Positions 1 through 53,404 of a stretch of 53,404 nucleotides of DNA are shown piece after piece (within the stretch, counting starts at the first letter, position 1; each line of letters begins with the position of its first letter). The stretch comes from Candidatus Heimdallarchaeota archaeon. Lineage in GTDB: Archaea > Asgardarchaeota > Heimdallarchaeia > Heimdallarchaeales > Heimdallarchaeaceae. The stretch lies in the NCBI GenBank assembly GCA_023270155.1, contig JAGLTB010000032.1, positions 1 to 53,404 of the forward strand. Direction: 5' to 3'. Below the pieces are notes generated by a model. It was not told where the DNA came from. It searched no databases and worked only from the letters and a program-made list of their open reading frames with translations. The position numbers and the translations under genes are program-made.

Positions 1-620
1 TTCTTTCAGAACTTTGTCTTGTTTAGCTAGAGAAGCAATGTGGTTAATTGGATTACGAGTCATAAATATGAATTTTGCATCAGGGAATAATTTCTTAATG
101 TACTCCATCCTTGATACATTGTAATTATTCTTTGTGATATAACGTGAACTTTTCTGATTTACTAACAATTTTTTGATTATTTCAATATAGTATTTCTCAA
201 AATCTGGATTTACTGTACTTTTATCCAAAATATCAGATGTTTTTTCTTTCTTTATATTATAGAAAAACCTTATCCAGTAACTTTCTTCAACTGCTTCAGG
301 ACTATCACGATTAACAAGTAATTTATCTTTTGAAGTCTTTCGACAGGTTTCTTAAAGATTGGGAGAATATCTGCTATTTTCTGAATCCAATGAGGGATAT
401 AGAGATTCACAAGGTGAAGATATTTATGATACGCAACATCAGGATGTTTTCCTAACATTTCTACAGTAATAGTTGTACCTGCTCGAGCTAAACCTAGAAC
501 AAAAATTGGTCTTTCAATTACCACTTGTCTTGTTTTCTTTCTCATCCTCTTTGATTCCCAATTGCTCAATTTCAATGTTAATCGGGGATGTTTATTGAAG
601 AATCTAGCAATATAGTACAT
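1..620 (-). pseudogene. PAPS-dependent sulfotransferase (Sulfotransfer_3-like), apparently frameshifted; C-terminus beyond window edge
   Basis: ORF 270..620 has the 5'-PSB-like motif PIFVLGLARAGTTITVEML; a different minus-strand frame over 1..~345 continues as DKLLVNRDSPEAVEESYWIRFFYNIKKEK...MEYIKKLFPDAKFIFMTRNPINHIASL (3'-PB-like motif). Confidence 0.75.
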
Positions 621-777
621 AGGTACAGGAAAGGTAAACTCCTTCGGTTAATCTTGTTTTTCTTTTGTTTTACTCATCAGTACTCTCATTTTTCTAAGGA
701 AGCTTATAAGACATTATATCGAATTAAAAATATGGATGCGTTTTTCAAATATAGAATAACAAAATTAAAAAACCTCT

Positions 778-2904
778 TTGTATAGAAAAATCGAGATGAA
801 AAAACGAACTAAGATTATATTTATTTCAATTGGAATATTTTTTCTTATAATTATTGCAGGAGGATTAACCTTCTTCCTCACTATTAAGTTCAAGTACAAA
901 CCTGTACCTCTAGATCTCGAAAATGCTCCGTCAGAGATTAAAGATATAAGAGAGGATCTTTATCCTAAATTGGTTAATTACTTATTCACTTGGGAGGATA
1001 TGGTTGATTTTGTTATTTTCTCTCAATATGTTGCAGACAACAGTCCTGTAGTACTTGAATTAGTAAAGGATTGGGATGATATAGTTTGGTTCAATGTAAG
1101 TGATGAGGATGATATGTGGTTCTACATTGAAGATGATTCTTTGACAGTAGAAATCGGACCTAATCCTCCTGAGAATTATGGAATTATAATTAACTTAAAC
1201 TTTGAAACTATGGTAAGAATCATCAAACAAGATGTTACTCCTCAAAAAGCATTTCAGAGGGGAACATTAACTTTTGAGGGAGATTTAAATGATGTTCTTA
1301 AGGTAAATCAGATTGTAGAAACTGCTGCAGCAACCATTATGGGTACGTATGCTCCCCCTATTGAAATTACAGATAATTTTGTTATTTCTGCAGATGAATC
1401 ATCATTGTACACAGAAAAAGGTCTGACTTTGATTCCTTACATTCAAGTTAATTTAAAAGAAGGTCAATATGGTGAGTCCCATGTATCTACTCCAAGTCAT
1501 GGAAAAGTCTTGATAGTAAATAATAGAGGTGAAATAGTATATGAACTTGAAGATTCGGCACATACAGTTCATAAATTTATAAATTCCAACACAGTAGCTA
1601 TGGGTGGTCAGGAGGGGTTTATGGAGTTATGGAACTATCAAACTGGAGAAGTTGAGACATTGGATGTGCCTGGTGGGCATCATGATTTTGATTACAATCC
1701 TACAACTGACACTTTTATGGTCTTAGAGTATGTTTTTTCTACAGAAACTTGGAATGGATATAATATTCTCTATGATAAATTGGGAGAGTATACAAGAGAT
1801 GGAGAATTATTATGGGAGTGGGATGGAAGAACAGAATTTCCATTTAATGCTACCCGACACACAAGTTTAGGAATGAATTTAACATTTAGGGGAGGTGCAG
1901 ATTGGATGCACGCAAATAGCTTTGTATGGGATAAACAAAATGAAGTAGTTTATCTGAATATACGAAATTTAGATACAATTGCTAAAATTAATTATGCTAC
2001 AAAAGATGTTCTCTGGGAAGCTGGAAGATCGTGTAATTTCACATTATATAATAAACAAAACAATCTTGTTGATTCAATATTTCACTCTCCACATAGTTTA
2101 GAAAGAATAGGAGAAGACAGATTCATTATTTTCGATAATGATTTGTACAACACGTCAAATCCTAATTCTATGACTTTAGAAGGTAGTCAAGGATTTTCTA
2201 GATTTCTAGAATTCGAAATAGATGAAGAGCAAGAAGAAATGCGGGAACTTTGGTCCTGGGAAATAACTAATCAAACCTATTACCTTCCAGAATCAGGTGG
2301 AGACGCAGATAGATTACCTGATGGAAATACGTTAGGAGTATTTGGGAATAAGGCTCTTGTCTTAAACGAAAAGAGTCCAACTATAATAACGGAAGTTACC
2401 CAAGATGGAGAAATCGTGTGGGAATTAACAATCAACGGAGTAAATATCACCTATTTCTGGGTTCATCTAGTAGAGCGATTTTATGAACAACCTTTAGTTC
2501 AACTTAATGAAGTGGATTTGGATTCAGAATCAAATGAATTGTATCTTAATCTAACAACCTGGAATGGTTACAAGATAGATTCCCTTACAGAAGGTTCACT
2601 AAAATTGAGAGCAGGTAAGAAAGTTATTTATGAGAAAGCGTTTAATTTTCTTCCAAAATGGCAACCAAATAACTTCGAAATATCCTTGACTGACGTTAGC
2701 TCAAATACCAATAAGATTTATCTCATTATAGAAAATCAGGATGGAATTCAGATAACAGTGGAAATCTTCAATACTGGGTGGACAACCAGGAATACTGTTC
2801 TAGTGATAATAATCCCTGTCATTGGTGGTGGATTGATAGCATCAGTTATTATACTAGAAAGAAAGAAGAAGCTATTTTCTCAGATATTTCTCAAGAAAAG
2901 CTAG
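778..2904 (+). CDS. Arylsulfotransferase (ASST)-like beta-propeller protein, N-terminal and C-terminal TM segments
   Basis: Propeller repeats with ASST-like His motifs GHHDFDYNP, MHANSFVWDKQNEVVYLNIRNLDTIAKI, SPHSLERIGEDRFIIFDND; GDADRLPDGNTL; terminal hydrophobic helices. The start is probably the internal ATG at MKKRTKIIF. Confidence 0.8.
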   Translation: MYRKIEMKKRTKIIFISIGIFFLIIIAGGLTFFLTIKFKYKPVPLDLENAPSEIKDIREDLYPKLVNYLFTWEDMVDFVIFSQYVADNSPVVLELVKDWDDIVWFNVSDEDDMWFYIEDDSLTVEIGPNPPENYGIIINLNFETMVRIIKQDVTPQKAFQRGTLTFEGDLNDVLKVNQIVETAAATIMGTYAPPIEITDNFVISADESSLYTEKGLTLIPYIQVNLKEGQYGESHVSTPSHGKVLIVNNRGEIVYELEDSAHTVHKFINSNTVAMGGQEGFMELWNYQTGEVETLDVPGGHHDFDYNPTTDTFMVLEYVFSTETWNGYNILYDKLGEYTRDGELLWEWDGRTEFPFNATRHTSLGMNLTFRGGADWMHANSFVWDKQNEVVYLNIRNLDTIAKINYATKDVLWEAGRSCNFTLYNKQNNLVDSIFHSPHSLERIGEDRFIIFDNDLYNTSNPNSMTLEGSQGFSRFLEFEIDEEQEEMRELWSWEITNQTYYLPESGGDADRLPDGNTLGVFGNKALVLNEKSPTIITEVTQDGEIVWELTINGVNITYFWVHLVERFYEQPLVQLNEVDLDSESNELYLNLTTWNGYKIDSLTEGSLKLRAGKKVIYEKAFNFLPKWQPNNFEISLTDVSSNTNKIYLIIENQDGIQITVEIFNTGWTTRNTVLVIIIPVIGGGLIASVIILERKKKLFSQIFLKKS

Positions 2905-2909
2905 ATTCT

Positions 2910-4847
2910 CTACTTAGATTCTAAAAATACAATCAATTTATCATATTCTTCTAGATCGAATAATTCTTGATGGAATTTAGTAATATCTAATTCTTTGTTA
3001 AAACGTTCTTCCCAAATTAACTCAGCAAATTCCTTTGCTCTCAAAGGATCGATTGGAAAATCTTCCCTATTCATAATACTTCCGAATTCAAGTTCTATAT
3101 CTTCGGGAATTAGGTATTTTGGCTTCTTTGATTTAAAATAATCAAATAGAGCTCGGAAGACCTCATCATCCAGTACGTTCTGAGCATAAACGAAGGCTCT
3201 TTCTATTTCGACTTTGCTACTTTTATCTACAACATATTGCATTTCTTCTTCTTTGGTTGCGGAATATACTTGAGACTCTACAAGTTTTTCTACTTTCTCT
3301 TTTTCCTCTTCAGCTCTTTGTCTGAATTTCCAATCCTCTGGAGCTATTTCTAAGGCTTTTGTATATCCTTCTATAGCTTCATAGAATTTCAGTTGTTTGA
3401 CCAGTAAAATAGCATAATTTAACCATAAATCAGGTTCTTCTCTATTTGTTTTAAGGCACTTAAGAAGTATAGAAGTTGCTTCGTCGTATTTCTCGTTTTT
3501 ACTCATAGCTGCAGCTAGATTAATGCCTGCGGTTACTCTAGCTGGATCACATTCAAGGGCTTTCTTATAATGTTCGATTGCCTTATCTATATCCTGTTTT
3601 TCATGGAAGTAAAGATCTGCTATCTTTGAATGAGCGCTAGCGTTTGATGGTTCTAATTTGATAACAGCTTCAAATTGCTCAATAGCTTCATCGGTTTGTT
3701 TCAATTTGGCATAAATCAGACCTAGGTTATTATGTGCGGGAAGATTTGTATCATCAAGTTGTAGGACTAAATTATAAATTGTTACAGTTTCATCAATCAA
3801 ATCGAGTTTATGGGCAAGCGTTCCAATAAAATTCAGAGAAGTAAGATTCTCTAATTCGCTAACTTCCTCTGGAAGCTTAGAAGCTATAAGAAAAATGATG
3901 TTTTTCAGATATTCAGTTTCATCATCAGAGAATTGGTATTCAACAAACATTTTCCAGTCTTCTTCATCTATCCCCATTAAGATATGAAGATGATCTGTAA
4001 GTTCATCAAGTACACCAGATATTAAAGCCTGTATCTCATTTCTTGCATCAACATCTTGTTTGTCTATTGAAGACAAGTTTTGGGTAAGCATTAATAGATT
4101 CTTCAAAGAGTTCTCTATTGGTGCATCTTTTAATTCGATTAACTTGAAATCCTCATCAACTTCTTCAACCTTTTCAATAGGAGCTTCTTCTACGATTTCT
4201 TCAATAATCTCTTCAACAGCTTCCTCAGGTTCTTCTATTTCCTCCATTATTTCTTCAGGTTCAGGTTCCGGAGGAGGTGTGGGAATAGCTTTAGGGATTG
4301 CAGGGATGCTCTGAGTTAATACTCCATTTACAGGATCTACACCCACTGTTTCTATTGATTTAAGTTCAGTTATTTCTCCTACAGAAAATTCTTCCAGGTC
4401 GAAGCTCATTTCAGTAGAAGTACCTAATAGGACTGGTACTGCGTCTTGTGCAGTAGGAATTTCGGTTATTGTTTCCTCAACTTTTTCAAAGTGTTCATCA
4501 GTTAATGGAGGTTCTTCCATATCTGGAGCAGAAATTTCTTCTACTGGACCAATTTTATTTAATAGTTTTTCAGCTTTCTTTCTAACGCCCATTCTCTCAG
4601 AAGTAGAAGCAGTTTCTATGATTGAAACCAGCTCTGGAGAAGTTGAACTTAAAATCGCGAGTATATCTAGGGCATTGATGATAACAAGATCATCTGGATC
4701 CTTTTGAATTAAATTAGTCAGTTTAGAAACTGCAAAAACAGCATGCTCTCCAGCATCTTTTAGCTTATGAAGAGCATCTAATCTCTCAATGAAGTGCTTT
4801 GAATTCAATAATTTGAGAATTTTCTTCTGCTCACCTTTAGGTAACAT
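2910..4847 (-). CDS. HEAT-like plus TPR repeat protein with Glu/Pro-rich linker
   Basis: N-terminal HEAT-like helices, acidic low-complexity linker (EEIMEEIEEPEEAVEEIIEEIVEEAP), consecutive TPR units (LPAHNNLGLIYAKLKQTDEAIEQFEAVIKLEPSN). Confidence 0.8.
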   Translation of the reverse strand: MLPKGEQKKILKLLNSKHFIERLDALHKLKDAGEHAVFAVSKLTNLIQKDPDDLVIINALDILAILSSTSPELVSIIETASTSERMGVRKKAEKLLNKIGPVEEISAPDMEEPPLTDEHFEKVEETITEIPTAQDAVPVLLGTSTEMSFDLEEFSVGEITELKSIETVGVDPVNGVLTQSIPAIPKAIPTPPPEPEPEEIMEEIEEPEEAVEEIIEEIVEEAPIEKVEEVDEDFKLIELKDAPIENSLKNLLMLTQNLSSIDKQDVDARNEIQALISGVLDELTDHLHILMGIDEEDWKMFVEYQFSDDETEYLKNIIFLIASKLPEEVSELENLTSLNFIGTLAHKLDLIDETVTIYNLVLQLDDTNLPAHNNLGLIYAKLKQTDEAIEQFEAVIKLEPSNASAHSKIADLYFHEKQDIDKAIEHYKKALECDPARVTAGINLAAAMSKNEKYDEATSILLKCLKTNREEPDLWLNYAILLVKQLKFYEAIEGYTKALEIAPEDWKFRQRAEEEKEKVEKLVESQVYSATKEEEMQYVVDKSSKVEIERAFVYAQNVLDDEVFRALFDYFKSKKPKYLIPEDIELEFGSIMNREDFPIDPLRAKEFAELIWEERFNKELDITKFHQELFDLEEYDKLIVFLESK

Positions 4848-4932
4848 ATTATCCCAGCATAAAATATATGTAAACTGTGTTTAAAAATAATTTCAAAGTG
4901 CTAGGAAGTACAAAAAATAAGGAAAAAAGAGG

Positions 4933-5877
4933 TTAGAGGTTGAGTTGAAGGTGATTCATGAAGAATTTACAGTGTTCTCGTAAGGTTGTACTAGGAATGT
5001 GAAGATAACGAGATATCTCTTCTTTAGTAATTAATGGTTGTCCAACATATCTTTTTCCTATCATGTTGGTTGCAAGAAATATAGCTGCAACACTGAAAGT
5101 TGAGGGTTTTCTTCCGTTTGCTTTGATCTCTGTAAGTTTGGTTGCTATTCTTTCGATAGATGTAAGCATCTTGTCCACATTAAGCTCATCTTGAGGATTG
5201 ATCTGACTTAACCTACTCCTGATTGTTTCATTATTTCTAAGTTTAGCCATCATTTTAGGTACAAACTCTTTAGCAGAGCTGGATCGATAGTTCATGTTAT
5301 TTTCGATGATATAATCTCGGACAGCTTTAGCAGATAGTTTACACTGATATGCTTTGAAAAGATTGACTATATCATTGATTGATGTAGCTTTACCTTGATT
5401 TTTCATATATCTAATTGTTAGAGCTGCTGCAATGAGGAAGATATTATTGACTTTTTTTCCTTTTCTTCTCTCATCATTATATTTCTTCTTTAATTCGAAC
5501 ATTATATCGTTACGTTGATTCTCGCTCAAACCTATCTGAGTCAATATTGCTAAAAGCCTTGATTTATTCTCAGATACGGCATCATATTGACTATTCTCTG
5601 TATTAAACAACCTTCTGTACTTATCTCTCTTCTCAGCAGTATATACATCATTTACTTTGAAATATGTTGTTTTACCTCTTCTGGATTCAGGAGAACCTAT
5701 TCTTTCTCCATCCTGTCCTCTTTCGAGGAAGTGACTTCCTTCTAGTATCCTGTCATATACAACCCCACAAGATTGGCATACAATATCTGACCTTGTAGTG
5801 GTGAAAGAAGACGACCCACAATCAATGCATACTTGGTCAATGACTATAATTTCTGACATCTTATATCCATCAAACAA
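4933..5877 (-). CDS. tfb: Transcription initiation factor B (TFB/TFIIB family), divergent paralog
   Basis: Zinc ribbon CIDCGSSSFTTTRSDIVCQSCGVVYD, ERIGSPESRRGKTTYF linker, two cyclin-like repeats (RKPSTFSVAAIFLATNMIG...ITKEEISRYLHIPSTTLREHCK). Confidence 0.88.
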   Translation of the reverse strand: MFDGYKMSEIIVIDQVCIDCGSSSFTTTRSDIVCQSCGVVYDRILEGSHFLERGQDGERIGSPESRRGKTTYFKVNDVYTAEKRDKYRRLFNTENSQYDAVSENKSRLLAILTQIGLSENQRNDIMFELKKKYNDERRKGKKVNNIFLIAAALTIRYMKNQGKATSINDIVNLFKAYQCKLSAKAVRDYIIENNMNYRSSSAKEFVPKMMAKLRNNETIRSRLSQINPQDELNVDKMLTSIERIATKLTEIKANGRKPSTFSVAAIFLATNMIGKRYVGQPLITKEEISRYLHIPSTTLREHCKFFMNHLQLNL

Positions 5878-6097
5878 TCTCGTTTAACCACTTATATACT
5901 TTAGACGGACACCTCATTGAAAGTGAACTGAGTGCATATCTTGTACGCTTGTTTCATCACTATTTTGTCGTCACTTCCAGCTTTTTTTTGAAAGTGAAAG
6001 TGTTTATTTAAAGGGTGAAAATATACGGAAAATACCCTGTAATATTGACCTTCTTTTCTTGATAACGAATATATAATACTATAGCTTAATTCTTTTA

Positions 6098-6739
6098 ATG
6101 GTACCTGATGATCAAAAATTTTCTTCATCTTTGTCTGGTTCTATTACATTTCAATCTTTCAAAGGGTATATTGAGTATTCAGGTATATTTCTAATACTAG
6201 CAAGCAGTTTTCTTCCTCTCCCTGGTTTTATAATCTCTTTGGGTGCTATTTTCCTTCTGATTTCTATTGTTCTTCTATATAGGGGAATTGGATTCTTGGA
6301 TTCTTTGATGGAATCTTCAAAAAGGATAATGATTATTTCGAGATTGTTTCTTATGTTTTGGGTTCTACTTTATGTTTCAACTCATATAATTCACATTATT
6401 TTCTTTTTTCTACCTTCATATTTATTCCTAATTTTATTCATAATACAATCAGCAGTGCAAATAGTTACTTTCATTTCTCTCTACATATTCTTTCAGCAAT
6501 TTAATAGAACACATTTAAGAAAAAATAAATCTTTCAACTGGATATTTATAATATACACAGTTTACGGAATAATTAGAATTGTTCCTTTTATCAATTATGA
6601 TTCATTTAGTAAAGTATTTTGGTACATAACTATAATCAATAGCATAATTTTAGTTTTGGTAGGAATAGTTCTAATCAGAACATCAGTTTTAATGGCAAGA
6701 AAATTCAGAGACACAAATCAAGAGTCTGAATTGATTTGA
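6098..6739 (+). CDS. Multi-pass membrane protein of unknown function
   Basis: Several hydrophobic helices over 213 aa; no recognised family motif. Confidence 0.65.
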   Translation: MVPDDQKFSSSLSGSITFQSFKGYIEYSGIFLILASSFLPLPGFIISLGAIFLLISIVLLYRGIGFLDSLMESSKRIMIISRLFLMFWVLLYVSTHIIHIIFFFLPSYLFLILFIIQSAVQIVTFISLYIFFQQFNRTHLRKNKSFNWIFIIYTVYGIIRIVPFINYDSFSKVFWYITIINSIILVLVGIVLIRTSVLMARKFRDTNQESELI

Positions 6740-6767
6740 AGACAACCTTTTTATTTTCTTAATCTTT

Positions 6768-8591
6768 TTGAAATTATTGAGAATCCAAGATCCTTTCCTC
6801 TTTCCCTTCAAGCGATTGAATGATTTTTTTTCTTCTTTGATTGAATCTAATAGTGCTTGGTTTTATCTTCTCAATAAGCTTCTTTCATTTTCACAAAATG
6901 ATTATTTGATCTCAACAATATTCGATTCATGTCCTTTTAGTCTTAAAGAGTATTCCGAAGAATCAGAGAAATTCTACAAAGAACAAGATTTTTCTCGTTT
7001 CTCTTTCTCCTTACAAGAGCATGATTCAGCTACTCATCTTACCCCATTTCATCTATCATTTTATTCAGAATCCAAAGCATCAGCAAAACAAAAAGGACAG
7101 TATTTTACTCCCTCATACATCTCAGATTTTATTGTAAAAAAGTCGTTGAAATATTTACTATCATCAAATTCGAACCTAACTGAAATGGTTTTTGGAGATA
7201 TTGCTTGCGGTTCAGGAAATTTGCTTATCCCTCTTCTTAATCAATTATACAATTTGTCACTAATTCAATTAAATACTGTAGAGTTCTCCAAATTCATCTC
7301 AACCAACATTTATGGGTTTGATACTGATCCTATTAGTTTGTGGATATCTAAGATGCGAATATTATTCTTTCTAACAGATAAAATCCCCGATTTTTCCCCC
7401 AGCGTGGTTAATTTGAATCTCTATCATTCTGACACACTTAAAGCTCTCAAAATTAACAGAAATAAGGAAGTTGATGAAGCATTCTTTGATCTCATAATAC
7501 TAAATCCTCCGTATATAAATTATGGACTTAGAAATGCACAAAAGTATGATAAGGAATTCAGAAATTTCCTTCGAAATCGCTTCTTTTCAGCGGAATACAA
7601 ATTAAGTCTTTATCCAATCTTTATGGAACGATCTATCGAGTTATTAAAAGACAATGGAATACTTGGAATTATTACTCCGGATTCCTATCTTTTAGGTAGA
7701 TTCTATTCAAAGATTCGTTCCTATCTTCTTCAAAATACTAACATATTGGATATCTCCTTATTGGGATTCGAACCTTTTACAGGAGTAACTTTGGGAAGAC
7801 CAACTATTACATTTCTGAAGAAGACAAATATTCCTCCTAAACTTCCTTTTCCTACTCGATGGATACCTTCCTTTTCCTCTTTTGTTGAAGAAAAATGGAA
7901 GGAATACTCTAATAATCAAGACGAATTCTCATCAAATTTCCACAATCGATTTCATTTGTTTTTTAATCAACAAGATGAGGAGTTTATTAAGGATTGGAAG
8001 AATAAATCCTCTAAGCTAATCCAAGATATTGTTTCAATACATACAGGGATTAGGAGTAAGATTGGGCAGAAGAACATAATCTCTAAAACCAAAAAAAGTC
8101 ATACTTGGAAAAAAGGGATTATTTCAAGCAGTCAAGTTAAACCTTTCTTTCTAGATAATCAAAATCATTGGATTAACGTCGAACCTTCTATTTTATGGGC
8201 AGGAGGGTTTAAGAAAGAAGTAAATGAGAATCCCAAACTATTAGTACGACAAACAGGGTATCAGATAGTTACGTGTGTTGATTTGGATGGATTTTACCAT
8301 TTGAATAATTGTCATTCAATATCTCCTAGAAGTAAGGAAACGAATCTGTTCTCTTTGGCAACTATTCTTAACTCTACTGAATTTAACAGACTTTATCATA
8401 TCTTGAGTATGGAAAAAGGAAGAGCGTTAGCACAAGTAGATATTGAATTTCTACTAAAATTACCAATTCCAACTATCATAAAAGAAGGTGAGAAGAAGCT
8501 TGAAGATTTCTACTGGATGAAAAATAAAACTGCTATGAAAGATGATTCTTTTGTAAGCTATTCACTTTTTGATTTAATTGAAAAAACTTAA
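6768..8591 (+). CDS. N6-adenine-specific DNA methyltransferase (Eco57I/type IIG-like), solitary
   Basis: Motif X KQKGQYFTPSYISDFIV, motif I FGDIACGSGNLLIPLL, motif IV LIILNPPYINYG, C-terminal TRD-like region. TTG start as given in the ORF track. Confidence 0.85.
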   Translation: MKLLRIQDPFLFPFKRLNDFFSSLIESNSAWFYLLNKLLSFSQNDYLISTIFDSCPFSLKEYSEESEKFYKEQDFSRFSFSLQEHDSATHLTPFHLSFYSESKASAKQKGQYFTPSYISDFIVKKSLKYLLSSNSNLTEMVFGDIACGSGNLLIPLLNQLYNLSLIQLNTVEFSKFISTNIYGFDTDPISLWISKMRILFFLTDKIPDFSPSVVNLNLYHSDTLKALKINRNKEVDEAFFDLIILNPPYINYGLRNAQKYDKEFRNFLRNRFFSAEYKLSLYPIFMERSIELLKDNGILGIITPDSYLLGRFYSKIRSYLLQNTNILDISLLGFEPFTGVTLGRPTITFLKKTNIPPKLPFPTRWIPSFSSFVEEKWKEYSNNQDEFSSNFHNRFHLFFNQQDEEFIKDWKNKSSKLIQDIVSIHTGIRSKIGQKNIISKTKKSHTWKKGIISSSQVKPFFLDNQNHWINVEPSILWAGGFKKEVNENPKLLVRQTGYQIVTCVDLDGFYHLNNCHSISPRSKETNLFSLATILNSTEFNRLYHILSMEKGRALAQVDIEFLLKLPIPTIIKEGEKKLEDFYWMKNKTAMKDDSFVSYSLFDLIEKT

Positions 8592-8641
8592 TTACTAACT
8601 AGTTATAAAGGGTGTGTAAAATATCAAATAAGGTCTGAATT

Positions 8642-11600
8642 ATGCTTAAGAAATTTACAAGAAACATGCAATTTTTATTCTTCTCTCTTCTTCTAATACA
8701 TTCGTTCTTTCCTCCGTTCAATATCGCGGGATCTGAGGATATAAACGAAAGAGAAATTCTAAGTTCTGAGCCATTAGACAGTCAAAAACTAGCTGAAATA
8801 CCTTTTGAGAATCCACCTAATCTTGATTATATTGATAAAAACGATATGAATGTTTATACAACTTCAGATAGGTTTGAAGGCTATAACCTTTTTGTTGTTA
8901 ACCGCTTGTATACTAAATATAATGATATTGTACTCTTAATCACGGATATGGATGGCAATGTGCTCAAAGAAAAATATCTTGGAACAAAAACTTATACTAC
9001 ATTATATGTTTCACCTAAGTTCATTAATGCTACGCATATTCTTTATGGAGCTCCTGAAGGAGCAAGACTTTGGAATTATTATACAGATGAAGATGTGTCT
9101 TTAGGATTTTATGGACATCATGAGTATGAATACAATCCTCTACAAGATACTTTTTTCACTATCAATAGTTATGCTGAAATTATAGATGAAATAAGTTATT
9201 ATTTTGATTACATCCAAGAATTCGATTCAACGGGAAACAAAATTTGGGAATTAAGTACATATACATTTCAGACTATTGATATGTGGTGTTATTATGAAGA
9301 CAACATTATCTATAGTCCTGATATCTCTCATTCTAACTCACTCTTTTTCGATGCTGAGGAAGATATGCTCTATATTAATTCAAGAAACACAAATACTTTC
9401 TACAAAATAGACCATAGTACTGGTATAGTAGAATGGGCTCTTGGAGAATATGGAGATTTTACTCTATATGATTTAAAAGGTAATGTGAAAACTAATTTGT
9501 TTTATCATGCTCATGCAGTTGAAAAGATTGATGATTATAAATTCCTCTTATTCGATAATGATAACCATAATCAAACTGATTCAGCAAGCACAATCTCCAG
9601 ACTCGTTGAAATTACTATTGATGAAAATACAATGACTGCTAACGAAACTTGGACTTGGGAAGCTCCAAGTAACTACTATAGTAATTATTGGGGAGATGCT
9701 GATCCACTTCCGAATGGGAATGTTTTTGGAACATTTGGAACCTTTGAGCATGCTGGCTATATTAGTATCGGAGCTAGAATGATTGAAGTTAATCCAGAAG
9801 GTGATATTGTCTGGGAGACAAATTTCCCTATGACAAGTTATCATTATGGAATATACAGTGCTGAAAGATTTGGTTTTTCACCTTTTATTAACGCTTCTTC
9901 TAAACTCTTTGCAGGTTCAGGAACAGAAGTATCAGCTACCTTCCAGACCTGGTATAATTTCCGAACAAAAATAAAAATGATAGGATCTTATGAGCTTTAT
10001 TTAGATGATTCTTTAATCGATACAGGTACTGTTCAGTTTGATAAGTTTTGGCGTGCAAAGAACCTCACTTTTGTATTAGGTATTTTACCTGATGGTGAAC
10101 ATAATCTTACCGTTGCTATTGCAGATGAAGCTGGGCATACTACTATCAAGACGATATTCATTAATATAGGACCATTCTACATTGAAAGAACGGGGCCAAC
10201 AGAGATGGAAATTGGAGAAACAAATTCGATAATCAGTTGGTCAGGTTACGCTGTAAGTCCTTTGGAGTTCAATTTGACTATTAATGATACACATGAATTC
10301 ACTGACACTTGGAGCGGTGAGGTTGTTGAATACAACCTAAATGAATTAACAGCGGGGATATATAATTTCACAGTTCAGCTTTACAACGGAACGGATTTAC
10401 TTTTTAATGAAACTTTTTGGGTTACTATCTTCCCATATTCTCCTCCTGTTTTTAACAGTTTTCCAAGCGATCAATCAATAACTTGGAATGACTACTTGAT
10501 GCTCTCATGGAGTGTCTCAGATTCCAGTCTTTACAGAATAGAACTCTATTTTAATGACACATTAGCAAGCCAAATTGAGTTTTCAATTCCTCCATTAGGC
10601 TATGTTTTTAATTATGTTTTTCCGCTTATCGATGAAGGAAATTATAATGTCACTTTACTTGTCACTGATAGAACACTAACAAGTGTTTCAAAGACAACAT
10701 GGATAGAAGTTACTCCACCTAGTCCTCCAATTATTTCTCAGTTTCCAATGAATGATTTTGTTCTTTGGGGACATCAAAACACTAGTTTCATCTGGGAAGT
10801 TCATGGAGAAAGTGATTCTTCTTGGCAATTATTAAAAAATGGAATCATATTTGCTAGTGGAGTTCTTAGTAATAAAATAATAGAGATTTCTATCGATGAT
10901 TGGTATAATATTGAATGGTATCCAGAAACATATAATCTTACATTGTTTGTTGAAGATACTTATGGAAATTCTACAATTAGCACAGTTATAATTAAAATAG
11001 CAATTGCAGGAGATCCTTATGTTGACGCTTTTATTCAAAGTGCTTCCCTTTACTACTACGACGGTGAAAATGCGATAGGAGCGCCCGATGATGAATGTGC
11101 ACAAATCTTTGCAGCTTATAGTAATGGATATCTTACTCTAGATATGGGAAGAAATGAAGAAATTGTTGATGGAGATGGAGATGATTTTACGATAATATCA
11201 TCAGCAGGTCAATTTGATTGTTGGGTGGGGAATAATCTTGAAGAATCACTTGTAGCTATTGGATCAGGTGAAGGAAATACTTCTTTTGATTTGAATGCTA
11301 AAGGCTTAGATTCAGCTAGATATGTGAGAATCGATTTTACTAGAGGTATAATGGTCAGAGTTGATGCAGTAGTAGCTTTGAATTATCTTATTCAAGAATC
11401 TGATTTTGAAAACCCTGAAATTATCGGACCAGATGATTTTGTTATATATAATAATGTAACTTTTTTCACCATTTCTTGGCTGCTTTATGATATTACTCCT
11501 TTCAATTTTTCGATAACCATAAATGATGAAGTTTATGATTCAGGTTCATGGAATGGTTCTGATATCACGCTTACATACGATTGGGATGAATTAGGTTTAT

Positions 11601-11779
11601 ATGAAGTCGAACTTGTTCTTTATGATATTTTTGGGAATCATGCTTCAGATATTGTCAATATTCAAGTTGAAGATACAGAAGGAATAAATAGAGCAAGTAG
11701 ACCATATTTGTATTTCTTATTTCTTCTCTCGTTAATAGCAATTCCTATATTTCTCTTTATCAGGAAAGGAAGATTATAA
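8642..11779 (+). CDS. Exported ASST-like sulfotransferase with Ig-like and discoidin-like modules and C-terminal TM anchor (tandem copy 1)
   Basis: Signal-like N-terminus; GHHEYEYNP, SHSNSLFFDAEEDMLYINSRNTNTFYKID, YHAHAVEKIDDYKFLLFDND; GDADPLPNGN; later ENAIGAPDDE...GYLTLDMGRNEEIVDGDGDDFTI...ARYVRIDF...VDAVVALNYL; C-terminal TM with RKGR. Confidence 0.8.
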   Translation: MLKKFTRNMQFLFFSLLLIHSFFPPFNIAGSEDINEREILSSEPLDSQKLAEIPFENPPNLDYIDKNDMNVYTTSDRFEGYNLFVVNRLYTKYNDIVLLITDMDGNVLKEKYLGTKTYTTLYVSPKFINATHILYGAPEGARLWNYYTDEDVSLGFYGHHEYEYNPLQDTFFTINSYAEIIDEISYYFDYIQEFDSTGNKIWELSTYTFQTIDMWCYYEDNIIYSPDISHSNSLFFDAEEDMLYINSRNTNTFYKIDHSTGIVEWALGEYGDFTLYDLKGNVKTNLFYHAHAVEKIDDYKFLLFDNDNHNQTDSASTISRLVEITIDENTMTANETWTWEAPSNYYSNYWGDADPLPNGNVFGTFGTFEHAGYISIGARMIEVNPEGDIVWETNFPMTSYHYGIYSAERFGFSPFINASSKLFAGSGTEVSATFQTWYNFRTKIKMIGSYELYLDDSLIDTGTVQFDKFWRAKNLTFVLGILPDGEHNLTVAIADEAGHTTIKTIFINIGPFYIERTGPTEMEIGETNSIISWSGYAVSPLEFNLTINDTHEFTDTWSGEVVEYNLNELTAGIYNFTVQLYNGTDLLFNETFWVTIFPYSPPVFNSFPSDQSITWNDYLMLSWSVSDSSLYRIELYFNDTLASQIEFSIPPLGYVFNYVFPLIDEGNYNVTLLVTDRTLTSVSKTTWIEVTPPSPPIISQFPMNDFVLWGHQNTSFIWEVHGESDSSWQLLKNGIIFASGVLSNKIIEISIDDWYNIEWYPETYNLTLFVEDTYGNSTISTVIIKIAIAGDPYVDAFIQSASLYYYDGENAIGAPDDECAQIFAAYSNGYLTLDMGRNEEIVDGDGDDFTIISSAGQFDCWVGNNLEESLVAIGSGEGNTSFDLNAKGLDSARYVRIDFTRGIMVRVDAVVALNYLIQESDFENPEIIGPDDFVIYNNVTFFTISWLLYDITPFNFSITINDEVYDSGSWNGSDITLTYDWDELGLYEVELVLYDIFGNHASDIVNIQVEDTEGINRASRPYLYFLFLLSLIAIPIFLFIRKGRL

Positions 11780-11845
11780 TTCTAGTCTTAGACTGTTACA
11801 TTCAATATTTTTTAAATAACAGTTTTGGGTCAGAAATGATAACTA

Positions 11846-11911
11846 GTGACAACCTACGATAACTACGAATTTAAAGAAGAATCATCTTCAGGGTTTCTCT
11901 TTCTGAATTAA
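11846..11911 (+). pseudogene. Duplication relic: first codons of cysQ running into the 3' tail of the upstream methyltransferase gene
   Basis: gtgacaacctacgataactacgaatttaaagaagaa closely matches the cysQ start gtgacaattgacgagaactacgaatttaaagaggaa at 15178; then a second frame reads FRVSLSELIEKT* matching the MTase C-terminus FVSYSLFDLIEKT*. Confidence 0.8.
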
Positions 11912-11976
11912 TTGAGAAAACTTAATTATGGATTAAGTATTTAGAGTGTGTAAAGGATTATATTGAGGTCTGAATA

Positions 11977-14900
11977 ATGTTAAAGAAATCAACCAAATAC
12001 TTACAGTTTCTATTGGTTGTTCTTCTCTTGCTAAATCTTTTTCTCTCTCCATTCACTATCTTGTCAGTTGATGAGGAAAACTGGGATGAAGTCAGAGATT
12101 CTTCTACATCAAACATTCAAAAAATAGCTGTTAATCCTTATGAGGATTTAGTAGAATTGGGTTACATTGAAAAAGACGATATGAATGTTATTACAACTTC
12201 TGATAGATTTGAAAGCTATAATCTCTTTATCGTTAATCGAATGAGCGGGGGATCATACGATATTGTACTAGTCATAGTTGATATGGATGGTAATGTGTTG
12301 AATGAGAAATATCTTGGAACTACAGTTGGTGTTACGTACGTTTCAGCTGAATTCATCAATGCTACTCATATTTTATATGGAGCTCCTGCAGGAGCTAGAC
12401 TTTGGAATTATTACACTGATGAGGATATTTCTTTAGAATTTAAAGGACATCATGACTATGAATATAATCCTCTACAAGGAACTTTTTTCACTCTCAATAG
12501 ACATATTGAAGTAATAGATGATATAGATTATTACTTTGATTATATTCAAGAATACAATTCAACTGGAAGTCTTATTTGGGAATTAAGTACATATACTTTC
12601 CAAACTATTGATATGTGGTGTACATGGGGGGATACTATTAATGGAAGACCCGATGTATCTCATTCCAACTCAGTTTTTTTTGATGCTGAGGAAGATATGA
12701 TTTATCTTCATTCAAGAAATACAAATACTTTCTACAAAATTGATCATAGTACTAGTACAGTGGTATGGGCCCTTGGAGAATATGGAGATTTTACTCTTTA
12801 TGATTTAAAAGGTAACGAAAAAAATAATTTGTTTTATCATGCTCACGCGCTTGAAAAAATTGATGATAATAAATTCATGTTATTCGATAATGATTATCAT
12901 AATCAAACTGATATCACTAGCAAAATTACCAGGCTTGTTGAGATAACAATAGATGAAAATACAATGACTGCTAATGAAACATGGACTTGGGAGGCTCCAA
13001 GTAATTATTATAGTGGTTACTGGGGAGATGCTGATCCTCTTCCAAATGGAAACACCTTTGGGATATTTGGAACATTTGAGCATGGAGGTTATCTTAGCAT
13101 AGGAGCTAGAATGATAGAAGTTAATCCAGCTGGTGATATTGTCTGGGAGATGAATTTTCCTATGACAAGCTATCGTTATGGGATATATAGAGCTGAAAAA
13201 TTTGGCTTTTCTCCATTTATAAATGCTTCTTCTGAACTTTTTGTAGGTTCCGGAACAGAAGTTTCAGCTACTTTTCAGACCTGGTATAATTTTCGATCAA
13301 AAACAAAAATAACAGGTTCATATAATTTGTATTTGGATGAATCTTTAATCGACACAGGACCTGTGCAATTCGATGAATTTTGGCGCACAAAGAACCTCAC
13401 TTTTGATTTAGGTATTTTAGCTGATGGAATACACAATCTAACGATTGCCATTGCTGATGAAGCAGGTCATTATTCCATAAAAACCATGCTTATAAAAATC
13501 GGTCCATTCTTTATAGAAAGAACCGGTCCAACAGAAATGGAAATAGGGGAAGAAAATTCTATCATCAGTTGGTTTGGTTACTCTGCAAGTCCCTTGGAGT
13601 TCAATTTAACTATCAATGGAACAGATGAATTCACTGATAATTGGAGTGGCGAGATTGTTGAATATGATTTAAATGAATTAACAATAGGAATACATAATTT
13701 TACGGTTCAGTTTTTCAATGGAACTGATTTAGTATATAATAATACATTTTGGGTTACAATCTTCCCAAGTTCTCCTCCTATTTTCATCAATTCTCCAAGT
13801 AATCAAACTATTACTTGGGGTGACGCTTTAATGCTCTCTTGGAATGTTACGGATTCCAGTCTTTACAGAATAGATCTCTATTTTAATGATATAAGAGACA
13901 GTTACATTGAGTTCTCAGCTTCTCCACCATATTATGTTTATGATTATGTTTTTCCACTTGTCGATGAAGGAGATTATAATGTAACTTTAGTAGTTACGGA
14001 TAGAACCTTAGGGTCTACGTCAAACACAACGTGGATAGAAGTAACTCCACCGAGTCCTCCGATTATTTCTCAGGCTCCGATGAATGATGTAGTTTCTTGG
14101 GGACAAAAAAACGCTAGTTTCATATGGGAAGTTCATGGAGAAAGTGATTCTTCATGGTTATTACTAAAGAATGAAAGTATTTTTGCAAGTGGGATTCTTA
14201 GTAATAAGATAATTGAGATTTCTGTTGATGATTGGTATGATAGTGAGTGGTACCCAGGAAAATATAATTTAACATTGTACGTAGAAGATAATTATGGAAA
14301 TTCTACAAGTAGCACAGTTCTCATCAAAGTAGTAATTGCAGGAGATCCTTATGTTGATTCTTTTATTCAAAGTGCTTCCCTTTACTATTTTCAAGGGGAA
14401 AATGCAATAGGGGCACCTGATGGTGCAATGGCTCTAATCTTCCAAGATTATGGTAGTGGGTATATTACTTTAGATATGGGGAGAAACGAAGAGATTACAG
14501 ATGGGGATGAGTTTGACTTTACTATAATTTCAACAGCTGGTCAATATTCTTGCTGGGTTGGAAATAATCTAGAAGAATCATTCATTTACCTTGGGTCAGG
14601 TGAAGGAAATTCTTCATTTGATTTGAGTACTAAAAATCTAGATTCTGCTAGATATGTGAGAATCGAATACATTTCAGGAGGAATGGCTTATATAGACGCA
14701 GTAGTAGCATTGAATTATCTTATTCTTGAATCTGATACGGAAAATCCTGAAATCCTCGGTCCAGATGATTTTACAATATATAACAATATAACTTATTTCA
14801 CTATTTCATGGCAGCTTTACGATTTAACTCCTTTCAATTACTCAATAATTATAAATGAAGAAATCTACGATTCAGATCTATGGAATGGTTCTGATATCAC

Positions 14901-15105
14901 TCTTACATACTACTGGGATGAAATTGGATCATATGTAGTTGAACTTGTTCTTTATGATATCTTTGGGAATCATGCTTCAGATACAGTTAATGTTCAAGTT
15001 GAAGATCAAGATGGAACAAATAAAACGAATAGACCGTATTTATATTTCTTATTTCTGCTCTCGTTAACAGCAATTCCTCTATTGTTCCTTATTAGGAAAA
15101 GATGA
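11977..15105 (+). CDS. Exported ASST-like sulfotransferase with Ig-like and discoidin-like modules and C-terminal TM anchor (tandem copy 2)
   Basis: Collinear paralog of 8642..11779 over the full length; same His motifs (GHHDYEYNP, SHSNSVFFDAEEDMIYLHSRNTNTFYKID, YHAHALEKIDDNKFMLFDND). Confidence 0.8.
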   Translation: MLKKSTKYLQFLLVVLLLLNLFLSPFTILSVDEENWDEVRDSSTSNIQKIAVNPYEDLVELGYIEKDDMNVITTSDRFESYNLFIVNRMSGGSYDIVLVIVDMDGNVLNEKYLGTTVGVTYVSAEFINATHILYGAPAGARLWNYYTDEDISLEFKGHHDYEYNPLQGTFFTLNRHIEVIDDIDYYFDYIQEYNSTGSLIWELSTYTFQTIDMWCTWGDTINGRPDVSHSNSVFFDAEEDMIYLHSRNTNTFYKIDHSTSTVVWALGEYGDFTLYDLKGNEKNNLFYHAHALEKIDDNKFMLFDNDYHNQTDITSKITRLVEITIDENTMTANETWTWEAPSNYYSGYWGDADPLPNGNTFGIFGTFEHGGYLSIGARMIEVNPAGDIVWEMNFPMTSYRYGIYRAEKFGFSPFINASSELFVGSGTEVSATFQTWYNFRSKTKITGSYNLYLDESLIDTGPVQFDEFWRTKNLTFDLGILADGIHNLTIAIADEAGHYSIKTMLIKIGPFFIERTGPTEMEIGEENSIISWFGYSASPLEFNLTINGTDEFTDNWSGEIVEYDLNELTIGIHNFTVQFFNGTDLVYNNTFWVTIFPSSPPIFINSPSNQTITWGDALMLSWNVTDSSLYRIDLYFNDIRDSYIEFSASPPYYVYDYVFPLVDEGDYNVTLVVTDRTLGSTSNTTWIEVTPPSPPIISQAPMNDVVSWGQKNASFIWEVHGESDSSWLLLKNESIFASGILSNKIIEISVDDWYDSEWYPGKYNLTLYVEDNYGNSTSSTVLIKVVIAGDPYVDSFIQSASLYYFQGENAIGAPDGAMALIFQDYGSGYITLDMGRNEEITDGDEFDFTIISTAGQYSCWVGNNLEESFIYLGSGEGNSSFDLSTKNLDSARYVRIEYISGGMAYIDAVVALNYLILESDTENPEILGPDDFTIYNNITYFTISWQLYDLTPFNYSIIINEEIYDSDLWNGSDITLTYYWDEIGSYVVELVLYDIFGNHASDTVNVQVEDQDGTNKTNRPYLYFLFLLSLTAIPLLFLIRKR

Positions 15106-15140
15106 GTATAGTGTTAATCTTATACTGTTACATCCAATAT

Positions 15141-15150
15141 CTTTTAAATA
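15141..15150 (+). promoter_or_regulatory. Putative TATA box of cysQ-sat/cysC operon
   Basis: cttttaaata about 28-37 nt upstream of the GTG start at 15178, consistent with a near-leaderless archaeal transcript; the same element is conserved at ~11808-11818 in the relic copy. Confidence 0.5.
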
Positions 15151-15177
15151 TTAATTTAGGTTTAAAAGTGATAACTA

Positions 15178-15978
15178 GTGACAATTGACGAGAACTACGA
15201 ATTTAAAGAGGAATTTGACATTCTTTGTCAAAGTGCAAAGAAAGCCAGTGCTGAGCTATTAAAAATCGTCGAGAAAGGATTTGATAAATCTTTTAAAGCA
15301 AATGACGACCCAGTGACTACTGGTGATTTTACTGTCAATAATATACTTCAAGAAGAATTTTCCAAGCATTTTCCTGAGATTGGCTGGTTATCTGAAGAAA
15401 CTAGAGATAATGCGAACAGACTAGACAAAGAATTTGTCTGGATTGTAGATCCAATAGATGGTACAAAAGAGTTCGTAATGGGTATCCCCGAATATTCAAT
15501 CTCTGTTGCATTAGTTAGAAATGGTTCTCCAATTATGGGGTTGATTCTCAATCCTCTAAGAAATGAGATTTATACTGCAATTAAAGGAAAAGGAGCTTTC
15601 TTAAATGAGAAGCCTATTCAAGTAAAAGAAACTCTTGATGAAAAACCCACAATTGTAGCAAGTAGATCTGAAATAAAAAGAGGAGAATTTGAGCCATTTG
15701 AAAATGTTTCGAAAGTTGTTCCAACTGGTTCTATTGCATATAAATTAGCACTTGTTGCTGCGGGAAGAGCTGACGGTACTTTCAGTTTAGGTCCAAAAAA
15801 TGAATGGGACATAGCTGCTGGGTGTTTGATTGTTGAAGAAGCTGGAGGAAAGGTTAGTGACAAACATGGACATGGTTTTAAATTCAATCAGAAAGACACT
15901 CTTGTAAATTCCATAGTTGGAACATCGAAAATTGCATCTGAGCAAATATTTAGTATGATTCAAAAAGAGATGAATTAA
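15178..15978 (+). CDS. cysQ: 3'(2'),5'-bisphosphate nucleotidase, CysQ-type PAP phosphatase (inositol monophosphatase superfamily)
   Basis: DDPVTTGDFTVN, GWLSEETRDN, WIVDPIDGTKEFVMG (DGTKEF typical of CysQ), NEWDIAAGCLIVEEAGG; GTG start. Confidence 0.88.
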   Translation: MTIDENYEFKEEFDILCQSAKKASAELLKIVEKGFDKSFKANDDPVTTGDFTVNNILQEEFSKHFPEIGWLSEETRDNANRLDKEFVWIVDPIDGTKEFVMGIPEYSISVALVRNGSPIMGLILNPLRNEIYTAIKGKGAFLNEKPIQVKETLDEKPTIVASRSEIKRGEFEPFENVSKVVPTGSIAYKLALVAAGRADGTFSLGPKNEWDIAAGCLIVEEAGGKVSDKHGHGFKFNQKDTLVNSIVGTSKIASEQIFSMIQKEMN

Positions 15979-15979
15979 A

Positions 15980-17713
15980 ATGAATGAAAGAAATGAGCTT
16001 ATCCCACCCCACGGTGGAAAAATAATTGATTTAATAGTTAAAGATGAAAAAATCAGATTTGATCTTGTTGAGAAAGCTAAAACTCTTACAAAAATAAATC
16101 TTGATGAGAGAGGTTTAGCAGATTTGGAATGTATAGCAACTGGTATTTATTCTCCTTTAAAAGGTTTCATAGGAGAAGAAGATTATATAAGTGTATTAAA
16201 TGAGATGAGGTTAGCTGATGGAACAGTTTGGCCAGTTCCTATAACTTTAGGAGTTAGTGAAGAAATTGCTTCAAAATTAAAGGTTGGAGATGAAGTTTCA
16301 CTAATGTGGGATGATGTTCATATTGGTTTGATGAAACTATCCAGTATCTATAAACCTGATAAAAAAGAAGAAGCAATCAAAATTTACAAAACAAAGGATA
16401 TTACACATCCAGGAGTAGATGCTCTCTATAAAACTGAAGATGTTTATCTTGGTGGTGAAATTCAATTAATTGAAGAATTACCTCACAAAGAATTCAACGA
16501 ATATAGATTTACCCCCAAACATACTAGAGCAATCTTTGAAGAGAAAGGATGGAAAACTGTTGTTGCATTTCAAACAAGGAATCCTATCCATAGAGCTCAT
16601 GAACATCTTCAAAAAATAGCTATTGAATATGTCGATGGATTGTTCATAAATCCACTTGTCGGTGCTACAAAGAAAGATGATATTTCAGCTTCAGTACGAA
16701 TGGAATCTTACAATATTATCTTGAACAGCTACTATCCAAGAGAGAGTTATTTTTTAGGTGTCTACCCAGCAAATATGAGATATGCAGGACCCCGTGAAGC
16801 AATTTTACATGCAATCTCCAGACAAAATTATGGTTGTTCTCATTTCATTGTAGGCAGAGATCATGCAGGTGTAGGAGATTACTATGGAACATATGAAGCT
16901 CAAGAAATTTTCGAGCAATTTACAAAAGACGAGTTAATGATTACTCCAATGAAATTTGAGCATGCATTTTATTGCAGAATTTGTGAACAGATGGTTACTA
17001 AACGAACCTGTCCTCACGGTAAAGATGCTCATGTTTTCTTATCTGGAACAAAAGTTAGAGATATGCTGAATAATGGAGAAATGCTCCCTCGAGAATTCAC
17101 TAGACCTGAAGTAGCAATGATTCTGATTGATTCTGTGAATAATAAAAGAGGATACAAGCTTGAACAAAAGGGTGTATCTATGCTCTTTACAGGTCTCTCT
17201 GGTTCAGGAAAAACTACAATTTCCAAAGCTTTAGCTGAAGAACTGAAAAAACGTGGTTATAAAGTAGAAAGATTAGATTCAGATATTGTCAGACAAAACC
17301 TAAGTAAAGGACTAGGATTTAGCAAAGAAGATCGTGATGAAAACATCCGAAGAGTAGGTTTTGTTTGTCATCTTATGAGTAGAAACGGAGTCATTGCTAT
17401 GATGGCAAATATTGCTCCCTACATATCTGTTCGTGAGGAAATCAGACAAAGGATTGGTGATTTCATGGAAATCTATGTAAAATGTCCTGTAGAAGTCTGT
17501 GAAACACGAGATCTCAAAGGTCTTTATGCCAAAGCTCGTGCTGGTGAAATTACTGGTTTCACTGGAGTAGATGATCCTTACGAAGAACCTCAAGCTCCTG
17601 AAGTTGTTTGTGAAACTGATAAAGAAACCATAGAGGAAAGCGTTCAGAAAGTTATAGATAAAATGGAAGAGCTTGGTTACATTGAACCATTCAAGATAAA
17701 AGAACCTATCTAG
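15980..17713 (+). CDS. sat-cysC: Bifunctional ATP sulfurylase / APS kinase (PAPS synthase)
   Basis: Sulfurylase motifs QTRNPIHRAHEHL and VGRDHAGVGDYYGTYEAQ; kinase P-loop LFTGLSGSGKTTISKAL and LDSDIVRQNLSKGLGFSKEDRDENIRRVG. Begins immediately after the cysQ stop. Confidence 0.95.
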   Translation: MNERNELIPPHGGKIIDLIVKDEKIRFDLVEKAKTLTKINLDERGLADLECIATGIYSPLKGFIGEEDYISVLNEMRLADGTVWPVPITLGVSEEIASKLKVGDEVSLMWDDVHIGLMKLSSIYKPDKKEEAIKIYKTKDITHPGVDALYKTEDVYLGGEIQLIEELPHKEFNEYRFTPKHTRAIFEEKGWKTVVAFQTRNPIHRAHEHLQKIAIEYVDGLFINPLVGATKKDDISASVRMESYNIILNSYYPRESYFLGVYPANMRYAGPREAILHAISRQNYGCSHFIVGRDHAGVGDYYGTYEAQEIFEQFTKDELMITPMKFEHAFYCRICEQMVTKRTCPHGKDAHVFLSGTKVRDMLNNGEMLPREFTRPEVAMILIDSVNNKRGYKLEQKGVSMLFTGLSGSGKTTISKALAEELKKRGYKVERLDSDIVRQNLSKGLGFSKEDRDENIRRVGFVCHLMSRNGVIAMMANIAPYISVREEIRQRIGDFMEIYVKCPVEVCETRDLKGLYAKARAGEITGFTGVDDPYEEPQAPEVVCETDKETIEESVQKVIDKMEELGYIEPFKIKEPI

Positions 17714-17740
17714 TTTTTTTCTATTCTTTTATTCTATTTT
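17714..17740 (+). terminator. Oligo-T terminator downstream of sat-cysC
   Basis: ttttttt ctattcttttattctattttt directly after the sat-cysC stop, between convergent genes; archaeal termination uses oligo-T tracts. Confidence 0.4.
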
Positions 17741-18169
17741 TTATTGTTCTTCATCGAAGAAATATAATTGCCATCCTATTCCAAATTTATCCTTGAAGCT
17801 TGCATAATAAGCTCCCGAGGACTTCTTATCTAGTTCCATAAAAATCTTACAATCCAATTCTTTTGCCTTATTGTAAGTTTTTTCTATTTGATCTTTCGAA
17901 TCAAGATCAAGTAAAATATCAACTTTTCCGCTTCCTTCTTCCAGTGTTCCACCTAAACCATCAGATAAATAAATAGTATTTCCATAAATTTCAATTGTTG
18001 CATGCATGGTAGAATTTTCGTAATTAAAATCATCAGCAAAACCAAGTTGTTTGCACATCTCTTCAGTAAAAGGTTCATGACTTTTTAGTTCTGCATCAAA
18101 TAATTTCTCGTAAAGTGCTATAGTTTTTTTACCATTTTTTACCATTAAATAAGGCATAATTTTTACCAT
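17741..18169 (-). CDS. VOC/PhnB-like (glyoxalase superfamily) protein
   Basis: PYLMVKNGKKTIALYEKLFDAEL...HATIEIYGNTIYLSDGL...SFKDKFGIGWQLYF typical of PhnB-like VOC proteins. Confidence 0.8.
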   Translation of the reverse strand: MVKIMPYLMVKNGKKTIALYEKLFDAELKSHEPFTEEMCKQLGFADDFNYENSTMHATIEIYGNTIYLSDGLGGTLEEGSGKVDILLDLDSKDQIEKTYNKAKELDCKIFMELDKKSSGAYYASFKDKFGIGWQLYFFDEEQ

Positions 18170-18233
18170 TTAATCACCTTTTCAAAATTCTTTTACCTAT
18201 TTGATATATTTAAAACCGATGAATTACCAAAAA

Positions 18234-19076
18234 TTAAGGTGGTAGGAAAAAGGATACCAAAATAAAAATTAATACTAATATGAGAGAGATTCCAACAATT
18301 AAGGAAACTTGTTTTCCTTTCAATTTTCTTTTTAGCCATGTTCCGATACCTGCTCCTACAGGAAGGGAAAGAGCTAAAGTCAAAAACAGAAACCTATCTA
18401 TATGACCTTCAACTATATGTGTAACTCCACCAACCATTGCTTTTATCAAAACTATTAATAATGATGTTCCTGCAGCCATTAAAGGAGGTATACCAAAACC
18501 TAATATAAGTAATGGAGTGTGCACCCACCCCCCACTTAAACCAATTAAACCAGTTAATACTCCACTTAATAAACCAACTAAAGCAATAACTGGTATACTC
18601 ACCTTATATGTGAAATTTTCTTGTTTTAGAGTAATATTCGGTTTAAGTGATGCTATTATTTTCATTAAGGATGGTTTTTTTTCTTCTTCAATTCTAATTT
18701 CATCAGTCAACGCATGTTTAATCATTCTATAACTTAGCAATGCTGCTATTACGCAGATAACTATTAGCAATGCTAGTTCAGGCACTCTATCTGAAAATAA
18801 CGCACCTATCAAAGCACCTATTGAAGCAGGAATTGCGAAAATAATTGCTAGTTTGTAATCGATTTCTTTTCTTCTCCAAGCGCCTAGGACTCCCACAATT
18901 GAGAACACAATTACCGCTAATAAGGTAGAGCCTACAATAATGCTAAATTCATAGTCGAATAGTACAAATATGAAAGGTACCAAAAATACACCTCCTCCAA
19001 AGCCTGCGATAACACTAACGATTCCAACAACTAAAGCAACAATTGCGATAATAGCAAGAATTGTTGGAGTACTCAC
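18234..19076 (-). CDS. TauE/SafE family sulfite/sulfate-type anion permease
   Basis: Eight-helix-like hydrophobic pattern with GFGGGVFLVPFIFVLF and GLSGGWVHTPLLILGFGIPPLMAAGTSLL repeats. Confidence 0.88.
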   Translation of the reverse strand: MSTPTILAIIAIVALVVGIVSVIAGFGGGVFLVPFIFVLFDYEFSIIVGSTLLAVIVFSIVGVLGAWRRKEIDYKLAIIFAIPASIGALIGALFSDRVPELALLIVICVIAALLSYRMIKHALTDEIRIEEEKKPSLMKIIASLKPNITLKQENFTYKVSIPVIALVGLLSGVLTGLIGLSGGWVHTPLLILGFGIPPLMAAGTSLLIVLIKAMVGGVTHIVEGHIDRFLFLTLALSLPVGAGIGTWLKRKLKGKQVSLIVGISLILVLIFILVSFFLPP

Positions 19077-19183
19077 ATTCTTGAGTATATCTTACTGTTT
19101 TTAATTGTTTCTTTGAAGAAAATCCTACCTCTCCTTTAAACAGATAAATTAATAACTTCTAATTTAATGTTGAATATGTCCAG

Positions 19184-20632
19184 ATGACAAAGTCAGCTAA
19201 ATCCCTTAAATCTCTGTATACACAGTTTATACAATTTGAGGTGGATAACCATTTATTTGCAAAAAGAATAAATAGTATTTTCTTTTGGGAAAGAATAAGA
19301 TTCACTGTCTTTATGAAACTTTTTCTAACACTTGTAAACGTTAAGGAGGTTGACAAAGAAAGAATTAAAGATGAGACTTCTAGAATAGTAAATTACTTCT
19401 TGAAATTCCGAAATTATCTATTATCAATTTTCAGATTTAGAAAAAATCCATTTTTAGCAAAACAACACGATCTTGTCCTTTTTAGTAATTCTAGAAGAAA
19501 GAAACAAGATGATGGTTATTGGTGGGATATTTATACTGATCATTTAGAAAAGAAACTTGGATATTCCACAATTCTGCTGGAAAAGGATTTATTTTTTAAA
19601 TATCGTAAACCTGTAAAAACTGAAAAAATAGTTTATCATGCTTATCTTGATTTACTAGTTGATTTAAGGAAATATCTACGACTTTCAAGGATGAAATTAA
19701 CTGATGAAGATATAATATATCTCCAAAACTTATCTCAAAAAATAAAATCAAAGTTTACTCTAGAAATAGATTTGATTCATATCGTATATCATAATCTAAC
19801 TAAGCGAAAAAGAGAACTGCCTTTATATCAGAAGCTACTTAGAAAAACAAAGCCTAAAGCTGCGATTGTTGTTTGTAGTTATGGGAAAGAAAATTTTATT
19901 GAAGCCTGCAAGTTAAATGATATTCCAGTTATAGAACTTCAACATGGTGTAATCACAAAATATCATGTAGGATATTCATATGAAAAAGAGACTGCAAAAA
20001 AGCACTATTTTCCTGATTTTCTCTTTACTTTTGGTAACTATTGGAAAGAAACTGTTAACTATCCAATACAGAAAGAAAAAATCCTTAATGTTGGATATCC
20101 TGAGTTAGAAATAAGAAAACAAAACTATCAAAATGCAAAGAAAAAGAAACAGATACTCTTTATTTCTCAAAAGACAATAGGATCGCTGCTTTCAAGATTT
20201 GCAGTAAAACTCAGTCAAAAAGAAGATCTAGATTATAGAATAATCTACAAACTTCACCCATTCGAAGTTTTATCTTGGAAAGAAAATTATCCATGGCTAA
20301 AACAGAGTAAAATTGAGGTTGTTGACCATCAAAGAGTGAATCTTTATCAACTATTCGCTGAATCAGAAGTCCTTGTTGGAGTTTACTCAACAGCAATATT
20401 TGAAGGATTGAGTTTTGGTTTAAGTACATTCCTTGTTGATATAGTTGGCATAGATTATATGGAGGATTTAATCCAAACCGGAATTGCAACAAAGATAAGT
20501 AAACCTGAAGAACTAGCCAGTTTTCTTGCAAGAAGGAAAATAAAGCATTTTGATACAGATTTATTCTTTGTGAATGATTCAGTGAAAAATATCAAAGAAG
20601 AACTGGATAGGATTATAAGCAAAATAAAATAA
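19184..20632 (+). CDS. GT-B-like capsule/teichoic/sialyl-type glycosyltransferase
   Basis: CSYGKENFIEACKLNDIPVIELQHGVITKYHVGYSY...KILNVGYPE...SEVLVGVYSTAIFEGLSFGLSTFLVD resembles capsule-synthesis GT-B C-terminal regions. Confidence 0.6.
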   Translation: MTKSAKSLKSLYTQFIQFEVDNHLFAKRINSIFFWERIRFTVFMKLFLTLVNVKEVDKERIKDETSRIVNYFLKFRNYLLSIFRFRKNPFLAKQHDLVLFSNSRRKKQDDGYWWDIYTDHLEKKLGYSTILLEKDLFFKYRKPVKTEKIVYHAYLDLLVDLRKYLRLSRMKLTDEDIIYLQNLSQKIKSKFTLEIDLIHIVYHNLTKRKRELPLYQKLLRKTKPKAAIVVCSYGKENFIEACKLNDIPVIELQHGVITKYHVGYSYEKETAKKHYFPDFLFTFGNYWKETVNYPIQKEKILNVGYPELEIRKQNYQNAKKKKQILFISQKTIGSLLSRFAVKLSQKEDLDYRIIYKLHPFEVLSWKENYPWLKQSKIEVVDHQRVNLYQLFAESEVLVGVYSTAIFEGLSFGLSTFLVDIVGIDYMEDLIQTGIATKISKPEELASFLARRKIKHFDTDLFFVNDSVKNIKEELDRIISKIK

Positions 20633-20738
20633 TGAACAATGAAGAATGAACGTAAAAATCAAACAGGTACGTATTATAAATAGTTTGAATCATACTTTTT
20701 GTTCCTGTTCAGTTTAGTCATTAATTTACGATCTTTTC

Positions 20739-21560
20739 TTATTTTTCCCAAATTTTTGTATTCAGACCTGTAAGATCTCTTAATTTCTCATTGTGGTTAA
20801 CAAAATATTCAGTTAATTCAGCTCTTAATTCTTTGGATAATTTTGCATATCCCGGCTCTTTACCTTTAAATGCGATAAATTGTACTCCTCTATAGACTAA
20901 TGAGTTTTCACCAAAAACCTTTCTTGTTCTCCTCAAGAGTTTAGGTATTCTAGGAATTAATGTAATATTCCTAATTTCATCCTTATATTGGTAGTTGTTG
21001 AATGAAACTTCCAGGAATTTGAACAGTTCACTCATAGTTTCTGTTGGATTTTTCACGAAATCTTCGAAAAGAAGGAGGTGCATATTCTTTAAATCAAAAA
21101 AATTCAAATATCTTTCTACTTGTTCGATATAAATGCTTCTTTTCAGATACCCCTTAAAAACATCTTGAGCAATTCGTTTAGATTCGAGTTTGATAGCTTC
21201 TTCAAAGCTAAGATTTTCGCTTCCTGATTTTATGGCATGCAAATAATTTGAATATGCACGATCGACAGGATTTCTGAAGATCCAGACTAATTTAATATCG
21301 GGATTGTATTCAAAAATCCTTTGAGGAACTTTTTTTGAATAGCTGTAGGTAGGAGTCTTTTCCCCAATTATACTATCCACACTACAATTCTTGAAGATGT
21401 TTTCATACCATTTAACACCTTTACTAAAATTCTCTTCATTATCAAAGAAATGAATCTCTTCTAATGGAATAAAGACTTGAGGATTATTTCTAAGCTGAAA
21501 GGCTAGACTTGAAGTACCTGCTTTCATCGCTCCAACTATTATGAAATCTAATTTTCTCAT
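20739..21560 (-). CDS. PAPS-dependent sulfotransferase (Sulfotransfer_1, heparan-sulfate sulfotransferase-like)
   Basis: 5'-PSB DFIIVGAMKAGTSSLAFQL; PQVFIPLEEIHFFDN; GEKTPTYSYSKKVPQRI; 3'-PB LVWIFRNPVDRAYSNYLH. Confidence 0.93.
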   Translation of the reverse strand: MRKLDFIIVGAMKAGTSSLAFQLRNNPQVFIPLEEIHFFDNEENFSKGVKWYENIFKNCSVDSIIGEKTPTYSYSKKVPQRIFEYNPDIKLVWIFRNPVDRAYSNYLHAIKSGSENLSFEEAIKLESKRIAQDVFKGYLKRSIYIEQVERYLNFFDLKNMHLLLFEDFVKNPTETMSELFKFLEVSFNNYQYKDEIRNITLIPRIPKLLRRTRKVFGENSLVYRGVQFIAFKGKEPGYAKLSKELRAELTEYFVNHNEKLRDLTGLNTKIWEK

Positions 21561-21766
21561 AATATAACACTTCTAAGGAATTGCTTTTCTTTTTTAAGCT
21601 TACAACAGTGATCTTTATCCCGATACATGAAGGTTTTTGCAGGATGACCTCCTGCTATATTTGGATTCTCTCCTACTTCTTTTGCAACTTTTCTTATTTC
21701 AGATCGATAAATTTTACGCTCTATTGACAGAAAAGTTGTTGAAATAACTCCAAAGATATTAACCAT
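21557..21766 (-). pseudogene. Hexapeptide-repeat O-acetyltransferase with in-frame internal deletion of the left-handed beta-helix
   Basis: N-terminus ...YRSEIRKVAKEVGENPN directly joined to the C-terminal IAGGHPAKTFMYRDKDHCCKLKKEKQFL, with the hexapeptide repeats normally lying between absent. Confidence 0.7.
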
Positions 21767-21839
21767 ATTTCTAACACTTAATCTATTCCTATTTATTTAT
21801 TATATAAGCTTTTTTTCCTTTTCGTAAAGAAATCATTAT

Positions 21840-21863
21840 TCTTAAACCATACAAGGTTTAAGA
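21840..21863. repeat. Perfect 9-bp inverted repeat (hairpin)
   Basis: tcttaaacc-atacaa-ggtttaaga, ~30 bp upstream of the neuA stub. Confidence 0.6.
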
Positions 21864-21891
21864 GAAATATTATGGAAAGGGATTCAATATA

Positions 21892-22086
21892 ATGCGAAAT
21901 TCTAAAATAATAACACCTACTATTCAAATTTGTGTAAAAAATAACAAGATTCTTGCAATAATTCCAGCCCGTGGTGGTTCTAAGGGAATACCTAGAAAAA
22001 ATATCCGATTTATGAATGGGAATATCTCATGGAAAATTGATAACAGAAATCAATTAGTAAATATCATACCCCAAAATATACTCTAA
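21892..22086 (+). pseudogene. 5' stub of a CMP-nonulosonate synthetase (neuA) gene
   Basis: KILAIIPARGGSKGIPRKNIRFMNG matches the NeuA nucleotide-binding N-terminus (compare IIVIIPARGGSKGISRKNIRFLNQNPLIAY at 26809), then the sequence loses similarity and terminates. Confidence 0.8.
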
Positions 22087-23642
22087 TTTCCTATTCTATT
22101 TGGAAAAACTCCTTTGAGATAATTCCTGAAAAGATCCTTTATGAAATTTGAATCTTCCCTTGTTACTAGTTTGGTAAGAAATGTTGATCCCACAAATATT
22201 ATTGTACTTATAGAAAATGAAACAGTAATATTCCATAAATCTAGAAAATCAAATACAAAGAAGTACATTATTACACCAATACCTGCTGAAAATATAAATA
22301 AAGAGAGTATGTGTAAGATTTCTTTGATTTTGTAATTTACTTTGAAGTATTTCTGAGAAACGATGAAAAATCCAATGAGATATGTAATCCTTCTTGTTAA
22401 AAATGCTAAGCTTAATCCTAGTAGTCCATTTATTGGGATAGTATAATAAGCCACTAGTATTGATGCACCCAAGCATAACGATCCTACGATTAAGCTCCAG
22501 TATTGCTTAAAATACAATGTATGTCCATATGTCACTAAAGATTGCAAATATTGTAAGTAAAGTGCGACTAAAAGTATAGGTACAACAGTTATAGCTCCTA
22601 AATACTCTGAATGAGTAAAAAATTGTATTAACCAAGGAGAGAAAGCTAGTAATAAAGCTGCTATTGGAAAGAAAATTACACTAAAAAGCTTAGAAATATT
22701 TCTTGTTAACTCTTCAATTTTTTCAAAATTTTTGTTATCAAAATGCTTGTAAACCACTGGTCTATACACTCTCGTAAATAAAGTACCAGCAATGGTTATT
22801 AAATTTACAACTGTTAATGCTCCATAACGATATAAGGCAATAGTTTGTAGACCTACTGTAGAGGTAGTAGCTACTTTTTCAACATACAGAAGTATTCCTA
22901 AATCGAAAGTATTCCATAATAGTCCATTAATATAGAGAGGAAGAGAAAATTTTGCCATATTCTTTAATTCTGTAAAGGAAAATTTCCCAATTCCTACATC
23001 TTTTATTATCTTAAATCCACTATATGATGCTACAACAAATTCAGAAACAGCTAGAGAAGCAATCAAACCAAATACTCCGAAATTGAAAACTACTACAAAC
23101 AAAATCCCAAATGGAATTTGTAGTAATACTCTCATGATTACAATAATTGCATAATATCTGCTATTTTGCAAAGATGTTGCAATTGTAAAGCAAATTGTGC
23201 TAAAGAATTGAGCGATAAGAATTACAGCAATTAATAATAATAATAATATAAACTTATTTAAATCTAGAAAACTTGGAGGTTTTCCAGTAACAAAATAGAA
23301 TATGAGTAAACCTAATATTATCAATATTTCTACAATGAGGAAAGAGATGAATCCTGTGAATACAAAATTCCGGAGCTTGTCAATATCTTTTCTTGTTTTA
23401 TACCAAATTGCATATCTGTTCAACGAACTAGGAAATCCTAAAGCTGCGTAACTCATTATTAGAGCAGTTGCAGAGATAATAATTGTATATTGGCCCATAT
23501 CTTCTTTAGTGAGAACATTAGTAAATATTTTAGTGAATGCTATTCCTAACATTTTTGCAGTCGCAAAAGTAATTAGGAAGGTAAAAAGGAACCTTGTGCT
23601 TTTCCCTTGACTTAATAATGTTTTTTCCGGAGCATCACTCAT
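22083..23642 (-). CDS. Polysaccharide flippase, Wzx/MOP superfamily
   Basis: 12-14 predicted TM helices; KMLGIAFTKIFTNVLTKEDMGQYTIIISATALIMSYAALGFPSSLNRY. Confidence 0.88.
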   Translation of the reverse strand: MSDAPEKTLLSQGKSTRFLFTFLITFATAKMLGIAFTKIFTNVLTKEDMGQYTIIISATALIMSYAALGFPSSLNRYAIWYKTRKDIDKLRNFVFTGFISFLIVEILIILGLLIFYFVTGKPPSFLDLNKFILLLLLIAVILIAQFFSTICFTIATSLQNSRYYAIIVIMRVLLQIPFGILFVVVFNFGVFGLIASLAVSEFVVASYSGFKIIKDVGIGKFSFTELKNMAKFSLPLYINGLLWNTFDLGILLYVEKVATTSTVGLQTIALYRYGALTVVNLITIAGTLFTRVYRPVVYKHFDNKNFEKIEELTRNISKLFSVIFFPIAALLLAFSPWLIQFFTHSEYLGAITVVPILLVALYLQYLQSLVTYGHTLYFKQYWSLIVGSLCLGASILVAYYTIPINGLLGLSLAFLTRRITYLIGFFIVSQKYFKVNYKIKEILHILSLFIFSAGIGVIMYFFVFDFLDLWNITVSFSISTIIFVGSTFLTKLVTREDSNFIKDLFRNYLKGVFPNRIGN

Positions 23643-23719
23643 TTTTTCATCATCTAATACAAGAAAGGAAGAATTTCGTAATTATATAAAATTATCTAAA
23701 AATGAAATCAAATTGAAAA

Positions 23720-24808
23720 TCATTTTAGTTTTTCAATGAAAGGTACCATTACATTGTAATAGTTTTCTCTCATAAAATTGATGAACCCGAAGAAATCTTC
23801 AAATTCATTTTCAAGTGATTTCTTGATGCTTGTCTTCAAATTTTTGATGACTTTTGGCTCATAAGCAGAAACATCTAACTTGTTATTAAGTGTTAGAGAT
23901 AACCCTTTCCCTCTACCATCTTCATGTAATAGGAATGAAGGTTTTCTGATACTCAGAAAATAAATATGACTGTGAACTCTATATCCAATATGCAAATCAT
24001 ATTCTCTATAATCTTCAATTTTATCAGAACTATAAGAAACATCATGAACATTATATCCTAGACGTTTTGCATAAGCAGCTATGAACCCATATGTATAACT
24101 GTACCGTCTTTTAGTAAACTGATCCCTTTTAATACCTCGGTGAAAACTACATAGAACTTCTGCCTTTTGAAACATCCTTTTAATTAAATGAAATACTCTT
24201 AGAGTTTGATATGCATATTCTATCTTAGCTGGAATTGTAATCACTATTTTTTTTATCTCACTTGGCGGAATAAATTCTTTCTCAATATCAGGTATCGAAT
24301 ACCATGCAGGACAACCTGATAATACAACATTTTTCAAATTGTGTCTAGATAGTAGTTTCTGAGTTAAAATGTCTCTAACACTAGAAAATTCTATTTTAGA
24401 GTGAATGTATTTTATTGCATTCAAAGATGTCTCTGTAAATTGAAATTCTTCCATGTTTATTGGCTTACCACTCCACCCCAAGCCTAATGGTATTACTGGA
24501 ACTTCAAGTTTTTCTAAAGGTTCAGTAAGCGGATATGTTCCCCTATAGAAATTTCTACGATAACCTGGTCCTCCACAGATAATAATCCCTCTAGAAGAGT
24601 TCACTAAATCCAATTTATCATCTAGTTTCTCCCATCTTTTTAAAACAGTGAAATCTTCATTTAGATGTTCTTCTAACAATGATTTTGCTCTATTGAAAAT
24701 TAGGAAATCTCCAGCGTTTTTTTTAGCTCCACTAAGCAAAATATACATTGAAAGGAAGTTAATCAGCGTTTTATTAGTCTTATGGTAAGTTTCCACTAGA
24801 CTTCTCAT
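23720..24808 (-). CDS. Polysaccharide pyruvyl transferase family protein
   Basis: GAKKNAGDFLIFNRAKSLL, GIIICGGPGYRRNFYRGTYPLTEPLEKLEVPVIPLGLGWSG, YRVHSHIYFLSIRKPSFLLHEDGRGKGLSLTL; true start probably ATG at MYILLSGAKK. Confidence 0.75.
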   Translation of the reverse strand: MRSLVETYHKTNKTLINFLSMYILLSGAKKNAGDFLIFNRAKSLLEEHLNEDFTVLKRWEKLDDKLDLVNSSRGIIICGGPGYRRNFYRGTYPLTEPLEKLEVPVIPLGLGWSGKPINMEEFQFTETSLNAIKYIHSKIEFSSVRDILTQKLLSRHNLKNVVLSGCPAWYSIPDIEKEFIPPSEIKKIVITIPAKIEYAYQTLRVFHLIKRMFQKAEVLCSFHRGIKRDQFTKRRYSYTYGFIAAYAKRLGYNVHDVSYSSDKIEDYREYDLHIGYRVHSHIYFLSIRKPSFLLHEDGRGKGLSLTLNNKLDVSAYEPKVIKNLKTSIKKSLENEFEDFFGFINFMRENYYNVMVPFIEKLK

Positions 24809-24903
24809 TTGCAGTGTATATTATCTTAAAACGCCAATTCAAAAAATAGAATCAAAGAAATATTCTGATTCCTATCCATCTAAAGCAGACAAAGAACACA
24901 TAC

Positions 24904-26679
24904 TCAAATTGATTTCATTTTGCTCTTATATCTTTTAAGAAAATATTCAACAGTATAAACTCTTCCTAGACTTGACTCTTTTAATCTCAAATTATTCAGT
25001 CTTTTACCGAAGATTTCAGTGAATTGAAATTCTTGCTCTGAATATTCTCTCCAAGTTTTTTCTGTTTTTATTTCGGGTTCTAAAACTCTTTCCATTTTAC
25101 TTTTGCGCTTAATTATATTTTTCAGTAGATTTTTTGTTTTAAAAATCCGGTATTCATCCTTAATAAATATTCTAGTAGCAATTCTTAGGATGGGTCTCAT
25201 TTTTTCTCTAATAGTTTCTTTTGGTGTAATGATATTCCTTTTTTCTTCACTCCAAACAAAATTATATCCATAATTTGATCGATAAGACGCAAATTCCTTG
25301 TCGAATTTTTCAATTACTTGCATCATGAATTTTTCATCATCTTTTTCTTTTCTACCGATTCTTAATACGTAAGATGTTAATTCATAATCCAATAAAGGAT
25401 GAAAGCGATATCCATATCTGTTGAAAAAAGAAATCCTACCACCACCCCAATACATCATCTTAAGAAAATAATAAATTCTTTCCAGCTCTTCTCTATTCAG
25501 TTTATTCTTCTTCTCACCTAGAAGAGTAAAGAATTTTTGCTTCAGTTTCTTTCGATAGTTCTTATAATCCTTTTTCTTCAATATAATTGAAATCGGATGT
25601 ATTGTATATTGTTTCGTCACTAAATAATCAATAGTATTGGTTTTTTTGTACTTTGAATCTCTATATAGCTCTCCACCATAACCCCCAACAATCATATTGA
25701 ATTTTTTGGTTTTTTCATCAAAAATTACTGACGAAAAACAACCTCCAAAATTATCCCTTATAAGTTCATTTTTTTCAAAAGAGTTGAAAATTAACTCATC
25801 GAGATTATAATCATCTTTTTTTCTTTGGAAATAAATTATTTCTCTGTTTTCTTCTTTAGCAATTTCTATAGGAATTGCAGAATCTAAAGGATCTGTAGTA
25901 TTTTCATTAGTGTTCAAAATGTGCTTTAGATTCATATTCTTGAAGATAGCACCCACTAATCTAGTATCATAACCCGCAGATAAATCTACAGATAATGAAA
26001 TATCTAAATTTGTAAAAATAGCAAAATATTTTTTGATTTCTTCATAGATTGTATCAATAGTTACTTGTTTCTTTAATGTTCTTTCTTTGAAGTATTCTTT
26101 TTTTGTCATCTTATTTCTGTTATCAAGAAGATGAACACATCCGAATTTTAGAAATTCTATCTCCTTGACTGGTGTCTTAAAAATGAAAGCTTCAAACATC
26201 ATGAATTCTATTAATTCCTGCTTATTGATGGTAATTTGTTCTAAAATTTCGATGATAGAATAAAACGATGTTGAACAATAGATATGTTTGTCACTAATAG
26301 AGTAAAACGAATGATAGGATCCAGTTTTATCTGTAACAATAGCTACTTTTCCATTTATAGAGAGAATTAGATTGAAATGTCCCATTACTTTGTTAAACAG
26401 TAGAAAATCTTGATCTTTCAGGTAATTTTCATATATCTCTTCTAAAGCTGCATAACCAAATTTATTGTTAAAGAAGAATGTCCCAATCCCAATTAGAAAA
26501 TCACCATTTTTTTTGAAAATATGGTTTTCTGTTGATATATTTATCTTATGAAAATAAAATAATCTATAATCTTCAAGGTTTAATATAGTATGTTTTTTCA
26601 TTTCTTTTTTATTGAAATTTTTAATAATCTCTTTCTCTAATATTTCGCTCTTATTATTTGTTAGAAAAAAACCACCCAT
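24904..26679 (-). CDS. Asparagine-synthase-like protein lacking the glutaminase Cys
   Basis: AsnB-like architecture with a PP-loop-like segment DISLSVDLSAGYDTRLVGAIF; N-terminus MGGFF lacks the catalytic Cys2. Confidence 0.7.
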   Translation of the reverse strand: MGGFFLTNNKSEILEKEIIKNFNKKEMKKHTILNLEDYRLFYFHKINISTENHIFKKNGDFLIGIGTFFFNNKFGYAALEEIYENYLKDQDFLLFNKVMGHFNLILSINGKVAIVTDKTGSYHSFYSISDKHIYCSTSFYSIIEILEQITINKQELIEFMMFEAFIFKTPVKEIEFLKFGCVHLLDNRNKMTKKEYFKERTLKKQVTIDTIYEEIKKYFAIFTNLDISLSVDLSAGYDTRLVGAIFKNMNLKHILNTNENTTDPLDSAIPIEIAKEENREIIYFQRKKDDYNLDELIFNSFEKNELIRDNFGGCFSSVIFDEKTKKFNMIVGGYGGELYRDSKYKKTNTIDYLVTKQYTIHPISIILKKKDYKNYRKKLKQKFFTLLGEKKNKLNREELERIYYFLKMMYWGGGRISFFNRYGYRFHPLLDYELTSYVLRIGRKEKDDEKFMMQVIEKFDKEFASYRSNYGYNFVWSEEKRNIITPKETIREKMRPILRIATRIFIKDEYRIFKTKNLLKNIIKRKSKMERVLEPEIKTEKTWREYSEQEFQFTEIFGKRLNNLRLKESSLGRVYTVEYFLKRYKSKMKSI

Positions 26680-26808
26680 GAGTAAAACCTTTTTAAAAAT
26701 ATTTTAAATCTTCTTATAATAGAATGTTGTTAAACTAAAATAGATCCTTCCCTTTTCGATTTTAATTTAAGAGGAAAAACTCATATACAGATTTCTTTTA
26801 ACAGAATT

Positions 26809-28506
26809 GTGTATAAAAATAAATCAATTATTGTTATTATACCTGCAAGAGGGGGTTCAAAAGGTATCTCTCGAAAGAATATTAGATTTCTGAACCAGAA
26901 TCCCTTGATAGCATATATTATCAAAACTTCTAAATCATCCAAATATGTAGACAAAACAATTGTAACCACTGATGATGAAGAAATAAGCAATATCTCAAAC
27001 ATATATGGTGTAGATGAGATCATTAAAAGACCAATTGGTCTTGCTGATGATAAAACTACTCTAGATCCAGTAATTTACCACGCTTACAAAACATATCAAA
27101 AACAGGAAAATGAAAAGTTTGATATTGTAGTCACACTCCAACCTACAAGCCCTTTACTTACATCTGAATCATTAGATAAAGCCATAGAGAAACTAGTTGA
27201 TCAAGATTATTCTACTATTATATCCGGAATTCCTGTAAGACATTTATTCTGGGAAAAAAAAGAAAAACAACTGCAACCTTACCATCCGAAGAGGTTAAAC
27301 AGACAAGAACTGGAACCAGTATTTTTTGAAACAGGTAGTTTTGTAATCTCTAAAACAGACATTATAACAGAAAATTCAAGAATTTCTGAACCTATGGATA
27401 TTTTTGAATTGGATGCAACTGAAGCTATAGATATAGATACCTATTTAGATTGGGTAATTGCTGATAAAATTCTTTCAAGGAAAAAATTTCTAATAAGAGT
27501 TGACGGTAACAATGAAATAGGGATGGGACACATCTACAACACTTTAATCCTAGCAGATAATCTGGTGTCTCATGATATTATTTTTGTAATGAATAAAAAC
27601 TCTCAATTGGGTATTCAAAAAATAGCACAAAATAACTATCCCATTATAGAAATTGAGAATGAAAAAGAATTTTTCATGATTACAGAGAAGGAGAATCCAG
27701 ATATTGTCATCTTAGACATTCTTGATACAGGAGAAGATTTTATCAATAACATCTTGAAGAATAACCTCTTTGTTGTATCTTTTGAAGATCTTGGGGCTGC
27801 ACTAGACAAAGCAGATTTGGTATTCAACGCAATATACGAATTTGATGAATCAAGTGTTTTGAAAAATGTATTCAGTGGCTATCCTTATGTGTGTTTAAGA
27901 GATGAATTCTTTACTTTACCATTCAAGACAATTGATGAAAATGTAAAGAACATACTAATTACTTTTGGTGGAATTGATCAAAATGATTTAACTAATTTGT
28001 GTCTCGATGTTTTTGAAGAACTGAACAGACTAGAAATTGAAATAACAATTATTACTGGGTTGGGATATCAGAACAAAGATCATTTATTAATCAAGATTGA
28101 TCAGATGAAAGAAAAAGGATTTAAGGTTAATTTTCTCCAAGACATAAAATTCATTTCTAAGCATATGTATGATGCAGATTTAGTTATTACATCCAATGGA
28201 AGAACTGTATTTGAGATTGGTTCTCTTGGGGTTCCTAGCATATCAATTGCACAGAATGAACGAGAAACACATCACACATTTGCTCAAACATCTGAAGGAG
28301 TTTTATATCTAGGTTTAGCTGAAGAAAAAACAAATGAAAAACTACTGAAAGCTCTAATTGATCTGATAGATAATCCGGATAAAAGAAGAAACATGAATCA
28401 TGCACTTTCAAAATATGATTTATTGAATGGTATAAGAAGGGTAATAAGGACTATTTTCGATAGATACGAAAAGAAATTTCCTGCGAATTTGTTAAATATC
28501 TCTTAA
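26809..28506 (+). CDS. Fused CMP-nonulosonate synthetase (NeuA/PseF-like) and PseG-like UDP-sugar hydrolase
   Basis: N-terminal VIIPARGGSKGISRKNIRFLNQNPLIAYII and VVTLQPTSPL; C-terminal LIRVDGNNEIGMGHIYNTLILAD...ILITFGGIDQNDLTN...SNGRTVFEIGSLGVPSISIAQN; GTG start. Confidence 0.88.
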   Translation: MYKNKSIIVIIPARGGSKGISRKNIRFLNQNPLIAYIIKTSKSSKYVDKTIVTTDDEEISNISNIYGVDEIIKRPIGLADDKTTLDPVIYHAYKTYQKQENEKFDIVVTLQPTSPLLTSESLDKAIEKLVDQDYSTIISGIPVRHLFWEKKEKQLQPYHPKRLNRQELEPVFFETGSFVISKTDIITENSRISEPMDIFELDATEAIDIDTYLDWVIADKILSRKKFLIRVDGNNEIGMGHIYNTLILADNLVSHDIIFVMNKNSQLGIQKIAQNNYPIIEIENEKEFFMITEKENPDIVILDILDTGEDFINNILKNNLFVVSFEDLGAALDKADLVFNAIYEFDESSVLKNVFSGYPYVCLRDEFFTLPFKTIDENVKNILITFGGIDQNDLTNLCLDVFEELNRLEIEITIITGLGYQNKDHLLIKIDQMKEKGFKVNFLQDIKFISKHMYDADLVITSNGRTVFEIGSLGVPSISIAQNERETHHTFAQTSEGVLYLGLAEEKTNEKLLKALIDLIDNPDKRRNMNHALSKYDLLNGIRRVIRTIFDRYEKKFPANLLNIS

Positions 28507-28510
28507 GAGA

Positions 28511-29575
28511 GTGATAGATATGAAAGAAATCGAGATTGGAAAAATAGCAATTAGAGAGGGAGAAAAACCTTTCATTATTGCTGAAGCAGGTGTTAATTAT
28601 GAGAATGACATTGATACAGCGTTAAGAATGGTAAAAGAAGCTGCTAATGCAGGAGCAGATGCAATTAAATTCCAGACATATAAAGCTGAAACTCTTGCTG
28701 CCAAAGATTCCCCAGCTTACTGGGAAACTAATAAAACTCAAAGAGATTTCTTCAAATTATATGACTCATTTGGAGATGATGAGTATATCGAATTAGCTAA
28801 GGAAGCTGAGAGAAGAGATATAATTTTCATGTCTACACCTTTTGATAATCAAGCTGTTGATTTCCTTGACAATCTGATGCCTGTCTATAAAATAGCTTCA
28901 GCAGATATCACCAATTTTCCTTTCTTAAGATATATTGCAAAGAAGAAAAAACCAATCTTTCTTTCAACTGGAGCTTCAACTATAGAGGAAATAAAAAACG
29001 CAATTCTTGAGATTGAGAGGATAAGTAATATTCCGATTGTTCCTCTTCATTGCATTCTCAGTTATCCAACTAGCTATGAAGATGCAAATTTGCGTATGAT
29101 TAAACATTTAAAGAAAATCTTTCCACAATATCTTATAGGTTATTCAGATCATACAAAACCAGACAAAGGAATGTCTGTTATGATTGCTGCTTACTTGATG
29201 GGAGCATCAGTTCTAGAGAAACATTTCACTCTAGATAAAACCTTACCTGGAAATGATCATTATCATGCAATGGATCCTGATGATCTTAGGTTGTTAAACG
29301 AAAATCTTGAGATTGTTTGTAAAAGTCTAGGTGTAGAGGAAAAACAAGTTATAGATTCGGAACTAGCAGCAAGAAACAATGCAAGAAGATCATTAGTGAC
29401 TGCTAAGGCAATAGAAAGTGGAGCTCTCTTAACTGAACAAGATATTACTACAAAACGACCCGGTAAAGGAATTAGTCCGATACATTATGATCGTGTAATT
29501 GGAAAAAAACTTCTGAAAAGTTTAGAAGAAGATGAAATAATCTATTGGGAATACATTCTAGAAGAAGATGATTAG
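28511..29575 (+). CDS. neuB: N-acetylneuraminate/nonulosonate synthase NeuB with SAF domain
   Basis: PFIIAEAGVNYENDIDTALRMVKEAANAGADAIKFQTYKAE, KIASADITNFPFLRYIAK, LHCILSYPTSYEDANLRMI, GYSDHT, C-terminal SAF-like ARRSLVTAKAIESGALLTEQDITTKRPGKGISP. Confidence 0.93.
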   Translation: MIDMKEIEIGKIAIREGEKPFIIAEAGVNYENDIDTALRMVKEAANAGADAIKFQTYKAETLAAKDSPAYWETNKTQRDFFKLYDSFGDDEYIELAKEAERRDIIFMSTPFDNQAVDFLDNLMPVYKIASADITNFPFLRYIAKKKKPIFLSTGASTIEEIKNAILEIERISNIPIVPLHCILSYPTSYEDANLRMIKHLKKIFPQYLIGYSDHTKPDKGMSVMIAAYLMGASVLEKHFTLDKTLPGNDHYHAMDPDDLRLLNENLEIVCKSLGVEEKQVIDSELAARNNARRSLVTAKAIESGALLTEQDITTKRPGKGISPIHYDRVIGKKLLKSLEEDEIIYWEYILEEDD

Positions 29576-29625
29576 TAAAGGAACAACCTCTTTTCTTAGG
29601 TTATCTATTTTTCTATTCTAAAAAA

Positions 29626-30567
29626 TCAGGTTGTCAAAGTAAAGCCCCAATCATCCCATGTTAAAAGTAATTTATCTGTTACCATTCTAGGATGATGAAA
29701 TTTCAAAATCTTCTCTCTATCGATTTCTTTGTTATCTTTCAATAGTGCTAGTAAATTATCTTTCATCTCTTCAGGTTTGGAATCTAAAAATCCAACATAA
29801 GATTTCATCTCCTCAAAATCTATGTTTTCATTATAGTAGCAAGCTGTAGGTACTTCACAGAATAATGATTCAATTGTGATGACATTATAAGTGGAACCCA
29901 TACTGGGATTCACATGATCTACAACTAAATCGCAGAAATTAATGATTTCAGGCATCTTTTCTCGTGGATATGATTGATTAATGAAGTGTATACTATATTC
30001 ATTTTCTTTGTTAATCTGTTCTATGGATTGTTCTACTAAACTTGATCCTTTAACTGTTGGTGATGGAGCAAAATGCCCTATAACGTAATCATAACCTTTT
30101 TCATTTTTGAATTTCTCTTTTTCTTCTTTTACTTCTTTATTTGGAATGAAAAAATTATGATCAGCACATCTTGGGAGAAATATAGATTTATCACTAAATT
30201 TCAACAACTCTCTCAACGAAACAAAAGATGGATATCTAGGTTTTACTGCATCTAATCTAATTTCCGAGCCGTGATAATGATACGAAGTATATTTAGATCT
30301 TACACAATTTGGATATGTGCCGTTAATTTGTTGAATATCATATTTTCGCAGGAATTTACCGAAAAAAATCCAAAATCCAGTATTGACATAGTTCTTTATT
30401 AATGGACCTTGAACACTGCCTAGCTTATGATAATTCAAAGGCAATTGAGAGTAGATGTTTGATTGTAGAAAATAAGTAATCTCGAATTCACAAGACTCAA
30501 GTTCTTTTCCAATCAAATAATTTTGACTTGCGTAATCCCCTATAATTGCAATTTTCATTATAATCAC
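29626..30567 (-). CDS. Putative GT-B glycosyltransferase
   Basis: MKIAIIGDYASQNYLIGKEL; HYHGSEIRLD; GHFAPSPTVKGSSLVEQSIEQI; NFCDLVVDHVNPSMGSTYNVITIESLFCEVPTACY. Confidence 0.65.
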   Translation of the reverse strand: MIIMKIAIIGDYASQNYLIGKELESCEFEITYFLQSNIYSQLPLNYHKLGSVQGPLIKNYVNTGFWIFFGKFLRKYDIQQINGTYPNCVRSKYTSYHYHGSEIRLDAVKPRYPSFVSLRELLKFSDKSIFLPRCADHNFFIPNKEVKEEKEKFKNEKGYDYVIGHFAPSPTVKGSSLVEQSIEQINKENEYSIHFINQSYPREKMPEIINFCDLVVDHVNPSMGSTYNVITIESLFCEVPTACYYNENIDFEEMKSYVGFLDSKPEEMKDNLLALLKDNKEIDREKILKFHHPRMVTDKLLLTWDDWGFTLTT

Positions 30568-30594
30568 GATTATAATATGATTCTTCTATTGAAT

Positions 30595-31848
30595 TTACTT
30601 ATCAGTTTTTTTGAATGTTGTTTTAATAATCTTTCCTAATTTTAGAGCTAAGTTCCTTCTATTATACTCTTCAAAGCTCTCTTTATTACAACCATATTCC
30701 AATCTATTTTTTCTCCAATCTTCATATAATTTTGACAGCCTGCTAGCGATTTTATCTTTATCAGATTCTAGTTCGGTAAATTTCTGCTGACAATTATCAC
30801 ATAATTTAGCCATAGCCCCAGATTCTCCGATTAACATAATATGTGAATTTCCAACCAGATAATTATAGATTTTTGTTTGAAGCATATATTCTGTTCCTTT
30901 TGGAACTGTTAGAAAAACAAGATTTGACTTCTGAATTTCTTCATTGAGTTTCTCTCTTGAAAGAAATCCCATATCATTGAAATAGGTTTCAATCTTCCCT
31001 TTTGCTATCATTTTATTAATTACAGAACGCGAGACACTTCCTGCATATTGTAGTTTTATCTCAGAAGATTTCAATTCCTTCTCTTCAATCATTAATCTTA
31101 AGCCCTTGATAAATTCCTCAAAAATTGGTTTCTGAAAAGAATAAAAGCTCCCGAAGAATGAAATTGTAAATATGTTCTCGTTTTTCTTTATGGTATTCTT
31201 ATAAGGAATGTCAGGGAAGAAACCATTATGTACAATCTTAAAGTTGCTCTTTTTTATCTCTAGTTTTTCTGCTATAAATTCTGCATATTCATTACCTACT
31301 GTAATTAATAGTCTCGAATGAGTAAGGATTCTTTTTTCCAATTTACTGATGCGTTTTGTTATAGATTTACATGGAGGGGTGGTATACGGATTCCCTAACC
31401 AGGGATCTCTGTATTCCAGTACCAAAGGTATATCATTTTTCTTTGACAATTTATAAGCAGCTTTGAAAGAAGAAAAGGGAGGTCCTGTAGCATATATAAT
31501 ATCTGGTTTCTCTTTTTTAATCACTTCATTACCGACTTTGAACGCTGATTTTATCCATTTGAAATAAATATCTGGGAAGAAGAATAGATGGTCTAAACTG
31601 AACAATTCTAAAACAGGTAAAATTTTTGTTTTATATCCCAGTTCTCTCAGCTTTGTTTCTTTACAATAATAAATGTTTGAGTGGTTAGTATTCTCTAGAA
31701 AATTCTGTTTTATATCTTGTTTGGTTCCACTTGTTAAAATAACAACATCTATTCCGTCCTCTGGAAGGTATTGTTTGAAGCTCAAGGCTCTCAAACCACC
31801 AACGCTAGTACTAGGAGGAAAGAAGTATGAAATTAACAGAATCTTCAT
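30595..31848 (-). CDS. Glycosyltransferase family 4-like
   Basis: MKILLISYFFPPSTSVGGLRALSFKQYLPEDGIDVVILT; DIIYATGPPFSSFKAAYKLSKKNDIPLVLEYRDPW. Confidence 0.88.
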   Translation of the reverse strand: MKILLISYFFPPSTSVGGLRALSFKQYLPEDGIDVVILTSGTKQDIKQNFLENTNHSNIYYCKETKLRELGYKTKILPVLELFSLDHLFFFPDIYFKWIKSAFKVGNEVIKKEKPDIIYATGPPFSSFKAAYKLSKKNDIPLVLEYRDPWLGNPYTTPPCKSITKRISKLEKRILTHSRLLITVGNEYAEFIAEKLEIKKSNFKIVHNGFFPDIPYKNTIKKNENIFTISFFGSFYSFQKPIFEEFIKGLRLMIEEKELKSSEIKLQYAGSVSRSVINKMIAKGKIETYFNDMGFLSREKLNEEIQKSNLVFLTVPKGTEYMLQTKIYNYLVGNSHIMLIGESGAMAKLCDNCQQKFTELESDKDKIASRLSKLYEDWRKNRLEYGCNKESFEEYNRRNLALKLGKIIKTTFKKTDK

Positions 31849-31894
31849 TACAGTCGATAGGATGTAAAGAAGGTTTTAATATTTATCTATTAAA

Positions 31895-32701
31895 TTGCTA
31901 ATAATGGAAATTGAACCCCGAGAGTTCATCGATGCTAAGTACTTCTCCCTTCCTTTCAAGGAATTGGTTGATAAATATCCTGATTTGAATGCTTTTCTTA
32001 TCTCTGTTAATCCTCCAAAATTTAATTTAGGAGATCCTTTTATTCTTTCGAGAATAAATACAATCCTTTTCAAAGAAGTTTTAGATTTAGAAATCAAAGT
32101 TCCGGAGGATTACCTAATTCCTTCTGTTGGAGTTCGTCACGCTTTTTGTGATTACATAGTTTCTCAATTAAACTCAAAAGAAACAATTATAGAAATTGGA
32201 ACAGGGGCTTCTGCTTCAATGTCACTTATCTTAGCAAAGAAATATAACAAAAGTGTTATTGCAACGGAAATAAATCCATTAGCATTGGATTTTGCAAAGA
32301 TAAACGCTGAAATGAATGGAATGGACGAACGGATTAAATTTGAATTATCAAAAGGTGAAATTATTGCAGAATTAATTCCTCCAGGCAAATATTCTGCTTT
32401 AATTTGCAATCCACCTATCTATGAGGAAGACTTAACTCGATTAGCTAAGATAAAAGGATGGAGAGGAGTAAAGGATGAGTTAATGGGTGGAGGGAAAGAT
32501 GGATTGGAATTTACAAAACAGTTAATCCAAGAATCATTTGAAACAGAAGGAGTAGATATTGATTTCATTGCGCTTTTGATGTTTAATGAAACTCAGATAA
32601 ATACTATCTTATCTCAAATTCCAAAAGAGAGAAGATTTCATATTGCTCAAATCAACGCTGGTACTCGGAAGAGATTCATTTTGTTAATTAATAAACTATA
32701 A
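31895..32701 (+). CDS. RlmF/METTL16-like SAM-dependent methyltransferase (putative RNA m6A)
   Basis: LIPSVGVRHAFCDYIV, IIEIGTGASASMSLILAKKY, VIATEINPLALDFAKINAEMNGM, ALICNPPIYEED (NPPF/Y-like). Confidence 0.75.
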   Translation: MLIMEIEPREFIDAKYFSLPFKELVDKYPDLNAFLISVNPPKFNLGDPFILSRINTILFKEVLDLEIKVPEDYLIPSVGVRHAFCDYIVSQLNSKETIIEIGTGASASMSLILAKKYNKSVIATEINPLALDFAKINAEMNGMDERIKFELSKGEIIAELIPPGKYSALICNPPIYEEDLTRLAKIKGWRGVKDELMGGGKDGLEFTKQLIQESFETEGVDIDFIALLMFNETQINTILSQIPKERRFHIAQINAGTRKRFILLINKL

Positions 32702-33947
32702 TCGTCTCTTCAGTAAAAAGTGGTGCAGTTATAGGTTGAACATATTTTATAGTATAGATAAACGAAGCAATTAACATAAGGATATAGAAAATGCTAACTT
32801 CCAACCAACTGAAAACTTGCCATACGACTCTGTCTAAAGATCTGTCTATTAGTCGAGTAGCAAAATACCCTTCAAGGACTCCAAAAAAGAAAAGCAAGAT
32901 GTTTAGAATTTTAATTGAACCTTTCGAAAAGATACCGACATATAGGAAAGGTATAATCATTGCTAGATATGATATCTGCATCTTGTGGAAGAATATCAAA
33001 TATACAAGAAGAAGTACTACTGTTTGGTGATAAGACCAATTTTCTCTTCTAAGAAAAAGTACTAATCCAACAAATCCTAGCATAAACAAAGTTAGGATCG
33101 GAAAAATAAAACTTTGATTTTCAAAACTTAAGCTGAAGAATTCTTGGATTACAGTCAAAATTCCATCGTTTCCTAGAGCTGTAATCTTATCTTGAAATTG
33201 GAAAAGAAATTCTGAAGGAGAAAGTAAATAAAAAGGTAACTCAATTAACGTCAGTCCTAGAAGGAAAATAATTGATTGTAAAAATCTCTCTCTCCAATTC
33301 TTGCTGTATATCCAAATAAGAGGTGCTAAAAGAATGGGAAAATATTTTAATCCAGCTCCTAGAACAATTGTCAAATTAGCTAAGGTTTTGTTGCCTCTCT
33401 CATAAAGATAGATAGGAAGAAGAATCAATAATGGAACTATACACTCATCTGAACCCCAGAATGAAGCCATATGCAAAAAGAATGGATTGATACAATAAAA
33501 TAGTGCAATTAGAAATGAGTGTTTATTGTTTCGTTTTTCCTCAAGTTTGTATAATAATACTGCAGATAATATTATGCAGATGACAAAAAAGATTCTGAAA
33601 GTATAGGAAAGAAGCATCATACTACTTGAGCTCATATAATTTTCATAATTGACAAAATCAGTTGAGTAATCACCAGTACCAATCATCGAAACTAGGATTA
33701 AAGGAGCCCATAGATAAGAGCTCAGAGACGCTGCTTTTACATAGAAATCTCGATAGGGTACTCTCCCTTGTAAAACTCCCATTCCCCTATTGAAGAAAAC
33801 CACTTGGTCTGCGATGATAATCTGAAAATCAGGATTGAAGTAGCGAATGTAGATAAAATGTATAAGCAATGTAATCGCATATACAATTGAAGAGATAAGA
33901 ATTAACCATAAAATTTTTCTAGATTTATGTATCTTTGCTGATCTCAT
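32688..33947 (-). CDS. GT-C family integral-membrane glycosyltransferase (GT87/mannosyltransferase-like)
   Basis: Multi-TM protein with YFNPDFQIIIADQVVFFNRGMGVLQGRVPYRDFYVK and GSDECIVPLLILLPIYLYERGNKTLANLTIVLGAGLKYFPILLAP. Confidence 0.7.
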   Translation of the reverse strand: MRSAKIHKSRKILWLILISSIVYAITLLIHFIYIRYFNPDFQIIIADQVVFFNRGMGVLQGRVPYRDFYVKAASLSSYLWAPLILVSMIGTGDYSTDFVNYENYMSSSSMMLLSYTFRIFFVICIILSAVLLYKLEEKRNNKHSFLIALFYCINPFFLHMASFWGSDECIVPLLILLPIYLYERGNKTLANLTIVLGAGLKYFPILLAPLIWIYSKNWRERFLQSIIFLLGLTLIELPFYLLSPSEFLFQFQDKITALGNDGILTVIQEFFSLSFENQSFIFPILTLFMLGFVGLVLFLRRENWSYHQTVVLLLVYLIFFHKMQISYLAMIIPFLYVGIFSKGSIKILNILLFFFGVLEGYFATRLIDRSLDRVVWQVFSWLEVSIFYILMLIASFIYTIKYVQPITAPLFTEETIIVY

Positions 33948-34014
33948 TTTTCAGGACCTTTAGTTCTTGAGGGAAAGACTAAAATGTAATAATCATCATT
34001 TTCTTTTTGTTAAG

Positions 34015-35985
34015 ATGACTTCTGAGACAGATACTATAAACATCCGCTCTACCTTTTTCAAATGGATACCTATTATTTCAACATTACTGTTAACCGGTGT
34101 TACTTATGGAGTTCAGAGGACTGCTTTATCACTTTATGCTGAATTTCTTGCTACTGATCAAGTTGGAGCACAATTTACAGACTTCTTAGTCTTTATTCAA
34201 GCAGCTTCTACAATCATCGCTTATGGTTTATTTAAAGGAATAAGTGGTTTTCTAAGTGCTAAAGTAAGTGGTCGATTTAAGAGAAAAAACACAATGAGAA
34301 TTGGATTAGTTTTGCTTTTAATTGGTTCAGTAGCTATAGCATTTGCAACATATTTAGGTTTGTGGGCACTGATAATTGGTAACTTATTTATTGGTGGTGG
34401 TTTGGGATTATTCTTTACATCTTCAATGTCAGCTTTATCTGATATAGCAGGTGCTGAGGGATCAGCTTTCTCAGTAGGTTCAATGGAATTTTCTGTTTAT
34501 TTAGGATCTAGTCTTGGAGCATTTTTTGCTGGTTTGATAGCTAAAGAACCAGAGAATTTCGCGGGAAGTTTTATCTTTGCATTGGCTGTTGCAGGAGTAG
34601 CTGTTGCTTTAGGATTTCTCTTAATTAGAAAAGTGGAAACATCAGAGCTTGTGAAAGGAACAAAAGAAGAGATTCTCCTAGATTCCACAAAAGTAGAATC
34701 AAGGTGGAGTTTTAGAAATGTTTTCAAAACTCCTACATTACTGCTTTCTTATTTTGCAGGTCATTTCTCAAGAATTATGGATAGCATTATTGTACTATTA
34801 CTTCCAGTATTAGTAAGTACTATATATGGTTTTAAAACATGGGAAGTAGGTTTAGTAACATCTGGATTTACACTTGCTTGGGCTTTGTCGATGCCCTTTA
34901 CTGGAAGAATAAGCGATCGATTTGGAAGAAAAGAAACAATTTTCACAGGTTTAGCAATTGAAGGAGTTGCATTAATTCTTATTACACTAACTCACTCAAC
35001 TGTTTATGTTATTCTTCTTTCAATTGTTGCAGGAATTGGAACAGCAATATACTATCCAAGTTTACCTTCAATCTCAAGAGATATTGTTCCAATTGTCAAA
35101 CGCGAACAAAGCTTGGGAATTTATCGAGCTTCGCTTGATTCAGGATATGTAACAGGACCTTTATTGGCTATAGGTTTAGCCTATGCCGCAACCAGTTTGA
35201 ATCTTTGGAATTATGCAGATACTGCTGAAACACAGATTATGGAAAACATGCTAAAGTTTCCATTCTTAGTATTTGGGGGCGTTCTATGTCTACTATCTAT
35301 TTTGTTCATATTTTTCGCTAAGGAGACTAGACCTGGATGGGTTCAAGCTAGCCAATCGATAAAACATGGCTACAAAGTTCTGGAAGTTTTCCAAAGATTA
35401 TCTAGAGCTTTTACATATTATATAACTGATGCAAATGTAAAGAAAGTAATGGAAATTATAGATGAAGCAAAAGATCTTGAGAGAGAAGCAGATATTCTAG
35501 TAGAAGAATTAACAAAAGCTCTCTATGCCAATATCAGACCTGCTCCAGATGATTACCATTTCTATAAAATTACAGATGTTTTAGATACATCAATTGGTCA
35601 CACTCTCAGATCTCTAAGAAAAATAGTTATGATTCCTAAAGATAAACTTCCAAAAGATTTCATTAAATATCTGAAAGAAGAATGTAAACTTCTTGTCAAG
35701 ATGATTACAAAAGCTGTTGAAGCATTGGAAGTAGTTTGTATTAAACCACTTGCTTCTCATCCAATTTTTGATGCTGTAGGCACAATTGAAAACGCATTAG
35801 ATAAGAACAGTCAGAAGGGTTTAACCAGCATAATCAAAGATTCTGGAAAGCTGAATACTGTTGAAACACTTTATGTTATTCAGATCATAGAAGCTTTGGA
35901 AATATCTGCAAATCAAATTGAAGATGCTGTTGATGTTATGAAAATTCTTGGGTTGAAGCATCAAATTAGTCCATTAGTGATTTAA
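34015..35985 (+). CDS. MFS transporter fused to a C-terminal PhoU-like/DUF47-like helical domain
   Basis: 12-TM MFS with GRISDRFGRKETIFTGLAIEG; cytosolic tail IIDEAKDLEREADILVEELTKALYANIRPAPDDYHFYKITDVLDTSIGHTLRSLRKIV...VIQIIEALEISANQIEDAVDVMKIL. ATG start preferred over TTG at 33967. Confidence 0.75.
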   Translation: MTSETDTINIRSTFFKWIPIISTLLLTGVTYGVQRTALSLYAEFLATDQVGAQFTDFLVFIQAASTIIAYGLFKGISGFLSAKVSGRFKRKNTMRIGLVLLLIGSVAIAFATYLGLWALIIGNLFIGGGLGLFFTSSMSALSDIAGAEGSAFSVGSMEFSVYLGSSLGAFFAGLIAKEPENFAGSFIFALAVAGVAVALGFLLIRKVETSELVKGTKEEILLDSTKVESRWSFRNVFKTPTLLLSYFAGHFSRIMDSIIVLLLPVLVSTIYGFKTWEVGLVTSGFTLAWALSMPFTGRISDRFGRKETIFTGLAIEGVALILITLTHSTVYVILLSIVAGIGTAIYYPSLPSISRDIVPIVKREQSLGIYRASLDSGYVTGPLLAIGLAYAATSLNLWNYADTAETQIMENMLKFPFLVFGGVLCLLSILFIFFAKETRPGWVQASQSIKHGYKVLEVFQRLSRAFTYYITDANVKKVMEIIDEAKDLEREADILVEELTKALYANIRPAPDDYHFYKITDVLDTSIGHTLRSLRKIVMIPKDKLPKDFIKYLKEECKLLVKMITKAVEALEVVCIKPLASHPIFDAVGTIENALDKNSQKGLTSIIKDSGKLNTVETLYVIQIIEALEISANQIEDAVDVMKILGLKHQISPLVI

Positions 35986-36037
35986 TGTTCAGCATTCAAT
36001 ACGATAAACTAAAAAGTGATTAAATCATTAAAAGTTT

Positions 36038-37918
36038 ATGAAAAAAATCCACCTTCTTCTATTGTTCTTTATGATAGCTTCGATATTACCATTAAACATT
36101 CAAACAATCAATTCATCAAGTGATGAAGAACCTCTTAAACCTCCTCAACTCGAACTAGATAAGGTAAATACAAATTTAACTTTGTTCATCGAATTTATTG
36201 GTTTCGAAGAGGAATTTATTGATGAGAGTGAAATTCTTGGTCAAATCACACATACATATGACAGAGGTTCATCTTTGATTGGAACTTCTAAAATAAAATT
36301 TGATTTTAGCATCTCCTATGCGACTGATGCAGAGACTTTAGTTTTGAAAAGATTCATTGAAGACATATGTGTTTCAGGAACTGGAGTTGGAAAATCTATT
36401 AACAAAACCAGATTATCTGAGGATTTAGCAACAGGAGTTAGAAGTGATATTTTTAATTCTGAAGATGGTATGGTTGTAGATGTTGAAGATGTTGAAGATT
36501 TTATTTCTTCAAATTATTACGATAAAACAAATGCGAGAGAAGGATATACAATGTTTTTGCTTAATTTTTCTTGTTTTGATACTCCAGATCATAATCAAGA
36601 ACACTGGTATCATATAAGTAAAGAATCATACGATACTAATAGAACCATAAATCACTGGTATTCAGGATATAATAACATTCCTGAGAAACCTACATTAGGA
36701 TGGGGAGGAGATGAAAGATTTTGTTTCATAGACCTTTCTTCAAGAACATGGTATTTCGATTGGATCACAACCGCTTGGCCAAGTCTTGTTCCCAGCAGTG
36801 CGATCTATTATGATTCCCCCGATGTTGATTCACTCATTCAAGAATATGATCCCTACACACCTGCAGGAAAATCTAAACTTTCAGAATATATAGCTGCATG
36901 GATACAATCCTACATGGGGAACCTCTTTTCTGCATATTATGGAGCATCTCCAATTGGGAGATCATACTCTATACAAGTGCTTTTCTTCGAGAATCTAACT
37001 ATTAATGGTTATTCATTTGAAGATTTGAACTGGGTGTTGTCAGAGAATCGAATGTTGAGTCAACTAAATGAAGATTTTCCTTGGATAGAATGGAAGATAG
37101 AGGTAGAATATGTGAGATTGATTGATTATCCAGAAGTATATGATTACATGGCAGATAATGTACAGTTGGATCAGGATGGACTTTATATTGAAGTTATGGA
37201 TGGATTTTTCACTTATCTGTCAAACCGATTATTTGCAGATTTTAATTATTCAGCAGCAGATACAGTACTTCCTTGTTATGGATTCCTAACGAACAATGTT
37301 GGTCTCAAATATTATGGAGTGAGATTCGCAGGTTTAGGAGGGATGGGATGGGAAATAATAACTGGTGCCCCAGGATCAATTTTCGAAGATGGAGCTATAT
37401 CTAAACCTAGAAGAGGTTTTACTCAAGTAATGATTCATGAACTTGGACATAGTTTAGGTTTTCCTCATCCTCACAGCTATACGTATGGTTGGGGATCCTC
37501 TTTCGTTAAGGAAACAATGAATTATTTCTCTTTAGGAGAAGAAAGCTTTAGTACTTTCTACCGGGATGGATTAGCAAGATCTCACGGAAATTACTTCTAT
37601 CTTCTTGCAAAAGAAGAGATGGATTTAGCATATACTATTTTCATCGATGCAGGTGCACCTTCTGAGTTGGATTGGTTAGTAGAAGAAGTATATAGTATGC
37701 TCAATGGGTATTTGGATTTATACAACGAATTAAAATATCTTGCAGCAGTACTTAACATGACTTCAGTTCTGGATAAAATTGAGCTAATTCCTTTCTATAT
37801 AGCACATCCAGAAGAGATACCAACGGAACCAACTGAAAAGACAACATTTCCAATTGTTACGATTTCTTTTGCAGTAGTATGGATATTAATGAAGAAAAGA
37901 AAAAGGTTCAGAAAATAA
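36038..37918 (+). CDS. Secreted, membrane-anchored metzincin-like zinc protease
   Basis: Signal-like N-terminus; HELGHSLGFPH (HExxHxxGxxH) followed by ETMNYFS Met-turn-like; C-terminal TM then MKKRKRFRK. Confidence 0.8.
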   Translation: MKKIHLLLLFFMIASILPLNIQTINSSSDEEPLKPPQLELDKVNTNLTLFIEFIGFEEEFIDESEILGQITHTYDRGSSLIGTSKIKFDFSISYATDAETLVLKRFIEDICVSGTGVGKSINKTRLSEDLATGVRSDIFNSEDGMVVDVEDVEDFISSNYYDKTNAREGYTMFLLNFSCFDTPDHNQEHWYHISKESYDTNRTINHWYSGYNNIPEKPTLGWGGDERFCFIDLSSRTWYFDWITTAWPSLVPSSAIYYDSPDVDSLIQEYDPYTPAGKSKLSEYIAAWIQSYMGNLFSAYYGASPIGRSYSIQVLFFENLTINGYSFEDLNWVLSENRMLSQLNEDFPWIEWKIEVEYVRLIDYPEVYDYMADNVQLDQDGLYIEVMDGFFTYLSNRLFADFNYSAADTVLPCYGFLTNNVGLKYYGVRFAGLGGMGWEIITGAPGSIFEDGAISKPRRGFTQVMIHELGHSLGFPHPHSYTYGWGSSFVKETMNYFSLGEESFSTFYRDGLARSHGNYFYLLAKEEMDLAYTIFIDAGAPSELDWLVEEVYSMLNGYLDLYNELKYLAAVLNMTSVLDKIELIPFYIAHPEEIPTEPTEKTTFPIVTISFAVVWILMKKRKRFRK

Positions 37919-37939
37919 GTAAAACTTTTCTTCAATCTA

Positions 37940-39985
37940 TCATTCCAATGAAAAAGGTGAAGCTTCAAAGATAGATTCTACAAGAGGATGAAATTCTTCC
38001 TCATTGATTTGTTCTAAAGCTAATTTATGTCTTAATTTACTAACGGATTCTTTCAGAAATTTACGAACTTGCAGTCTGCTTTCGAAAGTTTCTGTATCAG
38101 CAACTAAAACAGCCATTACATTCTCTTGTTTTTCTATTATAACCGCTCTGCCTTCATGATTTATACTCCTCAGAGTTTCTGTTCCTTTTCCAAGAACTTC
38201 AGCAGAGAAATTAATAATCGCAGTAATTAATCCTGAAACTAACAAATCATCAATGCTTTCTTTTTTGGAGAATTTATATGAGTATAATGGGAGTCCACCT
38301 TCATCAATAACAAGAAGCATATAGAGAATAATTGGTATCTTTTTCGGAGAACCAAAAGTAAAGCTCATAATTTTCTTGAACAAGCGCTTTGGTCCTCTTA
38401 ACTCTTCGATTAGCGAAATCTTATCTCTTAACCTCATTTGGATTTCTTCTGCTTTATCTACGAGATTATATTTCTCAGCAAACTCTAATCCAGTTTTAAG
38501 AGCTTCATCAACTTTCTTAATCATGTTTCTATATTGGAAATAACTAGCTTTTGTTATAATAGCATCAATATAGAGTGGATGCTCTAACTCCTGAGTAACA
38601 TGCAATAAGCTATCTATAAAGTAAAGAAATTTGGTACCATACTCATTCTCGTTAGTTATCCTGAACATCTCAAAATAACTCTCTGCTAGAGCTCCGTAAG
38701 AATAAACAATCCCTTCTAAAATCAGCTGATTCTCAAAAAATTCTAAAGCTCTTTCAAAGAATTCAGCTGCTGTGCTAAAGTTAACCTTCTTCTGATTATA
38801 TAATCCTTTATAGAAGTAATAGTAAGACATTGCGTTAAAATTGAATTGATCTTCTGCTAATTTGAATCCATGTTCTAGTGATTCCCCTTTGTCTTTTTTT
38901 ATGAGAAGTTGAATATAACCATAAGTTATCTCAACCAGAGGGTAGATGTAACCATTTTCTTTATTTAATTCATGAGCTTCGCTGTAAAACATATTTACTT
39001 TATCTATTTTATCATCTAATAGATGAATATCACCTATTTTCGATAAAGTTTGAATGCGCAATGGGATTATTAAGTTATCAATTTTTAGTATTCGTTGATA
39101 AATGTTCAATGCTTCAGATAGACCTCCACTCATCTTTTCTTTTGTTGCTATATTCAAAGAAATAATAGCTTCTAATTTAGGAGAGCTTATCTCCTTCGCA
39201 AGTTTCAGTCCATTATCTATGTGAACTTGTGCTGTTTTAACATTATATTCCTTCAAATTTATTTGAGCTAACAGATTATAGAGGGAGCATAACATTCCTT
39301 TATTCTCTATGTTTTCCGCTCGTTTTATTGCGCTATCCATCCACAAGTCCTTAAGTGTATCATCTGCTAGATTGTAAGCGAAATTTAGAAGATCACAAAG
39401 TAATGCATCTAAAATGAAAGGAAATCGAAGTGCTAAATCCTCAAGATTAATCAGATAACGTAGAAGTTCATTTAAAGCTTTAAAACCAAGCTCAGGTTTT
39501 TTCTCTGTTACTGATGAGAACTCATTAAGTGAAAGAATTAGAAAATCCTTTTCATTAGAATCTGTTTTTTGATTTATTAGTTTTTGAATTTTCGGCAAAA
39601 GCACTTGAAAATCTTCGAATTGAAACGTGTCTCTTAGAGCTAAAAGATAGCACATCATTATTGAGAGATTTTTATTATCAACTTCTTTTCCTAATAGCTC
39701 CTGTAAATCTAAAATCTCTTCGTATTCTTTACTCCAATAGCAGTATAGATAGTAGATTAGAAGAACGAGTTGGTCTTCTTTTTTCAATTTCTTTCTTATG
39801 GAATTGAGATATCTTGAGAGCTTCTTTCGTATTTGCTCTTCTTCCTTCAAATCACCTATAATGCTCTCTAATAAGCTATAGAAAGAATCTTCATTTCCTT
39901 TAATATAAGGTTCAATCTCATTTGTGATAAAACTTGGTAGAGATAAGGTCATGTTACTCATCAGATACTCTAGAATGAATTTCAA
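37940..39985 (-). CDS. TPR protein with C-terminal longin/roadblock-like module (array member 1)
   Basis: TPR-like helical repeats; C-terminal IPIILYMLLVIDEGGLPLYSYKFSKKESIDDLLVSGLITAIINFSAEVL...RAVIIEKQENVMAVLVAD. Confidence 0.65.
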   Translation of the reverse strand: MKFILEYLMSNMTLSLPSFITNEIEPYIKGNEDSFYSLLESIIGDLKEEEQIRKKLSRYLNSIRKKLKKEDQLVLLIYYLYCYWSKEYEEILDLQELLGKEVDNKNLSIMMCYLLALRDTFQFEDFQVLLPKIQKLINQKTDSNEKDFLILSLNEFSSVTEKKPELGFKALNELLRYLINLEDLALRFPFILDALLCDLLNFAYNLADDTLKDLWMDSAIKRAENIENKGMLCSLYNLLAQINLKEYNVKTAQVHIDNGLKLAKEISSPKLEAIISLNIATKEKMSGGLSEALNIYQRILKIDNLIIPLRIQTLSKIGDIHLLDDKIDKVNMFYSEAHELNKENGYIYPLVEITYGYIQLLIKKDKGESLEHGFKLAEDQFNFNAMSYYYFYKGLYNQKKVNFSTAAEFFERALEFFENQLILEGIVYSYGALAESYFEMFRITNENEYGTKFLYFIDSLLHVTQELEHPLYIDAIITKASYFQYRNMIKKVDEALKTGLEFAEKYNLVDKAEEIQMRLRDKISLIEELRGPKRLFKKIMSFTFGSPKKIPIILYMLLVIDEGGLPLYSYKFSKKESIDDLLVSGLITAIINFSAEVLGKGTETLRSINHEGRAVIIEKQENVMAVLVADTETFESRLQVRKFLKESVSKLRHKLALEQINEEEFHPLVESIFEASPFSLE

Positions 39986-40017
39986 GATTTATAAATGAAT
40001 CTTTTCCGCGTTCAGAT

Positions 40018-42108
40018 TCACATGTCGATTTTAATTGTATCGCTGAAAATTAATGTTGTTCCAAACAAGGATTTAACTTCATCATCTATTGTTTTAGCTA
40101 AGTCTTCATCTAATTCTCCGTGGAAATGTTTGGGAATTTCCAGATATGACAGTTTGTCAGTCAATTGATGAATTTTTCTTCTTAAAGAGAATGAATCATA
40201 TGCACTCACAGCTACAGAACTGAATCCTTTTGGATGTGCTTCTATGATGATTTTATGATTGCCGTATGTTATTACTAGCATTTGACTCTTCTGTTCTTCG
40301 AATAATTCAGTTAGCATGTCTTTTACTGCAACTATAAATCCCCCAAAGAGCAGTTGATCCTTAACAGTTTTCTTTAAAATTACATAAGATCTCAAAGGTA
40401 TTCCAGATCTATGAAGAACTATTAAAGCTAATGGAGATACATCAATCTCTATTGGAGATTTTTGCATATATCTCAGGCCAAAATCCTGAAGGTTTGAGAC
40501 ATCATTTCTGAAAGGCTGATTAACCCAGCTTATTTCCTTTTTTAGCTTTTGGTGTATAACTTGGCTAATCTCTTCGATTCTCTCTTCAACAATCTGCAGA
40601 AGTTGCTTGTTTTTTTCTTCTTGTAAAAGCTCTCTAGCTTGTTGAAGACTATTGAATGCTTTTGTATATTCTTTTTTTATTGCAAAGATCTTTCCTTGTA
40701 AGAGATACAACACAATTTGTTCTTTTAACAATTGATTTTCATTGAAAAACGGTAGGATGTGGTCCAAGTTATCCAAAGCTTTCCCTAGCACTTCCAAATC
40801 ATTTTCCACATCATATTCTGCAATATTTAACAAAATGAGATTCATCAGTATTTTTGCAGATATTTCTCCTCTTCCTTGGACATCAGCTTTCTTTAGAGCG
40901 CTTTGCAGCTGTTCTTCTGCCTTTCCATAGTTTAAATTCTTAATATTGAAAATCCCTTTCAAGAATAGGATGTAAGATTCAATTGTAAGTGAAGGATTAC
41001 TTCTTATTTCTTCTTCTAGTGATTTTATCAAACTCTCGAATTTATTCATATTATTTGTCTGTAAATATAGTTCTGCAAGAATGCAATATTGATAAGTCTC
41101 TTTCATATTTAACTTTTCAATAATTTGTAGAGCTTCTTCATACTTTGATATTGCTTCTTGAAAATTTCCTCGTTCTATTTCTATATCTCCCAAGCTTTTG
41201 ATTGTGAGAGCAACGTATTTATTCGCTTCTAGATTTTGGAAAGTTTGCAGAATCTCGTTGAATATTTTCTCAGCGTTTTTCACATCTCCATGAATAGTAC
41301 TTATTGTTCCTAAATTACCTTTAGAAGCAGCTAAAAGACTTATATTTCCAGTCTCCTCGAATATTTCAATAGATTTTTCTGTTAAAATCTGTGAATCATC
41401 TAGTCGTCCACTATCTCTCTCTAAAAGAGCTAAAAGGTAGGTAATATTACCTATGTGATTTCTCTCTTCCAGATCCATTGCGATGTGCATGGCAACGTTT
41501 AATTTGTTTTCAAGTTTAATTTTCTCATCGACATATCTACTTACAAAGAAATCATCTTTATGACCATCAAGTAAGATATCATTTAATGCTGGTTTTTCTT
41601 TTCGAGGTAATTTATGAGTTCGTAATCCTTCCTCAAAAAGCAAATTCAAATGAATTTTACATTGTTCATAGTTACCAAGATTCAGATATCCATTTGCAAT
41701 AGAACGAATCGAGTGTAATTTCAATAAAATAGGAATGTTTTGCTTTTCTTTTATTTTCGAAGCCAATTTTATAACATCTTCATTTAAACCCTTCTCCAAA
41801 GATAACCGAAAGAACCATAGGTTTAGAGCTTCAGAAGAATATTGCTGATCAAAAGAAGTTAGAGTATCAAAATCTGCTATATTGAACAACACCTTCCCAA
41901 GTGCAAACATAAGAATTTCAGAAGGTATAGAAATGTTCGGAACAAGATCAACTAAAAAATCCCTTACTTTAATTAGGGAATCTCCTGTATTGAAATCCTT
42001 TTCAGATTCTTTGAACAAATCCTGTTCTCTTTCGTTCATGAGAGGTATGTAAATCTCAAATTCTTTTGGGAAACCTCTCTTATTTCCCTTGACCTTCATT
42101 AGATTCAA
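40018..42108 (-). CDS. TPR protein with C-terminal longin/roadblock-like module (array member 2)
   Basis: TPR repeats (KYVALTIKSLGDIEIERGNFQEAISKYEEALQIIEKL); C-terminal SPLALIVLHRSGIPLRSYVILKKTVKDQLLFGGFIVAVKDMLTELF. Confidence 0.7.
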   Translation of the reverse strand: MNLMKVKGNKRGFPKEFEIYIPLMNEREQDLFKESEKDFNTGDSLIKVRDFLVDLVPNISIPSEILMFALGKVLFNIADFDTLTSFDQQYSSEALNLWFFRLSLEKGLNEDVIKLASKIKEKQNIPILLKLHSIRSIANGYLNLGNYEQCKIHLNLLFEEGLRTHKLPRKEKPALNDILLDGHKDDFFVSRYVDEKIKLENKLNVAMHIAMDLEERNHIGNITYLLALLERDSGRLDDSQILTEKSIEIFEETGNISLLAASKGNLGTISTIHGDVKNAEKIFNEILQTFQNLEANKYVALTIKSLGDIEIERGNFQEAISKYEEALQIIEKLNMKETYQYCILAELYLQTNNMNKFESLIKSLEEEIRSNPSLTIESYILFLKGIFNIKNLNYGKAEEQLQSALKKADVQGRGEISAKILMNLILLNIAEYDVENDLEVLGKALDNLDHILPFFNENQLLKEQIVLYLLQGKIFAIKKEYTKAFNSLQQARELLQEEKNKQLLQIVEERIEEISQVIHQKLKKEISWVNQPFRNDVSNLQDFGLRYMQKSPIEIDVSPLALIVLHRSGIPLRSYVILKKTVKDQLLFGGFIVAVKDMLTELFEEQKSQMLVITYGNHKIIIEAHPKGFSSVAVSAYDSFSLRRKIHQLTDKLSYLEIPKHFHGELDEDLAKTIDDEVKSLFGTTLIFSDTIKIDM

Positions 42109-42166
42109 TATATTTTCTTAAGCGATGAATAAAAACATTAGCTTTCTATTAAAATAACAACTTAAA

Positions 42167-44215
42167 TCAATTTGACCTATAGCTTTTGATTCCGAATAAG
42201 TTTGCGATAACGGAATCTAATTCATATGATTCAGTCTCACTCATATCGCCTTTATACTGATCTTCGAAGATGCCCTTAACAGAAAGATGTTCAACAAGTC
42301 TATGCATCTTTCTACGGAGCATAAAGCTATCTCTTAATGCAATTACTACAACTGAAAAGAGATTGGAATAGAATTCGATTAAGAGCTTGTATTGGCCATG
42401 GTCAATAGATAGTACTCCATGTTTCTGGTCTACGAATAATTCATTCATTAAATGTCTAATTGCAGATACGAATCCTCCAAAGAGCAGATCATCACTTACT
42501 GAGACATCTTCAGATAAGTATGTACTTATCGGTATTCCACTTGAATGAAAAATCAATATAGCGATAGGTTTCTCTTCTTTTGGAGCAGCTAATTTCTTAG
42601 ATTCCTTTCTTAAAATAGTTGAAATTGTATCGATGTCCTCAATGAAGCTAACCATTTTTGTATCTATTATTTTATCAATCTCACTACCTATTGCTTGCTT
42701 AACTTGTTCAATTCTTAATTGATAATCATCCATTAGCAGAGGAGTATATGTTCTAGCATATTCTTCTCCTTTTTTCAGAAGAAATAGAGCTGTTTCAAAA
42801 TCTAGAAGAATTATTTTAATCTTAGCTCTAATATGATAAATAATTGATAATGATTCATACTTTGCTTTTTCTTCTAAGTATGTTACAATGTCTTCTAAGC
42901 ACTTATCTGCTTCTGTTAGTTCTTCTAGACTTAAAGTAATGGTATACTTTTTCAGGAAGACCATAGAGATTAAAACTAGAGTCTTTGAACTGAGGATTTC
43001 ATTTCCTAGTTCATCTGCTTGTACCATTGCGTTTTGTAAATATTCTTGAGAATTACCAAAATTGTTCCTCTTATATTCCAGGAATCCTAGAAGGAACCAA
43101 TAATATGCCTTTTGAGTTGGGGTTAGATCATCTCTCCACTCTCTATCAATCATCAATAAGATTTCTTCAACCTTTCCTATTGCTTCTTGATAGAGTAAAA
43201 TTTCTGCGTATTTCATATTCATTGAAAGATCTTGGAAACCTTTTTTCTGTAAAATTTCAAGAACTATTTCCATTTCTTCAGTTGCCTGGTCGAAATCCTC
43301 TTTTGCGAAGTAGACATCAGCGAAATTTGAATGCAAAATGTATAAAGAACGATAATCACTTTTCCATTGTTCTACTATTTTTTTACTCTTATTATACCAA
43401 AACATAGCTTCGTCCAAATGACCCATCTGCAAATAAACATCGCCAATGCTTCCAGTTAAGTGACCTAACAATCTATCCATCTTGATTTCTCGTGCAATTG
43501 CTTCACTTTTTAGAAAGATTTGATGAGCTAATTGAAAATTTCCTCTATCTAGTTCGATTGTTCCTATTGTACTATAAATTTGTGCAAAAATGATTCTATC
43601 ATTTAGTGCTTTGTTTATATTTAAACACTCTTTGGTCTTGTCTCTTGCTAAAGATAAAATATAATTTGATCTTAGGTATATTGCATCCATTTCCAGCATA
43701 TAAATCTGGATAAGTTTGAAAATATCTCCTCTCATGCCCTTTTCATCCTGAGTATTTAGAGCTATAAAGTTGAAACAATTTTCCCGATTTTCAAGATATT
43801 TACTGTATTTTTGAGTTAAGAAACCACTTATTGCATCAACATAGTAAATAAATGCAGAAAGAATCGAATCTTTGAGCGTATTTTTCAGATTCTCAATTTC
43901 TTCATCGTATTTTTCGTAATCTCCTTTAAAGACTAAATACATCAAATACCATAAACCTAAACCATTATTGTTGGTCTTTTCATGCATATTATTGATTTCA
44001 TCAAAATGCCCCCTATGGTACAAAATTCTACCAAATAAGAAACCAAAAGGATCAGAGAAAGAAGTTTCTTCTTTAGCTATTGAAGATAGAACAGTTTCAA
44101 TTTCCGCTAAATTTGTATTTGGGTTAAATGCTTTGTAGTTCAAAATGCCCTCTCTCTCACTCTTCTCTAAGGAATGGAAGCAAGATAGAATTTCCGGAGG
44201 GAGGACATCCTTCAT
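42167..44215 (-). CDS. TPR protein with C-terminal longin/roadblock-like module (array member 3)
   Basis: TPR repeats (HLTGSIGDVYLQMGHLDEAMFWYNKSKKI); C-terminal PIAILIFHSSGIPISTYLSEDVSVSDDLLFGGFVSAIRHLMNELF. Confidence 0.7.
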   Translation of the reverse strand: MKDVLPPEILSCFHSLEKSEREGILNYKAFNPNTNLAEIETVLSSIAKEETSFSDPFGFLFGRILYHRGHFDEINNMHEKTNNNGLGLWYLMYLVFKGDYEKYDEEIENLKNTLKDSILSAFIYYVDAISGFLTQKYSKYLENRENCFNFIALNTQDEKGMRGDIFKLIQIYMLEMDAIYLRSNYILSLARDKTKECLNINKALNDRIIFAQIYSTIGTIELDRGNFQLAHQIFLKSEAIAREIKMDRLLGHLTGSIGDVYLQMGHLDEAMFWYNKSKKIVEQWKSDYRSLYILHSNFADVYFAKEDFDQATEEMEIVLEILQKKGFQDLSMNMKYAEILLYQEAIGKVEEILLMIDREWRDDLTPTQKAYYWFLLGFLEYKRNNFGNSQEYLQNAMVQADELGNEILSSKTLVLISMVFLKKYTITLSLEELTEADKCLEDIVTYLEEKAKYESLSIIYHIRAKIKIILLDFETALFLLKKGEEYARTYTPLLMDDYQLRIEQVKQAIGSEIDKIIDTKMVSFIEDIDTISTILRKESKKLAAPKEEKPIAILIFHSSGIPISTYLSEDVSVSDDLLFGGFVSAIRHLMNELFVDQKHGVLSIDHGQYKLLIEFYSNLFSVVVIALRDSFMLRRKMHRLVEHLSVKGIFEDQYKGDMSETESYELDSVIANLFGIKSYRSN

Positions 44216-44357
44216 TACTTATGTAAATCTATTTGTCGTTAAAAATGTTAACTTAAAGGATGCATCTGTTCCATCAAAATTAAGAAGAGAAATTGTAATA
44301 AACTGCTTAGTAATTATCGTATATAAGCAAAAAAGAATTCCATTCAATCTGGAGATA

Positions 44358-46379
44358 ATGATGACAAAAGCTTTACCCTTTGAATCTATTGATAAAGCAT
44401 TCGAACTCTTTCACAAAAAAGGATTTTCAATAGATGAAACTAGATCCATTTTCTTGAAACTGTACCTTCTAAGAAAACATAATTTAATGAGTAGAAGCGA
44501 TTTAGAGAAAGATAACTACAAAATAAAAGATTTTGTTGAGTCAAAGTGTGTTATTTCTTCACGATTCCTTAATAAATTGGAAAAGTTTCATGTTTCAGAT
44601 AAACCAATTGCAACAGATCTAATTAATGATTTATTCGACAATATTAGTAATCTAACAGATAATCAGTTTTTCTTGCTTTTGGATACAGACAAGGCTCGTA
44701 AGAATAAGGGACAGTATTTTACTTCTCCTGCAATTGTTTCAAAAATCTACTCATCATTGCTTCCAGAAAGACAAGTGGGGGAGAACATATTTACTCTGGT
44801 TGATTTTTCTGTAGGATTAGGAGAGTTCGTTAAACCTTTGATAAACGATACTCAATTCAGATACTATGCTGTGGAATTAGATCCTATTTCATTTGAATTT
44901 TTATTATTTAATTTAATCTGGAACCAAGAGATTAAATTTTCTCAAAAAGCAAAAGCTCTTCTTACAATTCTTCAAGGAGATTCACTCCTAGGATATGAAG
45001 AGTCTTCGTGTGAGAAACTGAAATTAACAAAAAGTGGACTTCTGCTGTTAATGAAATTGATTCAAATCAGAAAAGAAATACTGGAATCAACTGATAATGT
45101 ATCCTTAGAGAGCATTGCTACCTACTTTAAGTTCAGAGAGGATGTAGCTAAACATCATAAATCTTTAACAGAGTTTAACTGGTTTATTGATTTTCCTGAA
45201 ATCTTCTATGACGAGAAATTAACCAAACTGGAACATGATGGATTTGATTTTGTTGTTGGAAATCCTCCATGGGTTGGTTTCCAAGCTATTGATCACTCTA
45301 AATATCGTTCTTTGTTTTCAAACAAATTCTTTTCCAAAAAACTACATGGAAAATTTAATTTCTCCCTACCTTTCATGATTCTAGCTCATGAACTCTCAAA
45401 GATTGGGGGAGGAGTTGTTATTCCAAGAGGTATTTTATCTGAAACGTATGCTCAAATCTGGAGAGAAGAAATAATTCAAGATGGTTCTTTGTCAAAAATC
45501 TCTTTATTGCAAAAACAATGGTTTGATAATGTTTTAAACGAATTCTGTATAGTTTATTGGGGTAATAACGATGGAAATAAAGTTGTTGAAATTATAGATG
45601 AAGAAAATCAACAAGTAATGAAAATAAAACACGAGAGCATCAAATCACCTCTCTTTAAAATCCCACTTATTCAGCATGATGTTTACGAACAAATTGAACA
45701 CATATACGATTCATCGTTAGAATTACAAGAAGTGTGTGATATTAGAAGAGGGTTAACATTAAGTAGAAAATATCAAGAAGAGTATTTCCAAAGAAAAGAT
45801 AAAACAGCTGGAAAAAATCCAATTAAGAAGCTAATAAGACACAACAGGAGTACCTCAGGTCATAAGGAGGGTGTATTCAATTTTCAAATACACTATTCAG
45901 GGGAAGAGTTTGTTTATGATAAGAATCTTCTAGGAGCACCTAGTTCTTCAAAATTTTTCGAGCAACCTAAAATAATCAGGAGAAACAGAGGAAAGCATTG
46001 GTTCATTGGTTTAGATATTGAAGGTTCTTTTTATGTTAATGATATCTTTGATGTAATTGTTCCAAAGCCAAATGGATTAGATGCAAAGACTATTTTTGGT
46101 TTTCTAAGCTCTTCTATCTTTCAGTTTTTAGCTGAGAACTATCTTCAGAGAGATATTACATCCAATTTTGTGAGAGGACTTCCTTATCCTAACCTATCTG
46201 ATGCAGAATTGGAAGAGATTAAGATAGCAGTTGAAAGTTGGCTTTCATCCCCAAAGAATAAAGACGATATTATTTCTATGAGGAAAAGAATAGATCTAGT
46301 AATAAACAATTATTATCAACTATCAAAAGGTATTCGTAAAGTGCTTGAAAATGATCTTAAATTACGTTGGGTAGATTAG
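44358..46379 (+). CDS. N6-adenine-specific DNA methyltransferase-like protein with atypical motif I
   Basis: KNKGQYFTSPAIVSKIY; motif I region VDFSVGLGEFVKPL; AVELDPISFEFLLFNLIW; FDFVVGNPPWVGFQ; C-terminal TRD-like region. Internal ATG preferred over 44145. Confidence 0.78.
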   Translation: MMTKALPFESIDKAFELFHKKGFSIDETRSIFLKLYLLRKHNLMSRSDLEKDNYKIKDFVESKCVISSRFLNKLEKFHVSDKPIATDLINDLFDNISNLTDNQFFLLLDTDKARKNKGQYFTSPAIVSKIYSSLLPERQVGENIFTLVDFSVGLGEFVKPLINDTQFRYYAVELDPISFEFLLFNLIWNQEIKFSQKAKALLTILQGDSLLGYEESSCEKLKLTKSGLLLLMKLIQIRKEILESTDNVSLESIATYFKFREDVAKHHKSLTEFNWFIDFPEIFYDEKLTKLEHDGFDFVVGNPPWVGFQAIDHSKYRSLFSNKFFSKKLHGKFNFSLPFMILAHELSKIGGGVVIPRGILSETYAQIWREEIIQDGSLSKISLLQKQWFDNVLNEFCIVYWGNNDGNKVVEIIDEENQQVMKIKHESIKSPLFKIPLIQHDVYEQIEHIYDSSLELQEVCDIRRGLTLSRKYQEEYFQRKDKTAGKNPIKKLIRHNRSTSGHKEGVFNFQIHYSGEEFVYDKNLLGAPSSSKFFEQPKIIRRNRGKHWFIGLDIEGSFYVNDIFDVIVPKPNGLDAKTIFGFLSSSIFQFLAENYLQRDITSNFVRGLPYPNLSDAELEEIKIAVESWLSSPKNKDDIISMRKRIDLVINNYYQLSKGIRKVLENDLKLRWVD

Positions 46380-46436
46380 AAAAATCACCTTGTGGAGTTT
46401 TTGCCGTATTTTTATAGTGATTTAAGTATTATATTA

Positions 46437-46961
46437 ATGATGAGCTACTTATCTTCAAGCACTCTTACTCAGATTGAAATTAATACTGATATAGAGCTTA
46501 GAAGAATCATCAATGATCTTCATTTCGTTTTCTCAATATTTGATGAAGAAAATGGTCCTCTAATCTTATATGATGATTCTCCGTTAATGAGTGAAGTAGT
46601 TCAAAATCTTAATATCAAAGTTTTTCATTTTCTTATGGAAGGATCTGAATTTGGACCTGATAATCATGCTTCAATTCGAGGAATTATTCAAGTACCTCAC
46701 TCAACTTACTATACTTCTGCTATTGATCTTTTAGTAGAAAAATTCGATTTTAAGAAACAAACCAAAATCTACGTTCCTTTAGTTCTATTTCTTATCTTTC
46801 CTAAGAAAGATCTCTTTTTTTACACAAAAATTGCTAATAGCATCGAAGATTTCTTCTCCAGATACTTCAGTGATGGAATTTACGGAATCCCCACAATTCA
46901 GACCATTACTACTCTTCTAAAACAGTTCAGGAAAAGAATAATAAACCTACAGTTTATTTAA
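46437..46961 (+). CDS. Hypothetical protein, possible longin-like domain
   Basis: DLHFVFSIFDEENGPLILYDDSPLMSEVVQNLNIKVFHFL... alternating beta/helix pattern; start chosen at the ATG-ATG. Confidence 0.45.
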   Translation: MMSYLSSSTLTQIEINTDIELRRIINDLHFVFSIFDEENGPLILYDDSPLMSEVVQNLNIKVFHFLMEGSEFGPDNHASIRGIIQVPHSTYYTSAIDLLVEKFDFKKQTKIYVPLVLFLIFPKKDLFFYTKIANSIEDFFSRYFSDGIYGIPTIQTITTLLKQFRKRIINLQFI

Positions 46962-47111
46962 ATAGTCATCTAAATTCCGACAAAAATAATTTTGGGGCGT
47001 TTTAAGAGAAGCATATTTAAGCAAAAAATTTTACTATGTATAACTAATCTATTAAATGAATTACTAATACAAACGTGAAGAATGATTGATTAAACCATTA
47101 GTTAAGGAAAA

Positions 47112-47324
47112 TTACATTTTGTTTAGCTGTTCCTTCTCTCTTATCCTAGAATTAGAAGGAATTTCCTCATTATAATATTCCTTTGCCAAAAATTCTGCTA
47201 GTGCATCCCTAACAACCTCAGAACGGGAGTGATAATTTCCTGAAGCTTCCATCTCCAGCATCCACTTTATCATCGAATCCGTTACTTTAAACGTGATCAA
47301 CCTTTTCTTCATCTTAAGCCCCAC
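47112..47324 (-). CDS. Ribbon-helix-helix (CopG-like) DNA-binding protein
   Basis: KKRLITFKVTDSMIKWMLEMEASGNYHSRSEVVRDALAEFLAKE typical of an RHH fold. Confidence 0.85.
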   Translation of the reverse strand: MGLKMKKRLITFKVTDSMIKWMLEMEASGNYHSRSEVVRDALAEFLAKEYYNEEIPSNSRIREKEQLNKM

Positions 47325-47778
47325 TTTTTAGACAAATAATAAGTCCTTCTAACCCACATATATAGTTTTTGTCGGTGACCGTTTAATGTAATACCCAGAT
47401 GATACAATTCTAGAAAAAGCTGAGGATATAGCAAATTGTTTAATCAAACTCTTTTTCTTATACTTATTTTTTTGAATGTTTGCTAGACACATTTGATTAA
47501 ATGATTCACATAGATATAAATAACAAATGTCTAGATGCGAATAAATTAGATTTAAGCCTAATTAGCTTAAAGAAAATAGAATTGTAATGATGAATAGGCA
47601 ACCAAAACAGAACAATTAGTTAATAAAATATTTCAATAAAAAGATAAATGCATAATTGAACACAGAAATTGCTATTTGGGTTAAGCATTTGGTCCATAAT
47701 TTTTTCGGAATGATATTTTAGGTTAAGATTTACAGCCTAAATTTCAAAAAATTATTAAATCATGTCTTATTTTTTTTT

Positions 47779-48177
47779 TTATTCATCAGTATTGTAGGCT
47801 ATCGCTACTATTTTCCACTCGCCAGACTTGTTACTTAGAGTGCCTAGAAACTTCCCAATTTGGTCTACATTCCCCTCGTCTCCCTTCAACACCATATGAT
47901 AACTCGCGATCATGTAAGCTATATCACCATTCTCTGAGAATTGAATATCTATCACTTCATTCTCCATGTGGACCAACGATTCGAAGATCACTTTGTAGAG
48001 TCCTCGGAGGTCACTGTGCCCTTTCATCAACTTCATTTCTGGGGCAAGGCTGTAACAGTCTTGGTCATAAATTTTTAAGGCTCCCTCGATGTTACGGCTA
48101 TTTTCTGCTTCCACACTCACCTGGAGTAGTTGCACTATCTTAGCTTTCTCCACCTCAACATCAAACATACGATACAT
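47779..48177 (-). CDS. SnoaL-like / DUF4440-type NTF2-fold protein
   Basis: VEAENSRNIEGALKIYDQDCYSLAPEMKLMKGHSDLRGLYKVIFES...GDIAYMIASYHMVLKG...GKFLGTLSNKSGEWKIVAIAYNTDE. Confidence 0.78.
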   Translation of the reverse strand: MYRMFDVEVEKAKIVQLLQVSVEAENSRNIEGALKIYDQDCYSLAPEMKLMKGHSDLRGLYKVIFESLVHMENEVIDIQFSENGDIAYMIASYHMVLKGDEGNVDQIGKFLGTLSNKSGEWKIVAIAYNTDE

Positions 48178-48278
48178 CCTCCAAATTTTTCATTTTTATC
48201 CTTCCTTAGCATATTCAACAATAATAAAACTTGATATCCCCTTATTTATAAGTATCTATTTTTCATTAAGATTAGTGT

Positions 48279-48491
48279 TTATAAGCAATTAGCTTGATAA
48301 ATGCCACGAAATATACGAGAAAATCTTTTAGCAAGTTCTTTCTTTACAAGTTTATAGTTTTTAGACTTATCCAGATTATCCATGTAACCTCTGAATGAAT
48401 CAAATTCCTCTTTTACATTCATAAAAGCTATAGCATTTACAAGTGTAGCTTCTATTTTTGCTCTGTTTCTAATAATACCTGAATCAGACAA
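48279..48491 (-). pseudogene. Fragment of DNA-3-methyladenine glycosylase I (Tag-like)
   Basis: DIEELLSDSGIIRNRAKIEATLVNAIAFMNVKEEFDSFRGY matches the Tag core (GIIRNRxKIxAtixNA...EFGSFxxY); the open frame extends upstream without ATG to a stop near 48550 and the C-terminal half is degenerate. Confidence 0.75.
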
Positions 48492-48785
48492 GAGCTCCTC
48501 AATATCATCAATAGGTTTGAAATAAGTGTTTTTCCCAAATTCATGTTACCTTCTTATAATGAAACAGGACTTCATGCAATTGTTCGCTCAAAATGTTTTT
48601 CGACAAGACTTAGAAAACGCTCATTTTCGGTCATAAATAAATTTGAATTTATTTCTTTAATCTAGCTTTCTCTCAATCACTCATTCCTAAAATCTACTAT
48701 CTACATCTAGGAGCACCAAAAATATACGCACGAATTTGTATCTTCTATATCCTCAAGGTTATTTTAGCGAAGAAAATGGCTTATC

Positions 48786-49625
48786 TCATATTGTTTTTGT
48801 AATCCAGTCAATTATCATATTGTCGAATAAAGCTTGTTCCTCATATGGGGGAGTATGACCACTTTTCTCAAATAAATGGTACTTACAACTTGGAAACTTT
48901 TCCTTCTCACCGTCCCACAAAATAGGGGGGTTCAAAAAATCATACTTCCCCATCGCTAGAAAAACTGGACAGGAAATCTTGGACAGGAATGGAGTGGCAT
49001 CATAGTCCTTTAATATTTCATAGGCAAATATATTCCAAAATTCCATGTTGAGCCTCTGATCTTCAAAAAGTGGTGATGAATCAAATTGTGGATCATACCA
49101 AAACTTTGATCCAATAGCAACATAATATTTCACAAAATCTTCACCGGTATTAAGTTTAATATTCGAAAGAGTTTCGAAGTTGGAGTCATAAATCGCTTTT
49201 CTCTCGGTAGACGCATTTTCGTCCCAATAATCTTGTTGTTTCTTGGTGTAATCTTTTATTAACCACCACTTTGGTCCAAGCCCAATTAGAATGAGATGAG
49301 AAACTTTATCTGGAAATCTTCTTACGTATTCAAGCCCAAGAAGTACCATTGCAGAATGCCCCAACAAAGCAAAGGTTTTAAGATTTAATTTCTGAACGAA
49401 TGAATCAAAATCATTGATTAATGAATCAAGAGTCATATCCTCGACTTTTCCAAGTTCAGAGTAACCGCAGAATCCATTATCAACGAAAATTAGTTGCAAG
49501 TGGCTCCTAATGTTAGTTGATAAGGTACGTTTATGAAAGGGATTTAACCCATTCAAAATTATACAAGGTACCCCATTTCCTTCGATTTCATAGTATATTT
49601 TTCTTCCATTAACTGTAATATGCAA
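48786..49625 (-). CDS. Alpha/beta hydrolase
   Basis: HITVNGRKIYYEIEGNGVPCIILNG, nucleophile elbow LLGHSAMVLLGLEYVRRFPDKVSHLILIG, CPVFLAMGKYD, SGHTPPYEEQALFDNMIIDWI. Confidence 0.88.
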   Translation of the reverse strand: MHITVNGRKIYYEIEGNGVPCIILNGLNPFHKRTLSTNIRSHLQLIFVDNGFCGYSELGKVEDMTLDSLINDFDSFVQKLNLKTFALLGHSAMVLLGLEYVRRFPDKVSHLILIGLGPKWWLIKDYTKKQQDYWDENASTERKAIYDSNFETLSNIKLNTGEDFVKYYVAIGSKFWYDPQFDSSPLFEDQRLNMEFWNIFAYEILKDYDATPFLSKISCPVFLAMGKYDFLNPPILWDGEKEKFPSCKYHLFEKSGHTPPYEEQALFDNMIIDWITKTI

Positions 49626-49806
49626 TTTCTTAGACTCCTCTTCAGTTGTTCCATCAATTTAATGCAATATAATAACTTTTTCCGTCTTTATAACTCACAT
49701 AATGAAGCATTGGAAGTTTTAAAACAAAACAAACACATTACCACAATTGAAACTTGGACAGATTTCCCAAGATCTTGGGATTTTTGGGATAAACTAGGAG
49801 CTGAAA

Positions 49807-50001
49807 GTGTACATGAAGAAGCGGTCAGCAGACTTTATTGATAATGAAATAATTGAGAGTATTGTAAATTGCTATTCTGATTCTGGTGATGCTGAAAGAG
49901 CTCTATCTCTACTTAGGAGAACAAGCGAATATGCAATTAGACAGAACTGCGAAAATATAACAAGTGAGCATTTTTTGAAAATGAGGGAATCTATGTGGTA
50001 A
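49807..50001 (+). pseudogene. Fragment of Cdc6/Orc1-like AAA+ protein (lid region)
   Basis: KKRSADFIDNEIIESIVNCYSDSGDAERALSLLRRTSEYAIRQNCENITSEHFLK resembles the archaeal Cdc6/Orc1 segment IL..RA....I..e.iE.IA.....GDARRALDLLR.AgeIAe..g...VTeEHV; ATPase core and winged helix absent. Confidence 0.65.
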
Positions 50002-50055
50002 ATTATATTATGTATTTTGAAGAAGTGAAAATGTAAATAGGTTTATCCTTCCATG

Positions 50056-51198
50056 TTAAAATTCACTGAATTCATCTTGGTCTTCCACATCATCTTTCCA
50101 ACGAGAATATTTCTTCATAATGTCTTCAATATCTCCAGAGATAGATCTGGCTAGTTCAGCTGCTGTTACTTCACTAACTTCTTTCTGTGTTGGAGGTGGT
50201 GCTTTTTGTGTTGGAGGTGGTGCTTTTAGTGGAGGTTTAATATCTAAAACAGCTTCTCCTCTGATTACTTCTTCTCGTTCTTTTTCTTCTTCAATGATGT
50301 CTAACCATTCCCTATACTTGTCTATCTCTACAACTTCCTTTCTGTGATCTTTCATCATTTGGAAAATTTCTGATCTAATTGGTTTTGAGATGTCCCAGCA
50401 CATTTGCCAGAGCATATCAGATTGATAGTCAGAGAACTTAATTGCTGTTTTCTTTACCATAAATGCTGAAAACCTCCAGAAGTTTTCTCCTAATATTTCA
50501 GCTATTTTCTTTTCAGCTTTTTTCTCATTTGACTCTATACTCAAGAGCGTTTGGATACCTTCTAGCTGCTGAAAAACATATTTTCTTATATAGGGCCATA
50601 AGTTTGGGAATCGCAAAAGTTCTTCTTTTTCCAACAATTGTTGTGATTCTGGAGTTGTTTCTTCATGCTTAACTCTTTTCTCCACCATTGCATGTGCTAA
50701 TTGATCAACAGTTTCATACCCGTTATTTTTAGCAATCATTTTTAGAGCTGAATCTATGGAATATAGGAGTGGTGCTGGATGTTCAAGTTTCGATTCTGCT
50801 AGTAAATCCTCAACTGCTAATTCAGATCCTATCCCTCCCAAAGATAGTGCTGCTCTGCTTTTTACTGATACATCTGGATCTTTTCTCACTGAAACCAGAA
50901 GAGCGGAGATGGCTTGGGGAGAGGTAAATTTACCTAGCGATCTAGCTGCTGCAAGCCTGATATCCCTAATATTATCCATTAGGCAGAAAATTAAAGTCTC
51001 TATCGCTCGATGGTCCCCAATCTCAGCTAAAGCAGTAATTGAATAAGTTCTGTTTTCTATTGAATCTTGATTTACAACCTTAATTAGAGGTTCAACTGCT
51101 CTTTCATCCCTCAAATCCCCTAGAGCTAAAATTGCCTCTTCTCGTTTCGCTGTATCTTCGTTAGTTAGTTGTTTAATCAGCTTACTGATATTTACCAT
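50056..51198 (-). CDS. HEAT-repeat protein (PBS-lyase-like repeats)
   Basis: Repeats such as REEAILALGDLRDERAVEPLIKVV, RTYSITALAEIGDHRAIETLIFCL, RLAAARSLGKFTSPQAISALL; Pro-rich linker. Confidence 0.85.
   Translation of the reverse strand: MVNISKLIKQLTNEDTAKREEAILALGDLRDERAVEPLIKVVNQDSIENRTYSITALAEIGDHRAIETLIFCLMDNIRDIRLAAARSLGKFTSPQAISALLVSVRKDPDVSVKSRAALSLGGIGSELAVEDLLAESKLEHPAPLLYSIDSALKMIAKNNGYETVDQLAHAMVEKRVKHEETTPESQQLLEKEELLRFPNLWPYIRKYVFQQLEGIQTLLSIESNEKKAEKKIAEILGENFWRFSAFMVKKTAIKFSDYQSDMLWQMCWDISKPIRSEIFQMMKDHRKEVVEIDKYREWLDIIEEEKEREEVIRGEAVLDIKPPLKAPPPTQKAPPPTQKEVSEVTAAELARSISGDIEDIMKKYSRWKDDVEDQDEFSEF
50182..50223. repeat. 21-bp direct tandem repeat (2 units) encoding APPPTQK twice
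   Basis: tttctgtgttggaggtggtgc / tttttgtgttggaggtggtgc; translates in reverse as KAPPPTQKAPPPTQK. Confidence 0.8.
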
Positions 51199-51250
51199 GC
51201 AAGTATAACAAGTTAGTAAAAATATATAATTGTATTGCTTAACTGATGAG

Positions 51251-52216
51251 TCATCCAGTTTTTTTCAGATTTCTCCAAGAATAGTCTTCTTTTGCTATAA
51301 GAGTGACTGCAGAATCCTCTTTTTGGTCTATTATTTGCAGATCACTATCAGCAACAATTGCTTTTGAGAACTCATTAATTTTCTCAAATCGTGGCATAAT
51401 TTCATATGGTAGTCTTTTTCTTGCGTCTCCAACTGACATAAAACCTTTAGGCTCCAAAAAATGTGCTTCAGATTCTAAAAATAATTTTGTATATTCTTCA
51501 GATTGTTCCATATTATATCCTGGAACCAAAGTTAACCTAACTACCTTTCTTGTATCCAGTGACGGGAGTAATTGTATTGTTTCATTTATTTTGTCCCAAG
51601 CATTGGTAATTGAGGGTCTTGCTGTCTTTTCGAATAATTCTCTATTAGGTGCGATTAAGGTTACATATAATTGAGTTGGTAAAGGATCTAACTTTTCTAG
51701 AACTTCTGGATTAGTTCCATTTGTCACTAGAAATGTGGTCATATCTCTTGAGTGGAATTCTTCTATCAATTCGCTCAATTTTGGATAAAGAGTAGGTTCT
51801 CCACTCAATGAAATTGCTGCATGCTTTGGATTGAGAGATTCTAGATATTTCTCATTTGGCACTGCAGGATGTGCATTATATCCAGCAACAAGTTTTCTTT
51901 GCTGCTCGATCATTTTATCAATAATTTCTTTAGGTTCATCAACTTTGCAGTTCATGGGATCTTTATTATACCATGAAGCACTTCTCCAGCAGAAAACACA
52001 TTTTAGGTTACACCAAATAGTTGCGGGAGTGCATTGTAAACATTGATGTGAATTTATTCCGTAGAACTTACTCTTATAACAGACACCTTCTCCCTTTAAT
52101 GAATGCTTTAACCATGTACATGTCTTAACAGCTGAATGGTTCCCAGCAATCCTGTACTGCTGTTTCTCCAATTTGTCTTTAACATTATCTGGAATAGAAC
52201 AAGGAACAACAGTCAT
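51251..52216 (-). CDS. taw1: tRNA 4-demethylwyosine synthase (Taw1/TYW1, radical SAM)
   Basis: YRIAGNHSAVKTCTWLKHSLKGEGVCYKSKFYGINSHQCLQCTPATIWCNLKCVFCWR; AISLSGEPTLYPKLSELIEEFHSRDMTTFLVTNG. Confidence 0.93.
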   Translation of the reverse strand: MTVVPCSIPDNVKDKLEKQQYRIAGNHSAVKTCTWLKHSLKGEGVCYKSKFYGINSHQCLQCTPATIWCNLKCVFCWRSASWYNKDPMNCKVDEPKEIIDKMIEQQRKLVAGYNAHPAVPNEKYLESLNPKHAAISLSGEPTLYPKLSELIEEFHSRDMTTFLVTNGTNPEVLEKLDPLPTQLYVTLIAPNRELFEKTARPSITNAWDKINETIQLLPSLDTRKVVRLTLVPGYNMEQSEEYTKLFLESEAHFLEPKGFMSVGDARKRLPYEIMPRFEKINEFSKAIVADSDLQIIDQKEDSAVTLIAKEDYSWRNLKKTG

Positions 52217-52312
52217 CTAAACTTCCAGAAAATCTTTCCTTTTTTATTCTTTTGATACAACTGAAATTTAATAAATATAAAAATAAAAGGAGGAAGATGT
52301 TAGTTGTAATCC

Positions 52313-52708
52313 TCAGTCATCAACTAGACTGTCTAAAGTTATCTCATCAAGAAATCCAAATCTACTTGCATCGCTCAAATAAGATTGTGCTTGAAAATCA
52401 CTGTCAAATACTTTGACTTTATCTTTGATTTCTTTGTTTTTTATTTTCTTCTTCTTTGTGAATAAGAAAGCTATATTCTGAACAATTTTCCCTCTTTCAG
52501 CCAATTTATCTGCAATTTTATTAGCTATTTCTTCTGATTCCTTAACATCATAACTTGTGACATCAATCATGTAAAAGAGAGGTTTTTTAGCATTTTCATG
52601 TTGTTCATCTAAGCATCTTTTAAGTTCCTTTACCATTTTATCAGTATATTTTCCTTCAAATCTCATTTTTACTATTACTTGAGAGAGGTATCTCACATGA
52701 ATTGTCAT
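52313..52708 (-). CDS. Small protein, possibly SpoIIAA/STAS-like
   Basis: VIVKMRFEGKYTDKMVKELKRCLDEQHENAKKPLFYMIDVTSYDV alternating beta/alpha pattern; family call tentative. Confidence 0.4.
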   Translation of the reverse strand: MTIHVRYLSQVIVKMRFEGKYTDKMVKELKRCLDEQHENAKKPLFYMIDVTSYDVKESEEIANKIADKLAERGKIVQNIAFLFTKKKKIKNKEIKDKVKVFDSDFQAQSYLSDASRFGFLDEITLDSLVDD

Positions 52709-52847
52709 ATTATCACAATTTTAACGCTAACCTTTCACAACCATGAAATATTTAAAAACGTTGTTTTTTGACACTTTTCTAAAATCATAAAATTTCGATG
52801 CATTACATTTATTAAATCTCAAGAAACTAATTGTTTGTGAGTTTGAA

Positions 52848-53384
52848 ATGGTGAATGAAGATAAAGAAGAACCTGCTGAAGTAATGCAAGAAGATAAGAC
52901 TTCATTCATCAATCGAGCTAGACAAATTCGTCTTGTGAAATTTGCTATAGTTAGTACAGGTGGATTTGGTTTGACAGAGTTATTTGTCTTTCTTTCACTT
53001 TTGGTTTTTGACTTGTACTTCTTAAGAGAAGAAATTCTTTTTAGATTCTGGGTATTCGATGTCTATACTAGTCACTTTGCTCTTCTAGTAGCAATAATTG
53101 TAGTAATGGTATATAACTACGCTATTAATAAAATTTGGACTTTTAGAAAGCAGGAACAGCTAGTAGATTTTAGAATCTCAGTTCAATTTATTAAATTTGC
53201 AATTGTTGGGGCTTCAGGAGCTCTAGTTAATTATGGATTGTTTCATCTATTTTTTGTTGTGATAGGTTGGAATGTTTATCTTGCAACTGCCGTAGGTTTT
53301 GTGGTTTCTGTATTAACAAATTTCATCTTGAATGATCTTTGGACATTTAATCCTAAATTTGGTAAAGAAAAAAACAATGTGTGA
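52848..53384 (+). CDS. GtrA-like membrane protein
   Basis: LVKFAIVSTGGFGLTELFVFLSLLVF...YNYAINKIWTFRK and FIKFAIVGASGALVNYGLFHLFF...FVVSVLTNFILNDLWTFN. Confidence 0.88.
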   Translation: MVNEDKEEPAEVMQEDKTSFINRARQIRLVKFAIVSTGGFGLTELFVFLSLLVFDLYFLREEILFRFWVFDVYTSHFALLVAIIVVMVYNYAINKIWTFRKQEQLVDFRISVQFIKFAIVGASGALVNYGLFHLFFVVIGWNVYLATAVGFVVSVLTNFILNDLWTFNPKFGKEKNNV

Positions 53385-53404
53385 TTAATTGAGTTCATAA
53401 CCAC

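Follow-up and report, generated by a model that had tools for sequence, protein, structure and literature searches.

Gene content of the locus

The window analysed here, 53,404 nucleotides long, is one contig of a Heimdallarchaeota MAG, whose host is an Asgard archaeon, a member of the group that has been proposed as the nearest archaeal kin of eukaryotes. The initial annotation had placed Sat-CysC, TauE and three ASSTs within ~21 kb, and Pfam confirms all of them (Table 1). The two PAPS-type sulfotransferases that it listed are both Pfam-matched, although the left-edge copy is only a fragment (270-620). Its limit for the locus at 21,560 did not stand, as the gene block runs on to ~33.9 kb as a nonulosonate/surface-glycan locus.

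Table 1 Features annotated in the window and the profile matches on which they are based
Feature	Position	Strand	Evidence
PAPS sulfotransferase (Sulfotransfer_3) with a frameshift near 340, truncated at the contig end	1..620	-	PF13469 6e-7 at 270-620
SCP2-ASST, predicted exported and membrane-anchored, ASST beta-propeller	778..2904	+	PF05935 6e-24, PF02036 6e-8
Long ASST	8642..11779	+	PF05935 1e-21
Second long ASST	11977..15105	+	PF05935 2e-21
CysQ-like phosphatase, PAP removal likely	15178..15978	+	PF00459 5e-57
Fused ATP sulfurylase-APS kinase (Sat-CysC, PAPS synthase)	15980..17713	+	PF01747 2e-96, PF01583 3e-59
TauE/SafE anion permease, candidate sulfate/sulfite transporter	18234..19076	-	PF01925 8e-42
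Conserved protein, no Pfam match	19184..20632	+	Neighbours only
Carbohydrate-type PAPS sulfotransferase (Sulfotransfer_1)	20739..21560	-	PF00685 8e-21
Wzx-type polysaccharide flippase	22083..23642	-	PF01943
Polysaccharide pyruvyl transferase	23720..24808	-	PF04230 1e-21
NeuA-like CMP-sugar synthetase fused to PseG-like domain	26809..28506	+	PF02348 1e-23, PF04101 8e-8
NeuB-type nonulosonate synthase	28511..29575	+	PF03102 7e-78, PF08666
GT4-type glycosyltransferase	30595..31848	-	PF13439 2e-11
GT87-type glycosyltransferase	32688..33947	-	PF09594 1e-7

Sat-CysC is full-length and has both the ATP-sulfurylase and the APS_kinase domain, so the genes for PAPS synthesis are present. Its best solved relative is the bifunctional SAT/APS kinase 2gks (3e-134), a near full-length match with the identical fusion architecture; unlike such bacterial fusions, however, it occurs in Heimdall genomes without sulfite reductase. 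The fusion was found in 19 of the 36 genomes of the order, and in the tree a supported branch separates the Heimdall sequences from the rest, and they nest among bacterial ones. The phosphatase gene ends 1 bp upstream of Sat-CysC. The annotated name CysQ was partly borne out: CysQ is its best-scoring NCBIfam equivalog model, but the score (157.9) lies below that model's cut-off (228.8). We keep the name because the protein belongs to the Inositol_P/CysQ-type family and in 13 relatives its gene immediately precedes Sat-CysC; CysQ was not found directly beside Sat-CysC in one relative, G003. An ASST is part of the CysQ/Sat-CysC run in four genomes (G000, G006, G002, and G015), and TauE is again a neighbor of Sat(-CysC) in relatives as well as in family f28. 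The conserved protein without a Pfam match is also kept beside Sat-CysC/TauE in relatives and is called a capsule-type glycan gene from this context. Adjacent genes for Sat, CysC, and a PAPS sulfotransferase, all on one strand, occur in another family.

The Sulfotransfer_1 gene is the first of the surface-glycan block, which holds the flippase, the pyruvyl transferase, the NeuA-PseG fusion, NeuB, and the glycosyltransferases. Among solved structures it comes closest to a bacterial sulfotransferase (3rnl, 2e-28) and the heparan sulfate 3-O-sulfotransferase HS3ST5 (3bd9, 2.9e-27), and its kin, at 73-77% identity, adjoin glycan genes in three other genomes (G022, G020, and G005). The likeness to HS3ST and bacterial carbohydrate sulfotransferases is one of sequence; unlike HS3ST, the gene sits in a nonulosonate/pyruvylated surface-glycan locus. 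In the left-edge sulfotransferase the frame breaks at ~340 and the remainder lies in another frame up to the contig end, yet the two pieces align, one after the other, with intact homologues at 54-65% identity; the gene is either an assembly error or broken.

The initial annotation had proposed a search of related genomes for conserved co-occurrence of these genes. PF13469 sulfotransferases occur in 19/19 genomes of the order with Sat-CysC vs 4/17 without (n=36; Fisher 1e-6) and, within the genus, in 15/15 vs 2/6 (p=0.0025), although these and all Fisher and Poisson values overstate significance because the species compared share ancestry. PF00685 sulfotransferases also occur in genomes with Sat-CysC. 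For ASST, the difference within the genus (15/15 with Sat-CysC vs 4/6 without) was not significant (p=0.07, likewise overstated).

ASST proteins and their sulfotransferase partners

For most ASSTs, neither the natural substrates nor the physiological role has been established (PMC13426309). The three ASSTs in the window carry the PF05935 propeller at 77-85 bits against a curated cut-off of 24.2, and counterparts of four residues of Escherichia coli AssT (3ELQ), His356, Asn358, Arg374, and His436, are present in 3/3; the residue roles are taken from PMC13426309. Across 20 aligned ASSTs, His301/302, 378, and 439 are invariant, the latter two aligning with AssT His356 and His436, while the counterparts of Asn358 and Arg374 are each kept in 19. 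AssT His252 probably corresponds to the HH at 301-302, and Thr501 has no placed counterpart in the alignment. Overall similarity to AssT is distant and partial. Unlike the E. coli enzyme, the Asgard proteins are TM-anchored and bear SCP2 or long C-terminal domains, and some are paired with PAPS sulfotransferases.

The SCP2-ASST has hydrophobic segments at residue 13 and at residue 674, and its N-terminus gives a near full-length Pfam match to the lipid-transfer-like SCP2 domain (33.3 bits vs a cut-off of 21.3), which suggests a lipophilic ligand. The domain is repeated on ASSTs at three other loci (L046, L188, and L211) and falls below the cut-off at a fourth (L186); structure prediction of SCP2-ASST with five sequences (mean pLDDT 48) did not confirm the SCP2 fold. 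The first long ASST has a signal-like start, the propeller, Ig-like and C-terminal domains, and a C-terminal TM at residue 1022. The two long copies are sisters in the tree and 75% identical over the kept alignment columns.

The SCP2-ASST lies divergent from, or near, members of one sulfotransferase clade in the window, on contig C102 of its own genome, and in G019, G007, G058 (family f7), and G213 and G219 (family f28), a pairing that spans three families. The left-edge sulfotransferase is kin of this clade. In the trees, a 100/100 branch separates the linked sulfotransferases from the rest, and a branch with a support of 100 does so for the SCP2-ASSTs. In family f28, Sat and CysC are separate genes grouped with the paired clade; in G213, the SCP2-ASST, the paired sulfotransferase, TauE, Sat, CysC, and IMPase all lie within ~7 kb. 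ASSTs were observed near PAPS-synthesis genes four times in family f1 against a random expectation of 0.45, and three times in f28 against 0.16. Of the 16 f1 genomes having both, only four had an ASST no more than 10 kb from Sat-CysC; contigs there are often short. The relative G003, assembled as a single contig, encodes Sat-CysC and sulfotransferases but no ASST, and two genomes (G010 and G011) have ASST with PAPS sulfotransferase absent.

Proposed routes for the use of PAPS

We favor an explanation, with a probability of roughly 0.55, in which Sat-CysC would turn sulfate into PAPS, the CysQ-like enzyme would clear PAP, TauE would move the anion, and PAPS would be spent through two outlets. 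Through the first, the HS3ST-like sulfotransferase would add sulfate to a sugar in the nonulosonate-containing surface glycan made by the adjoining genes. For the second, we infer a relay: a cytosolic Sulfotransfer_3 enzyme would sulfate a phenolic or pyrone lipid with PAPS, and the sulfated lipid would get to the outer face, where the SCP2-ASST, membrane-anchored outside, would bind it via the SCP2 domain. The sulfuryl group would then pass to the active-site histidine and on to a surface glycan or protein. Because a surface SCP2-ASST would unload lipid-carried sulfate, extracellular sulfation could proceed without PAPS outside the cell. The long ASSTs may be further surface transferases on the same donor pool. 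The relay from PAPS sulfotransferase through a phenolic or pyrone lipid and surface SCP2-ASST to surface glycans is by itself tentative and set a little short of even odds. The initial annotation had offered a two-stage relay as an inference; the SCP2-ASST/sulfotransferase pairing, a type III PKS neighbor, and the caprazamycin precedent speak for it, but the ASST-Sat-CysC linkage (4/16) does not.

The PAPS could instead feed assimilation, passing through a reductase and a sulfite reductase to cysteine, and one review credits all Asgard archaea, by inference, with assimilatory sulfate reduction (PMC6646929). PF01507, the PAPS reductase family, does occur in 34 of the 36 genomes of the order (30 over cut-off), and true CysH-type proteins with a GECGIH end are found in G005 and G014 only. 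These two genes are on contigs other than that of Sat-CysC, in genomes without sulfite reductase. The common strong PF01507 protein has a PUA-PAPS_reduct-ferredoxin architecture, and we rejected it as a PAPS reductase because its nearest models are PRK13795 'hypothetical protein', with CysH models far below cut-off, and because it is also present in genomes without Sat-CysC. The window's own genome (82% complete) has no PF01507 protein over cut-off; a sub-threshold match there is a GMP synthase. No reductase was found near Sat-CysC, and sulfite reductase (PF01077) was found in 0/36 genomes of the order and, over cut-off, in 0/228 of the phylum, with 11/14 controls passing. The initial statement that PAPS reductase and sulfite reductase are absent concerned the window, and it is upheld by these genome-wide searches. 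Assimilation is thus largely refuted and very improbable, and the published inference (PMC6646929) is argued against. With PAPS sulfotransferases tracking Sat-CysC, the earlier suggestion that PAPS is destined for transfer gains support, and the Sat-CysC block very probably serves sulfation.

Within sulfation, the two enzyme types may have unrelated uses, with PAPS sulfotransferases acting directly on the glycan and ASSTs at the surface using aryl sulfates supplied by the environment or by partners, without a relay. We consider this a serious contender, though somewhat improbable. ASSTs are present in four of the six genus genomes without Sat-CysC, many are 530-aa forms for which tandem arrays away from PAPS genes were found, and bacterial ASSTs have been studied with exogenous phenolic sulfates (PMC13426309). 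Against it stand the specific pairing of SCP2-ASST with a single sulfotransferase clade in three families, the grouping with Sat/CysC in f28, and the lipophilic ligand suggested by the SCP2 domain. ASST-like proteins might also no longer be catalytic and instead act as surface propellers with a structural or adhesive role, as the Ig-like and other C-terminal domains of the long forms, their TM anchors, and the many copies per genome might indicate. No active-site histidine varies, however, and 19 of 20 divergent copies retain the Asn/Arg counterparts; such conservation is not expected of a purely structural role, which is therefore disfavored and highly unlikely.

Comparison with known sulfation systems

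Contig C102 of the same genome carries a type III PKS with the Cys/His/Asn triad, a Sulfotransfer_3 gene, an SCP2-ASST, and an ASST. It thus has all three enzyme types of the caprazamycin system of Streptomyces, where the type III PKS is Cpz6. There, Cpz8 turns PAPS into phenolic sulfate esters that the ASST Cpz4 then uses (PMC4257720), with a preference for sugar hydroxyls (PMC13426309). Both systems pair a PAPS enzyme with a PAPS-independent ASST, on the Heimdall side as judged from genes. The Heimdall system differs in being archaeal, in having an SCP2-fused, membrane-anchored ASST, and in that the Asgard pair is grouped, in f28, with genes for PAPS synthesis. No antibiotic cluster was seen, and no type III PKS lies in the window. 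We rejected the PKS linkage as general proof: the gene adjoins ASST in this one genome (G000), and lies elsewhere in the genome in seven others. Those seven belong to a different subfamily, 78-96% alike mutually and ~60% to the C102 copy, and one such adjacency among eight genomes has a chance probability of about 0.12.

The conserved pairing of ASST and PAPS sulfotransferase provides a concrete, testable donor hypothesis for ASSTs. Our search found no literature linking Asgard with arylsulfotransferase, and the three papers joining Asgard with sulfotransferase looked off-topic from their titles; subscription papers were outside the search. The results also point to sulfated surface molecules in Asgard archaea. 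Surface glycans bearing sulfate have precedents among archaea, including the N-glycans of Halobacterium salinarum and Thermoplasma acidophilum, for which an ASST relay is unmentioned (PMC11625862). The Heimdall locus would share surface-glycan sulfation with them, as predicted from its genes, and its glycan genes differ in being of the nonulosonate type.

PAPS synthesis genes and their neighbours

Contig C32, the window, comes from a 2.58-Mb MAG (270 contigs, 82% complete). The sulfation genes claimed in the initial annotation are real by Pfam, except that the sulfotransferase at the left edge carries a frameshift and is cut short, its two pieces aligning with consecutive parts of intact homologues. 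ASST, ASST, CysQ and Sat-CysC follow one another on the plus strand with gaps of 197, 72, and 1 bp, and a surface-glycan locus (NeuB, a NeuA-PseG fusion, pyruvyl transferase, flippase, and glycosyltransferases) extends the block to ~33.9 kb. Heimdallarchaeota MAGs were the nearest source of sequences to the window Sat-CysC. In a tree where several bacterial rows are long or Sat-only, the Heimdall Sat-CysC sequences fall together on one side of a supported branch, with bacterial sequences around them; this probably reflects one acquisition, in either direction.

In 13 relatives, which span two genera, the gene immediately upstream of Sat-CysC is CysQ, and an Eco57I-type methylase, TauE, and glycan genes are often found in the vicinity; CysQ does not take this position in G003, from a third genus of the family. 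The order Eco57I, ASST, CysQ is shared by the window's genome and three relatives (G006, G002, and G015), and 73–77% kin of the HS3ST-like sulfotransferase adjoin glycan genes in G022, G020, and G005. ASSTs near PAPS-synthesis genes numbered 4 in the window's own family (f1) versus 0.45 expected at random, and 3 versus 0.16 in family f28. In that family, G213 has an ASST with an added N-terminal SCP2 domain (SCP2-ASST, the domain assigned by Pfam only), Sulfotransfer_3, TauE, Sat, CysC, and IMPase within ~7 kb, and a comparable group of genes is present in G219. In G218, APS kinase, phosphodiesterase, Sat, two TauE, and SCP2-ASST lie within ~9 kb, and Sat, CysC, and Sulfotransfer_3 are adjacent on one strand in G201 and G209.

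The genomes are MAGs on short contigs, and order, family, and phylum follow the database's own grouping. With tests that ignore shared ancestry and MAG gaps, PAPS sulfotransferases were present in 19/19 genomes of the order with Sat-CysC versus 4/17 without (p = 1e-6), and in 15/15 versus 2/6 inside the genus (p = 0.0025). ASST followed less closely, at 16/19 versus 5/17 over the order and 15/15 versus 4/6 inside the genus (p = 0.07 by the same test).

Reductase search

The lack of PAPS reductase and sulfite reductase, first noted for the window, was found to hold across the 82%-complete genome. Sulfite reductase (PF01077) was detected in 0 of 36 genomes of the order and, over the cut-off, in 0 of 228 of the phylum, with 11 of 14 controls passing; the single match among the 228 was under the cut-off and had internal stop codons. 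The genome's sole PF01507 match is a GMP synthase. The strong PF01507 protein carried by most genus relatives proved, for both copies examined, to be a PUA-PAPS_reduct-ferredoxin protein with best models named 'hypothetical protein' and scores far under CysH cut-offs. Seven genomes (G009, G010, G011, G014, G018, G023, and G001) lack Sat-CysC yet carry PF01507 proteins of like size and score. Among the PF01507 proteins examined, true CysH-type reductases with a GECGIH end occur in G005 and G014, and are possibly APS-type with an Fe-S cluster; neither genome has a sulfite reductase. A review considers assimilatory sulfate reduction putatively possible in all Asgard archaea (PMC6646929). The genomes examined do not support this.

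ASST proteins and the proposed relay

Every one of 20 aligned Asgard ASSTs has the residues that match AssT His356 and His436, and the residues matching Asn358 and Arg374 are each kept in 19 (residue roles from PMC13426309). All three window ASSTs have hydrophobic segments at both ends, suggesting that the propeller is external to the cell. In the ASST tree, a fully supported branch sets the SCP2-ASSTs of three families (f1, f7, and f28) apart from the rest. A 100/100 branch likewise separates off the sulfotransferases that are linked to SCP2-ASSTs or, in f28, to Sat/CysC; row L195 belongs to this clade by sequence, with no linked partner on its contig. The SCP2-ASST and sulfotransferase genes point away from each other at four f1 loci, where their start codons are 70–157 bp apart.

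In caprazamycin biosynthesis, phenolic sulfate esters from the PAPS sulfotransferase Cpz8 are donors for the ASST Cpz4 (PMC4257720), whose preferred acceptors are sugar hydroxyls (PMC13426309). Contig C102 of the window's genome carries a type III PKS (Cys/His/Asn triad; nearest solved relatives 7cb3 and PKS18), the paired sulfotransferase, SCP2-ASST, and another ASST. For the proposed relay, in which a cytosolic sulfotransferase would make a donor and a surface ASST would pass sulfate on, we infer which substrates are used, what the donor is chemically, how it is exported, and which way sulfate is passed. Type III PKS was observed in 8/36 genomes and, within the genus, in 5/5 with SCP2-ASST versus 3/16 others (p = 0.003). 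A link to the relay is only suggestive, because in the other seven genomes the PKS is sited elsewhere and belongs to a separate subfamily. Tandem arrays of ~530-aa ASSTs are a family expansion beyond the relay's need.

Coordinates of features in the window and in loci of relatives (L handles)
Feature	Position	Observation
CysH-type reductases (G005, G014)	L079 3160-3897; L080 9734-10471	CC...CxxC cysteines
Five ~530-aa ASSTs in tandem, each locus	L090 10103-18237; L091 4794-13018	DsbH-type thioredoxin protein close by
Stand-alone proteins	L030 5976-6845; L046 4330-4944; L204 2716-3594	Like part of long ASSTs or one another; no Pfam match; adjoin SCP2-ASST or glycan genes
TFIIB-like protein	window 4933-5877	Weak Zn-ribbon Pfam match only; synteny with adjoining TPR protein kept in relatives
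Eco57I-type N6-adenine methylase, TaqI-like specificity domain	window 6768-8591	Kept beside CysQ/Sat-CysC in many relatives
Eco57I-type N6-adenine methylase, TaqI-like specificity domain	window 44145-46379	
NeuA-like cytidylyltransferase fused to PseG-like domain	window 26809-28506	Kept in relatives
PhoU_div (DUF47) domain fused to MFS transporter	window 33967-35985	Kept in relatives
Three TPR proteins in a row	window 37940-44215	Kept in relatives; the first ends in a weak longin-type match
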